NCBI RefSeq assembly: GCF_018873765.1
Contig: NC_057925.1
Location: forward strand, 48,143,010 to 48,207,009
Source: Telopea speciosissima
Lineage: Eukaryota; Streptophyta; Magnoliopsida; Proteales; Proteaceae
DNA: 64,000 bases
Direction of reading: 5' to 3'
A program made the translations under genes and the position numbers. The notes under the pieces were generated by a model. It had not been told where the DNA came from and ran no database searches. It saw only the letters and a list, made by a program, of their open reading frames with translations. Below, one piece after another: positions 1 to 64,000 of the stretch. How positions within the stretch are numbered: the first letter of the stretch is position 1; every line of letters starts with the position of its first letter.

Positions 1-500
1 TCATAAATTTCAATCAAGTCAATCAAAAACACAAAAAAGTTAGTTTAATTAGGTGCATAATATGTATAACACAACAGTACACAACAAAGTTTGGTCTAGG
101 AAGACCAGTCGTTGGCCAGACGGTTGCTGGGTGCCTAATACCTTCCCAGCCCGTAACTTGACACTTACCCAGAAATCTGAGGCAGACCATCCATTGTGTC
201 ATTGAAGTTAGTTTAGCACCCCTTCTCCGAAGAAGTGGGATCATTCATGGGTCTTAGACCCTATATCTAGGTGGCGACTCCCATTTTCCCATTTTCTTTC
301 TTTTCCCTCGGGTGCACGACAGCAACCCTCCTCCGCTACATCTACAAGAAGCAACAGAAAGGAGAACGAAAGCTCTATTTTCTTGCTTTCTGCTCTGCAG
401 CTTTAGGGTTTAGAAACCCAACTGAATGGTGTCAAACCACACACAGGGTTGAGAGCGAGTGACACAAAGAGAGCAAAACTTGATGGAGTTTAGAGATAGG
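1..500. other. No supported gene
   Basis: Only short frames. The stretch around 245-330 resembles the U5/leader end of some plant LTR elements, but this is not strong enough for a call. Confidence 0.3.
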
Positions 501-504
501 GTTT

Positions 505-930
505 CAATGGTGTGGTTTCGGCAGATTGGTGGAAGAAGAGAGCGAGGGATGAAGAAGGTAGGGGAAAGTGAAATGGGTTGGGTTTGGGTTTGGAATTTTT
601 TTTTTCTCCACACTGGTTGCCGCGGCTTAGATCGACGTTGCAACGTCACCCATTTTCGATGGGCTCAAATCTACGGAGGTTTCCACTTTGTTGCAGAAAT
701 CGATTGTTTCCTTCTTGGTAACGATGGTTGCAGAGTAGGGTTTTGTAGGGTTTCACTTTTTCTCTAGGATGGTTGCTACGGCTCAGATGGACGCTGCAAT
801 GTCACCCATTTTCGGTGTGGTTCAGGCAGATTTGGGGAAGAAGAGAGCGAGGGAAGAAGAAAGTCGAGATTTTGGGAAATTTGGGATTCAAATTGTTTTG
901 AAACCTTATTACTTGCGTGTAATGGGTTGG
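505..930. repeat. Diverged local duplication
   Basis: Two blocks occur twice: GTGTGGTT..GGCAGATT..GGAAGAAGAGAGCGAGGG (about 509 and 816) and CGGCTYAGATSGACGYTGCAA (about 624 and 779). The order is A-B-B-A', so this is more than a simple tandem. No coding support. Confidence 0.6.
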
Positions 931-1349
931 GTTTGATTTTGGGTCGTTTGGATCGGTTGGGGTTGTTTTTGGGTTTAATGTGGTTCAAAACCCATTCCAC
1001 TTTAATTTGAAATTTTGGATTAACAACCGTTGGATGGTGATCAGTACAAGTATCACTACCAGAATGCGTGGAAGTAGGATGAAAGTTCATCGATGGAAGT
1101 AGAGGATGTGAATCCTTGCTGGAAGTGTGATTGTTGTGGAGAGATAGAGAAAGGGATTGATGCATGCGGACTTTGAAGAGAGAGAGTTGCTACTTTCAAA
1201 TGGTCAATACACGTTTTTTGAAACTTAGAGGATTATTGTCAGACTTATCCATATTGTGGCTTCCTCACTCCATCAAAATCTCCGTCAACCAATCAAAATC
1301 TTAGAAAATTTTAGGTGTACCTCTCGAATCCTATTGATCATGGGAAATT

Positions 1350-1538
1350 TTGGACCCTGATCTTCTAGTGCCGAGCTGCCCGGCAGGATCCTACAGTCAA
1401 GACACAGTAAGACGGGGAATGATCGTCTTATCTTTGCCCGAGCGCCTTACCCAAATGGGGGTAAGGTGGTCATTTACCGTCTTGCTGTGTCTTGACAGTA
1501 GATTCCTACCAGGCAGCTCGGCAGTAAAGGATCCAAAT
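1350..1538. mobile_element. GC-rich hairpin (foldback) element in duplication unit A
   Basis: Two arms of about 75 nt (GCCGAGCTGCCCGGCAGGAT and its near-perfect reverse complement) flank a core carrying the GGTAAGGTGGTCATT type motif. TGGGAAATT occurs on both sides (1341-1349 and 1539-1547). Unit B has the empty site with a single TGGGAAATT (around 9618), which supports insertion after the duplication. Confidence 0.8.
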
Positions 1539-2001
1539 TGGGAAATTGCTCCAATTATCCTCCATTTGTATTGCCTGCTTTATGCAAATTGGTATTTCAT
1601 TGCAGTGAGAAGGTTCTCTTAGCCACCAGGGGAAGGCATGTTCCCCTCTTTCTCTCTTTTCTTTTTATATGAAATGACCTTGTTGTCCTCTTAGGTATGA
1701 AACGATTTCCATTATATTTTTTTGGTGTGCTCCTTTTTGCTGTTTGTTTAGAGAACCCTCTCCTTTTATTGCAATTTGAATTCTCAAAGATTCAAGAGAT
1801 TTTCCAAAACACATGAATTTGTGAAAATTTCACACATTTATTAGACTAATATGAAATTTTAAAATTCTCATGATCCAAACAGACATTATAACAAGACACT
1901 ATACCAAGCCAACTATACTTATATGAATTCAAGGAGAGCTTGAATCCTTTCCTTAATTCTTTACAACCCAAATTAACTATTGGGCTCCAATCCCCTCTTC
2001 C

Positions 2002-2958
2002 CTATATAACATAATCAGACCAGTCTGATAGAAAAGAAGTGTGATCCATGGTGATACCAGGGAGCTTATTCATCCTAAAGGGCTTCTCCCTCCCACCAAG
2101 TATTCTCGCCGGATTTCCGACTGCGGTACTCCTTTCAGGTATGTCCTTGAGAACCACCGACCCGGCACCGATCTTAGCCCCTTCACAAACCCTAACATTA
2201 CCCAAAACTTGAGTCCCTGCACCAACCAACACTCCATCCCCAATCTTAGGGTGTCTATCTCCAGATTGCTTGCCTGTACCCCCTAAGGTAACGTTATGTA
2301 GGATCGACACATTGTTCCCCACCACCGCCGTCTCACCGATCACAATACCGGTCGCATGATCCAACAAAATGCCTTGCCCGATCTTCGCACCCGGGTGGAT
2401 ATCCACCGCGAAAACCACAGAGACCCGGTTCTGAATTAAAAGGGCCAATACATTCCGGCCTTGAGACCACAACTTATGGGCAACCCTATGGGCTTGGCAA
2501 GCCTGAAAGCCCTTGAAATTGAGAAGGCAGTGTACGTAACTGATACAAGCCGGGTCACGTTCCTTAGCCGCCCTAAGATCAGCCCGAATCGCCTTCCTGA
2601 TCTCCGGGTCTTCTTTGAAGACGCCATAGAAGACCCCAACCAAGGTGTCTGAATGAAGGGTGGAATTGCTCAACTTTGTGGCTAAGTGTGTCGCTAGAGC
2701 ACTTTCCATGGAATCATGGGCTAGAATTGTACTGAAGTAATAGCTTGACAAGATGGGTTCTTGCTCCACATCCCACTGGGCTTCTTCTCGCACCTTCACC
2801 CACACCTCATCATCATCGTCTTCTTCCTCTTCTTCTCCGCCGTGGCCACAGCCGCCGTGGACGGTGGAGAAGTAAACGTACTTGTAGAGAGGATGATCAA
2901 CGATCTGGGTTCGATCAGAATCGAAGCCGTTATCGTCGCAAGGAGACATTTTGGTCAT
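2002..2958 (-). CDS. SAT: Serine O-acetyltransferase, copy A (single exon, 318 aa)
   Basis: Transfers acetyl from acetyl-CoA to L-serine, giving O-acetylserine for cysteine synthesis; plant forms bind O-acetylserine (thiol)lyase. One uninterrupted reading frame. After a short N-terminus comes an acidic run (about residues 42-51), the helical N-terminal SAT domain (about 55-180), then the left-handed beta-helix of hexapeptide repeats (about 184-285). By family comparison with bacterial CysE, visible active-site residues are Asp186 (VDIHPGAKIG), His201 (LLDHATG) and His236 (GDRHPK). The C-terminus SDWSDYVI is the conserved tail that docks into the partner lyase. The start at MTKMS is about 57 nt below a TATA box, and no in-frame ATG lies upstream. 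With no presequence it resembles the cytosolic type. The gene is intact and presumably active; it is a tandem duplicate of the gene at 10327-11373. Confidence 0.95.
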   Translation of the reverse strand: MTKMSPCDDNGFDSDRTQIVDHPLYKYVYFSTVHGGCGHGGEEEEEDDDDEVWVKVREEAQWDVEQEPILSSYYFSTILAHDSMESALATHLATKLSNSTLHSDTLVGVFYGVFKEDPEIRKAIRADLRAAKERDPACISYVHCLLNFKGFQACQAHRVAHKLWSQGRNVLALLIQNRVSVVFAVDIHPGAKIGQGILLDHATGIVIGETAVVGNNVSILHNVTLGGTGKQSGDRHPKIGDGVLVGAGTQVLGNVRVCEGAKIGAGSVVLKDIPERSTAVGNPARILGGREKPFRMNKLPGITMDHTSFLSDWSDYVI

Positions 2959-3014
2959 GTTGTTGAAGGTCTTGCGGTGGTTTCCTGGGAGTGGAGGTTG
3001 AGGAGGATGGTTTG

Positions 3015-3022
3015 CTTATATA
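3015..3022 (-). promoter_or_regulatory. TATA box of SAT copy A
   Basis: TATATAAG on the minus strand, about 57 nt above the MTKMS start codon. The same promoter block (TATA followed by a shared AACCATCCTC-type leader) is present upstream of copy B, so it is conserved between the duplicates. Transcription would start near 2985, leaving a very short leader. Confidence 0.6.
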
Positions 3023-3279
3023 GACATAAGAGGGAGGTGTGTTTGCTTTTTCAAGTTTTTGGGGCTTTACCAATTTTATTTTCTTTTCGAAGCAGTAACT
3101 CAGTAAGTAGGTAAAGTGTGACTGTAATTAAACTTTAAAAAAATAGTCGAAAAGAACGAAAGGGACGGATTCCTATTGTGACTTCTTTGAGAGTGACGTA
3201 ACATGCCACGTTTAAAGTTTTTTTTTGGGAGAATCTCACGTTTAAAGTTACGGTTAAAGAAAAGTACTTTAAACTCAAA

Positions 3280-4895
3280 ATCGGCAACATTTTCAGGAAT
3301 CAGTCCTAAAAGCCTTAACATCGATCTGTATTAGCTTTTATCTGAAAACCCAATATTCCGGTCCTAAAAACCTGAGAATTTATTATTTCTGAGTGTGCTA
3401 AATCAGGATCGATCACCGCCCATTTTGATTGACTCTATCGATTTGACCAATCCAATTCTATAATTTCAACTTACCAAAATAAAAAAAAAAATTCTATAAT
3501 TTCAAATATTGAAAATTGAATCAATAAATTGACCTATTTGAATTGAAATCATGGTTCTATGTATCGGTATTGGATCGCCCATATTGATCGATACGTACCA
3601 GTTTTGCATGTAGGCGATTTCAATACTGTGCTGATACTGTATTGGTGATATGGTACGGATAAAGGGTAAATTGGTCAGAAAATCCATTTTTAAGGAGATG
3701 TAGGGGTAATTTTGTTCGATACGACCAATCCATTCCAATACCGTATTGAAATCGTATCGGTTTTGCAAGTGATCGATACACAATCTGATATCTTGCACTA
3801 GAACAATGATTGAAATCGGCCATTATAGCTCCCAATTTTGACCGATCCGATACGATCAATTCATGCCCAGGAACTCAAGGATTGATGAGTTTTCAGATCT
3901 AAGGACCTTTTCTAGGATTCTTGGACTGATTTACCAGAACCCTATATTTGCTTAGGTTTTTAGTACAAGTGATAAGATTTTACTCTGATTGAAAGAAAAA
4001 CAAATATATTCTCCTATTAGGCTAAAAAAATACTAATTATTTGATGGGAAAAAGAACTCCACTTGATTGCATGGATAGTGTATGTTCCACACAATCAACC
4101 TGTGAATCGTTGGATTAGAATCAAATGATAATGAACTTTGACGCAATTTAGGTAATAAAAAAAATACTCAATTTAGTCAAATAATATTTTGAATATTGCT
4201 TGAATAAGGGTTGTAAAGGTTGTGTTAATAAAGGTATACCATAGATAAAACAAGGGATAATTAAGGCATATCTCACTCCAATACCTAGTTAGCAAATTCG
4301 GATTCAGGAATTACTTGAACAGAGAATTATTCGGAATAATTCTTTTTGTTAATTCAAGAATTCAGTCAAAAAAGCGGTCAAAGAAGCGAACAAAATAAAA
4401 TTCGAATTTGAGAATTATTCATTTTATAAAAAATAATTGGGATGTTATTTTTAATATTTGTAGAACATGTTTAACATTATCAACCAATTATCATATGGGC
4501 ATAGTATATATATATATTTTTTGGTAAAGTATGGGCATAGTGTATAAATGATACAAAAATTAAGATAACATTTGTTTCATTAATCAAAAGGCATAACAAA
4601 GATTAAAAACCATAACCAATAGGATCTGCCTGTAAAGATCTCAAGTTAAACTTTGGGATGTCATGTTGTTCTTGACTATATAATTTTTTTCTTGATAAAC
4701 CTTAACTATATGATTGTGATTAAAACATTAAGTCATTTTTTTTTAACCTAAAATTAAAGTTGAGACCTTTTGAATTGATCATGGATATTTTATTAAGTCA
4801 CGTATGCCAAAATGTTTGTTCTTAACGATTCTATGGTTCTAAACTATCAACAAAAAAAAAAAAAAAATAATGTTTTTTTCGCTACAGACTACTAA
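3280..4895. other. AT-rich intergenic DNA with degenerate CGATAC word repeats
   Basis: Between 3540 and 3860 the sequence is built of diverged TATCGRT/CGATAY words on both strands, similar to 51690-51945. The rest is AT-rich with no gene-like frame. Confidence 0.5.
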
Positions 4896-4903
4896 GTTCT
4901 AAC

Positions 4904-5611
4904 TAAGGGTGTCAAAATGGAACCGAAACCCATTGTCGGAACTGGAACCGACCGTTTACAATCGAACTGAACCACGCCATATAAAAACGACGCGATTCTA
5001 ATTTCATAGGTTCTATTACGGGTTCAATGCAATTCAAAACCGAAAAATCATCGGTTAACCGAATAGAAACCGGGTAGAAAATCGAGATTAGGAATATTCT
5101 TATCTGTTTAAGAATAAGATTAAACACTCTACAATATTAGGACTCCTTCCTGATATTTTTTTGAATTTCAGTTTGAGTGCCAATTCAAATTCATGAAGGA
5201 ACGGAAGGATTTAGTACAAGCATGTCGTAGTGGACTTTGTTAATGAATTAAGTGGGGGTATGGATTAGTGATGTCCTTAGATTGGTTTTCCTTGCGGTAC
5301 TTTGCGGTCTTGAGCAATCACTTAAAATTATCATTGCAACTATCATGTCTAAGTGAACTTTGCCTAGAGTAGATGTGTATGAAACAATATAATTTCTCAT
5401 AAAGGATATGAAAAATAAAATTAAATGATACAAATGTGAAACTGGTATTACAAATCACATGTAAACCAGATAACGAAAACTGAATAGAAACCGCTAAAAT
5501 CGCACCGTATATAAAATGATTCTGATTTTGAGTGATTCTTATTCGGTGTGGTTTTGATTTCTACCTTGCAAAATGTGCACCGAACCGAAACCGCATCATT
5601 TGACACCCTTA
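4904..5611. mobile_element. hAT-like non-autonomous element (TAAGGGTGTCA family)
   Basis: Starts TAAGGGTGTCAAAATG and ends CATTTGACACCCTTA, an almost perfect terminal inverted repeat. Flanks GTTCTAAC (4896-4903) and ATTCTAAT (5612-5619) look like an aged 8-bp duplication (6 of 8 match). The interior is AT-rich with degenerate ACCGAAACCG words near both ends; no transposase. Confidence 0.7.
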
Positions 5612-5921
5612 ATTCTAATCAAGAATTTCTACAAAAAAAAAAAAAAAAAGGACTTCTAACAAAAAACTACATCATGGATAATTAATTTTTATCTTTTGTT
5701 AAGCAGTCATAAGTTTAGTTATTTAATTCGTTGAATAATTCCTATCTGAATTTTTTTTTTTGGTTTACAAAAAGAAACAAGGTTTTGATTTTTTTTTTTT
5801 GTATTATAATAACTGAATAATTCAAAATAAAATTTTGGATTCGGATTCGGACGAATAATTCATAAAATTCAGATTCGCTGAGTTATTCATGCAAATTAAA
5901 CCTAATTAAACCTCTCACTCT

Positions 5922-6130
5922 CTCTTTCTCCACGTTTATTTCCTTGTTTTTGGCAAGAAATTCTTATCATTCCAATATTTTCTCTCTTCTCCATGTTGTT
6001 TTTTTTGTTTTAAGTATTTTTCGGAAGAAATCTGTGTCAATCCAACATTCTCTCTCTTCTCCGCGTTTCTTTATAAGCACTCCCAGTCAAATATTCTGTC
6101 TCTTTTTTCTCCACGTTTATTTTGTTTTTT
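5922..6130. repeat. Short tandem repeat of about 65-70 bp, three to four diverged copies
   Basis: Recurrent CTCTCTYTTCTCCRYGTTTATTT followed by T-rich sequence and GAAGAAATYTNTGTCAATCCAA-like segments. No coding meaning seen. Confidence 0.5.
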
Positions 6131-6271
6131 TATTTTTTGAGAAAAAAAAAATTATATTAATAAGAGAATAAAAGAATAACTTTACAACCTGAAGTCCTGA
6201 GCCGCTTCCCACTAGCATCGTTCAGTACAAGTTTGGAAAGAGCCCGCGGGAGGCTGTTAGCCTCTTAGTAC

Positions 6272-7008
6272 ATGGATAAAGATCTTCTCCAAATCTTTAA
6301 TCTGGCAATTCTTGGCAATATCATCTTTATTGCATGACATGTGGCATACAAAGATCGTGTGTTGGAGATTGATTTGCTCCATTTCAACCCGATGAAAGCT
6401 CAATCCCTTTTGGCTTTCGGGTCTTCTCAACCTCATGAGATTCTAAACCCAAAACGCAGAAATAGAAATGGAAAAAACAAAAGAAAAAAAACCCAAATGT
6501 TATGTGCTATAGTCCCATATCGGTCCCATAAGGAATTAGATGTGGACATATATAATATTGGATTCCCTTCCCTTGTAGACTGGTTTGTGAGGGTGAGTTC
6601 TTCGAATAATTACATTGGTGCTTTTATTGACCCGTCCTTTGCGGTTGGCTACTTGGGATGGGCGACCTAGTGCCAGAGTGCAAGCCCTTTGAAAAGGGTT
6701 ACCTGCCACCGGGAAAGGGTCCTAGAACAGAATAGAAAAATCTGATATTTTTCCTTCCCTCCTTCCTTGAAGCCCGATATCAAAAACACAAGGGGAAAGA
6801 TCTGATATTTTCTTTCTTCCTACTTTCTGCGTTTTGGGTTTGGAATCTCTTTGGGTTGAGATGATCCGAAAGCCAAATGGGGTTGAGTTTAATGAAATGG
6901 AGCAAATCAATCTCCACCACATGATCTTTGTGTGCCACATGTCATGCAATGAAGGTGGTATTGCCAGGAATTATCAGATTAAAGAATTGGAGAACATATT
7001 TATCCCCA
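6272..7008. repeat. Inverted repeat of LINE-tail sequence around a TRIM-like insert
   Basis: Left arm about 6272-6480 and right arm about 6820-7008 are reverse complements (for example GACATGTGGCATACAAAGAT versus its partner near 6930). Translated away from the centre, both give related peptides (KDRVLEIDLLHF and KDHVVEIDLLHF). The right arm continues the LINE remnant at 7020-8600. The spacer (about 6500-6725) is different DNA with an AGTCCCATATCGGTCCCATA block and a GGATGGGCGACCTAGT block. Confidence 0.65.
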
Positions 7009-7241
7009 AGAAATCCCCACAATTCTTTATCTCTGGCACATGGAATATGAAAGCGCAGTCTGAAGTCACCTCTCAAAGCTAGAATATCATCGACCAGGCC
7101 CATTGAGTGCCATGGAACTTGAAAATGCCCACATTACATCTGTACTGCTACCAAGGAGTCAGATCTCACTTGAACCCGAGGGAAGTTCAAAGATTTGGAC
7201 TTCATAAGATCCTTCTTTATGGCTAGGAGGTCAATCCGAAC

Positions 7242-7511
7242 TAGGGATGTAAACGGATTGGATTCGGCTCGGATAGTGCTATAGCCGTATCTGTATCTGA
7301 TTAGCTTTCGGATGGATTCGGATAATATTAAATGGATACGGATACGGATATGGATCGGATATTTTATCTGTTTACATGTAAATATAGTTTTTCGGGTAGT
7401 TATAGCCTATCCGTATCCGCATCCGTTTAGCTTTCGGACAGATTCTAATAGTGCTAAACAGATACGAACACGGATACAGAAACGGATTTTGACTATTCAT
7501 TTACACCCCTA
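7242..7511. mobile_element. hAT-like element (TAGGGATGTAAAC family) inside LINE remnant
   Basis: Ends TAGGGATGTAAAC and GTAAATG-type complement (TTTACACCCCTA). 8-bp flanks ATCCGAAC and ACCCGAAC (7 of 8). The interior is built of degenerate GGATACGGATACGGAT words. It interrupts the LINE frame between ..DNIVRV and RIDLLAIKK. Confidence 0.8.
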
Positions 7512-7633
7512 ACCCGAACAATGTTATCATCTTCAGTCACCCCCGCCAACGCAAACATAACATTCCCAGTAGAATCCCAACCAATGGCACCATACCCACT
7601 CAAGGTTCCTCGAATGGACCCGTCACAGTTGAC

Positions 7634-8239
7634 TAGGGGTGTCACTCGATTGGTTTGATTCGGATTTGGACCAGTTTTTTCAGTTTCGGTGTGGCTTTAG
7701 GGGAAATCGAAACCGAACCAATAAGGCCTTTTTGGTTTCGATTTCAGTGCGGTTTGGTTTCATGTCGATTTCGGTTTATGATAACAGGTTGATAGCGGTT
7801 TGGATTCGGTTCAGTACCGGATTTCTTAAATGGGTTGGGTTTAGTTTGTGCCTATTTTCTTTTCTTTCTCTTTTCAACTACATTAAATATTTCATTAGCC
7901 CCACACTTAAAAAGGAGATCAATGGAAGAAGCATTGTTACAAATCAATTTCCCTATTTTCATAACCTCATATTCATTGATTTGTAACAATGCCCCGTACA
8001 ACCATAAATTTGCTCACCAATATTGTAATCAATTCAATTATTCATTACTTTATACTCGATCAATTTTTTTTATCGGTTTTCGGTTTGTTATCGGTTGGTC
8101 TATTGCTGTTCGGTTTTCAGTCGGTCTCGTTAGACCCCAGTCTAAAACCAATCCAATAAGAATCGATTCGATTTGATCTGGGTTTTTTAGTCGGTGTCGG
8201 TTGGTCTTAACGGTTCGAGCTAGGTTTTGACACCCTTAT
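7634..8239. mobile_element. hAT-like element (TAGGGGTGTCA family) inside LINE remnant
   Basis: Ends TAGGGGTGTCA and its complement TTTGACACCCTTAT. Flanks CAGTTGAC (7626-7633) and CCGTTGAC (8240-8247) match at 7 of 8. The interior is degenerate TCGGTTTCGGTTT words with an AT-rich middle. It splits ..GWVVVN from NCDGS of the LINE RNase H domain. Confidence 0.8.
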
Positions 8240-8621
8240 CCGTTGACAACAACCCATCCATGAGGTGGTCTTGGCCAAGAATATGGAGTCACAACCTGAT
8301 AAACGATATGAAATCTAGATCTTCCAGCGGGCAAAAAAACTCCTATTTCCATCGTTGTCTAGCACCTGAGTTTGCAGATCCGAGAACCGTCCTCTAGTGT
8401 CGTTGATAATCCGGTGAAGAATGCAAGCTGGTTCTTTCTGTTGTTGTAGGAAGATCCTGCGGTTGTGCTCCCCACCAGAGCCTATAGATAGCAGTGATCA
8501 AACTGAATTTCTTGATGTTGCTTATCATGAATGTCCCCTTGAAATGTTGCACCATCCAGGACACTTCTTCTCCCCAGGAGTCTAATTCGGTTCTCATATA
8601 CGGTTCTAATACGGGTCTAAT

Positions 8622-8765
8622 TCGGTTGCACCGTCGCAGGCAGCCTTTCCGGTTGGGAGATATGAAGATTGCATCGTGTGTCAGAGAAAACCTATGTTGC
8701 GCCGTTGCAAGCAGCCTTGCAGGTTGGGAGATATGAAGGTTGCACCGTTGCAGATTGCAGAGTAG
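8622..8765. repeat. Tandem duplication, about 72 bp x 2
   Basis: GGTTGGGAGATATGAAGRTTGCA occurs at about 8655 and 8725, each preceded by GTTGCRCCGTYGCARGCAGCC. Non-coding. Confidence 0.75.
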
Positions 8766-8919
8766 ACTTGAAGAGACAAAGAGTTGAAGTAAAAATAAAA
8801 TTATAAAATAGTACAGGGAAAAGGGAAATAGTAGTCATATAGCGAATAGTGATATAGGGTTTTCGAGTTTTGCAGTTTTTGCCTTTTTGGATTGTTACCA
8901 AAAAAAGACATAGGGTTTT

Positions 8920-9085
8920 GAATTTAAGTGTGGTATTTGGTTTGGTTTCGGTTCAAATCAATGGATTGTGATATAAATCCGTAATCAAATTGAATTGAAT
9001 TAAATGCGCATCTAGCATACCCAAAACAAAACTGAATTTATTCAGTTCGATTTTGAGTTTTGATTTGGTTTTGACACCCTTATCC
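8920..9085. mobile_element. Fragment of the TAGGGGTGTCA hAT-like family
   Basis: Has the right-hand end GGTTTTGACACCCTTAT and the GGTTTCGGTTC word content, but no clear left terminal repeat, so it is probably truncated. Confidence 0.45.
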
Positions 9086-9399
9086 CATACTAGATGGGTC
9101 AAATCTCAGGTTCATACACTAGAATAGACCCCATTAGTCACATAACACGTTGTCCTTTCCAACTAAAAATGCATATTTCAAATTTCAATGTGATGTATAC
9201 TTGGAAGTGTAATTGTTGAGGAGAGATGGAGAAAGATGCATGCGGACTTGGACGAGAGAGACTTGCTACTGCATGTCCATGTGTGTGTTGGAGTCCTTTA
9301 CAAATATACAATATTACTGATAGTGCACTTTCGCTTCAGTCAATACTCAATGGTTCATACACGTTTTTTGAAACTTTGAGGACTATTGTCAGACTTATC

Positions 9400-9556
9400 C
9401 ATATTCCAGATCAGCTACCCACACATGAGCAAGGCGGAATGTACCACCTTACCCTTGCCCAAGTGCGGTAAAGCGGTATTTTCCACCGTGCTTGTGTGTG
9501 GGGGGCGCATGATAGTACCGGGCAGGCGAAAGTAGAGGAGTCGGATGCATCAAAAC
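9400..9556. mobile_element. GC-rich hairpin element in duplication unit B
   Basis: The arm CCCACACATGAGCAAGGCGG pairs with CCGTGCTTGTGTGTGGG; the core reads ACCACCTTACCCTTG, a motif shared with the other hairpins. It is absent from the matching position in unit A (around 1255). Ends and target duplication could not be set exactly. Confidence 0.6.
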
Positions 9557-10177
9557 CCCTATGAACCAAACATAATCTTAGACAATTTTAGGTGGACCTC
9601 TCGATTCCTATTGATCATGGGAAATTTCCCCATTATCATTTGTATCGCCTGATTCATGTAAATTCGTATTGCATTGCAGCAAGAAGGTTCTCTAAGCCAC
9701 CTGGAAGGCATGTTCCCCTCTCTCTCTCTTCTCTTTATATGAAATGACCTCGTTGTCCTCTTAGGTTTGAAACGATTTCCATTATATTTTGTTTGGTATG
9801 CTCCTTTATGCTTTTTGTTAGAAAACCCTCCCCTTTTATTGCAATTTGAATCCCCCAAAATTCAGAGATTTTCCAAAACACATGAATTTGTGAAAATTTC
9901 ACACATTTATTAGACTAATATGAAATTTGTGAGAATTTTAGAGTTAAATTCTCATGATCCAACAGACATTATAACAAGACACTATAACAAGCTACACTTA
10001 TATGAATTCAGGGAGATCTTGAATAACAAGACACTATAACAAGCCAACTATACTTATATGAATTCAAGGACAGCTTGAATCCTTTCCTTAATTATTTACA
10101 ACCCAAATTAACAACAGAAAATATATAGGACATATATATATAGACTATTTGGCACCAATCTCCCCTTCCCTATATAA

Positions 10178-10323
10178 TGGATAAAAATCCTCTGCAGTAC
10201 CGCCGGGTGCGCGGTACACATCCAGCGGCACAACAGAGGCCATGTGTGCCATGTGTGGCATGTGGCCTCTGCTGTGCCGTAGGATGTGCACCACACACCC
10301 GCCGGTGCTTCAGAGGATCTTGG
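10178..10323. mobile_element. Hairpin element directly after the SAT copy B stop codon
   Basis: A 146-bp foldback: TGGATAAAAATCCTCTG at one end, CAGAGGATCTTGG at the other, with long pairing GC-rich arms meeting at AGAGGCCA/TGGCCTCT. It is flanked by an 11-bp duplication TCCCTATATAA (10167-10177 and 10324-10334). Unit A has one TCCCTATATAA at the same place. The duplicated bases include the SAT stop codon, so the reading frame was kept. Confidence 0.85.
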
Positions 10324-10326
10324 TCC

Positions 10327-11373
10327 CTATATAACATAATCAGACCAGTCAGATAGAAAAGAAGTGTGACCCATGGTGACACCAGGGAGCTCATTCATCC
10401 TACAGGGCTTCTCCCTCTTGCCGAGTATTCTCGTCGGGTTTCCGACTGCCGTAGACCTTTCGGGCACTTCTTTGAGCACCACCGACCCGGCACCGATCTT
10501 AGCCCCTTCACAAATCCTAACATTACCCAAAACTTGAGTCCCTGCACCCACCAACACTCCATCCCCAACCTTAGGGTGTCTATCTCCAGATTGCTTGCCT
10601 GTGCCCCCTAAGGTAACATTATGTAGGATCGACACATTGTTCCCCACCACCGCGGTCTCACCAATCACAATGCCGGTCGCATGATCCAACAAAATACCCC
10701 ACCCGATCTTCGCACCCGGGTGGATATCCACCGCGAAAACCATAGAGACCCGGTTCTGAATTAAAAGGGCCAACACAGTCCGGCCTTGAGACCACAACTT
10801 ATGGGCCACCCTATGGGCTTGGCAAGCCTGAAAGCCCTTGAAATTGAGAAGGCAGTGTACGTAACTGATACAAGCCGGGTCACGTTCCTTAGCCGCCCTA
10901 AGATCAGCCCGAATCGCCTTCCTGATCTCCGGGTCTTCCTTCAAAACGCCATAGAAGACCCCAACCAAGGTGTCTGAATGAAGGGTGGAATTGCTCAACT
11001 TTGTGGCTAAGTGTGTCGCTAGAGCACTTTCCATGGAATCATGAGCTAGAATCGTAGTGAAGTAATAGTTCGACAAGATGGGTTCTTGCTCCACATCCCA
11101 CTTGGCTTCTTCTCGCACCTTCAACCACACCTCATCATCATCATCTTCTTCCTCCTCTTCCCCACCCTTTCCGCCACCGCGAGCGGTGGAGAAGTTAACG
11201 TACTTGTAGAGAGGATGATCGACGAGCTGGGTTCGATCAGAATTGAAGCCGAGAGGGTCTGTTATGGACATTTTGGTCATGTTGTTGTAGCTCTTGCTCT
11301 TGTTCTTACGGTGGCAGTTGCGGTGGATGGTGGTGTGTGGGAGGACTGGTGACCCAAGAAGTGATGCAGACAT
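10327..11373 (-). CDS. SAT: Serine O-acetyltransferase, copy B (single exon, 348 aa, N-terminally extended)
   Basis: Paralogue of copy A with the same reaction and domain order: acidic run, helical domain, hexapeptide beta-helix and the SDWSDYVI tail. Predicted catalytic residues Asp216, His231 and His266 are intact. Two differences stand out. First, the frame opens 31 codons earlier (MSASLLGSPVLPHTTIHRN...), adding a Ser/Thr/basic stretch without acidic residues that could be a weak organelle-targeting peptide; the start homologous to copy A is the internal MTKMS at 11280. Second, the residue just before the catalytic His strand is Trp (KIGWGILLDH) where copy A has Gln. The stop codon sits inside the target duplication of a hairpin element (10178-10323), which begins 3 nt after the stop. 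Which start is used is undecided. Confidence 0.93.
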   Translation of the reverse strand: MSASLLGSPVLPHTTIHRNCHRKNKSKSYNNMTKMSITDPLGFNSDRTQLVDHPLYKYVNFSTARGGGKGGEEEEEDDDDEVWLKVREEAKWDVEQEPILSNYYFTTILAHDSMESALATHLATKLSNSTLHSDTLVGVFYGVLKEDPEIRKAIRADLRAAKERDPACISYVHCLLNFKGFQACQAHRVAHKLWSQGRTVLALLIQNRVSMVFAVDIHPGAKIGWGILLDHATGIVIGETAVVGNNVSILHNVTLGGTGKQSGDRHPKVGDGVLVGAGTQVLGNVRICEGAKIGAGSVVLKEVPERSTAVGNPTRILGKREKPCRMNELPGVTMGHTSFLSDWSDYVI

Positions 11374-11389
11374 AAGAGGTGGTGATCAT
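11306..11389 (-). promoter_or_regulatory. Upstream ORF overlapping the SAT copy B start
   Basis: A 27-codon frame (MITTSYVC...QLPP, then TAA) opens 16 nt before the MSASL start, in another frame, and stops 26 nt before the internal MTKMS ATG. It lies below the TATA box, so it should be in the leader. Copy A lacks this whole segment. Inference: ribosomes that translate it would skip MSASL and could reinitiate at MTKMS. Confidence 0.4.
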
Positions 11390-11438
11390 GTGCTTTCACT
11401 GATGGTTTCCTGGGAGTCAGAGGTTGAGGATGGTTTGT

Positions 11439-11446
11439 TATATATA
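11439..11446 (-). promoter_or_regulatory. TATA box of SAT copy B
   Basis: TATATATA on the minus strand, 66 nt above the MSASL ATG, in the same sequence context as the TATA box of copy A. A 154-bp hairpin element (11569-11722) is inserted about 120 bp upstream of it. Confidence 0.55.
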
Positions 11447-11568
11447 GACATTAGAGGTGTGTTTGCTTTTTCTAGTTCTTAATTAATTGGGGCTTTACTA
11501 ATTTTATTTTCTTAATTAATTTACTCCATTAAGCAAAGCAGTAGGTACTAGGTAGGTAAACTAGGAAT

Positions 11569-11722
11569 TTTTATCTGCTGCTGTAACTGGAGCCCTGCTG
11601 TGCGCATCGTGCGGCGCAGCAGCGGCCATGTGGGCACAGCGGGCCCCACTGTACACACATGATCGCTGCTGCATCGCACAATGTGCACAGCAATGCTCCA
11701 GCTACAGCAGCGGATAAAGATC
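11569..11722. mobile_element. Hairpin element in the SAT copy B promoter region
   Basis: A 154-bp foldback: left arm TTATCTGCTGCTGTAACTGG, right arm CCAGCTACAGCAGCGGATAA, with inner arms around GTGCGGCGCAGCAG / CTGCTGCATCGCAC. It is flanked by a perfect 14-bp repeat GGTAAACTAGGAAT (11555-11568 and 11723-11736). Unit A keeps a single related copy and no hairpin. Confidence 0.85.
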
Positions 11723-11894
11723 GGTAAACTAGGAATGTAATTAAACTTTAAAAAAGAGAAGAAAACAACGAAGGGGACGGATTCTTTATTGTAACTTCTT
11801 TGAATTTACCAAAAAAAATTGTAACTTCTTTGAGAGTGGCTTAACATCTATCACGTTTGAAGTTACGGTTAAAGCAAACTACTTTAAACTTTTT

Positions 11895-12850
11895 TTTGGA
11901 ATTTCCTCCCGATCACAGACTTGGAAACTTATGAGCACATGTGCTATTGAATTATGTCACATGTGATATGGAAATTGCGTAAGATCTCCAAGCCGACATG
12001 GAATTTATTCTTCTATGTAAAACTAATATTTGATGTGATATTATTCTTTATATTAATTAATTCAGGTTGTAATCCATTTATATCTCCAATGGAGAATCAA
12101 ATCAAACTAAGGGGAATTAATTAAAAACGCCCCTTTTCCCTGTTGGCCTGTATTCCTGGGGGATAAACCTTATCATTCAAGTACAAGGCATAAACCTTTT
12201 CACGTGAAGGAATACGAGCAAGCAAATACCTTAATTTGTTTACTCCTGAAACAAGAATGAGCCAATCAGTTTTCAGTTTTGAACTAGGATGATATGCGTG
12301 ATAAAAAAGAAAAAGATTTATCTTTCCATCATTATGCCTAGTTAAATATAATGTTTTACTATTTACCAAACAGTAATATATTGGTTAGTTCATGTGATAG
12401 AGGACCACACAAGCATCTCATTGGTACAATTCAAGCTTAAAATGAATTTAGCGAGTAGCTAAAATTACAAAAGATATTATTTTGTATTTTTATATTCATC
12501 TCCATTCGATTACATTTTGATAATTTTACTAAAACTTTGAGTTAGAGTTTGAGCAACTTATCTTCCTTACGGTGGTCTAAAATCTAGTCGTTGAGATGTA
12601 TATAGGCTCCTCTATCACATGGACTAACTCATGTAATGCCAAATGAAAATAGTGAAGTATTATATTTCACTAGGCATAGTGACGCCTAGACAGACCCAAA
12701 TTATAATGCCTCTTGATGGTTAGCTGAATTAAAATGTCTCAATGACGCTTGGCTGCAGCGTTTGTTGACTAGTGTTTTTGGATATCAAATTATTTAGTAT
12801 CCAAAAAACAAAGGAAAAATATTGTCACGATGTTAGTGTGCATATTCTAT
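11895..12850. other. AT-rich stretch, no recognised gene
   Basis: One 82-codon frame on the minus strand (12121-12369) resembles nothing I know and lacks gene context. Otherwise AT-rich with no supported feature. Confidence 0.4.
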
Positions 12851-12855
12851 CATTA

Positions 12856-13027
12856 TCACCTACAATTCTAACACCTTCCAATTCCCTACAATCCCTCACA
12901 TGGGAGTGAAATGACCACTTACCCACTGCCTTGAAAAGTGTGTCCAGGCAATCGGTAAATGGTCATTTTAGCTCCCATGTGAGGGATTGTAGGGGGATTA
13001 GAGGGTGTCAGAATTGTAGGAGATAAA
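12856..13027. mobile_element. Hairpin (MITE-like) element
   Basis: Long terminal inverted repeats: TATCACCTACAATTCTAACACC pairs with GGTGTCAGAATTGTAGGAGATA, continuing inwards through CCTACAATCCCTCACATGGGAG and AATGACCA..TTACC. The centre is about 30 nt. Flanks show only a weak possible repeat. Confidence 0.7.
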
Positions 13028-13689
13028 AATTCTTTTATACAGGCCCACTCACACCCCACTTGTGGATTCCATATTCTCTCTCCTCATTAAAATTCTCCAA
13101 TTCTCCACCCCCCTTAAGGTGGGAAACTTATTCTGACATCATAAAATACGAAATTTATCAACTAGGCTTCCTTGAACGCCCCCCCCTAAATAAAATAAAA
13201 TAAAATAAAACTTAGCACATGATGTAATAAATAACATTTTTCCTATGTGAACCACATATAGAGATTTCCTTCTTGTACTTCATTTGTATTTCATTTTTTT
13301 GGAAGAGGATTCTCTGAGCAAGCAATATAATTAAGAGAGTGAATCAATGAGGTGCAATAAAATGGCATCACTCATCGAATGGCAATAAAGTCATTTCATT
13401 TAAGAAGGAGAGAGATAAACACAGAGGATGCTACCATATCCTACCCCAACGGCTCAAAGAATCTTTTCCTTTCTTGGTAAAAGTTTTTCTTCGCAATAGG
13501 TGAAAGAATTCTAACATTGAGATGTTATGATGCTGTACCCCTATATACGAGTGTCCAAACTATCCTCTCCATTGTTCTAGGAAAGTTTCATCCTAACATA
13601 TCAAAACCTCATGAATAAAAAGATTCTTTGTTCATCGTGCAATTGCTCTTTTTTAGTCATTTGATACTCTTAAAATAACATAGAAGGGA

Positions 13690-14170
13690 TATCAATTGTT
13701 ACCTTCGTAGCGTGATATCCACGACACAGCGGAAGAGGATCGAGATAATTCTTGATTGACAGCCGCATGAACAGCGTAGCGTCTCCCTCATGGCTTGCAC
13801 TCGATAGGTAATCGATAGAAATCGATTGTTTACACTCCAAGTCCCTAGGCAATGATGGAAGCCTCTTGAAACACACACACATACACACTGTAGGGAGAGA
13901 GCAGGACGAGAGAGGGAGAGAGAACGTGGGGATTAGGGAGGCTGCAGTTATATCTCTAACGCAGCCTCCTCACAATCTATATATAGAAATAAGCAAAAGG
14001 GGGGGGGGGACCACCATGTGGCCCCTTTCCTCAAACCCTAACCCTAGTTGGGTCCTCTTGACCCACATCTGCCCTAAGTGGGCGCGGGTATGGGCCTAGG
14101 GTACAAACCCGATTTGGTTACAGATACAAACGGTTGAGCTACCTGGTTCACCCACAAGTGATCCAATAAT
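13690..14170 (-). mobile_element. Possible LTR fragment
   Basis: On the minus strand there is a TATATATAGATTGTG promoter-like stretch, then a leader-like region ending near a GATATCACGCTACGAAGG block. It lies 3' of the copia pol remnant in the same orientation, as a 3' LTR would. No paired LTR, primer site or target duplication was found. Confidence 0.3.
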
Positions 14171-14344
14171 GATCCCTTCTAAATGGAGAACAATTGCATC
14201 TCGCTCCCACCAAATTAATGAGCATGGAAGATATCACATGGTGCTTCTGCAATAACTGTTACAATGACATGGTCATTTTTTGTCATTCAATATTACCACT
14301 TTAAAGCTAGCTTGAAGGTAATTAAACTACCATCCTTTCTTAAA

Positions 14345-14520
14345 TAGGGAGAAAGAATGCCACCCCGTCGCGCAGTGCATGCTGCCCTTGTGCTCAGACA
14401 CAAGGGCGTGTGTAATGATTGTCAAACCCCTTGGAAAGATAGAAATGACTAGGGGTGCGGTGGTCAATTTGCGCACCCCTGTGTCTAGGCGCGGGGGTGG
14501 CGTGCGCTTGGTGGAGTTTT
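14345..14520. mobile_element. GC-rich hairpin element
   Basis: GGGAGAAAGAATGCCACCCC ... GGGGGTGGCGTGCGC outer pairing, with inner CCTTGTGCTCAGACACAAGG and CGCACCCCTGTGTCTAGGCG segments. The ends resemble the GGGAGAATGTTCTCTG group. Confidence 0.55.
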
Positions 14521-15178
14521 ATCACCAAGTAGCCTCATGAATATTGTCTATAAATATAAGGGAAAATGATTTGCCACCTTGCCTATCAAACATCATCTCA
14601 CATTCTTTTTCTTTTCTGACAATTCTTCTTAGCCCAAACGCTTGTATTTGATTCGACCCTGCAACTTGTGATCTTACAAATGGATAGAGGAAAAAGAAAA
14701 AAAAAAGAAGGATTGAAGATGAAGAAGAACTCTTGTGGATTTGGGGCTCCACTAACGATTGCACTCTTTCAGTATTTTCAGTATCTTTCTCTCTTTCCAA
14801 CTCACAGACCCTTCTTATAAGAGTCCAAGAGCCGTTGGACAGAGCAATGGCTCTTTCCGCAATCATGGAATCGTCCACCCTTAATATTTCTCTCCATTCT
14901 GTTGAGGTCTCTTGACCTGGTCTTTAGGGATGAAGCTGAGGCAATGTGGCCACATCATCTAACATCTCCCAGTTGGCCATGTTGGCCGAATTCATATTTC
15001 CATTCTTCACATTCCCATCTCCAGGAACTTCTATCATAAATTTTTTATTTCCATTCCCATTTCTAGGAACAATAAAAAAAAATTCATTCTGCTGACGGGG
15101 AACATTCAGTTCCTTTTCCAAACTTAAACTGTTCTAAGTCCCATATATATTTCGAACATTTGAGTTCAAATTCCAGAC

Positions 15179-15940
15179 TTAGATTACTCTAAGTCCCATT
15201 AAATTCACATGCTTAACGTAAGCTTCCGCACAAATTCCCTTTGTGAGGGGATCGGCTATTATATCGCTCGTATGTATATAAATTACTTTAATTTCACATT
15301 TTTCTTCTATATCACGTATATAGTGATACTGAATTTCTATATGTTTTCCCTTCGAGTTATTTGCACCACTGTGTATCAAGCTTATTGCCACTTGATTATC
15401 ATAGAATATTTTTACTGGTCCATTTACAAGATTCAACCTTAATTCCATTACGAATTGTCTAATCTAAACTGCATGAGTACTTGCCATACTACAAGCAATG
15501 TATTCGGCTTCTTGTATGTGCCTAGCAACACACCCTTATTTCTTGCTACCCCAAGAAACAACTGCACCCCCATATATAAACGCATGATCAGAGGTGGATA
15601 TACTGTCATCTCTGTCCCCTCCAAAGTCAACGTCAGAGTATCCAATGACCTCAAGTTTTTTCGCTTGAAAACATAATTTCAAGTGTTTAGTTCTTTTGAT
15701 ATACTTCATAATCATGTTCACTGCTTCCCAATAGGTAGAACTCGGATTACTTTGGTATCTACTTACCAATCCGACTGCATATACCAAATCTGATCGTGTA
15801 CACAGCATGGCGTATATCAAACTACCTATTGTCTGAGTATAAGGTACATTTAACTTTTCATATCCTTCTTGAGGGCATTGGTTTTTTGACAAAACCTTTC
15901 CTAATACAATTGGAGTTGATAAGGGATTGTCATTATGCAT
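15179..15940 (-). pseudogene. Ty1/copia polymerase remnant (end of RT and RNase H)
   Basis: Minus-strand pieces in order: PYTQTIGSLIYAMLCTRSD then VGLVSRYQSNPS and WEAVNMIMKYIKRTKHL (end of reverse transcriptase), VIGYSDVDFGGDRDD (RNase H, first acidic motif), VVSWGSKK, then after a frameshift MELRLNLVNGPVKIFYDNQV, SGANNSKGKHIEIQYHYIRD and DIIADPLTKGI (RNase H end). The block between VVSWGSKK and MELRL is in another frame (about 15455-15545). Gag, protease and integrase are absent. Dead fragment. Confidence 0.88.
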
Positions 15941-16164
15941 CCGTTATCAAGAATGATAATTGGTTTGTTTTTTATTCAATTGTATATGTGGCATGATATT
16001 TATACTAATGAAAATATGTTATATGTGGAAAAAATTACTATTACTATGTTATGAACTAGTATTTAACACATTTACATGTGCAAATAAAAAATATATATAA
16101 AAGAAAACTCACAAGACCTCACTTTTAAGGCTTATCAACAATTGCATGAAGATGTGTAATATTA

Positions 16165-16470
16165 AAATATAACAAATCAGATAATTATATATAACTGATT
16201 GACAACAAATATATATAACAAATTGACATGATAATATGACAAATTAGATTCTTCACTAAAGATATGACAATCAGATTATTATATAAAAACAGATTGACAT
16301 GAAATGACAAATATATATAAATCAGATTCTTCACTAAAGATATGACAAATCAGATTATTATATAAAAGCAGATTGACATGAAATGACAAATATATATAAG
16401 TCAAATTCTTCACTAAAGAAAAGAAAAATCAGATTCTTATATAAAAGTAGATTGACATGAGATGACAAAA
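16165..16470. repeat. AT-rich tandem repeat, about 79 bp, three good copies plus a diverged one
   Basis: Unit: CAGATTCTTCACTAAAGATATGACA..ATCAGATTATTATATAAAA.CAGATTGACATGAAATGACAAATATATATAA, at about 16245, 16322 and 16402. The array abuts half of a hairpin element. Confidence 0.85.
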
Positions 16471-16474
16471 GTGT

Positions 16475-16580
16475 TACCGTGTTCGGGCAGGGGTAAGACA
16501 GACATTGCACGTGGCGCTCTGTCTGGGTCACACAGGCCGCTATGGGCAGGGCGCCGTAGAAGATCATGATCCTAGGGCTT
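16475..16580. mobile_element. Half of a GC-rich hairpin element
   Basis: Matches the right arm of the complete element at 21355-21545 (GGCGCTCT.TCT..G, CACAGGCCGCTA.GGG, GATCATGATCC). The left arm is missing and replaced by the tandem array. Confidence 0.6.
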
Positions 16581-16831
16581 TAGCCCTATCCTCTTGTCTC
16601 TCCCTCTCTCTTCAGGGTTACTCTCTATTATTTTCTCGGCATGTAAGACCTTTAGTTATTAAAAAAGTTGGGGATACCACCAGGGTGCCCAACATGTGTC
16701 ATCCTATTTCCTGCCCTTTTGAATAAAACTCCCTTCCTCATGTGTCTAACGGTCTAACCCTGTAATTGATGTATGCCACTAGGTTAATGAAAACTGACGA
16801 CATACCCAACCCTCTCCCTTAATTTTTCTTT

Positions 16832-18051
16832 GAGCAAATTACATGCACCCCATGGTGTTTGAAACAATAATTGAACAACCCCCGTAGTTTCACCATTTAG
16901 GTGGACCTCCCCTGGACTATTGTGGGGCTTACAAATAAGCCTTTTCTGTTAAGTTGAAACTGTTAGGTGTAGTTAAACATTTAAAAATGACCATATTACC
17001 CTTCAATATTTGACATTGACCATTTTACCCTTATGAGACATAACCCATAACCAAAATCCATCTCCCCCAAAACCTTCCATTGTCATCTTCCTCCATCTCT
17101 CTTCTCCGGCAATCTGCGAAGAAAGAAATCATCGCTAGGCAAGACTGAAGTGAAGCAAACATCCTTTTTTTTTGTTATAAGCTTCCCTTTGCTAATTTAA
17201 ACTCCTTGTTGATCTCTCTTTCTCCTAACAAACCCATCATGAACGCAATGAGAACACACAGCTGAGAACCGAGAACAAGAAGCTCCTACCATAGGACATG
17301 AGATACAAAGAAGCCCTAATTAGTAATGCCTCATACCCCAACTGTGGTGGTCCAACAACTATTGGTGAGATGTGCTTTGATGAGCATCATTTGAGGATTT
17401 CGGGCACTGCTGCTAAGTATGTGGGAGGAAAGTCGTTGGTCCCTTACTCTCTTCTCAACCCTCAACGTTCCCTAGGGGAATAGAGCCAAAAGCCTTGGGG
17501 TTTATTTCTAAACCTTCTAGGGAAATTGCTATTGTTATCATGAATCACATTAACCTTGTTGAGATTCTCATGGATGTGGTAGGTTCCATAATTTGCTTTC
17601 ACCACCAGCATGGTATGTAGACGTACAACTTCACAAATAAATAGAGAGAAAGAGGGGTAGTGGCCGGAGAGACTAAACTTCGTCAGAGGGTGGCTGGCCC
17701 AGGGAATGTTCGCCGGAGATGATTTGGTCTTCTGCAACCTTCGTTGGAACTGGTGTGTAGTAAAACCCTAAATTGATTAAGGATTTTTCGTTTGAAGAAC
17801 ATGATAAATAAGGATAAAATGGTACTTCAATTAAGTCACTGATATAAAAGGGTAAAACTGTCTTTTAAGTAACTATCACCTCAAGGAAGATTTTTTTTGA
17901 ATCACTGTCAGCTACTTCTCTCGTCTTTGCGGGTCGTCTGGTCCATTATACATTTATATACTGTCAGCTATCAGGGGGTTATACGAAAATGGTGAAACTA
18001 AGGGGTGTTCTGTTATTCTTTCTAACACCAACGAGCGCATGTAATTTGTTC
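16832..18051. mobile_element. Mutator-like non-autonomous element carrying host gene fragments (Pack-MULE)
   Basis: Terminal inverted repeats of about 75 bp: GAGCAAATTACATGCACCCC at the left, and the reverse complement of the right end begins GAACAAATTACATGCGCTCG and continues to match through TAGTTTCACCATTT. A 9-bp flank repeat TTTTTCTTT (16823-16831) / TTTTTCATT (18052-18060) differs at one base; 9 bp is the Mutator signature. No transposase. The centre holds HD-ZIP IV gene fragments (17236-17578). Confidence 0.85.
17236..17578 (+). pseudogene. Captured HD-ZIP IV (ANL2/PDF2-type) homeobox gene fragments
   Basis: First piece: HHERNENTQLRTENKKLL, a stop, then [31 protein letters not shown], and a jump to [20 protein letters not shown]. 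This is the leucine-zipper-loop-zipper segment, missing the usual IENARLREEID stretch. Second piece, directly after: [27 protein letters not shown], which belongs to the START domain, so a large block between them is gone. After ..MDV comes GTAGGT, where family members are expected to have an intron donor, suggesting capture from genomic DNA. Not a working gene. Confidence 0.85.
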
Positions 18052-18124
18052 TTTTTCATTGTATAAAAAAACGTCTTTCCTCTTCATTTTCTCTTTAAAA
18101 AAAAAAAAGGAAAAAGATCTTTGT

Positions 18125-18275
18125 TCGGTAGTGTGGCCTATGCTAGCACTCCCATGAGTCTATCTGTCTCCTCTCCCATGTGAAAAGACGCCTCTGCCTC
18201 CCTTGTTTTAAGGAAGAGAGAGATAAACACAAGGGAGTACTGGCATAGGCCACGCTCCCATATAGAAAACTGCTT
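18125..18275. mobile_element. Hairpin element
   Basis: TAGTGTGGCCTATGCTAGCACTCCC pairs with GGGAGTACTGGCATAGGCCACGCTCC. The middle holds GAGAGAGATAAACACA, also found at 13408 beside a partial copy. Confidence 0.6.
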
Positions 18276-18279
18276 CTCC

Positions 18280-19210
18280 TAAAAATATTTATTTTTCCAA
18301 AAAAAAAGAAGAAGGTTTATGGAAACGGTAAAAGTATATTCATTCACTTTTTACTTTCCCTTCCAACTAGGCGCAGTTTTCTTTAGTGGGTGTCATTTCT
18401 TAATTTTCACACAAATGGCTGCTTACTTTTTACTGTGCGCACGCCATTGTTGACCAAACTCACACACTGGTCCCAATATCATTAGATGTCGGAAATCTGG
18501 AAATTGCTTTTCTGGAGTCTGAATTTTCCAACAATCAGATCGTCAACGGCGCAACTGTCCGTAGCGGCCTGTGCGGCACATGGGCCACGCGTGCAATGAA
18601 CGATTCAGCTCTGTCGACAACTGATTCAAAATCGCTCCTCTTTATTTGTCGTCTAATGAATCTTTTATTTGTATTTTATTTATTTTTATTTTTATTTGAC
18701 AACCTAATGAACTTGGGATTTGGGACATGTTTAATTCGATACAAACTAGATTTTATTTCTTGCAAAATCAGGTTTAAGTAGGGGAGGAGAAAGAGGACAT
18801 TCACATTTCCATGTATTTACATAAATACCCTTTGTTGAACTCATTCTAATTCGCTATCCTATCTTTTGAGGCAAGGATTTTAAACTCGGAATGGGGGTCA
18901 CACCGGTTTTTTTTTTTTTTTTGTAAATTATGATTCGGATTAGATCAATCAAAATTGGTCCCAAAAACCCTAGAATCAATCCTTTAAATATAAAACCCGG
19001 TGACCAAGTCCCAAAAACCTAGAACTAGCTGCTCTTAAATGTTCGGAATCGAGATCAGTCATAACAAATTCAACCATCTGATTCCGATTTTTTAAACCAT
19101 GTTTTGAAGCAAAAGTAGCAAAAGCTTTTTTTTCACCTTGATGAGGAGAATCTAGTAATTGGGGTGTCATTATTTTCTCTATCCCTTCATTATACCAAGC
19201 TTGAAATGCC
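18280..19210. other. No gene; half hairpin at about 18540-18600
   Basis: 18540-18600 carries GTAGCGGCCTGTGCGGCACA, the arm motif of the elements at 19915 and 21355, without a partner arm. The rest is AT-rich with no supported feature. Confidence 0.4.
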
Positions 19211-19226
19211 CTCTTATTATTTTTGT

Positions 19227-19377
19227 GGATTCGACTCCTTTTCGGCACACATCGTGTAGCTGGGGAGCCTCGATCCACAGGCCAACACACATCCCGACGT
19301 ATTGGCGTATGGACCAAGGACTCCGCAATAGCACAATGTGCGCTGCACATCGTGCCACGCGGAAGAGGAGCAAATCC
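19227..19377. mobile_element. GC-rich hairpin element with perfect 9-bp target duplication
   Basis: Begins GGATTCGACTCCTTTTC and ends GAAGAGGAGCAAATCC. Flanked by TATTTTTGT on both sides (19218-19226 and 19378-19386). Inner segments (GGAGCCTCGATCCACAGG.. / ..ATGGACCAAGGACTCC) match the element at 21135-21240. Confidence 0.8.
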
Positions 19378-19914
19378 TATTTTTGTAGTCTCATCCAACC
19401 ACCACAAATTCCATATACAATACATACTATTATATTCTTTGAATGCCCATCCAATTCATTCTAATTAGCTACACTTCATCTTTTTGACATAAAATTTTTC
19501 TTCACTGAGTGAGAGAATCTAACCATTGGTTTGTCAGTATTCCATCTGTACCTACCATACAAAACATGAAATGCCCGCGACAGTATTCCTAAAATCTCCT
19601 CCAACCACCAAAACCTGTAGATTAAGAGATTCTTTCTTCATCGAGACACCCGGTCCATCTTCAGATAAGGACCCCTTTTCCCATCAAGTAATTAATTCCG
19701 GTTTAGGTTATTCTTCAAGGTTTAATTTGAGTTAAGTGGTGTTATGAGCTACGACAAAGCTTCTTGTCCTTCCAAAACAGCAATCAATCCTTTGTAGAGG
19801 CTACGCTTCAAGTCCATTGAAAGAGTTTGTTCCAATGACTAGAACAAGACAGTCGACATTCCCCTATTAGGAATACTTTTGTCTAATAATGTTTGCATGC
19901 ATGTGTCTATGTGG

Positions 19915-20070
19915 GATCCAGATCTTCTGTGGCACACTGCCCATAGTGGCCTGAGCGGACGTAATGCAATGACCACTTTACCTCCACTCGGGTAAGGTGC
20001 TCGGGCTGACATTGTGCACGGTGCTGTGTTTACGCCGCTCAAGCCGCTATGAGCAGCGCACCGCAAAGGA
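19915..20070. mobile_element. GC-rich hairpin element
   Basis: Arms GGCACACTGCCCATAGTGGCCTGAGCGG and the complement of CCGCTCAAGCCGCTATGAGCAGCGCACC. Core ATGACCACTTTACC..GGGTAAGGTGCTCGGGC is shared with other hairpins in this window. Confidence 0.7.
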
Positions 20071-20079
20071 ACTGAATTG

Positions 20080-21120
20080 GTGTATGTGGGGTTATCCCCT
20101 ATTCCTTTTGGGAACTTTTAAGTTAATATATAGGGGGAAAAGGGTTTAAACGTTGCACACTCATATTGACATCTTACACATCAAACTACTAAGCAGGAAC
20201 GAAACAGTATATTTAACGAGGTTAGATAAATTTTGACCAAATTATAGAAGTCAAAACGATAAATATTGAGCAGACATAATTTTTTTTTAAGTTGAACAAA
20301 AATATAGAAGAAAATTTTGTTCAATAGTATACAATAGAATCGTTTTGCGTGACAAATTGACAATGACCCACCATTATTACTTATTTCAAACTCGCAATCT
20401 TGAGTCCAATATGCCCCCAAAAGCTAGACAATCACCGTGATTGTGCCGACCAATGATCCCTCGCTCAAAGATTAAAATGAAAACTGCAAGTTGCCTTACT
20501 TATCCTCGTTATGATCACTTTGCGAAAATTAATTGGAACCTTTCAATTGTCCCACGGTTAAAAAAACGAGTGAATTGATCGATTTGGATTGGAATCGGCT
20601 CTGACTGATCTACCCGATTTCAACCAATCTTTACCCATTCTATTTTGTTTTTGATCGATTTAATCTATCTGTTTACCTAATGGGACTTTAGTACCAACTA
20701 CAAGAGTTACCTACCACTACAGGGGATCCTTTGACCTCCTGAGGGCATGCGTTTCATCTGGTAAGCCTCCATGAAGTCATCCATGGACTTTGTGATAGAG
20801 AGACAAGGACAAAATTGCGGGATAGGAGGTTGAAGCCATCCACATATGTAAGAGTCACGTTCTAGTCTTCTAGATGAGGATGAGCTGACGGCTACAGTTT
20901 GCCCCTTCGAATCTGGATCAGCTATCCACATGGAGATGGGTGGGGACAGATCTAACCCCTTCATGCGGCGCTCTGCCCCTTCTGGATAGTGATTGAAGGG
21001 ACAACGAAAAGACAAATATAAAGTGAAAGTTGTTCTCTGAGCTAGTGGTATAGATCAGAACCAAGAACCATTAACCAGTGGTGGTGGGTAATGGTTTTTT
21101 TGTTTTTGTTTTTGGTGGTG
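20080..21120. other. No recognised gene
   Basis: A 102-codon minus-strand frame (20707-21015) was inspected and resembles nothing known to me. The remainder is AT-rich, with GATCGATT words around 20570-20660. Confidence 0.35.
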
Positions 21121-21134
21121 GGTAATGATTCGTT

Positions 21135-21240
21135 GATGGAGATGTGCGCTGGAGGACTCCGATCCACACTGTCGCACGCATCCCGATTCAGTGGCGTGTG
21201 GATTGAGGCCTCCCCAGTCGCGGGAGAGGAGCTCAATCCT
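21135..21240. mobile_element. GC-rich hairpin element
   Basis: GGAGGACTCCGATCCACACTG pairs with GTGTGGATTGAGGCCTCCCC around a short loop; same group as 19227-19377. Confidence 0.6.
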
Positions 21241-21354
21241 TCGTTGATAGGTCCGGAAGAGAGAGAGTGTCAGGAAAAGTTGAAATACTATAGATCCATA
21301 AATTCGAATCAAATTATTACCAAAAAAAAAAGAAAAAGAAATTCGAGTCAAATC

Positions 21355-21545
21355 AGACAGAGCTTCTACGACGCCTTGCCCGTAGCGGCCTGTGTTGCCC
21401 AGGTAGAGCGCTGTGCGCAATGATAGCCTTACCCCTGTTCGGGCAAGGCACTCGGGCAGGGCTAAGGAGGACATTGCATGCGGCGCTCTATCTAGGCTGC
21501 ACAGGCCGCTACGGGTAGGGCATCATAGAGGATCATGATCCGTCG
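21355..21545. mobile_element. Complete GC-rich hairpin element (GCCCGTAGCGGCCTGTG group)
   Basis: Two arms of about 80 nt, near-perfect complements (GCCCGTAGCGGCCTGTG.. / ..CACAGGCCGCTACGGGTAGGGC), closed by CCTTACCCCTGTTCGGGCAAGG. The right end GATCATGATCC is shared with 16475-16580. Confidence 0.75.
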
Positions 21546-21549
21546 AAGT

Positions 21550-22080
21550 GGTTGATTCAGATCAAAATCAGTTGAGATTTATTGCAATTTTGGGCCATTC
21601 AAATCACCCAATCTATTTACGTAATCTAGGGTTAGGGCAGATTATGGTCGATCCCAACCATGGTTGTAATCTCGGATCGGATTGGTACCGGCTGAGGCGG
21701 ATCCCGAGATTAGACCGATCTAACAAGGTATTCCTGGATTAATCAATTTGGTTGGATCGGCTAATTTGATTTGATACTAGACATTTTTTTGGTATTTTGA
21801 CCGATCGATCAGTACCTTTACCAATTGCAAGCCTGATCTAATAAAACCTGGATTTTGGTCAATTTTTTACCAATCCAACCTAATTTTGACAAATCCATAT
21901 CAGTATCAGATTGGTATTGTCCTTGACTGATCCCGAGTCCAATACTTGGATTACGAACCTTGATCCCAACTGATTTCAACACGATCTTTGATCTGATCCA
22001 AGTTTAATAACCTTGTGGCATAACCTCCGCCAACAACGCAAAGATACATTTTCAAATTTAAATTTGGATAGTTTGAGTAT
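21550..22080. repeat. Degenerate GATCCGA/TCGGATC word-repeat region
   Basis: Dense diverged copies of ATCCGA, GATTGGT and ACCAATC on both strands; no gene. Confidence 0.4.
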
Positions 22081-22084
22081 CACT

Positions 22085-23235
22085 AATTCCCAAGCCGCGC
22101 CCACCGACCATCGTTAAGAGTTGGGGCCTTCCTTTTATACCTCCAACCAAAGAAAAAATAGTTGTGATCTTGTCCTTTGCATATTTGTGCTAGAAAAAAA
22201 AGGCATCTCCTCTCCCCCCCCCCCCATCCCCTAGTGGTTAGATATCTCTTATAGTTGGTAGTTATAATATCATTGGGCAACTATTTAGGGTAGACCGAAA
22301 AGAGTTCTACCCAGCAGCGTATTGCCTATGCCCAGACACAAAGGGAGGCTAAATGGTTGCCCTATCCCGTCAATGCAAAAACTCCCACCCTGATTGATGC
22401 TCCCCCTGTGCATTGTGATCGATCGTTGCATTGATGCAGAGACCACACGACCAGGCAAAGAAACCTCTTCCAAATCATCTAGGCAAATTAAGGTTCCCAC
22501 AGTGCTAGAGTGGGAAACTGCACCAATGAAAGTGGCGACGGTTTCATTTATTAAAGAACTCATATTTTATTTGAAGAAAGAGAGTGTGTGTCAATGTGAA
22601 CCCCATGACTCATTATGTGAGAAAACATGAAAAGAAATACCCACTCTGGCATCATAAGGATCTTTTTTCCATATCTACTTCAAGAGTTATAGTCCTCCAA
22701 TTTGAAGTGTTAAAATACGAAAACTGTGAAGTCTCACTACTAACATTGACCTAACCACAGACTTATTGGCCTAAAACCCCATAGACACTCTATAATACTT
22801 TGCATGGATGGATTTGAAGTCTCTTGTTCTTAGTCTCACTGTTAATATTATCGATTTGGTAATGATCAACGTCAGAAGGGAAGTTGCAATGTCCAATTGG
22901 CAAACTAAGCTTGCGGTTGTGAAAGCTGATCAAGTCTGTGGTTAGGTCGATGTAGTGGAAGATCCTCCAAAGGAATTGCTTCATAAGCTGAAGAAACTTA
23001 GGCCCTTCGCTGTTGGTTTAATTTTAAACACAAACTTACTGTGTAGGAACTTGGTCTTGGGAGTAGTTGATTACTTTCAATGTTCTTTCTTTTCTGCAAG
23101 TTGAAAATTGAAAGAGGGGTTTATTTAGGTGATCTATCTGTATGGTATTAGTACTTGTATCGATCTCGGTTTGATATACCAAGAATGATTCAATTTATGG
23201 GTGAGTGACATATGGCAAGGATAAAGCAAATCATG
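22085..23235. other. No recognised gene
   Basis: Short frames only; a run of C at 22217-22226; nothing supported. Confidence 0.4.
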
Positions 23236-23239
23236 ATAT

Positions 23240-24560
23240 TTATGGCTGGTGACTTGAGGGCCAAGTTAGAAAAACAACGCCAGAGAATAGCAATTTGTGG
23301 AAGAAAAATAAAGAGAAAGAGAGAGCACACACACAAAACAGAGATTTTTTATGATATTGACACCCAAGAAGGTAGGCTACATCCACGGTAGAACGATAGA
23401 ATCTAATCCATTTCTGTGAAGAAAAATACAAAACTTCTCTCACACTCTCACCTCTCTCAAAGAGATAACAACTATATATATAGTTACAATAGAGAAAACC
23501 CTAACCCATGAAAGTACAAAACTGCCCCCAAAAATCCACCCGATGTGATTCGGACCTGAACCAACATAAGGCGAAATACATATCAAATCTAAGATCTCGA
23601 CGAGCTCTATATGAGACAATGCCTATGGCATTGATGTATGCAATGTTTGGCCCTTCTTGCGCATTTCGAAGGTGAAACAACACGCCGAAGAATCACTACA
23701 GAACTTTCTAGATTAGAACTGAGATCAGGCTTCATCAATAACACAAGCTACACCATCCGCATCCCAAACATGTTCTGTCAATTTGACGGTGGGGTCAAAT
23801 TATACGACTCGGTGTGATAACGTATGATGCAAGTCCACCCCTGGCTGGCCCTTGCACCCTCCGAAATTCTCGAGCACCCGTCTGACAGGCCTAACCCAAC
23901 AATTAATGCAGACATCCCATTGTCGGGTTTGCCTATACATTGAATGTTGATTCGACGGGCCACCCATGTCGACGTCAAACACTCAAGCATCTCCACCCCC
24001 ATGCCAAACCAAATCTTTTCTCCAATCTCTCTATAACTATAGAGCAATGACTCCAGGTAAGGAGGTTAACACAATCTGATTCAGACGTCTCTCTCTCTCT
24101 CACTTGTTTGATGTGTTTCTCACCCTTGATTGGTTGTTCGGAGAACTGACTTTGGCATTGGAGGATCCCCGGAGTTTTTACTGGCCCCCTCTTGAGCCTT
24201 TCTTGGTGTGTGCAGATCTATTCCTTAGCTTGGACAGCCAAGATCCTCCTGCAGTTTTCACCGGCTGAGGTTTTGGTGTCTTGACTTCTGATGATGGACA
24301 GCTGTATGGACCTCTGATGGGTATTTCGGTAAATTTCCTATATAGGGTTTCGCTATAAATCTGTAGCGAGAGTTCTTTCTCTGTATTGCAAATCTATGAG
24401 AGGTATGAGGAATAAACGACTGTAACCCTATTCTCCATTGAGAGTGAAACACATCTCACCTCACTGTGGACGTAGACAACCTTGCCGAACCACGTAAATC
24501 TTTATGCACATTATGTGATTGTGTTTGTGATTTCCATTCTTCTCTGCATCATGTTAAGTT
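23240..24560. mobile_element. LTR-like fragments in opposite orientations
   Basis: On the plus strand, 24330-24500 has a leader-like region ending GGACGTAGACAACCTTGCCGAACCACGTAAATC, a block I know from U5 of plant copia LTRs. On the minus strand, 23340-23500 has a TATATATAG promoter-like stretch followed by CCGTGGATGTAG, a similar block. No primer site, internal domains or target duplication were found, so these are probably broken or solo pieces. Confidence 0.45.
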
Positions 24561-25292
24561 TCACATCACCTGCATCACAGTTGATATCGATATTGATACC
24601 TCTTTGTATTAACTAATTTTTACCCTTATTTTTGTTTTTTACCCATTTAGCATAGCACATTTAGGATAAAATCCTATAATTTCTCATGTGTACACAAAAC
24701 AGATGTGTAACAATGACAATTCTGGTTTACCAAAAAAAAAAAACAACGACAACTCTTGAAAATGACATAATGAAAAATATAAACTTTAAATAAAACAAGA
24801 AGCAATCACAATTCACAAAAAATTTATGTGTGAGATTAATTTTCATGAATGTAATGGTGCGGTTTAGTTTGTGTAAATGAGATGTTTTCATGGATATACT
24901 TTAGAGGTGCCATTCATATATACATTCCCTTAAGTTTGTGTGCTTCTTTGATTTTGATAAATAAAAAAGGAATGCTACTGAGCTAGTCTAGTTATTCCGC
25001 ACCAAAAGTTTCCTTTTCCACCATTAGATGTGACAATTATAGAATTCTTCCCCTGGCCCCTCTTTGCACATGAATAAAAATTTCTTCCAAAAATATGCCT
25101 TTCTATACACTTGTTAACATTCTCTTTTGACAAAAACAAAAAATAACATTCCTTTTTTATGTTTGTGTGCTTCTTTCATTTTGATAAATAAAAAGGGAAT
25201 GCTAGTCTACTTATTCCCCCAAAAGTTTCCTTTTCCACCATTAAATGTGACAATTCAAGGATTCTTCCCCTCTCTTTGGACATAAATACAAA

Positions 25293-25418
25293 GGAGAATG
25301 TTCTTTGTGCCCATTGCACCCAGGCACATGGGTCTGCCACTCTAGGGGCAGGATGGACATTGCATCCACCCCCATGTGTTTAGGCATAATCTGTACTACG
25401 GCACAGAGAACAGCGCCC
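25293..25418. mobile_element. GC-rich hairpin element (GGAGAATGTTCT group)
   Basis: Starts GGAGAATGTTCTTTGTGCC and ends GGCACAGAGAACAGCGCCCC. It sits in repeat unit 2 where units 1, 3 and 4 read straight through CACATGAATAAAAT. Flanks TAAATACAAA / TAAATAAAAT suggest a short aged duplication. Confidence 0.75.
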
Positions 25419-26254
25419 CTAAATAAAATTACTTCCAAAAGTATGTCGTTCCATACACCGATTAACATTCTCTTTTCACCAAGAAAAAAAAGAAAAAAAA
25501 GTAACATTCTCTTAAGTTTTATAAAAAAACAAAAACCCATTCCCTTAAGTTTGTGTACATCTTTGATTTTGATAAACAAAAAAGAAATGCTACTCTAATT
25601 ATTACCCCAAAAAGTTTTCACCACTAGTCCCCTAGATGTGACAATTCTAGGATTCTTTCCCTCTCTTTGCACATGAATAAAATTACTTTCTATACACTTA
25701 TTAACATTCTTTTTTCACCCCCCCCCCCCAAAAAAAAATCTAACATTCTCTTACATAAAATTCGCCCAGTTATAATCATAAAGCTCTGTTTGGCTGCACG
25801 AAAAAGGGAAGGGAAGTGAATTTTTCTAAACTAAAAAAAAATAATTTATAATCAGTCCCCCATATGATGTTATCTCTAACTCTAAATCATTACGTATTTA
25901 GTTATTGAGTACCATTTTAGTTTGCATCCAAATCCCTTAGGCATGAAAAGGAAAATAAAAATTACAAGTAAAGAGTACCATTGCTAAATATAGTAAAAAA
26001 ATCAATAATTTATTTAATCATGTTGGGTAATGATTAAGAAGTTGCCTTTTAAGATTTAAATATTTTAACTTCCCTTTCCTATAATTTTCCTTCAATCAAA
26101 CGGAGCCTAAGTATAGGTTCCATTTTGAGATAAGTGACATGAAAGAAGAAACAAAAACACACCCACACACACATTTCAATGTGATGTTTAGTTGGAAGTA
26201 GAATTGTTGGGGGGGGGGGGGAGAGAAAATTTTACTCCGAACATTGACATTTTT

Positions 26255-26393
26255 AAGGGCATGAGTTGTTCAGAATGAAGAGGTTTGAGTCTCTGAAAAC
26301 AATATCTCCGCAAAGCAAGGGTAAGGTTGTGTACACTATGAACCTCCCCAGACCCTGCAGTGGTGGGAACGTTGTGCACTGGGTATGCCCTTT
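26255..26393 (+). mobile_element. Au-type SINE, 3' part
   Basis: TCTCCGCAAAGCAAGGGTAAGG, then CCAGACCCTGCAGTGGTGGGA and TTGTGCACTGGGTATGCCCTTT match the Au SINE body and 3' end. The 5' tRNA-like part is degenerate. Confidence 0.75.
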
Positions 26394-26739
26394 ATGCTAT
26401 TGAGAATGAGAAATACAAAATATTACACAAAAAAATGTCAAATTATTAATAAAGCTCCCCTTTGTATCAACGTCATTTCCACGTTGCCCAAGAATTAATT
26501 AGCTCAGCTTTTTCCCAACAAAATGGAATACAAGTTATACAACCCTAAAGGTTAATTGCCTTGTCACAAAACACAAGTCCCGATTACGGTCAACCCAAGG
26601 GGGACCGAGAGGAAGGCTGGGAAGAGGAGTATACTGGTATTTCAGGAGGTGTTTATATTTTTTTAGATCTTTTCGGGATTTCAATAAGAAATGCCCTATT
26701 TGGTTGTTCTCGAATCGTAAGTCGCATGCCAAAGCAATC

Positions 26740-26975
26740 AATGGAAGTGAACGAAGGACTTCTGGTCGACTAAATAGATCATTGCCCTCCAATCAACTGT
26801 ATTTGAGATCATACTTGATACAAGACCTAAACTATGCATGTCTTTCCTCACCACTTCTCTTAAGTTCATTTTAGGTCTGCTCTTGGCTCTTTTAGTTCCT
26901 TCAATCTGAATCAAATTACTCATCCGTATTGGAGCATCCAAAGGCCTCCATTGAAAATGGTCATGGTACCTCAAA
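26740..26975 (-). pseudogene. LINE (RTE-like) protein C-terminal fragment
   Basis: Minus strand reads QWRPLDAPIRMSNLIQIEGT, KRAKSRPKMNLREVVRKDM and TVDWRAMIYLVDQK, the conserved tail found in plant non-LTR elements (RPLDAPVR..GRGRPK..W..V.++D). Only this tail remains. Confidence 0.7.
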
Positions 26976-27239
26976 CAACTTTCTCATAACTTATAATGTA
27001 ACAGAACTAACATATATATTATTTAGACTTAGTTTAGGTGCTTCTTTGGTTTTGATAAATAAATTAAAAACAGATGCTAGCCTATTTATTCCCTGAAAAA
27101 GTTTCCTTCCCCAGTATTGGATGTGACAATTTCAGGATTCTTGCTCCTCTCTTTCTCTTTTTAAATTGCACATGAATTAAATCATTTCCAAAAGTATTTC
27201 AATTTATTCATGTAGTAACATTCTATCACACACACGACA

Positions 27240-28535
27240 ATCTTTTACACATAAATTTAATTTGTTGACAATCTTTTACACGTAAATTTAAATTGTTATG
27301 TCATAATCATAAAGTTTCATTTGATTAGAAGGGAGGTAAAAGAAGAAAATAAAAATGAGAAAAATTTTCCTTCACCACGCAATGAAGGGTCACCATACCA
27401 TCCTATGATTCACAAAACCCTATAAGGTCCTCCCACGTGCATCTTTGAAGCCCCATGGTTGTGAATGGATTTATTATATTCACCACGGCTTAAGGAAAAC
27501 TCGATCCAAAGAAAAATATAAAATAAAACATACAATTCAATATGATGCTTACTTGGAAGTGGAATTGTTGAGAGAGAGAAATAACAACAAAAAAATGCTC
27601 TGATGATCATCGTTTGTGTCAACTAATAATGAAAAACGGAAAATATTACACAAAAAATGTTAGACCCCATGAAGAAGGACCGAGTTTCCCTTCAACCAAG
27701 ATGAATGAGAATCCACTTACGAAGGTGGGTTCAGATGTGTGCAAAGTATTAAGAGGATATTTTGAGGAAATACTAAAACCTAATAGGGGCTTGTGAACCC
27801 TAGGATGGTGGCCGAATGTTCACCGGATGGTGGAGGAAAACTGTCCCCACAAAGACCCAAAAGAATTCTATGTAATTCCAAAACTTGGAAAAAATATATT
27901 TTTTTTTATGTGAACTCCATTGATAGTAATTCACTTTCTGCTTAGGTTTTTTCCTTCTTGTTTTACACTAATTAACTTCATTGTTTACCAAACATATGCT
28001 AGTTATCTCTCCTATTTACCCATATTTAAAGGTCATAATCGTAGAATGTTAGTTTTAAATGATGTTTAAAACAAAACTAAGTTAAAAGTATAAAATTAAA
28101 AATTAAAAACAAAACAAAGTTTCAAAATATCTCTCTTTTTGCTTTACCTTGTTTCCTTTCCCATAAGTGTTGAACCCGAATCCTTCCTGATGTTGCTTCT
28201 TGAATCTTGCTAAGCAAAAGAATGAAAAATCTTTAATCTCCCATCAAAGTTGGAAAGAATGAAATAAAACTTACATCTCAATGAGAACTACAAAGGTAGA
28301 GTCCTATACATGAAATACTCACTATACTTTTGTCCCAATGAGGTTTGGCGTTTATTTTCATACATGGGTCGGGTTGTATGTCTTCCTTTTTGGTTGTTGC
28401 AAAGCTAATACTTGGATTTAGAGAATTTTTACCGACGTTGGATGAGCATTTTTCAACGTGTGTTGGAATTTTATATATGATTCCAAATATTTGAGGGTTT
28501 TGTCGTTTTCTAATAGACAACTAATTGACCAATGG
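27240..28535. other. AT-rich stretch, no recognised gene
   Basis: Around 27537-27670 it repeats motifs present at 26178-26420 and in the SAT flanks (GGAAGTGGAATTGTTG; AATATTACACAAAAAATGT), so it is diverged shared repeat DNA. No coding support. Confidence 0.4.
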
Positions 28536-28539
28536 GTGT

Positions 28540-29130
28540 GCTTATTAAAAGACTTACTTGAATAGTCAATAAACAAGTCTTATGGTAAAAGACTTGATTT
28601 GTGAACATATCTTCTTCTATATAAAGAGAAAGAGGACTTGCTGTTTTTTAACAATTTGAGATAAATCTTGTTTTTGTTTTTCCTCTTGGCTTTCTCTCTT
28701 CGTTATTTATATCCAATTGATTGCAACTCTCTGTGCCCTTAGTAGCCTAGTAATTAAGTGTACATCAGTACTACTAGATAATTTCATATTTGGAGTGCTG
28801 TTTTATCTTGGAAGCCGATTCACAAGGACCCGGTTTGCACCATAGAGAGGCGTCTATAATCTTAAAGAGAGTGACTTTTGTCACGACTTAATCCCACTGA
28901 TTCCTTAAGTTTCTTTATGGTTTTCTAGGTTCATGATGTTGTATTTGGTGTTTTTTGTCAACATGATTGACTCGATATGTCTACGGTTTAGATGAATACT
29001 CTATCCCCTTATTTACATGTGATATCATGTATGTTTTTTATGGTTATTTCAAACAACGTGTCGCAAACATGGACGAAATTACATTGGAACCAAACGGAAA
29101 TCTTGTACCTCAATTGTTAGAAATTGAGAC
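28540..29130 (+). mobile_element. Possible LTR and leader of an LTR retrotransposon
   Basis: CTATATAAAGAGAAAGAGG followed by a T-rich leader, then CAAGGACCCGGTTTGCACCATAGAGAGGCG and GAGAGTGACTTTTGTCACGAC resemble plant LTR/leader segments. No second LTR or pol gene nearby. Weak call. Confidence 0.3.
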
Positions 29131-30510
29131 GAAATCTCATCCTTAAGATTTGCACCATCCTAACAGGGTTGCGAAATCTATGCCCACAAGGCCTGTTCGG
29201 ATGGGTCACACCCATTGGCTCATATGGCTTGACCGACAGGTCATAACTATTGGGTGGCTCCTTGGCTGTTCGTGGGCTGCAACTCTGGGATCAATGTTAA
29301 ACCAAAGGTTGCACTCCTCTTGATCAGCCACCGATCCAACGCGGATCGATCCTAAGCACCCTTGATCGCACCTCGATCGAAAGATTAATGCAAAGTGGGC
29401 CATCAAAGCGCCACATTGCGCCGCGACGCACCCAGCGCCGGATTATCGCCGAAGTGCACCGTAATCTCTTCTAGCATTCATGTGATAATAATAACTACTA
29501 ACTACTAACACATATAAACCCAATGAGCTTTCCTTTTATAGCGATGTGGACTAAAAGTCCACATCAATATTTTAAAAATTCCAACATCAATAAATAAGAG
29601 GGTTATGTGTCCTCATTCTATTGATTAAAATTTTGTGATCTCTCCTCCTCGTCTAGAAAAGACCCCCTTGCACTCTTATGTCCAGCCCTGTGACTAGTGT
29701 ACGCCGCTACCTTACTGAAAGCTGGCAAAATAAAAATACTGTAAAAAGTCTCCTTCAACCCAAATGACTATACAATCCTCCATGTATTGATAAAACTTCA
29801 GGTGTGTCACGATGAGAAGTAGCTTTATTCTTATTTATTTATAGAAAGACACAAAAAATGCTTCTACCAACCCATAGCCCATAGAAATCTAAGAAAGTTA
29901 AACTAAGGAACCAGTCCACATCCATGTCTATGGTCAAGAAAGAATCTAAATCATCAATTACATCCCCTTAGCATCAACTTATCAATCACAATTGCTTTTA
30001 GTATACTTTTTCTTTTGAAGAGCGATAGCCAAATAATTAAGGTTCCCAGGCATTGATTTATTAATGAAGACCAACATCAATGTTAGCAACAAATCCATCT
30101 ATGGAAAAATTAATTCATTAATTCTCTACAACTAGAACTCAAAAGAAATCTCAAGATCAAGATCAAACTAGATCATGCCAAGTTTGAGAGATGAACAGGG
30201 TTTCAAAACTCGGGTTTGAAGTGGCAGATACCGATCCGTATAGCATTTCTAGGGTTAAGTTAGAATTTGACCGATTCTGACTGAATATGTCAAGACTGAT
30301 CCGGATCCCGATTCCATTCTTTATAGGTTTAAACTTTAAACCCTGCAAGGGAAGTTATCATAATTAGATATCAGGACTTTCAGCTCTAAAGTTTTGAAAG
30401 TAAATGAGGTTGGGCAGCCACATTAGATAATTAAATTGTAATTCACTCCAGGAGGTTTGACTCTGTCAAAAAAATGGTTCCACCTACCTTTCTAGCTGAC
30501 ACAAACTCCT
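29130..30510. other. No recognised gene
   Basis: 30190-30344 has CAGGGTTTCAAAACTCGGG and a facing AAACTTTAAACCCTG end, a possible small hAT-like element, but its 8-bp flanks match poorly. The rest is featureless to me. Confidence 0.35.
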
Positions 30511-30522
30511 CCAAAAGATTTA

Positions 30523-30647
30523 GGGAGAATGTTCTCTGTGTCGCAGCGCAGCGCCTGCGCCCAGGCACATGGGGGTGGGCGCAATGACCACCCAACCCCC
30601 ATGTGCCTGGGCACAGGCTGCGCTGCGGCACAGAGAACAGCGCCCCC
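30523..30647. mobile_element. GC-rich hairpin element with perfect 9-bp target duplication
   Basis: Starts GGGAGAATGTTCTCTGTG, ends CACAGAGAACAGCGCCCCC; arms CGCAGCGCAGCGCCTGCGCC / GGGCACAGGCTGCGCTGCGG around CCCATGTGCC. Flanked by AAAGATTTA (30514-30522 and 30648-30656). Confidence 0.82.
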
Positions 30648-32399
30648 AAAGATTTAAATTAGCAATCCACTCTTGTATTAGACACCAAGTCCAAACAACC
30701 TTTAATCTTATACATAGATGTTCCAAGCCATTTAAGGACTTTTGGGGTACAAGAGGATCATCCATGGCCGCCAATGGTTTGGCCATCTCAGACTTTTGGT
30801 CAGGTTGGGTATGCTGATGAATAAGTTCCAAACTTAACCAATCGGTATTTTGTGCAGGGGCGGGGGGTTGGTTGGATGATCACATACCTTCTTGTTGCCG
30901 CATGTCACTTCCTCTCCTGGTTAGTCTTTGGCAAATACAACCTATACAGTCAAGGATGATGAATAACTCCATGCACTAGATCTAATTGCCCTCTACAGTT
31001 GCAGTTGTGTTGTGCATACATTCGACAAGCTTCCTTGACATATTCACAATGCATTCCATATGCGAAAAACCTTTAATGAAATCACAAAATTCTGTAAACT
31101 GTTTGGTTGCAAGGAAATTGAAGAGAAGGGAAGTAAAATTTTCAAACCTAAAAAGGAAACTTTTGTAATCATTACCCAACATGATTGTATAGACTACTTA
31201 AAATTTTAATTTCCCTTCCTTTCAATTGTACTTGCAACCAAACGGCACCTAAAGCATTACACATGAGTTATGAGTACATGACAACATAAGACTTTAAACA
31301 GAAAACTAAAAAAACTACTTTCACCTCTGCTGCCGCCGCCGTGTTAGATCATAGTTTGATCTCCGCATCCATACCTGCAGGTAGGTCGAGCTGCATCAAT
31401 GAATCTATTCAATCAGGCACACCCAGTAAGATCTCAATTTAATCATAATCTTCTGCTTTGGTGCCATCTGAAAACAGAAAGAAAATCCCCAGTTGATTAT
31501 GAAAGCAGGAATGTAAAAACCCAAAGTAAGACAAGAAAATATATGATATTGTATATCAGTAAAATCATATATCCTAGTTACAATTGCCTTAGCTGTTATG
31601 TTAAACACCATTTAATGTTTTAACACATGGATAGAGAGCACTGGGAAATCACAAGAAAACCTTTCAAGGCTGCAAATTACCAACATATAGAGCAGTATGC
31701 TACATTAGTTGAACACAGCCTTGACTCAAAATCATCTCTACTAAAATTGTTGCCTAACTTCATATGTATAATGGTAATAAAAGATATCAGCATCGAATCC
31801 ACTTAAGAACTCTGTAATAAACTAAGTGAAACTCCAAATATTTAAAAAAAATAATAATAATATATGGTGCCCCCTTTCTCCCAAGCCCAACCAAGGGCTA
31901 ATAGACCAGCTTTTCCTCCTCAGCCCTGAAATCAGCCTTACCCCAAAATCACCTCTACTAACAAATTTTTGCCAAAGCTCATATGCATCACAGAAATAAA
32001 AGAAACCCAAGAAGAATCTACATAGGAACCAGCAGATCAAAGTAAGTGAAGCTCAAAATTTAAACAAAATTATGGACCATGTCAACACCCCCCCCCCCAA
32101 AAAAAAAAAAAAAAAAAACCAAAACTAATGGCTAACAGACCAGCTTTCCTTGTCAGCCCTTTTCATTAAATACCATTTGGAAAGTCCAAGCTCCTCCCAA
32201 ATACAAATCGCTGCTTTGGGAGGTCAACCATCATAAGCAATGCACGCCAATGAAGGAGAAACAATTAGGCTCTGCAATCAAATGTGTGTCAGGTGAGTCC
32301 AGTTCTGCTGCATAAGCGCTCAGTGCTCGACACATGTAACACCCACTTCTATTTAGAGTGTTTTGAGGGGCATTTCAGGAAGCAAAAAGAACATGTATT

Positions 32400-33380
32400 G
32401 AGTACTTAGTGTACGTGCAATGTCCTCTCTTGTGTCAGATGTGCTTGGTGAGTGGTGAGACTGTTCCTTATATCTTCATTCACTGCATGTTTGCTAGAAA
32501 GATTTGCACTTATTTCCTCAATCTCTTTGGTTTAGTAGGTGTTTTCCCTTTATGGTATTATGGGCTTCCATAGAGCTCAGCATCCACCTCACCTTAATGA
32601 ACGAGGAAGATAGCTTTGGTGATATATGCTTCTGAGAAAGAGTGCAGAGCATTTGGAGGGAAAATAACCAAATTTTTACAAATAGTTACAGAAACTTTAC
32701 AAATTATTGCAAAGAAAATGACATCTTGTGCGGCTTAGTGAGCTACACCTTGGATATTTTCAAAGATATTCTGTCAGGGATTGGTATAGTGTAATACATT
32801 CAAGGCTATAAGGGAGGTACCTCCTGCAATAGGGAGATTCATACTCAATCCTGATGGGATCACTGGGGAACTCAGGCCACGCTGGGATTGGAGGAATTAT
32901 TAAAAACTAAAATTAAAAGAGTCATTATGTTTCAATCCATTGGAGTCACAGGCTCAACAGAAGCAGCATCAAGAGCCCTGCTGATGGGTCTGGAATTAGC
33001 AAGAGCAGTGCAGCAGGAGATCACAAAATAAATGCAAGAATAGCAGTCAGTTCTTGGCACCAACAACACCTACTTCCACAAGCTCGGTCCTTGGCATCTA
33101 TGATGAAAATCTCACTCAGCTGTGCACCAAATTCAGGCAACACATTACCAATGAACTCATGAAAGATGGAGAACTACAGTAGTTTTGCTTATAATGGGGA
33201 TTATCTGATGCTGTAGTAGTAGCTGCATTGTTTAGTAAAGTCCTTGTTGGGTGCTGCATGGTTTGTTGTATGCTTCTGTCGTATTTCTGTTCTGTTCATT
33301 TTCTTTATACTCTTGTACTTCTGGACTTTCTCTTTCTCTAATAAACTGTGCTTATTCCTCAAAAATGTCAAAATATTTAT
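32400..33380 (+). pseudogene. LINE ORF2 remnant (zinc-binding RT tail and RNase H) with 3' UTR
   Basis: CQMCLVSGETVPYIFIHCMF then ARKICTYFLNLFG is the zf-RVT region. Further on, with shifts, LNPDG, GNSGHAGIGGIIK and TEAASRALLMGLELARA are RNase H motifs. A T-rich 3' UTR ends with AATAAACTG.. and a short A run. It lies in intron 2 of the RPS10 pseudogene. Confidence 0.75.
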
Positions 33381-34453
33381 TAAGAAAGGAACACAAAACA
33401 ATAGAAGTGTCAGTTTCATATGAAACTAACCAGACTATACACTGAACAAGGTTCTAAACTCTGTCCCAGTTGCAGCACTCTCAAATGAGAACCCCTACTT
33501 AATTTCCGAATGTGATCCAAGAGGAATCAAACCAATTTCTGGGGTGAGCAGAACCCTCTCAGATGTAGATAAAACACAAAAGTGAGCTTAATTCCACTGA
33601 AATAAGCCTTGGGTTGAATTTTATACATCTAGGGCTTTTGGTACAATGGGTATTCATTGAAATGGGCCACTTTAATGGACCTAAAATATGGGTAGGAGGT
33701 AGTAATACAAGATTTACTTAATTAGTTTAGTTAGAGTTCCAATTCTTATTTTTAATTGTTATGAAAGTGTTTTAGTTGGTGATGGATTAGGTTTCTATGA
33801 GCCCAGCCTTGTTTTAAGCTATTTTTCTTATTTTTAGACTGAGTTATACTAGTAGTAAACTACCTCCAATGTAAGCTATTGGCTGGAGAAGTTTTAGGCC
33901 TAGTTTTATTCCTGTTTTGAGTCTTTTACTTAAGCATGTGTAAAGGTTATGCCTCGTACACGAATTTGAATGAAGAAGAAGCTTTCAGCTCAATTGGTCT
34001 GTGGATTGCAGGCTGGCACAGTGGATTTCTAAGTATTGCATTAATGGATTCAGATGTGCTTCTTGCTGCAGATTGAGCAAGGTAATCAAGTGGATTCCTG
34101 ATTTCTATTTCCTGCACTTCATTCCCATCAATTGAAACAGGATCAGTATATCTTCTTCTATCCTACACACTTTCTAATTCTGTTCTTACTTCTTAGATCA
34201 TATTATACTGCTGGTTGTGTTTCCAGTTCTGAAACTTCAGATCTGAGTAGAATCCTTTTCATAGTAGGATACAATGATTTTCTGAAATCTTCAAATTTAG
34301 AACTTGGTTTTCAAATCTGATTTCAGATCTGTCAACAGGATTAAGTTCTTAATCTATTCATAGCCTCAAAATCTGATTTTGACATTGATTTCCTAGAGTC
34401 CTATTACTGATATATGATTACTATTCTTATCCTTTGTTAATTGCTCGTCTGGA

Positions 34454-34640
34454 CCATAGTTAGCAAAAACGGGAACCGCAAAAAAATGGAAATGGACGGT
34501 ACGGGTTTTAAACGGCACAAAACTCTGGACGGTACGGTCAATAAGAGGTTTAAAAAAAACAAAGAACAGCCCAAAAAAAAAAAAAAAAAAGGATGCTACG
34601 GCTTTTAAATGTGTAGATTTAAAAAAAAAAGGACCAAAAA
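34454..34640. mobile_element. Truncated CATAGTTAGCAAAAACG hAT-like element
   Basis: Starts CATAGTTAGCAAAAACGGGAACC, the terminus of the complete element at 35877-36424, followed by GGACGGTACGG words. The opposite end was not found. Confidence 0.5.
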
Positions 34641-35215
34641 ACGGCAGTATACATATATAAACAGATGAATTATAACCTGAATACCCACATCTAATGTTCA
34701 AAACAACTATAACATCCAACACTAATACATATATATTCCACAGCCCATTATAGGTTTCAAGAAAAATAATAATAATAAGGGATCAACATGAAATGAAAGA
34801 GGTTGTAGTTTTTGCATAGGGAACTGTTTCAGCATAAGCAATTGATTCGATATGGTTATATTTTAATTAGGACACGTGTCGAATTAAAGTAGGAGTCTTA
34901 TGCTCTCTTATTGATACATACTCTAGACATGTGAACTGCATTAGGAAATTTCAATCGTATTGAGGAGTTATTTCTACCTATTAGAGTGACCTTCGACCAG
35001 ATTTATGTCCAGATCAGAATCTTTGTTTGAATATAATTTATTTCCTCCTGAATTCTGGTTCTTTACTTCACTGTGGTTCGGGATATTTCTTGATTTCTGG
35101 AAACTAACATCTAAGGCTTCTGGGAACCCATCACTCTCCCCCTAATCGAGGGTCCAATTATTTGGAAATATCTTACACCAATAGGAGGCTTCATGGTCTA
35201 CCCAAACTTCCATAA

Positions 35216-35379
35216 AAAAAAAAAAAGGAGTGTCCTAGTGCACGACGTTCCCATTACTACAGGGTCTGGAAGGGGCAAATGTATACAACCTTACCCTCCA
35301 CTTCGCGGAGAGGCTGTTTCCATGTTCAAAACAGCAACCTCATGGTTGCAATAGCGCAACTTAACCTTTGCGCCAAGGC
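35216..35379 (-). mobile_element. Au-type SINE, complete, with 19-bp target duplication
   Basis: Minus strand: 5' tRNA-like start AGCCTTGGCGCAAAGG, then AAACAGCCTCTCCGCGAAG, GGGTAAGGTTGTATAC, CCAGACCCTGTAGTAATGGGA, GTGCACTAGGACACTCC and a T-rich tail, the Au layout. Flanked by TCTACCCAAACTTCCATAA and TCTACCCGAACTTCCATAA (one mismatch). Confidence 0.9.
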
Positions 35380-35876
35380 TCTACCCGAACTTCCATAATA
35401 TTGCAAAATGGTATTTTGTCATAATGGAATCTAGTGGCAAATCTGGAGATCCAGTCTCACTTTGCACTAACTTTCAAAGCACTCCCCTACTACTTTGGGA
35501 TAGAAATCTGGCCAGTGAAATGGTGTGATGGCTGTCTATCACATGAATCCACTCCCATCTATTCTTGTGGTAGGCTACCTTCTTCTTCAGTCAAGTAATT
35601 GAATACATAGTGGGAAGAATGTTGAGAAACAACCTAATGCAGATTCAAGGTTCACTGTCAAGTACATGTGCAGAGGAAGAAATCAGTCCAATAACCAGAC
35701 CTGAAGTCCTATCGATTCAGCACTTTTTGGTCCAAGTTTTAGATCAGTCTTGGGTCTTAAACTGAACCCACAGTTCAGGCTTGGGTTTAGTTCCTTCTAG
35801 TCCATGCATGGGGTTTATTTAAGTTGCATTTATTTTTTATTTCGTTGCTTCTAAAAGGCTGGCCAGGTGTCACAAC

Positions 35877-36424
35877 CACTGTTAGCAAAAACGCGTTTAA
35901 AACTCCGTTTTAAACACGTTCCTGTTTTTTACGGTTTTAAACATGTTTTGCCGTATGCTTCCCCAACATACGGTAAAAAATGGCAAACGGCAAGCATTCC
36001 CATTTTAAACACGTTTAAAACATGTTCCCCTTTTTTTGGCGTTTTTTAAAACCTTTGACTTAACTGACCATATCTCTCTCTCCCGAACTCTGATCGGCTT
36101 GATTCTTTCACCGACATAAAGATGACTCGAAGGGCTACATTTTTCATGATATCACCTTCAACTCAAAGTCAATGCATGAATACCGGAAATAGAAGCATGT
36201 ATTTCAAATAAAAAAATCCACAATTTATATGAGAATAGTGGCATTTTTTTGGTTCCCGTTTTTTGAAATATAAACGTTTAAAACCCGCACCGTCCGTTTT
36301 CCGTTTTTTACCGTTCTCTGTTTTTTTGACCGTTTTATTTGACCGCCTGTTTGCCATTTTTTACCATTTAAAATCCGTTCCGTAAAACTCCGTTTTATTA
36401 CCGTTCCCGTTTTTGCTAACTATG
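35877..36424. mobile_element. hAT-like non-autonomous element (CATAGTTAGCAAAAACG family)
   Basis: Ends CACTGTTAGCAAAAACG and CGTTTTTGCTAACTATG, flanked by a perfect 8-bp repeat GTCACAAC (35869-35876 and 36425-36432). The interior is dominated by CCGTTTTAAACACGTT-type words; no transposase. Inserted in other repeat-like DNA within RPS10 intron 2. Confidence 0.82.
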
Positions 36425-36434
36425 GTCACAACTA

Positions 36435-38385
36435 CCAGCCCCTTAGTTTCTTTTTTGTTATGTTCTAGAAGGGTTTCTATTTTGTGGAAACTAAGGTTGT
36501 AGGGATTCCTCTTTCCATGCATGGGGGTTTCCTATTTTTCTAATTTCAATGAAGTTAAAAATAAAGAGTAGGGGGCCATACTACCCCCCACAATTTTGAC
36601 AAACACTTAGCCTATCCTTGCTGGTTTTCTGTGATATGCAGAGTGCTATTGTGAGAAGCAACAACAACCATTGTGAGAAGCCAAGAGGACTAATGAGATG
36701 CTAGTCAAGTTCTACATGGGAGGTATAGTTCATATCCTTCTTTCATATTCTTCTTCTTCATTCAACGTTGGATCTACACCTTCTCTATACCTTGCGCATA
36801 TCTGTTTCTTTTCCATTGTGTTTTAATCTTCTAAGTAATATTCTGTCCACTAAAATTGTTGAATTTCTTCTCAATTTCAGGCCATAACCTAGTTCTGAAA
36901 TAGACTAACGATTCCACTACCTGTTGGTAGTATTCTGCCCTCTCTTGAGTCCTGCGGCAACACCAAATCATACCTGGATGGCTGGCTTTCTATTGCTCTG
37001 CTACTTTCTATTTTGCAAACTCACTTACTAAATTATCTACCTTAGTTGCTAATCCATCCTATTTCCATTTTTATTCGCACTTGCTATTCTTTGATTTAAT
37101 TACTAAATTTCTGCAGTTACTAAATCTCAATTTCTAATTTCAACAACTTACTAATTTGGTGCTCTTTTGAATTCTCCCGACTTAAACATTAGTTTAACTC
37201 CAAATTCTGGGACATTAATTTATATTTCCTCCAGGCCACTATATTGGAATTTGGACCAGATCTGAGCCACCTTAGTCATATTACTGGATTTTGTCCAGTT
37301 TGACGATTTACTGACCTGTGGTTCTAGATATTTAATTGGTTTTCTAATCCCAGACTTTGGATGATTAGATAACCATCAAAACCCCTTTATTTATTTCTTT
37401 ATCTTCAGGATGTAACTGTTCTCCTAGGTAATATGATCCACAGTGAGAATTCTACCAAATTAACTCTCCATACTGAGACCTCCACTTTGGTTGAAACTGA
37501 TCAATATGTCCAAGGGCGCACAGGGTCAAGGCTGTTCCCAGCACAGTTGATACCACCTAGGTCATACCAAAGGAAGTGCTTTCAGACATATATGCAACCT
37601 CAGTGACTTGCATGACTGGTCCGATATTATGCATGAAGGACATGTTAAATTTCTATGCATACATGTATATGAGCTTGATTAAAGGAAATATGTTATATTT
37701 CATAACAGAACGATTTAAAAAAAAAAATTCAGCAATATATTATCCAACATTGAGAGATCATTGTCTGAAATCCCATGATCACCAAGACACTGGAAAGGAA
37801 GCCAGACAGCCTTCCTAAGGCCCAAAAAACTCATCCTATCTAGTCTAAAACAAACTAACCCAAATGAATTAATAGACCCTTGCATAACCTTATCAAAGCT
37901 AACTATAGGTTACAGCATAGCAAGAAAAAGAAAATATTGATGATAGCACACATTGAATCACTTCCATTAAACTGAATCCATTTCCATGCGAGTTGCAACT
38001 TATATGACTCATGGAAACAGAAGGAAGTTGAAAAGTGCCTCATTGAATAGTTAAACAAAATTTCCACCGGGTAACCCAAACGAGTTAATGGACCCTTCAA
38101 GTTCCCCACAGTTGTGGTCAATGTTCTTTGTTTTCTTTTCAATCAAGTATGCATAATTTTCACAAGTTACCTTGCAATGAAGTTAATTTGGTATATCAGA
38201 TACAAGAATTTCCAATCAAAATCAAACCTAAACTACTTCAGTAGCTCCAGCAATACAAGAAAACTAACTTATTGACAGAAGAATCAACTACCCAATTGCT
38301 TTAATATCCCTGAAAGAACCCCCAACGATAAATGAAAAAACATCATTGTAGGCACGTGAACTGTCGTGGGATGGGATGGAGGACT
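36435..38385. other. Rest of RPS10 pseudogene intron 2 near exon 2, no further gene
   Basis: AT-rich intron sequence. CCCAAATGAATTAATAGACCCTTG (37860) and CCCAAACGAGTTAATGGACCCTTC (38076) are a diverged short repeat. Nothing else supported. Confidence 0.4.
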
Positions 38386-39004
38386 AAATACCTTATCGAC
38401 GTAAGAACCAGTGGCGAGTGTATAGGAGCCTGAGGTTTCGGATTCCTCCACCTGAAAAATTGAAAAAAAAAAAAAAAAAGTCTCTTATTTCAAAAAATCC
38501 AAGTTACTCCCGAAGCATCCAGCACATTGGTTAACTGAATTAGGGTAAATAAGGAGAAGGTACGTGCAAACAAGAAGCTGGTGGTGCTGATTCAAGTGTT
38601 TCTTCGGGCTGGAGAAGCTGTGGAATAGGCAAAAGCCCTAGATGAGTGCCTAGATTTAATGACTTGCAGCTTCCAAGAAATTTTGGGACTGAGTGAAAGC
38701 TGGCTGCTCGGGCTTCGAAGACATCATGGAGTGGCTGAGTGGGGTAAGAGGAAGCACGCAAGAGATTGAATGCACAGCCATTGGAGCTCCGAGAAAAGCC
38801 TCCACCCATCCCCTCCCTTTCTCTCTCTCTCTCTCGGTGGACTGTGGACAAAAGCACTGAGGGGAAGATGGAAGAGTCGAACCCATGAACTCCTGCAGCA
38901 TGCACTCTAATGGCAAAGCTAGTAGCCGCTAGTACCAACTACCAACTGCGCAAGCACAAGCAGTTGTCGTAACAAAAAATTGGAATATAAATCATGGGAA
39001 CAGG

Positions 39005-40116
39005 CAGATCTTGGAATATCTTTTAGAGCAACACCTATTAAGAAAAAACCTTGATCATCTCGGATGAGATCATCATAATCAAAAGCTGTTCCTTTAATGA
39101 AGGCACCATCAGAATTTAGTTTGATATATCTTTGTATAGGAGATGTTCAACGTGTAATTCTTTTGAGGGATTGATCATAGATGGAGGTTTGTCAATGAAG
39201 GTGGCTGCCAAGTCCTGCACCATTCTTGCACCATTCTGTTGGTCAAAAGTAAAATTTCTTGTGGGTTAGTAATAATATTATTAAAAGTTTTTTAATTTCT
39301 CGTGCGCCATATTTCCAAGAGAAAATAACATAAAATTGGGCTAATTTTTTATAATTTCTCTTACAAAAATCGAGAACCTCAAACCAAGACTTAACCCACT
39401 CTGTAAAAGTAAAGTAGAACACTGAAGGCTGAAGGCTGAAGGTAATATGGAGATCCAAACTAGGTTAACTTAACATGCTTGCATGCCAAAAGGGTATGGG
39501 CAACAGTTTCTATTGGATCATTACAACATGGGCAAGAAGGGTCAGAGATTTGATTCCTCTCAACCAAGTTGGATTTAACAGCCAAAGCATCATGACGGGC
39601 TCTCCAGACAAAAGATTTAATTTTTTTTTTTTTGGGGGGGGAGAGTTTCCATGTAGAAGAAGGGATATTGTTAGGTCTAGTTGAGGGAGAAGATGATTTG
39701 AGGGAAACATAGTAGGCCGACTTGACTGAAAAGACGCCCTTCTTATCAAAAGACGGAATCCAACAGTCATGAGACTAGGCTTGTTGCTTGCTTTGGAGTT
39801 AGAGATTCATGACTTGCCGGTGGAATCAGATTGTGCAGATTTAATTAAATATTTCAGATATCTTTCTAATCCATCATGGGAAATTTTACCGCTTATGCAT
39901 GACATTTGGAGCTTATTTTTACACTTTCATTCTGTTTTATCATACATATTGTGCGATCTACAAACTCTTCAACACATCTTGTAGCTGCTTTTGGAATTTC
40001 TTTTCATGATTCATCACTTTGTAAATGGGTGGGTATGCCCCCTACTTTCTTTGGGATGTACTTGAACTTAATCGTTGGTATATTTCTAATGCATAACTTT
40101 ACATTCAACCAAAAAA
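39005..40116. mobile_element. LINE insertion with inverted 5' part (twin-priming structure)
   Basis: Minus-strand part (about 39768 down to 39005): PSFDKKGVFSVKSAYYVSLK, FVWRARHDALAVKSNLVERN, PSCPCCNDPIETVAHTLLAC (zf-RVT), then IKLNSDGAFIKG and LIRDDQGFFLIG (RNase H start). Plus-strand part (39769-40116): RLGLLLALELEIHDLPVESD, CADLIKYF, VAAFGISFHDSS, then an A run. The left end of the minus part and the start of the plus part are adjacent in a normal RNase H domain. Flanked by AATCATGGGAACAGG (38990-39004) and AATCATGGGAATAGG (40117-40131), one mismatch. Confidence 0.88.
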
Positions 40117-40127
40117 AATCATGGGAA

Positions 40128-40316
40128 TAGGAACGCTAACTGGTATTGTGTGTGGGCCTGTACCTGGGCCTAGACATAGCCCGGGCTTGGCGCAGGTACA
40201 CGCCACACCCCTTGGATCTTTCCACCTTTCCGGGGGTGTGGTGTTCTTTTAACATCGGATTGTGTCTCGGCACAGGTACACACTCACACAGCACTTGTTA
40301 GTGTTCTTTCTCCCAT
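40128..40316. mobile_element. GC-rich hairpin element beside the LINE target duplication
   Basis: AGGAACGCTAACTGGTATTGTGTG pairs with CACACAGCACTTGTTAGTGTTCTTT; inner GGTACACGCCACACCCC / GGGGGTGTGGTGTTC arms. Ends resemble the GAGAAAGAACGCT group. Confidence 0.6.
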
Positions 40317-40859
40317 AAACCATATCAAAGGTTCATTCAATAATTTTTTTTTTGGTAGAAAGGTTCATTCAATAATTAATAACCTTATCATATGTAAGGG
40401 AGAGGTTGGGTATGCCAGCATACTAGCATATCCAACCTTTTCCTTATATGTAAGTAAAGTTGTTATTGTTCATTTGCATATTTTGTTTATACTAGGGGAA
40501 TATTGGCACATATAATCCTACACAATTGCTACATGACATTATGATTATGCTCAAATCCAATGGACATGTTGTCCATAACATCAATTAATAACTTCAATTT
40601 TGGACCAATTTACCTGATGCACCTTTTTTATAATAATCAACCTCTTGTAGAAAATTGGATCTTGTACCATGTATGACCTCAGATAGAGCTTATTAGAGGA
40701 CAACGATCCATGTTGCCGACTTGATCTAGCTGAGATTTTCCTGACTTCTTGGGTTGTGCCCTTTCCTCAGACTTTCTTTTCTTATTTTGCATTTCTCATC
40801 TCTTTTGTCTTCATTTTTTTGTTCCTTTTACTTTCATTCAGTTTTTCCTACTTCATTTG

Positions 40860-40930
40860 CAAGGATCCATGTGGTCAACCCCATTCAGTTGGGATAAGGG
40901 TGAGTTTGTTGTTGTTTGTTGTTTGAATCT
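40860..40930 (+). mobile_element. Tail of a plant LINE (GGTCAACCCCATTCAGTTGGGATAAGG..GTTGTTG)
   Basis: The block GTGGTCAACCCCATTCAGTTGGGATAAGG followed by GTTGTTGTTTGTTGTTTG is the characteristic 3' end of RTE-like plant LINEs. No coding part is next to it. Confidence 0.5.
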
Positions 40931-40934
40931 CTTG

Positions 40935-42045
40935 TAGAAAATAAAATACTAATGAATCAAATTGGCCGGTTTTTTATAATTAAATCCCTAATAATTTCAT
41001 ATTATAGAAAAAAATTCAACATGGTTATTGGTTTTATTGTGGAAGAACATATTATATATTGCATTCGAATTTGCTTGTAAAAGTAAAATCAGCAATTGTT
41101 GAATTAGAAATGTTGGAATTATGTGTTCATCAAACAAGAATTAGTTTCAAGTTCATTTATGCTATATTATTTTATTCATGACATATAATTCATTCACGGG
41201 CTTATAAGATTGTCCTTATGTTTTCACCTAAAACATTTTCTCGACTAGGGATAGGATCAGCCATTATAGTCATATGGTTGTTGCATTGTCTACTACTATG
41301 AATGTTGATTACTTGATTCCAAGGTACAAATGTAAGTACACATTTTGTATGTGTATAGAATAAGAATCATGTGAGACTCTTGCATGTAATACTGTTTTTT
41401 TGTTTGGTAAAAAATGTATTATGTTATTTTTTGAAGGACGAGATTTTTACTTGTTACTTTATTGGCCCTTTGACCTGAGAGATCCTTATTGTTGTGATGC
41501 AATATTATGGATTTTGGTACACTAATGGTTGATGTCCTTTGGATTATATATCGGTGCACTGGATTCACAATAGAGTATCATGGATGAATGAGATGCTCAA
41601 CATAGAATCCACTACTCTTCATTGGGAAATATCAAGGAGAAAGAATATGTGTTTGATCAAACGAGAATCTAGATCCAATGTCAATCTTGTAAATGGTTTA
41701 CAAAGTTATTTTATTTTATCAAATTTATTAGAACTATTGTTTGAAAGTTGTTTCAAATTGTTTTTTTGGGTCCGATCATCATCACAGAGTCTTGGTATAG
41801 ACTTGTACAATGAATTGGGGTTATGCAGTATTTCTCTATATACCCTATATTTTTCATTGTGTGATATTGTTTAGCAAAGGGTCATTTGCGTAATTAGAAT
41901 ATTTTAATTATGCTTGAGTAATTAAATGAGAAAATTAAATATGTTAATTATCTAATTGATTATTGACTTTATCGTTTAATTTTTTTTTTGGTAAGAGTCT
42001 ATATCGTTTAATTAGATTAAATAGATATGGACAATATATTTTAAG
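40935..42045. other. AT-rich stretch, no recognised gene
   Basis: A 111-codon plus-strand frame (41539-41874) has no features I recognise and looks like chance in AT-rich DNA. Confidence 0.4.
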
Positions 42046-42049
42046 AGAA

Positions 42050-42222
42050 AGAGAACGCTACCTGGCCACGTGTGATGCGTGGCCCCTGCGTCCAAACACT
42101 AGACCGTCGCGCCCTCAGGGATTTTTGCTTTTTCATCAGGGTGCGACGGTTATTTCACACAGTCTGTGTCTAGGCGTAAGGGCTGCGCGCTGCACGCAAC
42201 CAGGCAGCATTTTTCTCTCATA
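42050..42222. mobile_element. GC-rich hairpin element
   Basis: GAGAAAGAGAACGCTACCTGG pairs with CCAGGCAGCATTTTTCTCTC; inner GACCGTCGCGCCCTCAGGG / CATCAGGGTGCGACGG. Flanks ATATTTTAA / ATATTTAAA may be an aged 9-bp duplication. Confidence 0.65.
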
Positions 42223-42839
42223 TTTAAATTAGGTAAGTTTAGATTCTACCTCTTCATTCTCTTTGTAGCAATGTAGAAGTTCATAACACTAAGAGATTGT
42301 GCACGTCTTAGAAGGCGCACATAGATAAGAAACACCTTCCCTGTCAAACTAGGAAACCCTATTAGGTTTTCTTATTTAATGCATAGCAATGGGATGGAGA
42401 GCCGCACACTCGATTCTACCTCCTGCCTAGTCGAGCTCTCTCTCTCTCTCTCATAATCCACTGAGCGAAGGGTTTGAAACCCCAAATCGTGAAGCGAAAG
42501 TGTATGCACATTGGAGTTTGATGGATCAAATGGTTGATCGCATTGATTTCTACCATTGCTTGAATGTGGAAGAACTATTATCTAGAGGAGGAGCTTCAAC
42601 TATGTTTCTAAGGTAACTCTATTTCTTCCTGTTCGATCAATATTTTTTTGTTCGGTAAATTCGATGCGAGAGATATAAGATCCAAAGCATTTCTCTGTGG
42701 TGTCAGATTTAATCCATCAAGAAATACATATTTCGATCTCCATCTCTGTTAGATTATTAATTAATGATACATCTTGTTGTTACCAAAATAGTGAAGCTTC
42801 CAGGATTTTGAAACTTAGGTGGTGAAAACCGGAGATAGG

Positions 42840-43200
42840 ATATATTAAGTTAAATATTGATGGGTGTGCTTTGAGAAATCATGGCTACGGTAGCTCTGGT
42901 GGTGTTTTACATAATCATGTTGGTAATCGTATCTAGTGCTTCGTGAGGTACATTGGTATTTTGTATCAATTTTGCAACAAAAAGCTCAACATTCTGTAGG
43001 AATCTCAGCAAGAGCCATATACCATGGATTGCAGAGCGTAAGGGAGCTAGGTATTATAATCATAGAAATTTGGACTGATTGTTCCAATTTGGTTGAGTGG
43101 CAAGAGATGGAAATGAAGATTGGTCATGACTCGTGAGAGCTTTATACTCTTCTTTTGGATATTATGCCTATACTTAGTATTTTTCTGAAGTATGTACTAG
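42840..43200 (+). pseudogene. LINE RNase H remnant
   Basis: GYIKLNIDGCALRNHGYGSS, GGVLHNHVGN and, after stops and shifts, EIWTDCSNLVEW correspond to the first and later acidic motifs of LINE RNase H. Many stops. Confidence 0.7.
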
Positions 43201-43473
43201 ATTCTCAATAGCCCATAATTTACTTAAAGTGCTCAAATTGCAAAACTTAGGCTTTCTCTCTCGAATGATGTAGTTTTGTTACTCTCTTCTTAATTTTTTA
43301 ATTTTTTTCTCATAGAAAATAAAAGTTTCTTCAAAGGTTTAAAATATCAGTAACAGGTATTGTATCAGAATGGTGATATTAAGAGAAGTATTGTATTGTA
43401 CCAGATAGAAACAAGATACAATAAATACACATGGAAATGATAAAGAAACAAATGGAAGTATTTAGAATGTGAG

Positions 43474-43612
43474 TCGATGTTCTCTGCGCCACAGCGCAAG
43501 CTGCTCCGTCCTAGACACATGGAGACGGCATTTCCGCCATTTAGGGGTGGTCATTTCGCCCACCCCCATGTGTCTGAGCGTATTGTGCGCCCCTGGCACA
43601 AAGAACATTTTT
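43474..43612. mobile_element. GC-rich hairpin element (TGTTCTCTGTG group)
   Basis: GATGTTCTCTGCGCCACAGCGCAAGC faces GTGCGCCCCTGGCACAAAGAACATTTTTCC, with CACATGGAGACGG.. / CCACCCCCATGTGTC inside. Confidence 0.65.
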
Positions 43613-43934
43613 CCTTAAGATATATGGATAAGATAGTTTTGAAGCACAGAACAATATAAATTTATATCGTAAAATATGAAAGGTATAAAAAAGAAAACAA
43701 AGTAGGATGAGATCAGTGCATTCAATTTTTTTGGGGGTAAATAGATAAGTGCATTCAATTGATTATATATAAAGAATAAGGTTTCTTACATGTATTAATA
43801 TTATAAAAAATAAAAAAAAACTATCATATCAATTAGTATCGACAGATATGGAAGGAATTGAAAAGAAAAAAAAAGTTAAAACCTTGCATTCTTCCATGGG
43901 TTACAATATGGCTAAGGAGAAAGGGGTTCAAAAC

Positions 43935-44361
43935 CGATGAATTGAATGTGACTCTCTATTGGTAGTCCTATGTTTTCATAATCGATCTTTTCCTTGGGTT
44001 TTCCTTGAGAAATGGCTCTATTCTAAACCTTTCCAATTATCCATTACTTGGAAGATAACTCATTGTTATAAACAAGTAAATCTAGTAGTATACTCTCTTG
44101 CAAACAAAGTTGCGCGGTTAAGAAATTCTTATTTTTGAGATTGTCATTTGGAAGTTGTAACATCTAACATATCTTGGGGTGCTCAAAGGCGACCTAGGTA
44201 TTGGTTTGATAGCTGATTGTTGGATCTTGTAAAGTTTAGCTTCTTTTATTTGATTTGATCTCTCTATTCATGGTTTATCTTTTCGTCTGAGTATGCCTAT
44301 ACATTAATCTTGTTCATCATTTTCTTTATTTATTTTTACTTATATTTACAAAAAAAAAAAA
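43935..44361 (+). pseudogene. LINE 3' end (last part of RNase H, 3' UTR, poly-A)
   Basis: ECDSLLVV, FPWVFLEKWLYSKPFQLSIT, WKITHCYKQVNLVVYSLANK and VARLRNSYF are the RNase H end, followed by a T-rich UTR and an A run at 44349-44361. Probably a separate insertion from the remnant at 42840. Confidence 0.7.
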
Positions 44362-44494
44362 CAAAAGAAGAGTGAAATAGTCTCAAAACTAAATAAGATA
44401 AAAGGATTGCATACATGATCCGGGGAGATGGATTCCCAAGCTACCAATATGGGGACCCTTCCACCACATTTTGGCCATCTCGGTTCTAATTGAC

Positions 44495-44948
44495 TAGGGG
44501 TGTCAAAAGTTAGCCCACATTGGTAGGCCCGACTTGAATTGATTAGTTGAAGCTCGAGATTAACTCGATCTATTACCAAGCATGTTAGGCTCAAGCATTG
44601 ACTGATTAATATTTAGGCATTCCTAGTACAATATAGTGGCTCGATGGTTGCTCAAATGGAACCAACCGATAACTATTATTATAGTCAGATTAGCCTTTTA
44701 AACACATTCAACCCGATTTCTAGCCTGTTTACAGACCATTTAAGGACAATGTATTGCCTAATTGGTCAATTAACCCGTTTATAGCCTGATTATGAACCGG
44801 TAATCGATGGACTAAATAGAAATGTGTCTATGCTTTGGCCTACGAGGCTAGATTACCTAAACGGTTGGAAATGGTGCAAAATCTTAAATTAGCGGGAATA
44901 GATTAAGCCCCACCAAAACCGATTTAGCCCAACCGATTGACACCTTTA
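44495..44948. mobile_element. hAT-like element (TAGGGGTGTCA family)
   Basis: Ends TAGGGGTGTCAAAAG and TTGACACCTTTA; flanks TAATTGAC / GAACTGAC (6 of 8). The interior is AT-rich with CGATTAAC and GCCYGATT words, unlike the other copies. Confidence 0.65.
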
Positions 44949-45089
44949 GAACTGACATTCTCTTTTTCCTGACCATGTGTGCCCCTATTGTGGATAGAAC
45001 CATTTTCCACATTATGATTGGTGTGACTTGAGAGATTTCCCCACACTGTCCGCATGGGGATTCCTCATCCCTCTTTATATTATATTTTA

Positions 45090-45222
45090 GGGGCATTGTT
45101 CTTTGTGCCACGATGCAGGCTGCGCCAATGCACATGGGGACAGACGCAATGACGACCCTCCCCTTGCATAGTCTGCCATATGCCTGGACGCACCCTACGC
45201 TAGGCAGAGAGAACATTCTCCC
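45090..45222. mobile_element. GC-rich hairpin element upstream of ADA2
   Basis: GGGCATTGTTCTTTGTGCCACGATGCAGGCTGCGCC faces CCTACGCTAGGCAGAGAGAACATTCTCCC; same group as 30523-30647. It ends about 320 bp before the ADA2 start codon, so it is in or near the promoter. Confidence 0.7.
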
Positions 45223-45536
45223 ATGTTTTTTTACGAAGGAATTTCATGGTAAAACAAAATGTATAAGAAATGTGAAAAAATGTATCCCTGTAATGGAGAA
45301 TGGTTCACGTTCAATACTTCCACTTTTTAGTTTTCAAGGAGAGGATCTCCCGCGAAACTGCCATATTCGAAGACTGCCGTTGCATATAACTGATCGAAGA
45401 GTCGAGATAATTGGCGGAGAAGATATCTAGGGTTTTACCGTTTATAATTTTCCGGCTCTCCTTCTGCTAATCGATAGTGGATAGCCCTAGCAGTAGCAGC
45501 TCAATTCTCAATTCTGTATCTCTCTTTTAAAATTGG

Positions 45537-45543
45537 ATGATCG
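45537..45543 (+). promoter_or_regulatory. Out-of-frame ATG 7 nt before the ADA2 start
   Basis: GGATGATCGATGGGG: the first ATG (45537) opens a frame MIDGAFSRSQF... that, through the spliced exons, ends at TGA early in exon 3 (around 46950). The ADA2 ATG (45544) is the second. Leaky scanning would be needed for ADA2. Confidence 0.5.
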
Positions 45544-48500
45544 ATGGGGCGTTCTCGCGTTCCCAGTTCTGCAGACGAAGATCCCAGCCAAAGGTTCCCT
45601 CTTCATTTTGGTCTCTTTTTTCACTCTACTAATACTTGATTCGTTACCATCCCAAGCTGAAAACTGTTTTTGATGGAGTCTCAGTTCCAACTCAACTGTT
45701 TTATTTGCTTGGTGATAGCTTTGCTTGCATGGCACATAATTTTTGAGCAGTCAATTTCACTGAACTTGATTTAGACGAATGTTAGTGTTTAGAAGGGCAC
45801 GGTGTAGGCCGCTCCGTTGGGATGGCTGCAATCGATATCTGGGTCTTGCATTCTAATTATTTAACTCTCCCTTCCCCTTATATTAACTGCATCTCGGTGC
45901 TATATTTTAATTGCAAGTTTAATAGATGACATCGTCTTACTTGAAGATAAAAGCGTAAAAAAACTGATGTATTAACACATTTGATGCGCCTACTATCGTT
46001 TATTTTTATTGATTATCATTTGCAATTATTATTCTCATCTTCAATTTCCTTTATCATGGATTTTCTTAAGAAATTCCGTGTCTTTTGAAAAGACTTTAGG
46101 ACCATTGGATACAACGCTGGTTTTGCTGGCGTTCCATATATCTCTCCCACCCCCTCAATCCGGTTCATCCACATTTCAGTATGTTCTTTATGGTAGCATC
46201 ATTTTATCCCTTGAAAAGATTGAGAATTTATAGAAACGAAAATGCATCTATAATTTGTATAATTTGCTTATAATTATTCTCATTTGCTTCAATTAAAACT
46301 GCACTGTGTTTGTCTGTTTTATAGAACGAAGAGAAAGAGGAATGCTTCAAGTGGAGACAATTTAGAATCTGGAGCATCAGGTATGGTGTCACTAACTTTA
46401 ATCAAATACTGAATTCCTTGGAACATTAATAATGTACGGACTGAAACAAAAGTTTGAACTCTTCAGTACGGGAAGTTACACCAACTGTAATCGGGGATAA
46501 TTTAACTAACTGCTACCAAAAGATCAATAGATTGGACATATTGGGTGGGTTTTTGGCCTGGGTTCCCCCCCTCCCCCCCCTCCCCCTCCTCCGATGATTA
46601 GTGGACCTCCCTAAGTAGGTCCATTTCTGCCTTGCCGTGTACACCAACCTCCTTGCACATTTTGCATTTTCATTCTTCTGGTGGACCTTCCCTATGGTCT
46701 ATCAGATTGTACGTGGCGGTTCATTTTGATTTATGAATTTAGAGATGTACTTAGGTAGACTTTCTGACGTCTGTGGTTTGAGTCTGATGTTTACACTTAG
46801 GATTGGTGAGGCATATCTGACTGAACTTACAGGGTTCCCTCTTTTGAACCACCATCTTATTTGATACAACATCTAACGTTTCATTTTCTATTTGTCCATG
46901 ATTTCTAATGGTAATTCCATTTTCTGTTGGGACAGATCAGGGATCAAATGAGGGGAAGAGAGCTTTATACCACTGCAACTATTGCAATAAAGATATTTCT
47001 GGGAAGATTCGCATTAAATGTGCCAAATGCCCGGATTTTGACTTATGTGTGGAGTGCTTTTCTGTTGGAGCTGAGGTTACACCTCACAAAAGCAATCACC
47101 CTTACAGGGTTATGGTTAGTTAAACTACTCACAGAATATTCTGTCAAGGCCTTGCTCTCTTGTAAATTTGCATATTCTTCTTGCATGATTCATTAAGCAG
47201 TTATTTCTTTTACTGCATGAACTGGGATAAAAATCACGACCTTCATGGTCATGGTGCATTATACCAATCATTGTAAGTATTATCTCTTTTTTGTTTTCCT
47301 GAGCATTTAACTAGGCACTTAACCATACTTTCAATACATTTTTTTTTTTTAAAATATAAAAATTGTCCCCTTCCTCCTTTTGGGTGAGGTTCTGGAATCT
47401 GATTCCCACCCCAAATGCACCTTGTCCAGATGATGAGGCATAATCAGGTTATGTTCTCATCCTGCACATATTGCCAACTCAATAAACAAGAATCTACTCA
47501 TTAAAAATGGCATTGCCACTCTGTAAACTTGTTTCTGATCAGATGGTTAACATATGGGCAAAATGGTTTGAAACAAAAGAGCTGTTACACAAAAATTCAG
47601 GCCTTTTGCCAGCTCAAACAAGTTTTTATTTGCAGTTCTTTGATGTTCAAAGATCTAACATATTCTTCATACAAGAAAAAAATATGTGCCAATGTGCCAT
47701 AGATTCTCAAGTAAACCATTCTCTTTTTTTGCTGCAATTCATAAACAATTGAGAATTCTTCTGCTGTTCCATGGAGATCATAGCAGCTTGCTTGTTTTTA
47801 TTATTAACTCCTCTTTGGCTCACCAGTACATTACTGTACATGAACCTTTTAACCATACAGTTTCATTGTAGAAGAAGTCTGAATAGGAGAATAGTTTTTC
47901 AAAACTGCTTGCGTTTTGAATGTCTGATATGAATTTATTTTCATTTTTCCATGTAAAAATACATCATTAGTTGATTCTGCTAGTGTTATGAAGTCCTAAA
48001 ACATAATTTTTTTTGTAAATTTATTCACTGTGTGATTTGTTCAATAGGACAATTTGTCTTTCCCCCTTATTTGTCCAGATTGGAATGCAGATGAAGAGAT
48101 ATTGCTGCTAGAGGTATGTCTACTTCCTTGTCCAACTATGCTAGTGACTGCTAATGATCAGGTCCTTGTCAATTTGCACATTTTCTTTTTGATTTTTGAA
48201 GGATTATGCATGTTAGGGTGCTCATGCTATAAATTTTTGCACGTTCTTGTTCTAGGGAATTGAGATGTATGGAATGGGTAACTGGGCTGAAATTGCGGAA
48301 CATGTTGGTACAAAGATCAAAGCACAGTGTATTGATCACTATACAACAATATACATGAATTCACCATGCTTTCCTCTGCCGGTATTACATTTACTTAAAT
48401 CCAAATTGATTTTTCTTTAGATCAGCATCTGTCATGAGAATACTTATGTTTTAATGTTTTTTTTTTCTTCTTCTTTTTTCTGAAGGATATGTCTCATGTT

Positions 48501-51500
48501 GTTGGAAAGAACAGAAAGGAGCTTCTTGCTATGGCTAAAGGGCATGCCGAGGGGAAGAAAGGTTAGCAACATTGACTGGGTTCCTTTTCTTCCATTAGCT
48601 TGACACTCTTAATGAGGCAATTAATTACTCTTTTGGCCCTTCAGTGTTTTAACTATCAGATTAAAGAAAGAACAGCTTTGTCAAAATATTATATCTTTTT
48701 TATGGATCCATCTTTCTCATGCTTGTCTTCTAAGTTACAAGAATAGATGAAGTAGTTGAGTTGAAAATTTCTTCTTTGGACAAGTCTAAATTGGCAGAAG
48801 AGGATAGTCCCAAAGCAGCCCCAATACAGTATACAAGGCTGTAAAAGCCCAAATCTCAGTTTGAATTTTGTTGTATGGCACTCATGTTTGAATGAAATTT
48901 GTCACTTAATAAACCACTATTCTAGTTGTTTTATTTACTTTTCTAGTAATTAAAGTAAAAAGAAGAGGGAGGGGTTTAAGACAGAAGAATATCTGTCTCA
49001 CTGCTAACAAGCTATATTCATCCTGGATGTTTGATCATTTTGGAAGTTGACTCAGTTTCTGATAAATAAACTCTACTAATTTACTCTTTAAAGTTTCTTT
49101 GTTTATAAAATTTTTTGATAATAAAGATCTCACCATACTTTGCGTGGCCAGCATATAAGATCATACAGAATAAGAGGTACAGATTGTTGAAGGTGTTCCA
49201 GTAGGCTTTAAGACCCCCCCCCCCCCCCAAAACATAAGAGCTCTATAATTTTTATAGCCATTATGCTGGTTCCAAGTGATTATCAATTCCAAGCTGTTTC
49301 TTTCCTTCTGCATGGACTGGCATACTGCAGCTGGCATAATCTGTAATATTCCATAGCCTGATGGCTGAGGGCTGGAGTATGCACGATCCAAGAGGGGTGG
49401 AGTATGCGCAATCCAAAAAGTCAAGAACATATATTCATATTCAGTGGGAAAGCCCAGAAGACTCAAAACCTCCATGAGTTGCATAAATAGTTGCTGAACT
49501 TAAGCACATACTGCAGACATCAGGTGGAATTGTAATGTAGTCGGTAGTACTAGATTGGTAGATAATTCGACTAGGAGCCAGTAACCAGTATCTGCTATGA
49601 ACTAGCAAATTGGGTAGGCCAAAATTGGGATTTTGGTCAAATTAGGGTTAGGGTTTACTGGAACCTAGGGTTTGATGGTAGGGTTAGGCTAAGTTGATGT
49701 AGGGGAGTCTATTAGTGAAGGTTACGTTAAGTTTTAATGGGAGGGGGGAAAGTGTGCTGGAATCGAACTGCAGCAATTTAGGGTTAGCTTTCTGGAAAGA
49801 GAATAATGATGGAATCTAGGGTTTAGAGTTGTCTGTTGGGGCTATAACCAAGATTGAGTTTCCCACCAGGTGTGAGGAAGATTCGGTCCCAAGTTTGGGT
49901 GGATTTTGATAGCCTGATGTAAAGTTATGGTGAAATCACCTAATTAGAAAGTAATAGAAACTTAGGGTTTCAGATAAACCAGTCATCAATGGAATGTCAG
50001 ATCTGGAATGAGAAGAAAAGATAAGGCTTGCAGGCTGTACTCCAAATCCAGATTCAATAACATGAAGTAGAATTCAGAAGTTGCAGTAAAAGAAGCTTGG
50101 AGAACAAATAACTCGAGTCTTCAATGGGAGAAAATAAGATTCCAACCAGATCTGTGGCTTGATTCTTCACCAACATGGATCGAGTAGCCCTCTTTAGTGG
50201 TTGAAAACAATCATCAAATCTGATAAGAAACCTCTTGAAGTTGCAGAGGATCACCTTGAAGAACCAGCAGCAGAAGTAGAAGAATAGGAGAGGGAGGGGA
50301 TCGAGTATGATGATGGGAGCATAGTTGTCAAGGCGTCGCCTAGGCGTCCAGGCACATTGGTCGACTTGGGCGCCTAGGCGGGCACCTTGGCGCCTTGTCT
50401 GCCTAATTGGTGCCGCCTTTATTTTGGACCCTCACCAATGCCTTGGGTCACCTAACCGCCGTGACAACTATGGATGGGAGTCTCACTCTTCCATTCACAA
50501 TTGCATTAAACAAAATTTATGTATTCATTAAAATCGTGGGCTCAACTGAGCAATTACAACTTTATTTATAGCCACGATGGCTGAACATAGAAACTAAAAT
50601 CAAACTCAAACTAAAACTAGGATTCCCAACTAAATCCCAATTAGGATTACAACTACAAATAGAACTCAAATAAAAGACTAATAAAAATTAAATAAACTCT
50701 AAACCTAATCCCACGATTTAGGCTGGTGTAGTGGAAATCCCTACGCCTACACTACTGCTGGTGTAGGGAAGAATCCCTACACCTGTGGCTGGTTTTAGAC
50801 AGCCGATCTACATCAAATTATAGCTTTGTTTTTTTGGGTGATCTATCATTGATATGTGATCCAAACCTGCTGACTAGACAAAGAACTGTGCCATTGAGGG
50901 CACCCTTGTTGAAATGCAATCGTAGTTATAGTTCATTCCCCATTGATAATTTTTCACTTACATTTATCCAAGGTTTAAAGTATCGGTATCGCATATCATA
51001 TTGGTCGGGTGATTTTAAGAGACATAGTGTATCGTAGCATATTGGAGATACGTATCGAACGGTGCAGAAACGCATGAAAAACGGACACAAAAAATAATAT
51101 AAACAAGCAATATAGAGTCACTCTATGTCTCTATCATGCATAAACACTAAAATGGAGAATAATGTGTAAGTAGACAAGTGCAACATTGAACGTGATAGAT
51201 CTAATGTGTATGTGGCACATATATTTTTCCCGTAAGCATGGACTTGATTTTTGGAAGAAATCTAAAAATTGAACTTTATGGAATACATTTTCGTTTTTGG
51301 GTGAAAAAATCATGGATTTGAGTTCAAATCCTTGCAAATGTTCATCATCCATGCATCCAATAGCTTACTTGAATCTAAATGCATGGATTTATAGCAAAAA
51401 ACATTACTAAAAAGCAAGATTTGAGGAATAAAATCAAGTTTAAAAAAAAAAAACCTTTCCCTACGAAATCCCCTTCAATCTTTAATTTCAGCTTCTTGGA

Positions 51501-54500
51501 TGATGCAAAGGATGGTGTTTTTCCACAGATTGAGTCATTTTCAAGTCTTGAATGGAAGCCCTAAGTTGATTTGTGGGAAAAAAAACTGGTTTAGAACCAA
51601 AATTTCAAGGTTTAGGGAGTGGTTGGAGAGTGGTTTTTCTGCCTCTGTAGTTGCTGGGTCGAAAAGAAGGCTTTTTGGTGACTTTTAAGTGACTGTATCG
51701 ACAGTATCGATATGTATCAGCCAATACATATCAATACGTATTAAAGCCATAAAGTTGGGAATGAAGGACGTATCGATATGTATCAACCGTGTTGTATCGT
51801 ATCGTATCTGCCCGTATCAGCCGATACAATTTATACAGTTTGTTTTGTTTTAAAGATACATATCTCACCGTATCGTATCGATACCCTGCAATACCGATAC
51901 GTATCGGCCGATACAATACGATACAGCAAGATACTTAAAACAGTTTGAAATACAGAGACTTTGAAATACAATTTCATTTGTTCTTACTGAATCAGAGACT
52001 ATATTCAACAGTAAACAGAAATAGAAACAACAGAACACAGATCCAAGAGAAGAGGATCTGCAGGAGAAGAGAAAGAAGATAAATAAGGAAGAAGAGAGGG
52101 ACAAAAGGATAACCAGATCAGAGGGGTTTTGAAGATCTTACTCAATCTCTAACCATATATTTATTAGTCTTATAAAAATTCTATTATTTGCAAGTAACAC
52201 CCCTGACTAATGATTAATTGCAGATAAGCTTTAATTAACACCCCTGTGATATATTTCTTAACATCAATGACTTGTCTTTTTCGATGGATCTTTACACCTA
52301 CACTTATTGGTCTAGTTGTCTTTGGTATTGCATCCTATTACTTAAAACGCTTAGATTAGAAGTTCGATTTCTTTCTTCAAATAGGTCACAAATTCTTACA
52401 TGCTTCTGACTGCCTCAGGATTTCCTATGTTTGGGGACCTTACACTGAAGGAAGAGTCTCCTTTCTCCCCTTCAAGAGTCAAGTACGTTTTTTTTTGGGT
52501 ACATCAGTTCTTCAATTTGGCCATTAAGTCCTCGCATGCTAACTCACTTGGCTGTGATTGCTCAGGATTGAAGATTTGAGTAAAGAAGCTCCAGCAGGTC
52601 GTTCCCCATCTAGCTTAAGTGCAGGTATATTGAGGGATATTCATTACTAGCTGTTTCTGTTAGTGGCTTGTCTGTCTCTTCAAATAATTAGAGGATGTGT
52701 TAGTCATACTGCTTGAAACATCATACTCTCTTCTGTTTCAGATGTGGATTCTGGAGTTGGTTCTGGCAACACAAATCTGATGGCAACAAGTTCTGTTAAG
52801 AAGGCATCAAACATGGCCAAGGTTAAAGATGGTCCTGATTCCGTTAAAGTGGAAGGTATGATTTGAAGACACTCCTTTGTAAATTGTATGGTTCCTTTCT
52901 TGGATAGTTGTATATTGCTTCGGATCTTTAATAACGTCCTCCCACTTTCGTTGCTTTGGTTTAATAATCCATCTTCTGTGTTATCTCCAAAAAGGACTGA
53001 TGTTGGATGTTGACAATCTGACTGAAGCTATAAACAATTTTTATTAAATATAATAGGCATTGTAATAAAACAACTCACTAGTGTTTTAAACTTTTATTCT
53101 TTCTTCCAATGTATTTTAGTTTGGTATTGGCAGTCCGACTGTTTGGAGTAGTTCAAACTGTGATGAAATTTGCAAACAGAGTATGTAAGTATTTACCGGG
53201 GGGGGGGGAATTTATAGTATTATAATAACATAGAAGGGAATGGAGCTTTGGAAGGGTCAATAGAATAAAACAACTGGCCAGTAGATTATAATAAAGTATG
53301 TAGTCATTTACGGGGGAAAAAACATTATAGTATTATAACAATAATATAGAATTATCAGCATATATGGACTTAAAATAGAATTAAATTGAGAAGCAAGATG
53401 TGTAGCAAACCCAAGCAATTGGGATTGGGCTTAGTTAGTTGAGTAGATTATAATAATACAGAAGGTCATGGAGCTTTGGAGAATGGTCAATAGAATAAAA
53501 CAACTGGCCAGTGTTAAAACTGTGATTTTTGCATTCACATGTTGTTTGTGAGTGAGATCCCACAATGCTCTCTGAAATATTATTTTAGTACACCTCTTAA
53601 TGGTTTGACCATGAGAATCTTAATGGATCATTTACCAGTCAAAGCTTCTTGAGCCTGAAAACTGTTGCGAGTTAGGTCTGGACTGACACCTAGGTTGCTG
53701 AATTGGGAAGTGACTCAACTTATGAGTCACTGGGATCAAATCTTGGGTGATGTTATTTAACTTTTAAAATTTACAAGTGTCTTAAAATATAAATTAAGGT
53801 AAAGTGAGATATCTTCACCTGTCCGGTCATAGCGATATATCGCGTATGGTATCATTTTGATATGGATACAATATGGGTCAATCTCGTATTGAATCGATAA
53901 TGAGTTGGTATTGGATCAGTATTGAAAGTGGATTTGGTTGCACAAAGAGGAAGAAAAGAATGGAAGTTTGAATGAAAATAAAAATTAATAAGAATTTATA
54001 AATAATAAAAAAGATAACAAAATTGATAACTTTTGAATAAAAAATAGGAAAGATTGACCAGCCCTTGGATCCTCTCCAGCACACATGTCAGATGGGGAGA
54101 TCCCCAGCCACCCCCTGCGCTGGAGAGGATTCAAATCCCTTCACCTCTGCATCAAAAAGTGGAAGAAGAACAGTCAGTCTGTCATGCTTTTGGATCAGTC
54201 ATTGTCATCGACTCTAAAGTGCTTCAAAAATTGGAACGAATTAATAAACTGCCCGCTTTTTCGATGCACTGCCTGAGGTGGATGATTGAACTGTTTGGCC
54301 CGGGTTGGTGCTTCTTAGTACTTATCTGGTCAATTTGAATTTTCTTATAAAGGAATTATAAGATTTATGACTTCTCAATTAGTTATGGAGGTATTAATCT
54401 TCCCCTTCTTTGATTGCCTTACTAACCATATTTTCAAGTTTAGATTAGATTAATCTTATTGGTAGTTATAAGCCTTCACCTCTCTATGGAGAAGTTAAAT

Positions 54501-57500
54501 TTACATTTAAAATTTGAGAGATAAATCCATGAAAGTTTAGTTCAAATGAACTTTTTTATTTCAATTATCAAGCCAGAAACCAAGGAAGTTTGGGTTGGCT
54601 TCCATAAGTCAACTCCTTGACCTGGTCCATTTGATGCAAATTTGTACTCACTAGCCTGGTTTGATGGCTCATACTTAAAAGTTGAGTCAATTTGACAGAG
54701 TGGATGAGTTCACTTGCTGAGTCAGCACACTGTCGCTCACAAAAAATAGTCGATGATTGGAAGGTTGGAACACCTGGTTGGACCTGGTACAGCAAACCAT
54801 GGTGCAGACCATATGTTAATTGGGACTCTTGTCTTGGGGCCATTTGTTTGGGAGCATAATGATCTGTCATTGTGTGTCTGACAGTAGTCTAAAATATTTT
54901 ATTTTCTTTTTACTGTCTTCTCAAAAGCATTCTTTTTCTACAATTTTTAAAATTTTTTTTTTTTTGATGAATGACAACTTTTATTGATATAGAAGGAGAA
55001 AAATCAATATCAAATTCAGGTATCTGTACTAGATCCATACAAGCTATCCAATACAAAGGCCGAGCAGAAATACAATTTATGAAGATCAAAAAAATAAAAG
55101 GAATGAAAAGGAAGCAAAAAGCCAAATGATCAAAGTCAGTAGCTATTCCATAAGGAGATAGGACCAATATGATGTGCTTTTTGAGGGTACCCCTTTTTTG
55201 TTAGTTCATCAGCCAAACCATTCCTGGAACTCTGGTGCCATTGGTATTAGTTGTTCGGCAGAGGCTAGACAATGAGCTTTTCAGAAGATGTGATGAAACC
55301 TCCATGGGCTACTCTTATCCCCCGCCCCCCAAGCCATCTCAACATTGGCTCTCGATCGCTATCCATTAATATTGCATTCCATCCTCTTGAACATGCAATT
55401 TTCAGAGCCATAGCTGCCTACAGTTATGCTTCTATTGAACCTGCTACTCCAATTTTTAGACCCATTATCCTTCAGCGTTCTTGACTTCAAAGCTCACAAA
55501 TTGTCCAGTCATACGTCAACAACATTTGTTGTAATCATCCAGGTATAATGTTTTTAACAAAGTTTTTAGAAGCCATATGAGCTGATTTTCAACTGATGTA
55601 AGTACTTTATAGTTATATTATTTGGGAAACTGGTTGAAGTTTAGTTTATCCTTCTTTATTATCTATTAAAGTTTCTTAATATTTTTATAATGAGAGCAAT
55701 CATGTCTTTGATATGTGTTGCTTGCAGATTGTCAAGTAGATAGGAGTGTTGGAGGACAGAAACCTAAATCTTTGAGTGATGAAGGGCCTTCTATGACTGA
55801 GTTGAGTGGATATAACCCAAAGAGGCAGGAGTTTGATCCTGAATATGATAATGATGCTGAACAATCATTGGCAGAGATGGAATTCAAAGAAACTGACACT
55901 GAAGCTGAGCGTGAATTGAAGCTGAGAGTGTTGCGTATTTATTTAAAAAGGTTTGTATAACTTTCCTTTCTTTATGTACATAAATAAGAAGTTAACTGCT
56001 TCCAACTTATGAATCTGATCTTGCTCATGGATAATGGTCATATGCATGCTCTCATATAAGTTTTTATGCTCGGCAACCTGGGGAATTTAGGAAAAAAGAA
56101 ACAAAATATAGTAGGTGTGGTGTACCTCATAGATTAATTTAAAAGGTTGATTGATTGATCCATTTCTTGAATCCAAATGGAAGTTCTCAAAGTGGGGGTT
56201 CCTTCTTCTATGTATTCCATTACATTAAGTTGATAAAAATACAAAATGACATTTCCAGGGTAATACTGAAACACTAATGAATCAAAATGGTATTAACTCC
56301 TAGTCATGTTTGTTACTTTGTTTTGTGCATCATCTCATCAGATGTTGCTATATGGATAACATGTGAAATTCACCGTACGATACTATACTAAGTAATACAT
56401 GAGGCAAAATAGCCAGACAACATAAGATAAATAACAAATGTAGGGCATTTTACTTCTATTTCTTTTATCAGTAGATCATACATGTTTCAGAGTCATCTGA
56501 TGGATGAAATACGTAGTGTTCATTAGTGTGCCAGTAGTTATTCTTCGCTGATTCTTATGCTCAACTTTTGACTCTCAGAACTGTACAAATGCAACATAGG
56601 TTAGCGCAAACATGGCTTAGCTGCCTACAGGTCGGGATAAGTAGCTCAGCTATGGCACTATGACAGGCTTTATTTGTTATTTGTTGTCTGTCTATACTCA
56701 TTTAAAATATAATGTGCAATGCGTTAATACCAACAGGGTGTTTGTATTGAATATATATGGCTAAATTTCAACATTACATTTATGAGCTAGTATGAAGCGA
56801 TTTATTAAAATATGATATATTTTTTGCCTCGTTTACTCCAAGGTTCAGACGTATGTAAGTGTGTTAACAGGCTTGACGAGAGGAAGTGTAGGAAGGATTT
56901 CATATTAGAAAGGAACTTACTTTTTCCTAATCCTCTGGAGAAGGAACTTTCATATGAGGAAAGGGAGATATATCAGCGCTACAAGGTCTTCATGCGTTTT
57001 CATTCTAAAGAAGAACACGAGCAGTTGATTAGGACTATTATTGAAGAACATCGGATTCAAAAACGAATTAGAGATCTTCAGGTATTATGTTCTCCCAACT
57101 TTGTCTCATTCTCTCTCCATCTCATCTTTGATAACTCTTATTATATTTACAAGATAATATTCAATAACCATATCTATTTTCCTAACTATTTCCTGCTAAG
57201 GTGTGAGCCATGCTCATCATGTGTATACTTGTGTTTTAACATTTTTTTGAAATCAAAGTTCAACCACTACTGTCAATGAAATCGAATGCCAAGTTTAAAG
57301 ATTACTCATGGCATGTCAACATGAGGCATTGAAAACATTTCTCCAGTTTATATATTGTGAATGTGGTAGAACATCCTGGTGGCATAATGGTTCTCTTTTC
57401 TATTCTCCTAATTAACATCATGGGGCTCATTTGTCTCAACTTCATGGTTCAAATTTCCTCTTTTCTGCTTTATAATCATGCAGGAAGCCCGAGCTGCTGG

Positions 57501-58563
57501 CTGCAGACTTTCAGCTGAAGCTGATAGATATATTGAACAGAAAAGGAAGAAGGAAACTGAAGAAAATGCCCGTAAGGTGAAGGAAAGCACTCAGTCTGGT
57601 CCAAGTGGTAAAGTACTTCAAAGGATAAATCGCCCCAAAGGAGAACCTGATGGCAGCCCTCGGGGTGGTGTAAAGGGATCCTTGGGTTTGGATTCAAGTG
57701 GTAAAGATTCATCTTCTACAGCTGTGAAACAGGCTACTGCATGCGCTCTGGATGATTGGGATATTACGGGGTATCCTGGGACAGATCTACTTTCTGAAAC
57801 TGTAAGTGCACATTTGTTAGTTTCTATTTTGTGTGCTATGTAGGGTGTGTTTGAGTCTGGTCTTTCTTTACTAGAGAAAAATGAAATATTTCGTGTGTGA
57901 ATATTTTTCTTAAATGGTCAGTGGAGGCTGCGTGCCGGTAGAAACACCTCATTGCTGACACTAAATTGTTTGGTTGGGTGGCAGAGTCAGTATACATGAT
58001 TTCTTGTAAATAAGATTTAACCAGGAAATTGATTGTGGGCCATCTATATTTCAAAGGCAGCCTATTTGGATCAATGTGGGATTGGTATTATTCTTTTATA
58101 GATCGTTAGGGTCTTTGGATCTACATAATTTTTAGTTTAAAGTAGTTTGCTACTTTTTAAAGTGTTTATTCACCCTGCTTGACAGTATTATGCCGCTAAA
58201 GTAAAACAGATGTCCAAAATGTTCGTCTTGTCAAAAACCCTAATATGGTTTTTGACTTGTGGAATCATATCAGGGATTTAGTAAACATTTTAATAGTTTC
58301 TGGTTTGGTAGCATTTGCTAATTTACAGCATAATGTGAGATTTTGACTTGGTTGTTTCTGGTATTTGACAGGAACAACAGCTTTGCCGAGAGTTGAAGTT
58401 ACTCCCTCCTCACTACCTTAGTATGCAACAGACAATGTCAGTCGAGATTTTAATAGGAAATATCACCAGGAAATCTGATGCGTATCGGTTCTTTAAGGTT
58501 GAACCAAGCAAAGTGGATAGAGTTTACGACATGCTTGTTAAAAAGGGTATTGCTCAACCATGA
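45544..58563 (+). CDS. ADA2: Transcriptional adaptor ADA2 (13 exons, 577 aa)
   Basis: Adaptor of the GCN5 histone acetyltransferase module (SAGA type), nuclear. Exons: 45544-45593, 46325-46380, 46936-47114, 48048-48113, 48256-48381, 48486-48561, 52419-52482, 52566-52624, 52742-52855, 55728-55950, 56871-57081, 57484-57801, 58372-58563. All junctions are GT-AG and the total is 1734 nt in one frame. Domains: basic N-terminus; ZZ zinc finger about 46-95 with Cys49, 52, 64, 67, 73, 76 and His86, 90; SANT/Myb about 103-150 (GNWAEIAEHVGTK); middle ADA2 block with FDPEYDNDAEQ and MRFHSKEEHEQL; C-terminal SWIRM about 510-577 ending DRVYDMLVKKGIAQP. Length is near plant ADA2 proteins. Introns 6 (3.9 kb) and 9 (2.9 kb) carry transposons. 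The gene looks intact. Confidence 0.95.
50320..50472. mobile_element. hAT-like MITE (CATAGTTGTCAAGGCG family) in ADA2 intron 6
   Basis: 153 bp from CATAGTTGTCAAGGCG to CCGTGACAACTATG, flanked by perfect 8-bp GATGGGAG (50312-50319 and 50473-50480). The interior is GCCTAGGCG-type words. Confidence 0.85.
50972..51945. repeat. Degenerate GTATCGATACGTATC word-repeat region in ADA2 intron 6
   Basis: The left edge GTTTAAAGTATCGGTATCG and right edge GATACTTAAAAC are roughly inverted. 51690-51945 is packed with diverged TATCGRTAY words on both strands; the middle is AT-rich. A transposon origin is likely, but no target duplication was found. Confidence 0.5.
54060..54135. mobile_element. Small hairpin element (GGATCCTCTCCAGC) in ADA2 intron 9
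   Basis: GGATCCTCTCCAGC faces GCTGGAGAGGATTC about 45 nt later. The ends recall the GGAT..ATCCTCTG ends of the element at 10178-10323. Confidence 0.5.
54950..55550 (-). pseudogene. LINE 3' end (RNase H remnant plus poly-A), antisense in ADA2 intron 9
   Basis: Minus strand, with shifts: AAMALKIACSRGWNAILMDS, DREPMLRWLGG, NGLADELTKKGYPQKA are RNase H motifs, followed by a UTR containing AATAAAAG and an A run (T run on plus, 54952-54964). Confidence 0.75.
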
Positions 58564-58564
58564 G

Positions 58565-60470
58565 GTCAATGAAAATTCTTTAATTCTTCGGATTGTAAAA
58601 TTATTATTATTATTTTTTAATTCTTCGGATTGTAAAATTTGTGTCCTGGTGTAGTTACTGTTTTTTTTTTTTTTTTTTTTTTTTAATCTTCATACCTGGA
58701 CTGGTTTATTGTTTCGTCTAGTAGGTCGGTCAATTTTAATTAGTGTTCTTTTGCCTCTTATTTTTTTGGTGGTTTATAACACTTTTGAGACATTTTTAGG
58801 AATTAATTGGCTTTGATAAAGGATCAATCAAGTTGTATAACAAAAGCTTGCTTGGTTTAACTTCTGTATACACCAGAGTTTTAGTAATCGGATCAGCATC
58901 GGCCAAACCGATCCCGATTTGATACTGATCCGGATAGCCCTGAATTGGGCTGGATAGTAAAGAATTGCCCCTGCTTTTTAATAAAAATCAGTTTTTATTA
59001 TCTTTTACCCTTAGGTTGTACCAGTGGATCAGTATCAGATCGGCCAAGAGTTGGGATAACCGTTCCTTGACCCTTCTCCCGTTTTTTTCAAGCCTTGTTG
59101 AATGAACATCACCCACAGACATGAACATCAAATAAAAGGACGAGTCAATTTCTCCATTTCTCTTGCAGCAAAAAGTTTGGGGCAAAAGGGTATTATGAGC
59201 AAAGTTACAGGTATTGATGTCGGCGGCCATACGATCCGGATACAGATCGGACGACTTTGGTCTGTGTCAGGTGAAAATTAGAGACATTTTTTGGTCAATA
59301 CTCCCAATTTGCATCAGTATCGTATGAGTAGTGAATTTCGAATTCTACATAACAAATATGATGATACCGATACCTTGATCCATGATTATGAGGCTTACAA
59401 GTGACATCGGAGGCAAGTCCAAGTATGTCTATTTTTATGATTAGTTGAATGGAGTATATCATATGGTAACTATTTTACTGAACAAAGGTTTGATAAATTA
59501 AAAAAAAAAGTTGAAAGTTTTTTTTTGTCGGTCAATTTCTCTTTTCCACTGGTGATGTGATCATATGATTGAACTCCTGAATCATCAATAACTCCCATCT
59601 CCTTTAGTATAAGGTCGAAAACACCTGACCTCTTGCTAATCCAAATGGTCAGATCTCTTAGATGTAGAGATTCCCTCATGGGTGAAAAGAAACTCAGTCT
59701 AATAAAAATTAGATAATTCATGACAATGGCAAACAAAGAGTAGGCCGTTAAGACTATGGCCGGGGCAGGTTCTCGTATAAGAACAGAGCTCAGAACAAAG
59801 AGTAGGCCGTTAAGACTATGGCTGGGGCAGGTTCTCGTATAAGAACAGAGCTCAGCCATTCAGATGGAATCCACTTCTCCTCTAGATTCCATCCGGATGG
59901 CCAAGCTCTGTTCCCGTACGAGAACCTGAGCCAAGCTCGTTGAGACTTTAGGTTGTGGCAACAGTTTTTCATCACATGAGTGAAGATTCTAGTCATTGGG
60001 ATGTCATTATTCCTCCTCCTTATTCTACGAAGTCTAAAATGCCCTTGGCACTATTCCAAGAGTCCCATCCAACCATCAGGGCACATGGATTAAGAGATTC
60101 TCGGTTAACCATAGGTGAAGGTAAACTCGATCCCCTTGAAGTTTTGGGAAAGAAAAAAAAAATCTTCGTCCAGCCATTATAAAGGTGGCTAAAGAGATCT
60201 TGGTTCACCGTAGAAGGAAAAACTTGGTCCTAACAAAAAGTAGTTAAATTTTTTTTCAGTTTTAGCTGAAGCATGCGTAACTGTGGTTCAAGAATTAAAC
60301 TTTGACTACTCTATCAACCACACCACCACCACCTTTCCTCCTTTCATCTCCACTCCCTTCTGTTACTTCCATCCATGGACCTTACCCCCAAGAATTCCAT
60401 TACTTGGAGAGGATTTAAAGGTGGAACAGCACCGGGTAGGGGGAGGCTGAATCTGAACAATGGCTATAAC
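58565..60470. other. Intergenic DNA 3' of ADA2
   Basis: A 36-bp local duplication AATTCTTCGGATTGTAAAATT (58580 and 58618), a long T run (58662-58684), and 58870-59390 with CGGATC/GATACCGATA words. 59766-59945 is a separate hairpin. No gene. Confidence 0.5.
59736..59945. mobile_element. Hairpin element with one arm tandemly duplicated
   Basis: GGTTCTCGTATAAGAACAGAGCTCAGCCATTC faces GGCCAAGCTCTGTTCCCGTACGAGAACC around GATGGAATC..GATTCCATC. The left outer segment (about 60 bp from ACAAAGAGTAGGCCG to AGAGCTCAG) occurs twice in a row with one base difference. Confidence 0.75.
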
Positions 60471-60479
60471 AGTAATTGA

Positions 60480-61435
60480 GTGATTGTGATATCCAATCCC
60501 TTACATGATAGAGTTTTTAATCCAAGAACCAAGCCTCAAATTTCATTTATAGGGAAACTGAGGGTCTAAAACTGATTTCATGGAATAATAAAGCTTCTGA
60601 TGAAAAAGTAAATGGGGAGAACATCAGGACCTACAATACTGCAACAGTTGCTGTAGAATCCAGTTACTTCTGTGCAATGGGAATCACTTTTGAGGTAATT
60701 AAGAAATACTCTCCTGGTTCTACAATTTGACAATGAGAACAAAACCCAAAAAATAGAATCTTGATACTGAAGTTGCAGCTCCTGCAATTAGTTGAACTGA
60801 GTTTCTGAACACGTCTCTTCTTTAGAATCAAGGTTACTTTTGGGGTCACATTGACTTCATATTTGGCGAAGCAAGATCACTTTACCAGGAAAAGATATTC
60901 ATGTCTGGAATCTACACAAGAGAGTGTTGCTTGGAGCAGGAATGTACTATATACATCCAACAGCCGAACAATTTGGAGAAACCGCAGCTTCTCATAGGAA
61001 TTTTGAGAACGAGTTAAGTGGTCTTCAGTAAATTGAAGGGTGAAAGGGGCTGGAAGTAGCTACTTAGGAAGAGCTTGGGAGATACATTAAGGAGAAGATA
61101 AGAACCTATCTGCAATACTATCCATGATGATGATTCAGAATGATTTTCCCTGAAACAAATTCATTTTAAGGTGACACCCTAGCTTCCTCTTACAACAATG
61201 CTTTTGTTTTTTGAAAGGGTAAAAGACAGGTTATTTACTTGGGAGTAGAAAATTTTTTCTCAAGCAGGAACTTAAATTATGAATTTTTGGTATAGTGCAG
61301 CAAAAACAAATGTAGGGGGAAGGGCCAATGAGCCAATCTATGGGGGACTCATGCCATGGTCAAAATCATTCAGTTATGAGCAAGGCCTTTTCTGGACAGG
61401 GCTTACATTGAAGTAGATCAATGGCGGAACCTCAA
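60480..61435 (+). pseudogene. Pectinesterase (carbohydrate esterase 8) pseudogene
   Basis: Pieces in family order: KPQISFIGKLRV, then a stop and shift, LISWNNKASDEKVNGENIRT, YNTATVAVESSYFCAMGITF, ending at a GT donor (60695); after an AG (60825), GYFWGHIDFIFGEARSLYQ; in another frame IHPTAEQFGETAASHRN; then SSYLGRAWEIH and stops; then GRANEPIYGGLMPWSKSFSY; finally RPFLDRAYIEVDQWRNL. About 50 residues between ..GITFE and GYF are missing, including the conserved QDTL active-site region; IDFIFG (second catalytic Asp) remains. A homogalacturonan-demethylating cell-wall enzyme in origin; here frameshifted, stopped and deleted. The retained intron argues for decay of a DNA copy. Confidence 0.85.
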
Positions 61436-61987
61436 CACTTATCTGTGCATACTACCGAACACAGGTCACCTTCATAATTTGTTTGTCCAAAACTGGCTAA
61501 AATGAGCCTAAAACCACATAAGCACAGAAGCCATTGATTGCAAAACAAACATCAGCACAAATGATTCATTCCGAACACAGAATTGAACTAATTCGATATA
61601 CATTATATTACCATTTGCCCCTAGTAAGGGCAAAATAACAATTTAGAGTCTGATGGTGCCTTGCTGCTACACTCCCTAGTGTCTGGTACAAATCCAGCAA
61701 TAACATGCCCCTCGGAAAGGAGGGAACTCTACCTCACCAGTTCTAAATCCCAATTAACATTTCTAATCTGCCTTCTAAGAGAGAAAAATCTATCAGAATT
61801 TTTTTTAAACTACCTTGCTGTACATTGGCCAAGCTCCTAAGCTGAAGCAAAAATAACCCTATAAATACTGCATGCCACCTCTGTATCTTATTTACAGAAA
61901 CCCTTATATCCGATTATGCCGACTTCCATAGACTTGCCTGACCTGTAAGCATCACCATCATTTTGAAACAAAGCATCATTCTCTGTC

Positions 61988-63433
61988 TTAGGCAGCAGCA
62001 ACTTCCATGAGTTCAATCGCTTCACATTTCTGACCAGCACAGGCAAATTCTTCTTCCATATCCACCCTGTCCTCACTCACATGATCGTCATCATCATCAC
62101 CACCGTCATCATGCCCACACTCATCACCATCGCCATCATCATCATGCCCATCATCATCACCTTTCCTAACGTCATCTTTAACCCATGGCTGTTTCCTTGA
62201 GTTCACCCACTTGACATTCTCCAGCATGCCATCAGATCCGGCTGAAACAGCCATTTCTTGATTGTCCTCTTCAACTGTCTCAAGTCTGGAAGCAGAGGGG
62301 CCTTCACGATCTGACATTGCCGAGCCACCAGACTCAGTCCCCTTTGCCATAGTGGAGCATGCAGAGAGCTTTGTGCCAGGGCTGACAGCTGCAGATATGA
62401 TAGACAGTATATCGGGCTTTGCCTCAATATCAACCCATCGGTTCCCCACCCAATCCCTAGAACTCCTTAAATTCCTTTTCTGGAAAGTTGAGAACACATC
62501 TTCACCTGAGATAGAGGAAAGCAAAATCTAGCCTCAATATTACTAAGCACCTTCAAATAAAGATATGGAAGAGGGTTTCCGTCACAGGGTGTGGGGGGAA
62601 TCTCCCATGCCACACCAATTGGGGCGCAGGAATCGGTTTCATCAATGGGAGGCACACATGGTCAGGGCAGAGAGAGAGTGTCAGGGATGTGAGAGGACGA
62701 GGGAAGGCATGCCCGCACATACTACGAACTATTCAATAAAGTCGGCCACCAATCAGAGTCAGGAACACAAGAAGTTGGGGGACTGCATATTATGTGCTAG
62801 GATAACCCCTGCATGCTGCACTCACAGAAGTGGAGGCACTGAGGGATACTATGTGCAATAAAGGCTGGATGTCTAAATTTACTGAAACAACCCTGGCACT
62901 TTTTCCGCCATTAAATGCAGCATGCAGGAGTACCCTTGCACCACACATTCCAGAGTATCTGTTGTTTCATCTGACATCTATCATCCCTGCCCCCCCCCCC
63001 CCCCAACAAAAGAAACAGAGAATCTCCCCCTTCCCCAACTCACACACGGAAAAACACAGATATGTACTCATTTTAAGACCCACAAAGACAATCAACGACC
63101 TTGATATGGATATCAATCTCTCAACAAACGATAAGAAACACCATTCACATATGCAGGAGACAAATGAAAAACAACTAATAAAAACATAAAACAAGAGTCT
63201 AAGAAAATAAGGAGCATACCAGGGAAGTAAACCTGAAGGCTATCATCTGTGCAGTTAACACCAGTTACCACCCCCTCCCACCAGCCATCATTCCACCATG
63301 CATCCACTGGAGCTCCTATCTCAAAAGGAATGTCTGTTGGATAACCATGAGGGAATGGACGAATTCTGAGGCGACCGGAGCATCGCATGTTTAGTTTATC
63401 AGATGCTGCAAGTTTGAAAGCGGGGATCCATTC
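61988..63433 (-). CDS. Agenet (Tudor-like) domain protein, last two exons; 5' part outside the window
   Basis: Exons read 63433-63220 (after a TATGCAG acceptor) and 62505-61988 (after CTCAG); phases fit and give 243 residues plus TAA. The first exon codes [32 protein letters not shown] and LQVYFPG, an agenet fold with its aromatic cage; the second continues [31 protein letters not shown], then a Ser/Glu-rich linker and a run dominated by Asp (about 60 residues before the end). The layout recalls plant BAH-plus-agenet proteins, proposed chromatin readers, but the BAH part would be upstream of 64000 and is not visible. It converges on ADA2. The missing 5' exons limit the call. Confidence 0.8.
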
Positions 63434-64000
63434 CTGCATATCGAAGAAACATGTCATCAAACTTTCTGCAGGAAATGGCGTGACTCCATGAGATCAAGAG
63501 TTTTTTTGTCCTTCAAACAAAGCCATAGGTAGCAATGCACTGACTGTTAAATCACTAAGTGACTTCTTCAACCATTTGTAGCCCAAACACTCATTAACAG
63601 TGTGTTTTCCTGGCTGGTAAGTTGTGGACTTTCACTCTTGAATGTAAAGTAAACACAATGTTTAGGCTCTTATCCAACAATTTAGACCTTCTGGATAAGC
63701 ATTCAAGTAAAGCACGTACACGCATGGAACTAAATCTCGGTGAAACTGACTGAAATCTCCGAGCAGTCTCGGTTTCAGGCCTGGCCAAAACGAAACCCAG
63801 GGAAGCGCAGTGTTGAAACCTCGAAATGAGATCCGGCACAGCTCGGTTTTGGGCCTGACCGAAACCAGGTCCGAAACTGAAATCTCAATCCTTGTGTACA
63901 TGTAGTGTTGCTTTTAGGTAAATCACAAGGGATACAAATGAACATTTGATTGTACTGGGGCACAAAAAAAATCTAGGAAACATAAAAAGCATTCAGGTGG
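63434..64000. other. Intron of the agenet gene running off the window
   Basis: No further exon recognised. 63730-63890 has CGGTTTCAGGCCTGGCC / GGGCCTGACCGAAACCAGG words that read like another degenerate inverted element. Confidence 0.5.

Follow-up and report, generated by a model that had tools for sequence, protein, structure and literature searches.

GC-rich hairpins of a Telopea speciosissima locus, very probably Mutator-type foldback MITEs, and the apex common to several of their families

The window analysed here, the whole 64,000-nucleotide stretch of Telopea speciosissima DNA at positions 48,143,010 to 48,207,009 of contig NC_057925.1, carries a tandem gene duplication and a population of short hairpin elements. 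A Pfam scan of ten of its reading frames identified a serine acetyltransferase in one and gave no match in the other nine. Family G is represented by two hairpins, at 19914..20079 (plus strand; duplication GTCTATGTG/GTGTATGTG, 1 mismatch) and 21354..21542 (minus strand; the G-family query, without convincing duplication), by a half hairpin at 16475..16573 (minus strand; 81% to 21452-21541; G1 end with 1 mismatch) and by a partial one at 18540..18620 (plus strand, approximate limits), which holds the arm word at 18557-18573. The hairpin at 1350..1538 is of a type itself related to G, with the apex core GGGTAAGGTGGTCATT at 1459-1474 and the duplication TGGGAAATT on both sides, and a decayed hairpin at 9405..9560 (approximate limits, from the foldback scan and apex comparison) has a G/B-like apex. 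Family E contributes hairpins at 25292..25419 (plus strand; duplication TAAATACAA/TAAATAAAA, 1 mismatch), 30523..30647 (plus strand; the rarer, T1 interior orientation; duplication AAAGATTTA) and 45090..45222 (minus strand), as well as a decayed T1 hairpin at 43471..43614, the last two without convincing duplication. The F-family query lies at 42045..42219 (plus strand; duplication ATATTTTAA/ATATTTAAA, 1 mismatch), together with a hairpin that is F-type by its ends at 40123..40314 (a poor duplication, 2 mismatches) and a decayed one with an F-type end (4 mismatches) at 14347..14534. This last hairpin lacks a convincing duplication, as do a B-type hairpin at 12851..13026 and an A-type hairpin at 18108..18279 (minus strand; 81-87% to other full A copies). 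The remaining elements are a hairpin of its own type at 10178..10325 (ends GGATAAAAATCCTCTG / GGACCAAGATCCTCTG, duplication CCTATATAA), one starting GGAATTTTTATC at 11564..11722 (duplication GGTAAACTA), two with exact 9-bp duplications, GGATTCGACTCC...GGAGCAAATCC at 19227..19377 (TATTTTTGT) and GGAGATGTGCG...CTCAATCC at 21138..21239 (TTCGTTGAT), a short hairpin of uncertain family at 54060..54140, and a C-type hairpin at 59823..59934 with a tandem half-copy at 59732-59793.

The initial annotation had proposed a population of hairpins far richer in GC than their surroundings, and both parts of this proposal hold. The window and 20 random 10-kb stretches (264 kb together) yielded 53 foldbacks at a self-alignment score of at least 44, AT-rich ones included, compared with 0 when the same DNA was dinucleotide-shuffled once, and mean GC was 0.56 in 17 elements against 0.36 in their 300-bp flanks. 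The window holds 12 of the 53, which take in 9 of the 19 full hairpin positions first listed. The hairpin at 54060 scores 40, under the cut-off, and those at 14345, 19227, 19915, 21135, 25293, 40128, 42050, 43474 and 45090 also score below 44 and are weak or decayed. Among the latter, 25293, 43474 and 45090 can be aligned to further E copies, relatives of 42050 occur among the 40 genome candidates that were scored, and 14345 and 40128 are recognised by end motifs with 4 mismatches. At a score of 40 or more, a GC of 0.40 or more and a length of 50 bases or more, we counted 10 foldbacks in the 64-kb window and 26 in the 200 kb of random stretches; the window is thus not unusual, and the hairpins occur genome-wide.

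Target duplications of 9 bp recur in several families across the genome. With the ends set by the end motifs, the duplication is exact in 15/24 A, 23/60 E and 5/21 G copies, rising to 19/24, 34/60 and 9/21 if one mismatch is allowed (8/20 for G without L053, which shares one flank with L051). In E, the base adjoining the 9 bp matches in only 1/34 copies on one side and 0/34 on the other. When the ends were left free by 3 bases, with no null, 8/20 F copies had an exact duplication and 16/20 one with at most one mismatch, the corresponding figures for B being 4/20 and 9/20, partly of 10 bp; many copies are without a clear duplication. Of 18 window elements, four carry a perfect 9-bp duplication (P 0.003-0.013 each), four others one with a single mismatch (P 0.07-0.13 each, singly not significant) and 8 are left without any; the duplications at 19227 and 21135, read from the flanks without a null, lie outside the exact set of four. 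Flank duplications of 9, 9, 9, 11 and 14 bp had been reported at first. The 11-bp case at 10178 reduces to 9 bp with chance-matching neighbours, and the 14-bp case at 11569 is GGTAAACTA followed by GGAAT, which is also the start of the element. Furthermore, the tandem gene duplication supplies empty sites, read by eye, for three insertions: that of the 1350 hairpin near 9618-9627 in the tandem duplicate, that of the 10178 hairpin near 1978-1998, and that of the 11564 hairpin near 3085-3110 in the diverged duplicate. The 9-bp duplications and the empty sites together support the earlier suggestion that the hairpins are mobile.

The consensus elements of five families, of 136-190 nt (189 for G and 190 for F) and, at that length, presumably without coding capacity, fold into long hairpins at -112 to -201 kcal/mol (RNA parameters). 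A first look at the genome gave 3134 candidates for E, 692 for G, 3538 for A, 1367 for B and 127 for F, of which 40 were scored per family; copies found with the F query are mostly of about 70% identity. The two consensus arms agree base for base over an unbroken 79 bp in G (positions 8-86), 42 bp in E-T2, 37 bp in A, 26 bp in each of B and E-T1, and 24 bp in F; outside these stretches some mismatches or gaps occur. Over the arm alignments, identity is 85/94 in G, 81/95 in F, 70/90 in A, 72/99 in B, 53/69 in E_T2C, 54/74 in E_T2G and 53/74 in E_T1. The arms thus make up nearly the whole element, as in foldback elements, and the combination of small size, inverted repeats, high copy number and target duplication is that of MITEs. 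The outer seven bases pair less well, with 5 mismatches in G, 4 in E-T2, 3 in E-T1 and 2 each in A, B and F. Identity between the arms starts at position 8 in both E-T2 and G, and the extreme ends of G, GGATCGT and CAATACA, agree at 2 of 7 bases, so that a strict terminal inverted repeat is absent there.

The machinery that moves these elements, left entirely open at first, is narrowed by the 9-bp duplication, which points to Mutator-type transposases. In line with this, all 150 scored genome matches to a Mutator transposase domain, from 826 candidates, exceeded the Pfam cut-off, although part of these matches may be domesticated genes. An autonomous partner sharing the ends had been suggested as something to look for, and none was found: pairing like end motifs over up to 12 kb in the 264 kb (at most 5 mismatches, 9-bp duplication with at most 1 mismatch) gave pairs only 124-189 bp apart and no large element, and no transposase match was linked to the ends of these elements (GGGAGAATGTTCTCTG, GGGGCGCTGTTCTCTG, GGATCGTGATCTTCTAC, CAATACAGATCTTCTAC and GGGAAGCAGTTTTCTG). 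On this evidence, the hairpins are very probably non-autonomous foldback MITEs of the Mutator superfamily.

The copies had also been described as sharing modules in different combinations, and common modules do recur among copies with different arms. Allowing up to 3 mismatches, the arm word GCCCGTAGCGGCCTGTG occurs at 5 places in the window (0 expected), the core GGGTAAGGTGGTCATT at 10 (0.6 expected; those at 16986 and 17015 lie outside the listed hairpins) and the end GGGAGAATGTTCTCTG at 5 (0.7 expected; that at 1605 lies outside any hairpin). A single 16-bp core underlies the arms of G, G-related, B and E elements, and 1350-type arms were the best match in 6 of 20 core loci. G and B have a common apex of 58 bp and G and F one of about 120 bp, the family ends being different. 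Similarity exceeded the 99.9% null in 9/165 centre pairs as opposed to 1/165 outer-arm pairs; three of the nine pair L012:200 with B elements of its own earlier group, and six are clearly between groups. Between consensus sequences, G-F, G-B, E-F and E-B similarity exceeds every one of 300 shuffles, B-F similarity merely equals the null maximum, E-G over the whole consensus is not significant (P 0.29), and the apex of A is significantly common to no other family.

Within E, the interior may lie either way round with respect to the ends (397 and 138 copies). A tree of E copies, in which 2/56 inner branches are well supported, requires 6-9 orientation changes and rejects a single origin (p 6.1e-5; the T1 copies bearing T2-type arms were chosen by hand, as was the orientation of one copy, L047), indicating that the interior has been inverted relative to the ends more than once. 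Orientation is nonetheless strongly clustered on this tree (9 changes vs 19 with shuffled labels) and is therefore mostly inherited. No sure inversion was found in the other families scored, with 0/24 in A and 1/21 in G, where the ends of the single case are uncertain. At one arm site, E copies carry C on both arms (20) or G on both arms (26) and never a mixture, 10/56 being unscorable. This site is strongly linked to the loop variant (C-a 23, C-b 0, G-a 13, G-b 28; 74 of 100 listed copies typed, 10 of the 74 unscored). Of the modular exchange first proposed, the existence of several families, the shared apex and the retention of the hairpin across families are thus upheld, while the linkage argues that arm and loop variants of E do not reassort freely, with at least one exception: C2:76622690-76622767, a listed but untyped copy, is C-b.

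These patterns could be those of ordinary Mutator MITEs, the shared apexes and arm words reflecting uneven divergence from a common ancestor and the inversions ordinary recombination, with no special process at work. In keeping with this reading, the E arm site and loop variant give a largely tree-like subfamily structure, the similar lengths of G and F and their similarity over some 120 bp are what divergence in place predicts, and L182 is intermediate between F, G and the 1350 type (28, 28 and 27, all under the cut-off of 30). However, transposons usually have ends more alike than their interior, whereas here the apex is more alike than the outer arms and ends. Moreover, the same C or G base stands on both arms in all 46 scorable E copies, which needs either copying between the arms or two matching changes in a source, and at least one untyped copy (the exception above) has the combination missing from the table. 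We consider this explanation possible, although somewhat unlikely.

An alternative route to new arms over an old apex is nested insertion, in which an element inserts into the loop of a second hairpin, whose own ends later mobilise the composite, leaving the palindrome intact. One such composite was found by eye, a G hairpin within a D-type hairpin at L050 (duplication TACCTCACT), but it is a single case among 20 G copies, the aligned shared apexes show by inspection no leftover inner-element ends, and the near-equal lengths of G (189) and F (190) favour replacement or divergence over addition. Nested insertion thus seems improbable as the general source of new families.

Alternatively, gene conversion might correct the arms of each inserted copy in place and so keep the hairpins perfect, much as the initial annotation had imagined a copy keeping its hairpin while its arms change. 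The numbers of shared arm changes do not exceed expectation in E-C (0 vs 1.4, P 0.88), E-G (5 vs 5.4, P 0.48) or G (24 vs 26.3, P 0.56), and the arms of inserted copies decay independently in these three of the four sets. In-place correction as a general rule is rejected on these figures, family A being a weak exception, in which arms within a copy are slightly closer than under random pairing (0.084 vs 0.090, P 0.03), a weak hint in favour of conversion. Pooled E copies also have more shared changes than expected (19 vs 10.4, P 0.009), yet the C/G subfamily site accounts for 14 of these 19. We therefore regard conversion in place as very improbable. Finally, the stable, long consensus hairpins might suggest small-RNA or structured-RNA genes kept by the host, but the 9-bp duplications, the empty sites, the many dispersed, decaying copies and the lack of any window hit to an Rfam family at gathering thresholds reduce this idea to a negligible likelihood.

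We return to Mutator foldback MITEs whose sources are remodelled by template switching and whose copies decay arm by arm, an account that, taken whole, we judge on balance probable. Mutator-type transposases would mobilise the elements in trans, leaving 9-bp duplications. The source elements would be long hairpins with some non-complementary outer bases, each of which spread one family, and the inserted copies would then decay, each arm separately. Because the arms decay independently after insertion, coupled arm change is assigned to the sources, in which template switching across the hairpin during replication may copy one arm onto the other, so that changes would appear on both arms together and the interior would sometimes be inverted. 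Template switching rests here on these two footprints; crossing-over between the arms would likewise invert the interior. New families would retain the old apex beneath new arms and ends, the arms having been replaced rather than merely diverged. More tentatively, the elements might evolve from the outside in, the apex being conserved while source elements are rebuilt again and again by template switching, which copies new outer arms onto both sides and sometimes flips the interior, a reading that we consider possible, though less likely than not. If it is true, new families and ends arise while hairpin and apex are retained.

To our knowledge, it is still open by what means a foldback transposon preserves the likeness of its two long arms through sequence change. 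The readable 9-bp footprints, the non-complementary outer ends, which reveal orientation, and the shared apex make this question countable, and the coupling of arms, the inversion of interiors and decay in place can each be counted on their own in these elements. Such long hairpins may also be sources of small RNAs.

None of the titles listed in our literature searches was of a paper on these families, and the words Telopea, Macadamia, Proteales and Nelumbo are absent from the main text of a 207-genome MITE survey. According to the parts of the report cited, the Tm1 Mutator/Foldback elements of root-knot nematodes have duplications of 8-10 bp in 45/53 cases (PMC3169594). They belong to another kingdom and resemble the present elements structurally, in their foldback arms, 9-bp duplications and MITE-like members, and in the asymmetric 7-bp motifs outside their symmetric arms. 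Only E and G share this last trait, with 4 and 5 unlike bases, respectively, among the outer 7, against 2 in each of A, B and F. Tm1 arms, however, consist of 13-15-bp tandem repeats (PMC3169594), whereas the arms of a G copy and an E copy contained no such repeats, and a transposase has been identified there while none is linked to the ends here. Falling Stone (FaSt), a Mutator MITE of Prunus, is likewise a short, non-autonomous plant element with long inverted repeats, 9-bp duplications and a place in AT-rich regions; its repeats span 82 bp of 349, leaving a long middle outside them, whereas here the hairpin is approximately the whole element, and the parts of the report cited mention neither a shared apex nor an interior inversion (PMC12071656). 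MULEs with multiple long inverted repeats and Pack-MULEs also have remodelled, sometimes multiplied inverted repeats, which in the cited portions of that report are mostly tandem, in contrast to outer arms that differ pairwise around a shared apex (PMC3310237). Finally, template switching in yeast and in RNA genes has been reported both to homogenise the arms of inverted repeats and to invert the spacer, the relevant passages concerning coding DNA and RNA genes rather than a repeated transposon family (PMC8604942, PMC8794818); 'transposon' is absent from the main text of the former and 'transposable' from that of the latter. Both of the footprints described there, arms made alike and a spacer turned around, are found in the Telopea elements.

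The hairpin population is real, abundant and ordinary in kind; it shows an apex common to several families, outer bases that are partly unpaired, and repeated inversion of the interior in one family. Gene content and genome size suggest that the window is plant nuclear DNA. Self-alignment of 264 kb, comprising the window (C10:48143010-48207009 of an 823-Mb assembly) and 20 random 10-kb stretches of the same genome, yielded 53 foldbacks scoring at least 44, AT-rich ones counted; after a single dinucleotide shuffle of these 264 kb there were 0. With a score of 40, a GC limit of 0.40 and a length of 50, the window held 10 foldbacks in 64 kb versus 26 in 200 kb of random stretches, and is therefore ordinary for this genome. 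GC averaged 56% within 17 elements versus 36% in their flanks. Grouping by sequence and ends gave families A, B, E, F and G, two smaller ones (C and D) and a few elements standing alone. A genome search returned 3538 first-look candidates for A, 3134 for E, 1367 for B, 692 for G and 127 for F, with 40 per family scored; the 20-base end GGGAGAATGTTCTCTGTGCC has 713 exact matches, and its backward control 0. A literature search, which reached few subscription journals, found no paper on these families among the titles listed. AT-rich foldbacks of other kinds (GC 0.30-0.35), absent from the initial annotation, lie at window positions 12329-12682, 31101-31243 and 40377-40465, and the top-scoring foldback of the random stretches (L026, 5880-6271; score 376, GC 0.31) is also AT-rich.

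Mobility, as proposed in the initial annotation, is borne out by 9-bp duplications in five families and by empty sites for three window hairpins. With ends fixed by end motifs, duplications were exact in 23/60 E copies (34/60 with at most one mismatch), 15/24 A copies (19/24) and 5/21 G copies (9/21), the last becoming 5/20 and 8/20 once one of two flank-sharing copies is removed. With ends free by 3 bases and without a null, F gave 8/20 exact and 16/20 with at most one mismatch, and B 4/20 and 9/20, partly of 10 bp. The bases adjoining the E duplications matched in only 1/34 and 0/34 cases, and G or C made up 14 of the 207 bases of the exact ones. The longer flank duplications previously described shrink on inspection, that of 14 bp at 11569 to GGTAAACTA and that of 11 bp at 10178 to 9 bp. 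A serine acetyltransferase gene is tandemly duplicated on the minus strand of the window (2002-3015 and 10327-11385, ~8.1-8.3 kb apart; Pfam on the first copy only), and the duplicate can serve as a set of built-in empty sites: read by eye, none of the hairpins at 1350, 10178 and 11569 is present in it, and its target there is uninterrupted and partly diverged. The same comparison gave no verdict for the element at 9400, so the set comprises three elements. Elsewhere, a D-type hairpin (L050) holds an inserted G hairpin flanked, on reading by eye, by the duplication TACCTCACT, and in L035 the 12-bp flank word GTAAACTGCTCT reappears ~16 bp past an E hairpin's right end, which would suit the addition of a short segment where the element inserted. 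Half of a C-type hairpin is tandemly duplicated at window 59732-59855 (62 bp, 98% identity), and ~3.6 A hairpins stand head to tail at C1:83481250-83481960, with a 180-bp period and short spacers.

Majority consensus sequences, folded with RNA parameters, pair across almost their entire length, with energies of -201 kcal/mol for both G (189 nt) and F (190 nt), -142 for A (169 nt), -139 for B (178 nt) and -112 to -123 for E (136-138 nt); judging from these folds, the source elements were hairpins. Arms were identical without interruption for up to 79 bp in G, from position 8 to 86; the corresponding figures were 42 bp for the commoner interior orientation of E (T2), 37 for A, 26 for B, 26 for the rarer E orientation (T1) and 24 for F. 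In the outermost seven bases, mismatches between the two ends number 5 in G, 4 in E-T2, 3 in E-T1 and 2 each in A, B and F.

The module sharing proposed earlier holds for the apex, which is common to different arm types. Similarity exceeded the 99.9% null for 9/165 pairs of element centres (0.2 expected) and 1/165 pairs of outer arms; three of the nine join one element (L012:200) with B elements in whose group it had already been placed, leaving six. Consensus similarities, with the maximum of 300 shuffles in brackets, were 62 for G-F across ~120 inner bp (32), 44 for G-B across 58 bp (24), 41 for E-F (36) and 34 for E-B (26), while B-F equalled its null maximum; whole-consensus comparisons were not significant for E-G (P 0.29) or for A paired with each of the remaining families (P 0.05-0.46). 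Exact matches to the 16-base core GGGTAAGGTGGTCATT number 845, and those to its control 0. At 20 places, drawn from 100 listed of the 845 and all on contig C1, the best arm match outside the apex was the type of the hairpin at window 1350 (6 places), G (5), B (3) or E (1), and 5 places had none at the cut-off. Counting the 1350 type with G, its relative, still leaves three or more arm types over this core that clearly differ. G and F are almost equally long, which suggests divergence in place for part of this sharing. Separately, the core stands twice side by side (2 and 3 mismatches) at window 16986-17030, outside any listed hairpin.

Arms change as a pair, but the proposal that a copy keeps its hairpin while they do so is not supported in three of four sets of inserted copies. 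One E arm site carried C on both arms in 20 copies and G on both in 26, with no mixed copy (10/56 not scorable; 4/60 removed beforehand); searching by similarity to a single hairpin supplied the first 20 of these 60, and the remainder were chosen by left-arm letter or orientation, the right arm not being a criterion. In-place correction of inserted copies predicts that arms within a copy are closer than randomly paired arms. No such excess was found in the C subfamily (P 0.88, n=15) or the G subfamily (P 0.48, n=18) of E, or in family G (P 0.56, n=20), which argues against correction as a general rule; A is a weak exception (0.084 versus 0.090, P 0.03, n=24). Pooled E arms gave P 0.009, with 14/19 shared changes at the C/G site. 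Arm coupling is therefore best placed in source elements. Free module swapping within E is contradicted by the strong linkage of arm letter to loop variant (C-a 23, C-b 0, G-a 13, G-b 28; 64 scored among 74 typed and 100 listed), although C-b occurs in at least one listed, untyped copy (C2:76622690).

Because its ends are unlike, interior orientation can be read in E, where exact anchors found 397 T2 and 138 T1 copies genome-wide. Most of 100 T1 copies listed of the 138 carry an arm of their own type; 12 such copies that were retrieved share a third type of end, with GGGCTCA as its consensus and an exact match to it in 7, and by our reading 7 of the 100 bear majority-type arms. An interior tree was built from 59 of 68 rows (two had unsure ends and seven were unclear, shortened or very divergent; L047 was re-oriented by hand), with T1 deliberately over-picked, such that sample frequency does not equal genome frequency. 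On this weakly supported tree (2/56 inner branches well supported), orientation changed 9 times (bootstrap 8-11) versus 19 with shuffled labels, and no bootstrap tree of 200 had one single change; without one long-branched row, it changed 6 times and a single clade was rejected (p 6.1e-5). Orientation is therefore mostly inherited, yet has more than one origin. Inverted interiors numbered 0/24 in A and 1/21 in G, that copy having doubtful ends.

A 9-bp duplication is indicative of the Mutator superfamily, and the population very probably consists of Mutator-type foldback MITEs. Mutator-type transposase domains are plentiful: all 150 matches scored, of 826 candidates, lay above the cut-off, though domesticated genes may be among them. 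An autonomous partner did not come to light, and the 264 kb held no larger element with these ends. Replication template switching across the arms could account for both arm coupling and interior inversion by one process, and would have occurred in source elements rather than inserted copies. PMC3169594 describes, in Tm1, asymmetric 7-bp motifs beyond symmetric arms and adjoining a 9-bp duplication, much as E and G hairpins here carry non-matching outer bases outside symmetric arms with a 9-bp duplication alongside. Switching between inverted repeats, as outlined in PMC8604942, homogenises arms and inverts the spacer, and E hairpins likewise have arms alike and an interior turned round; their paired arm changes and interior inversion also resemble the paired changes and loop inversions in RNA genes that PMC8794818 reports.
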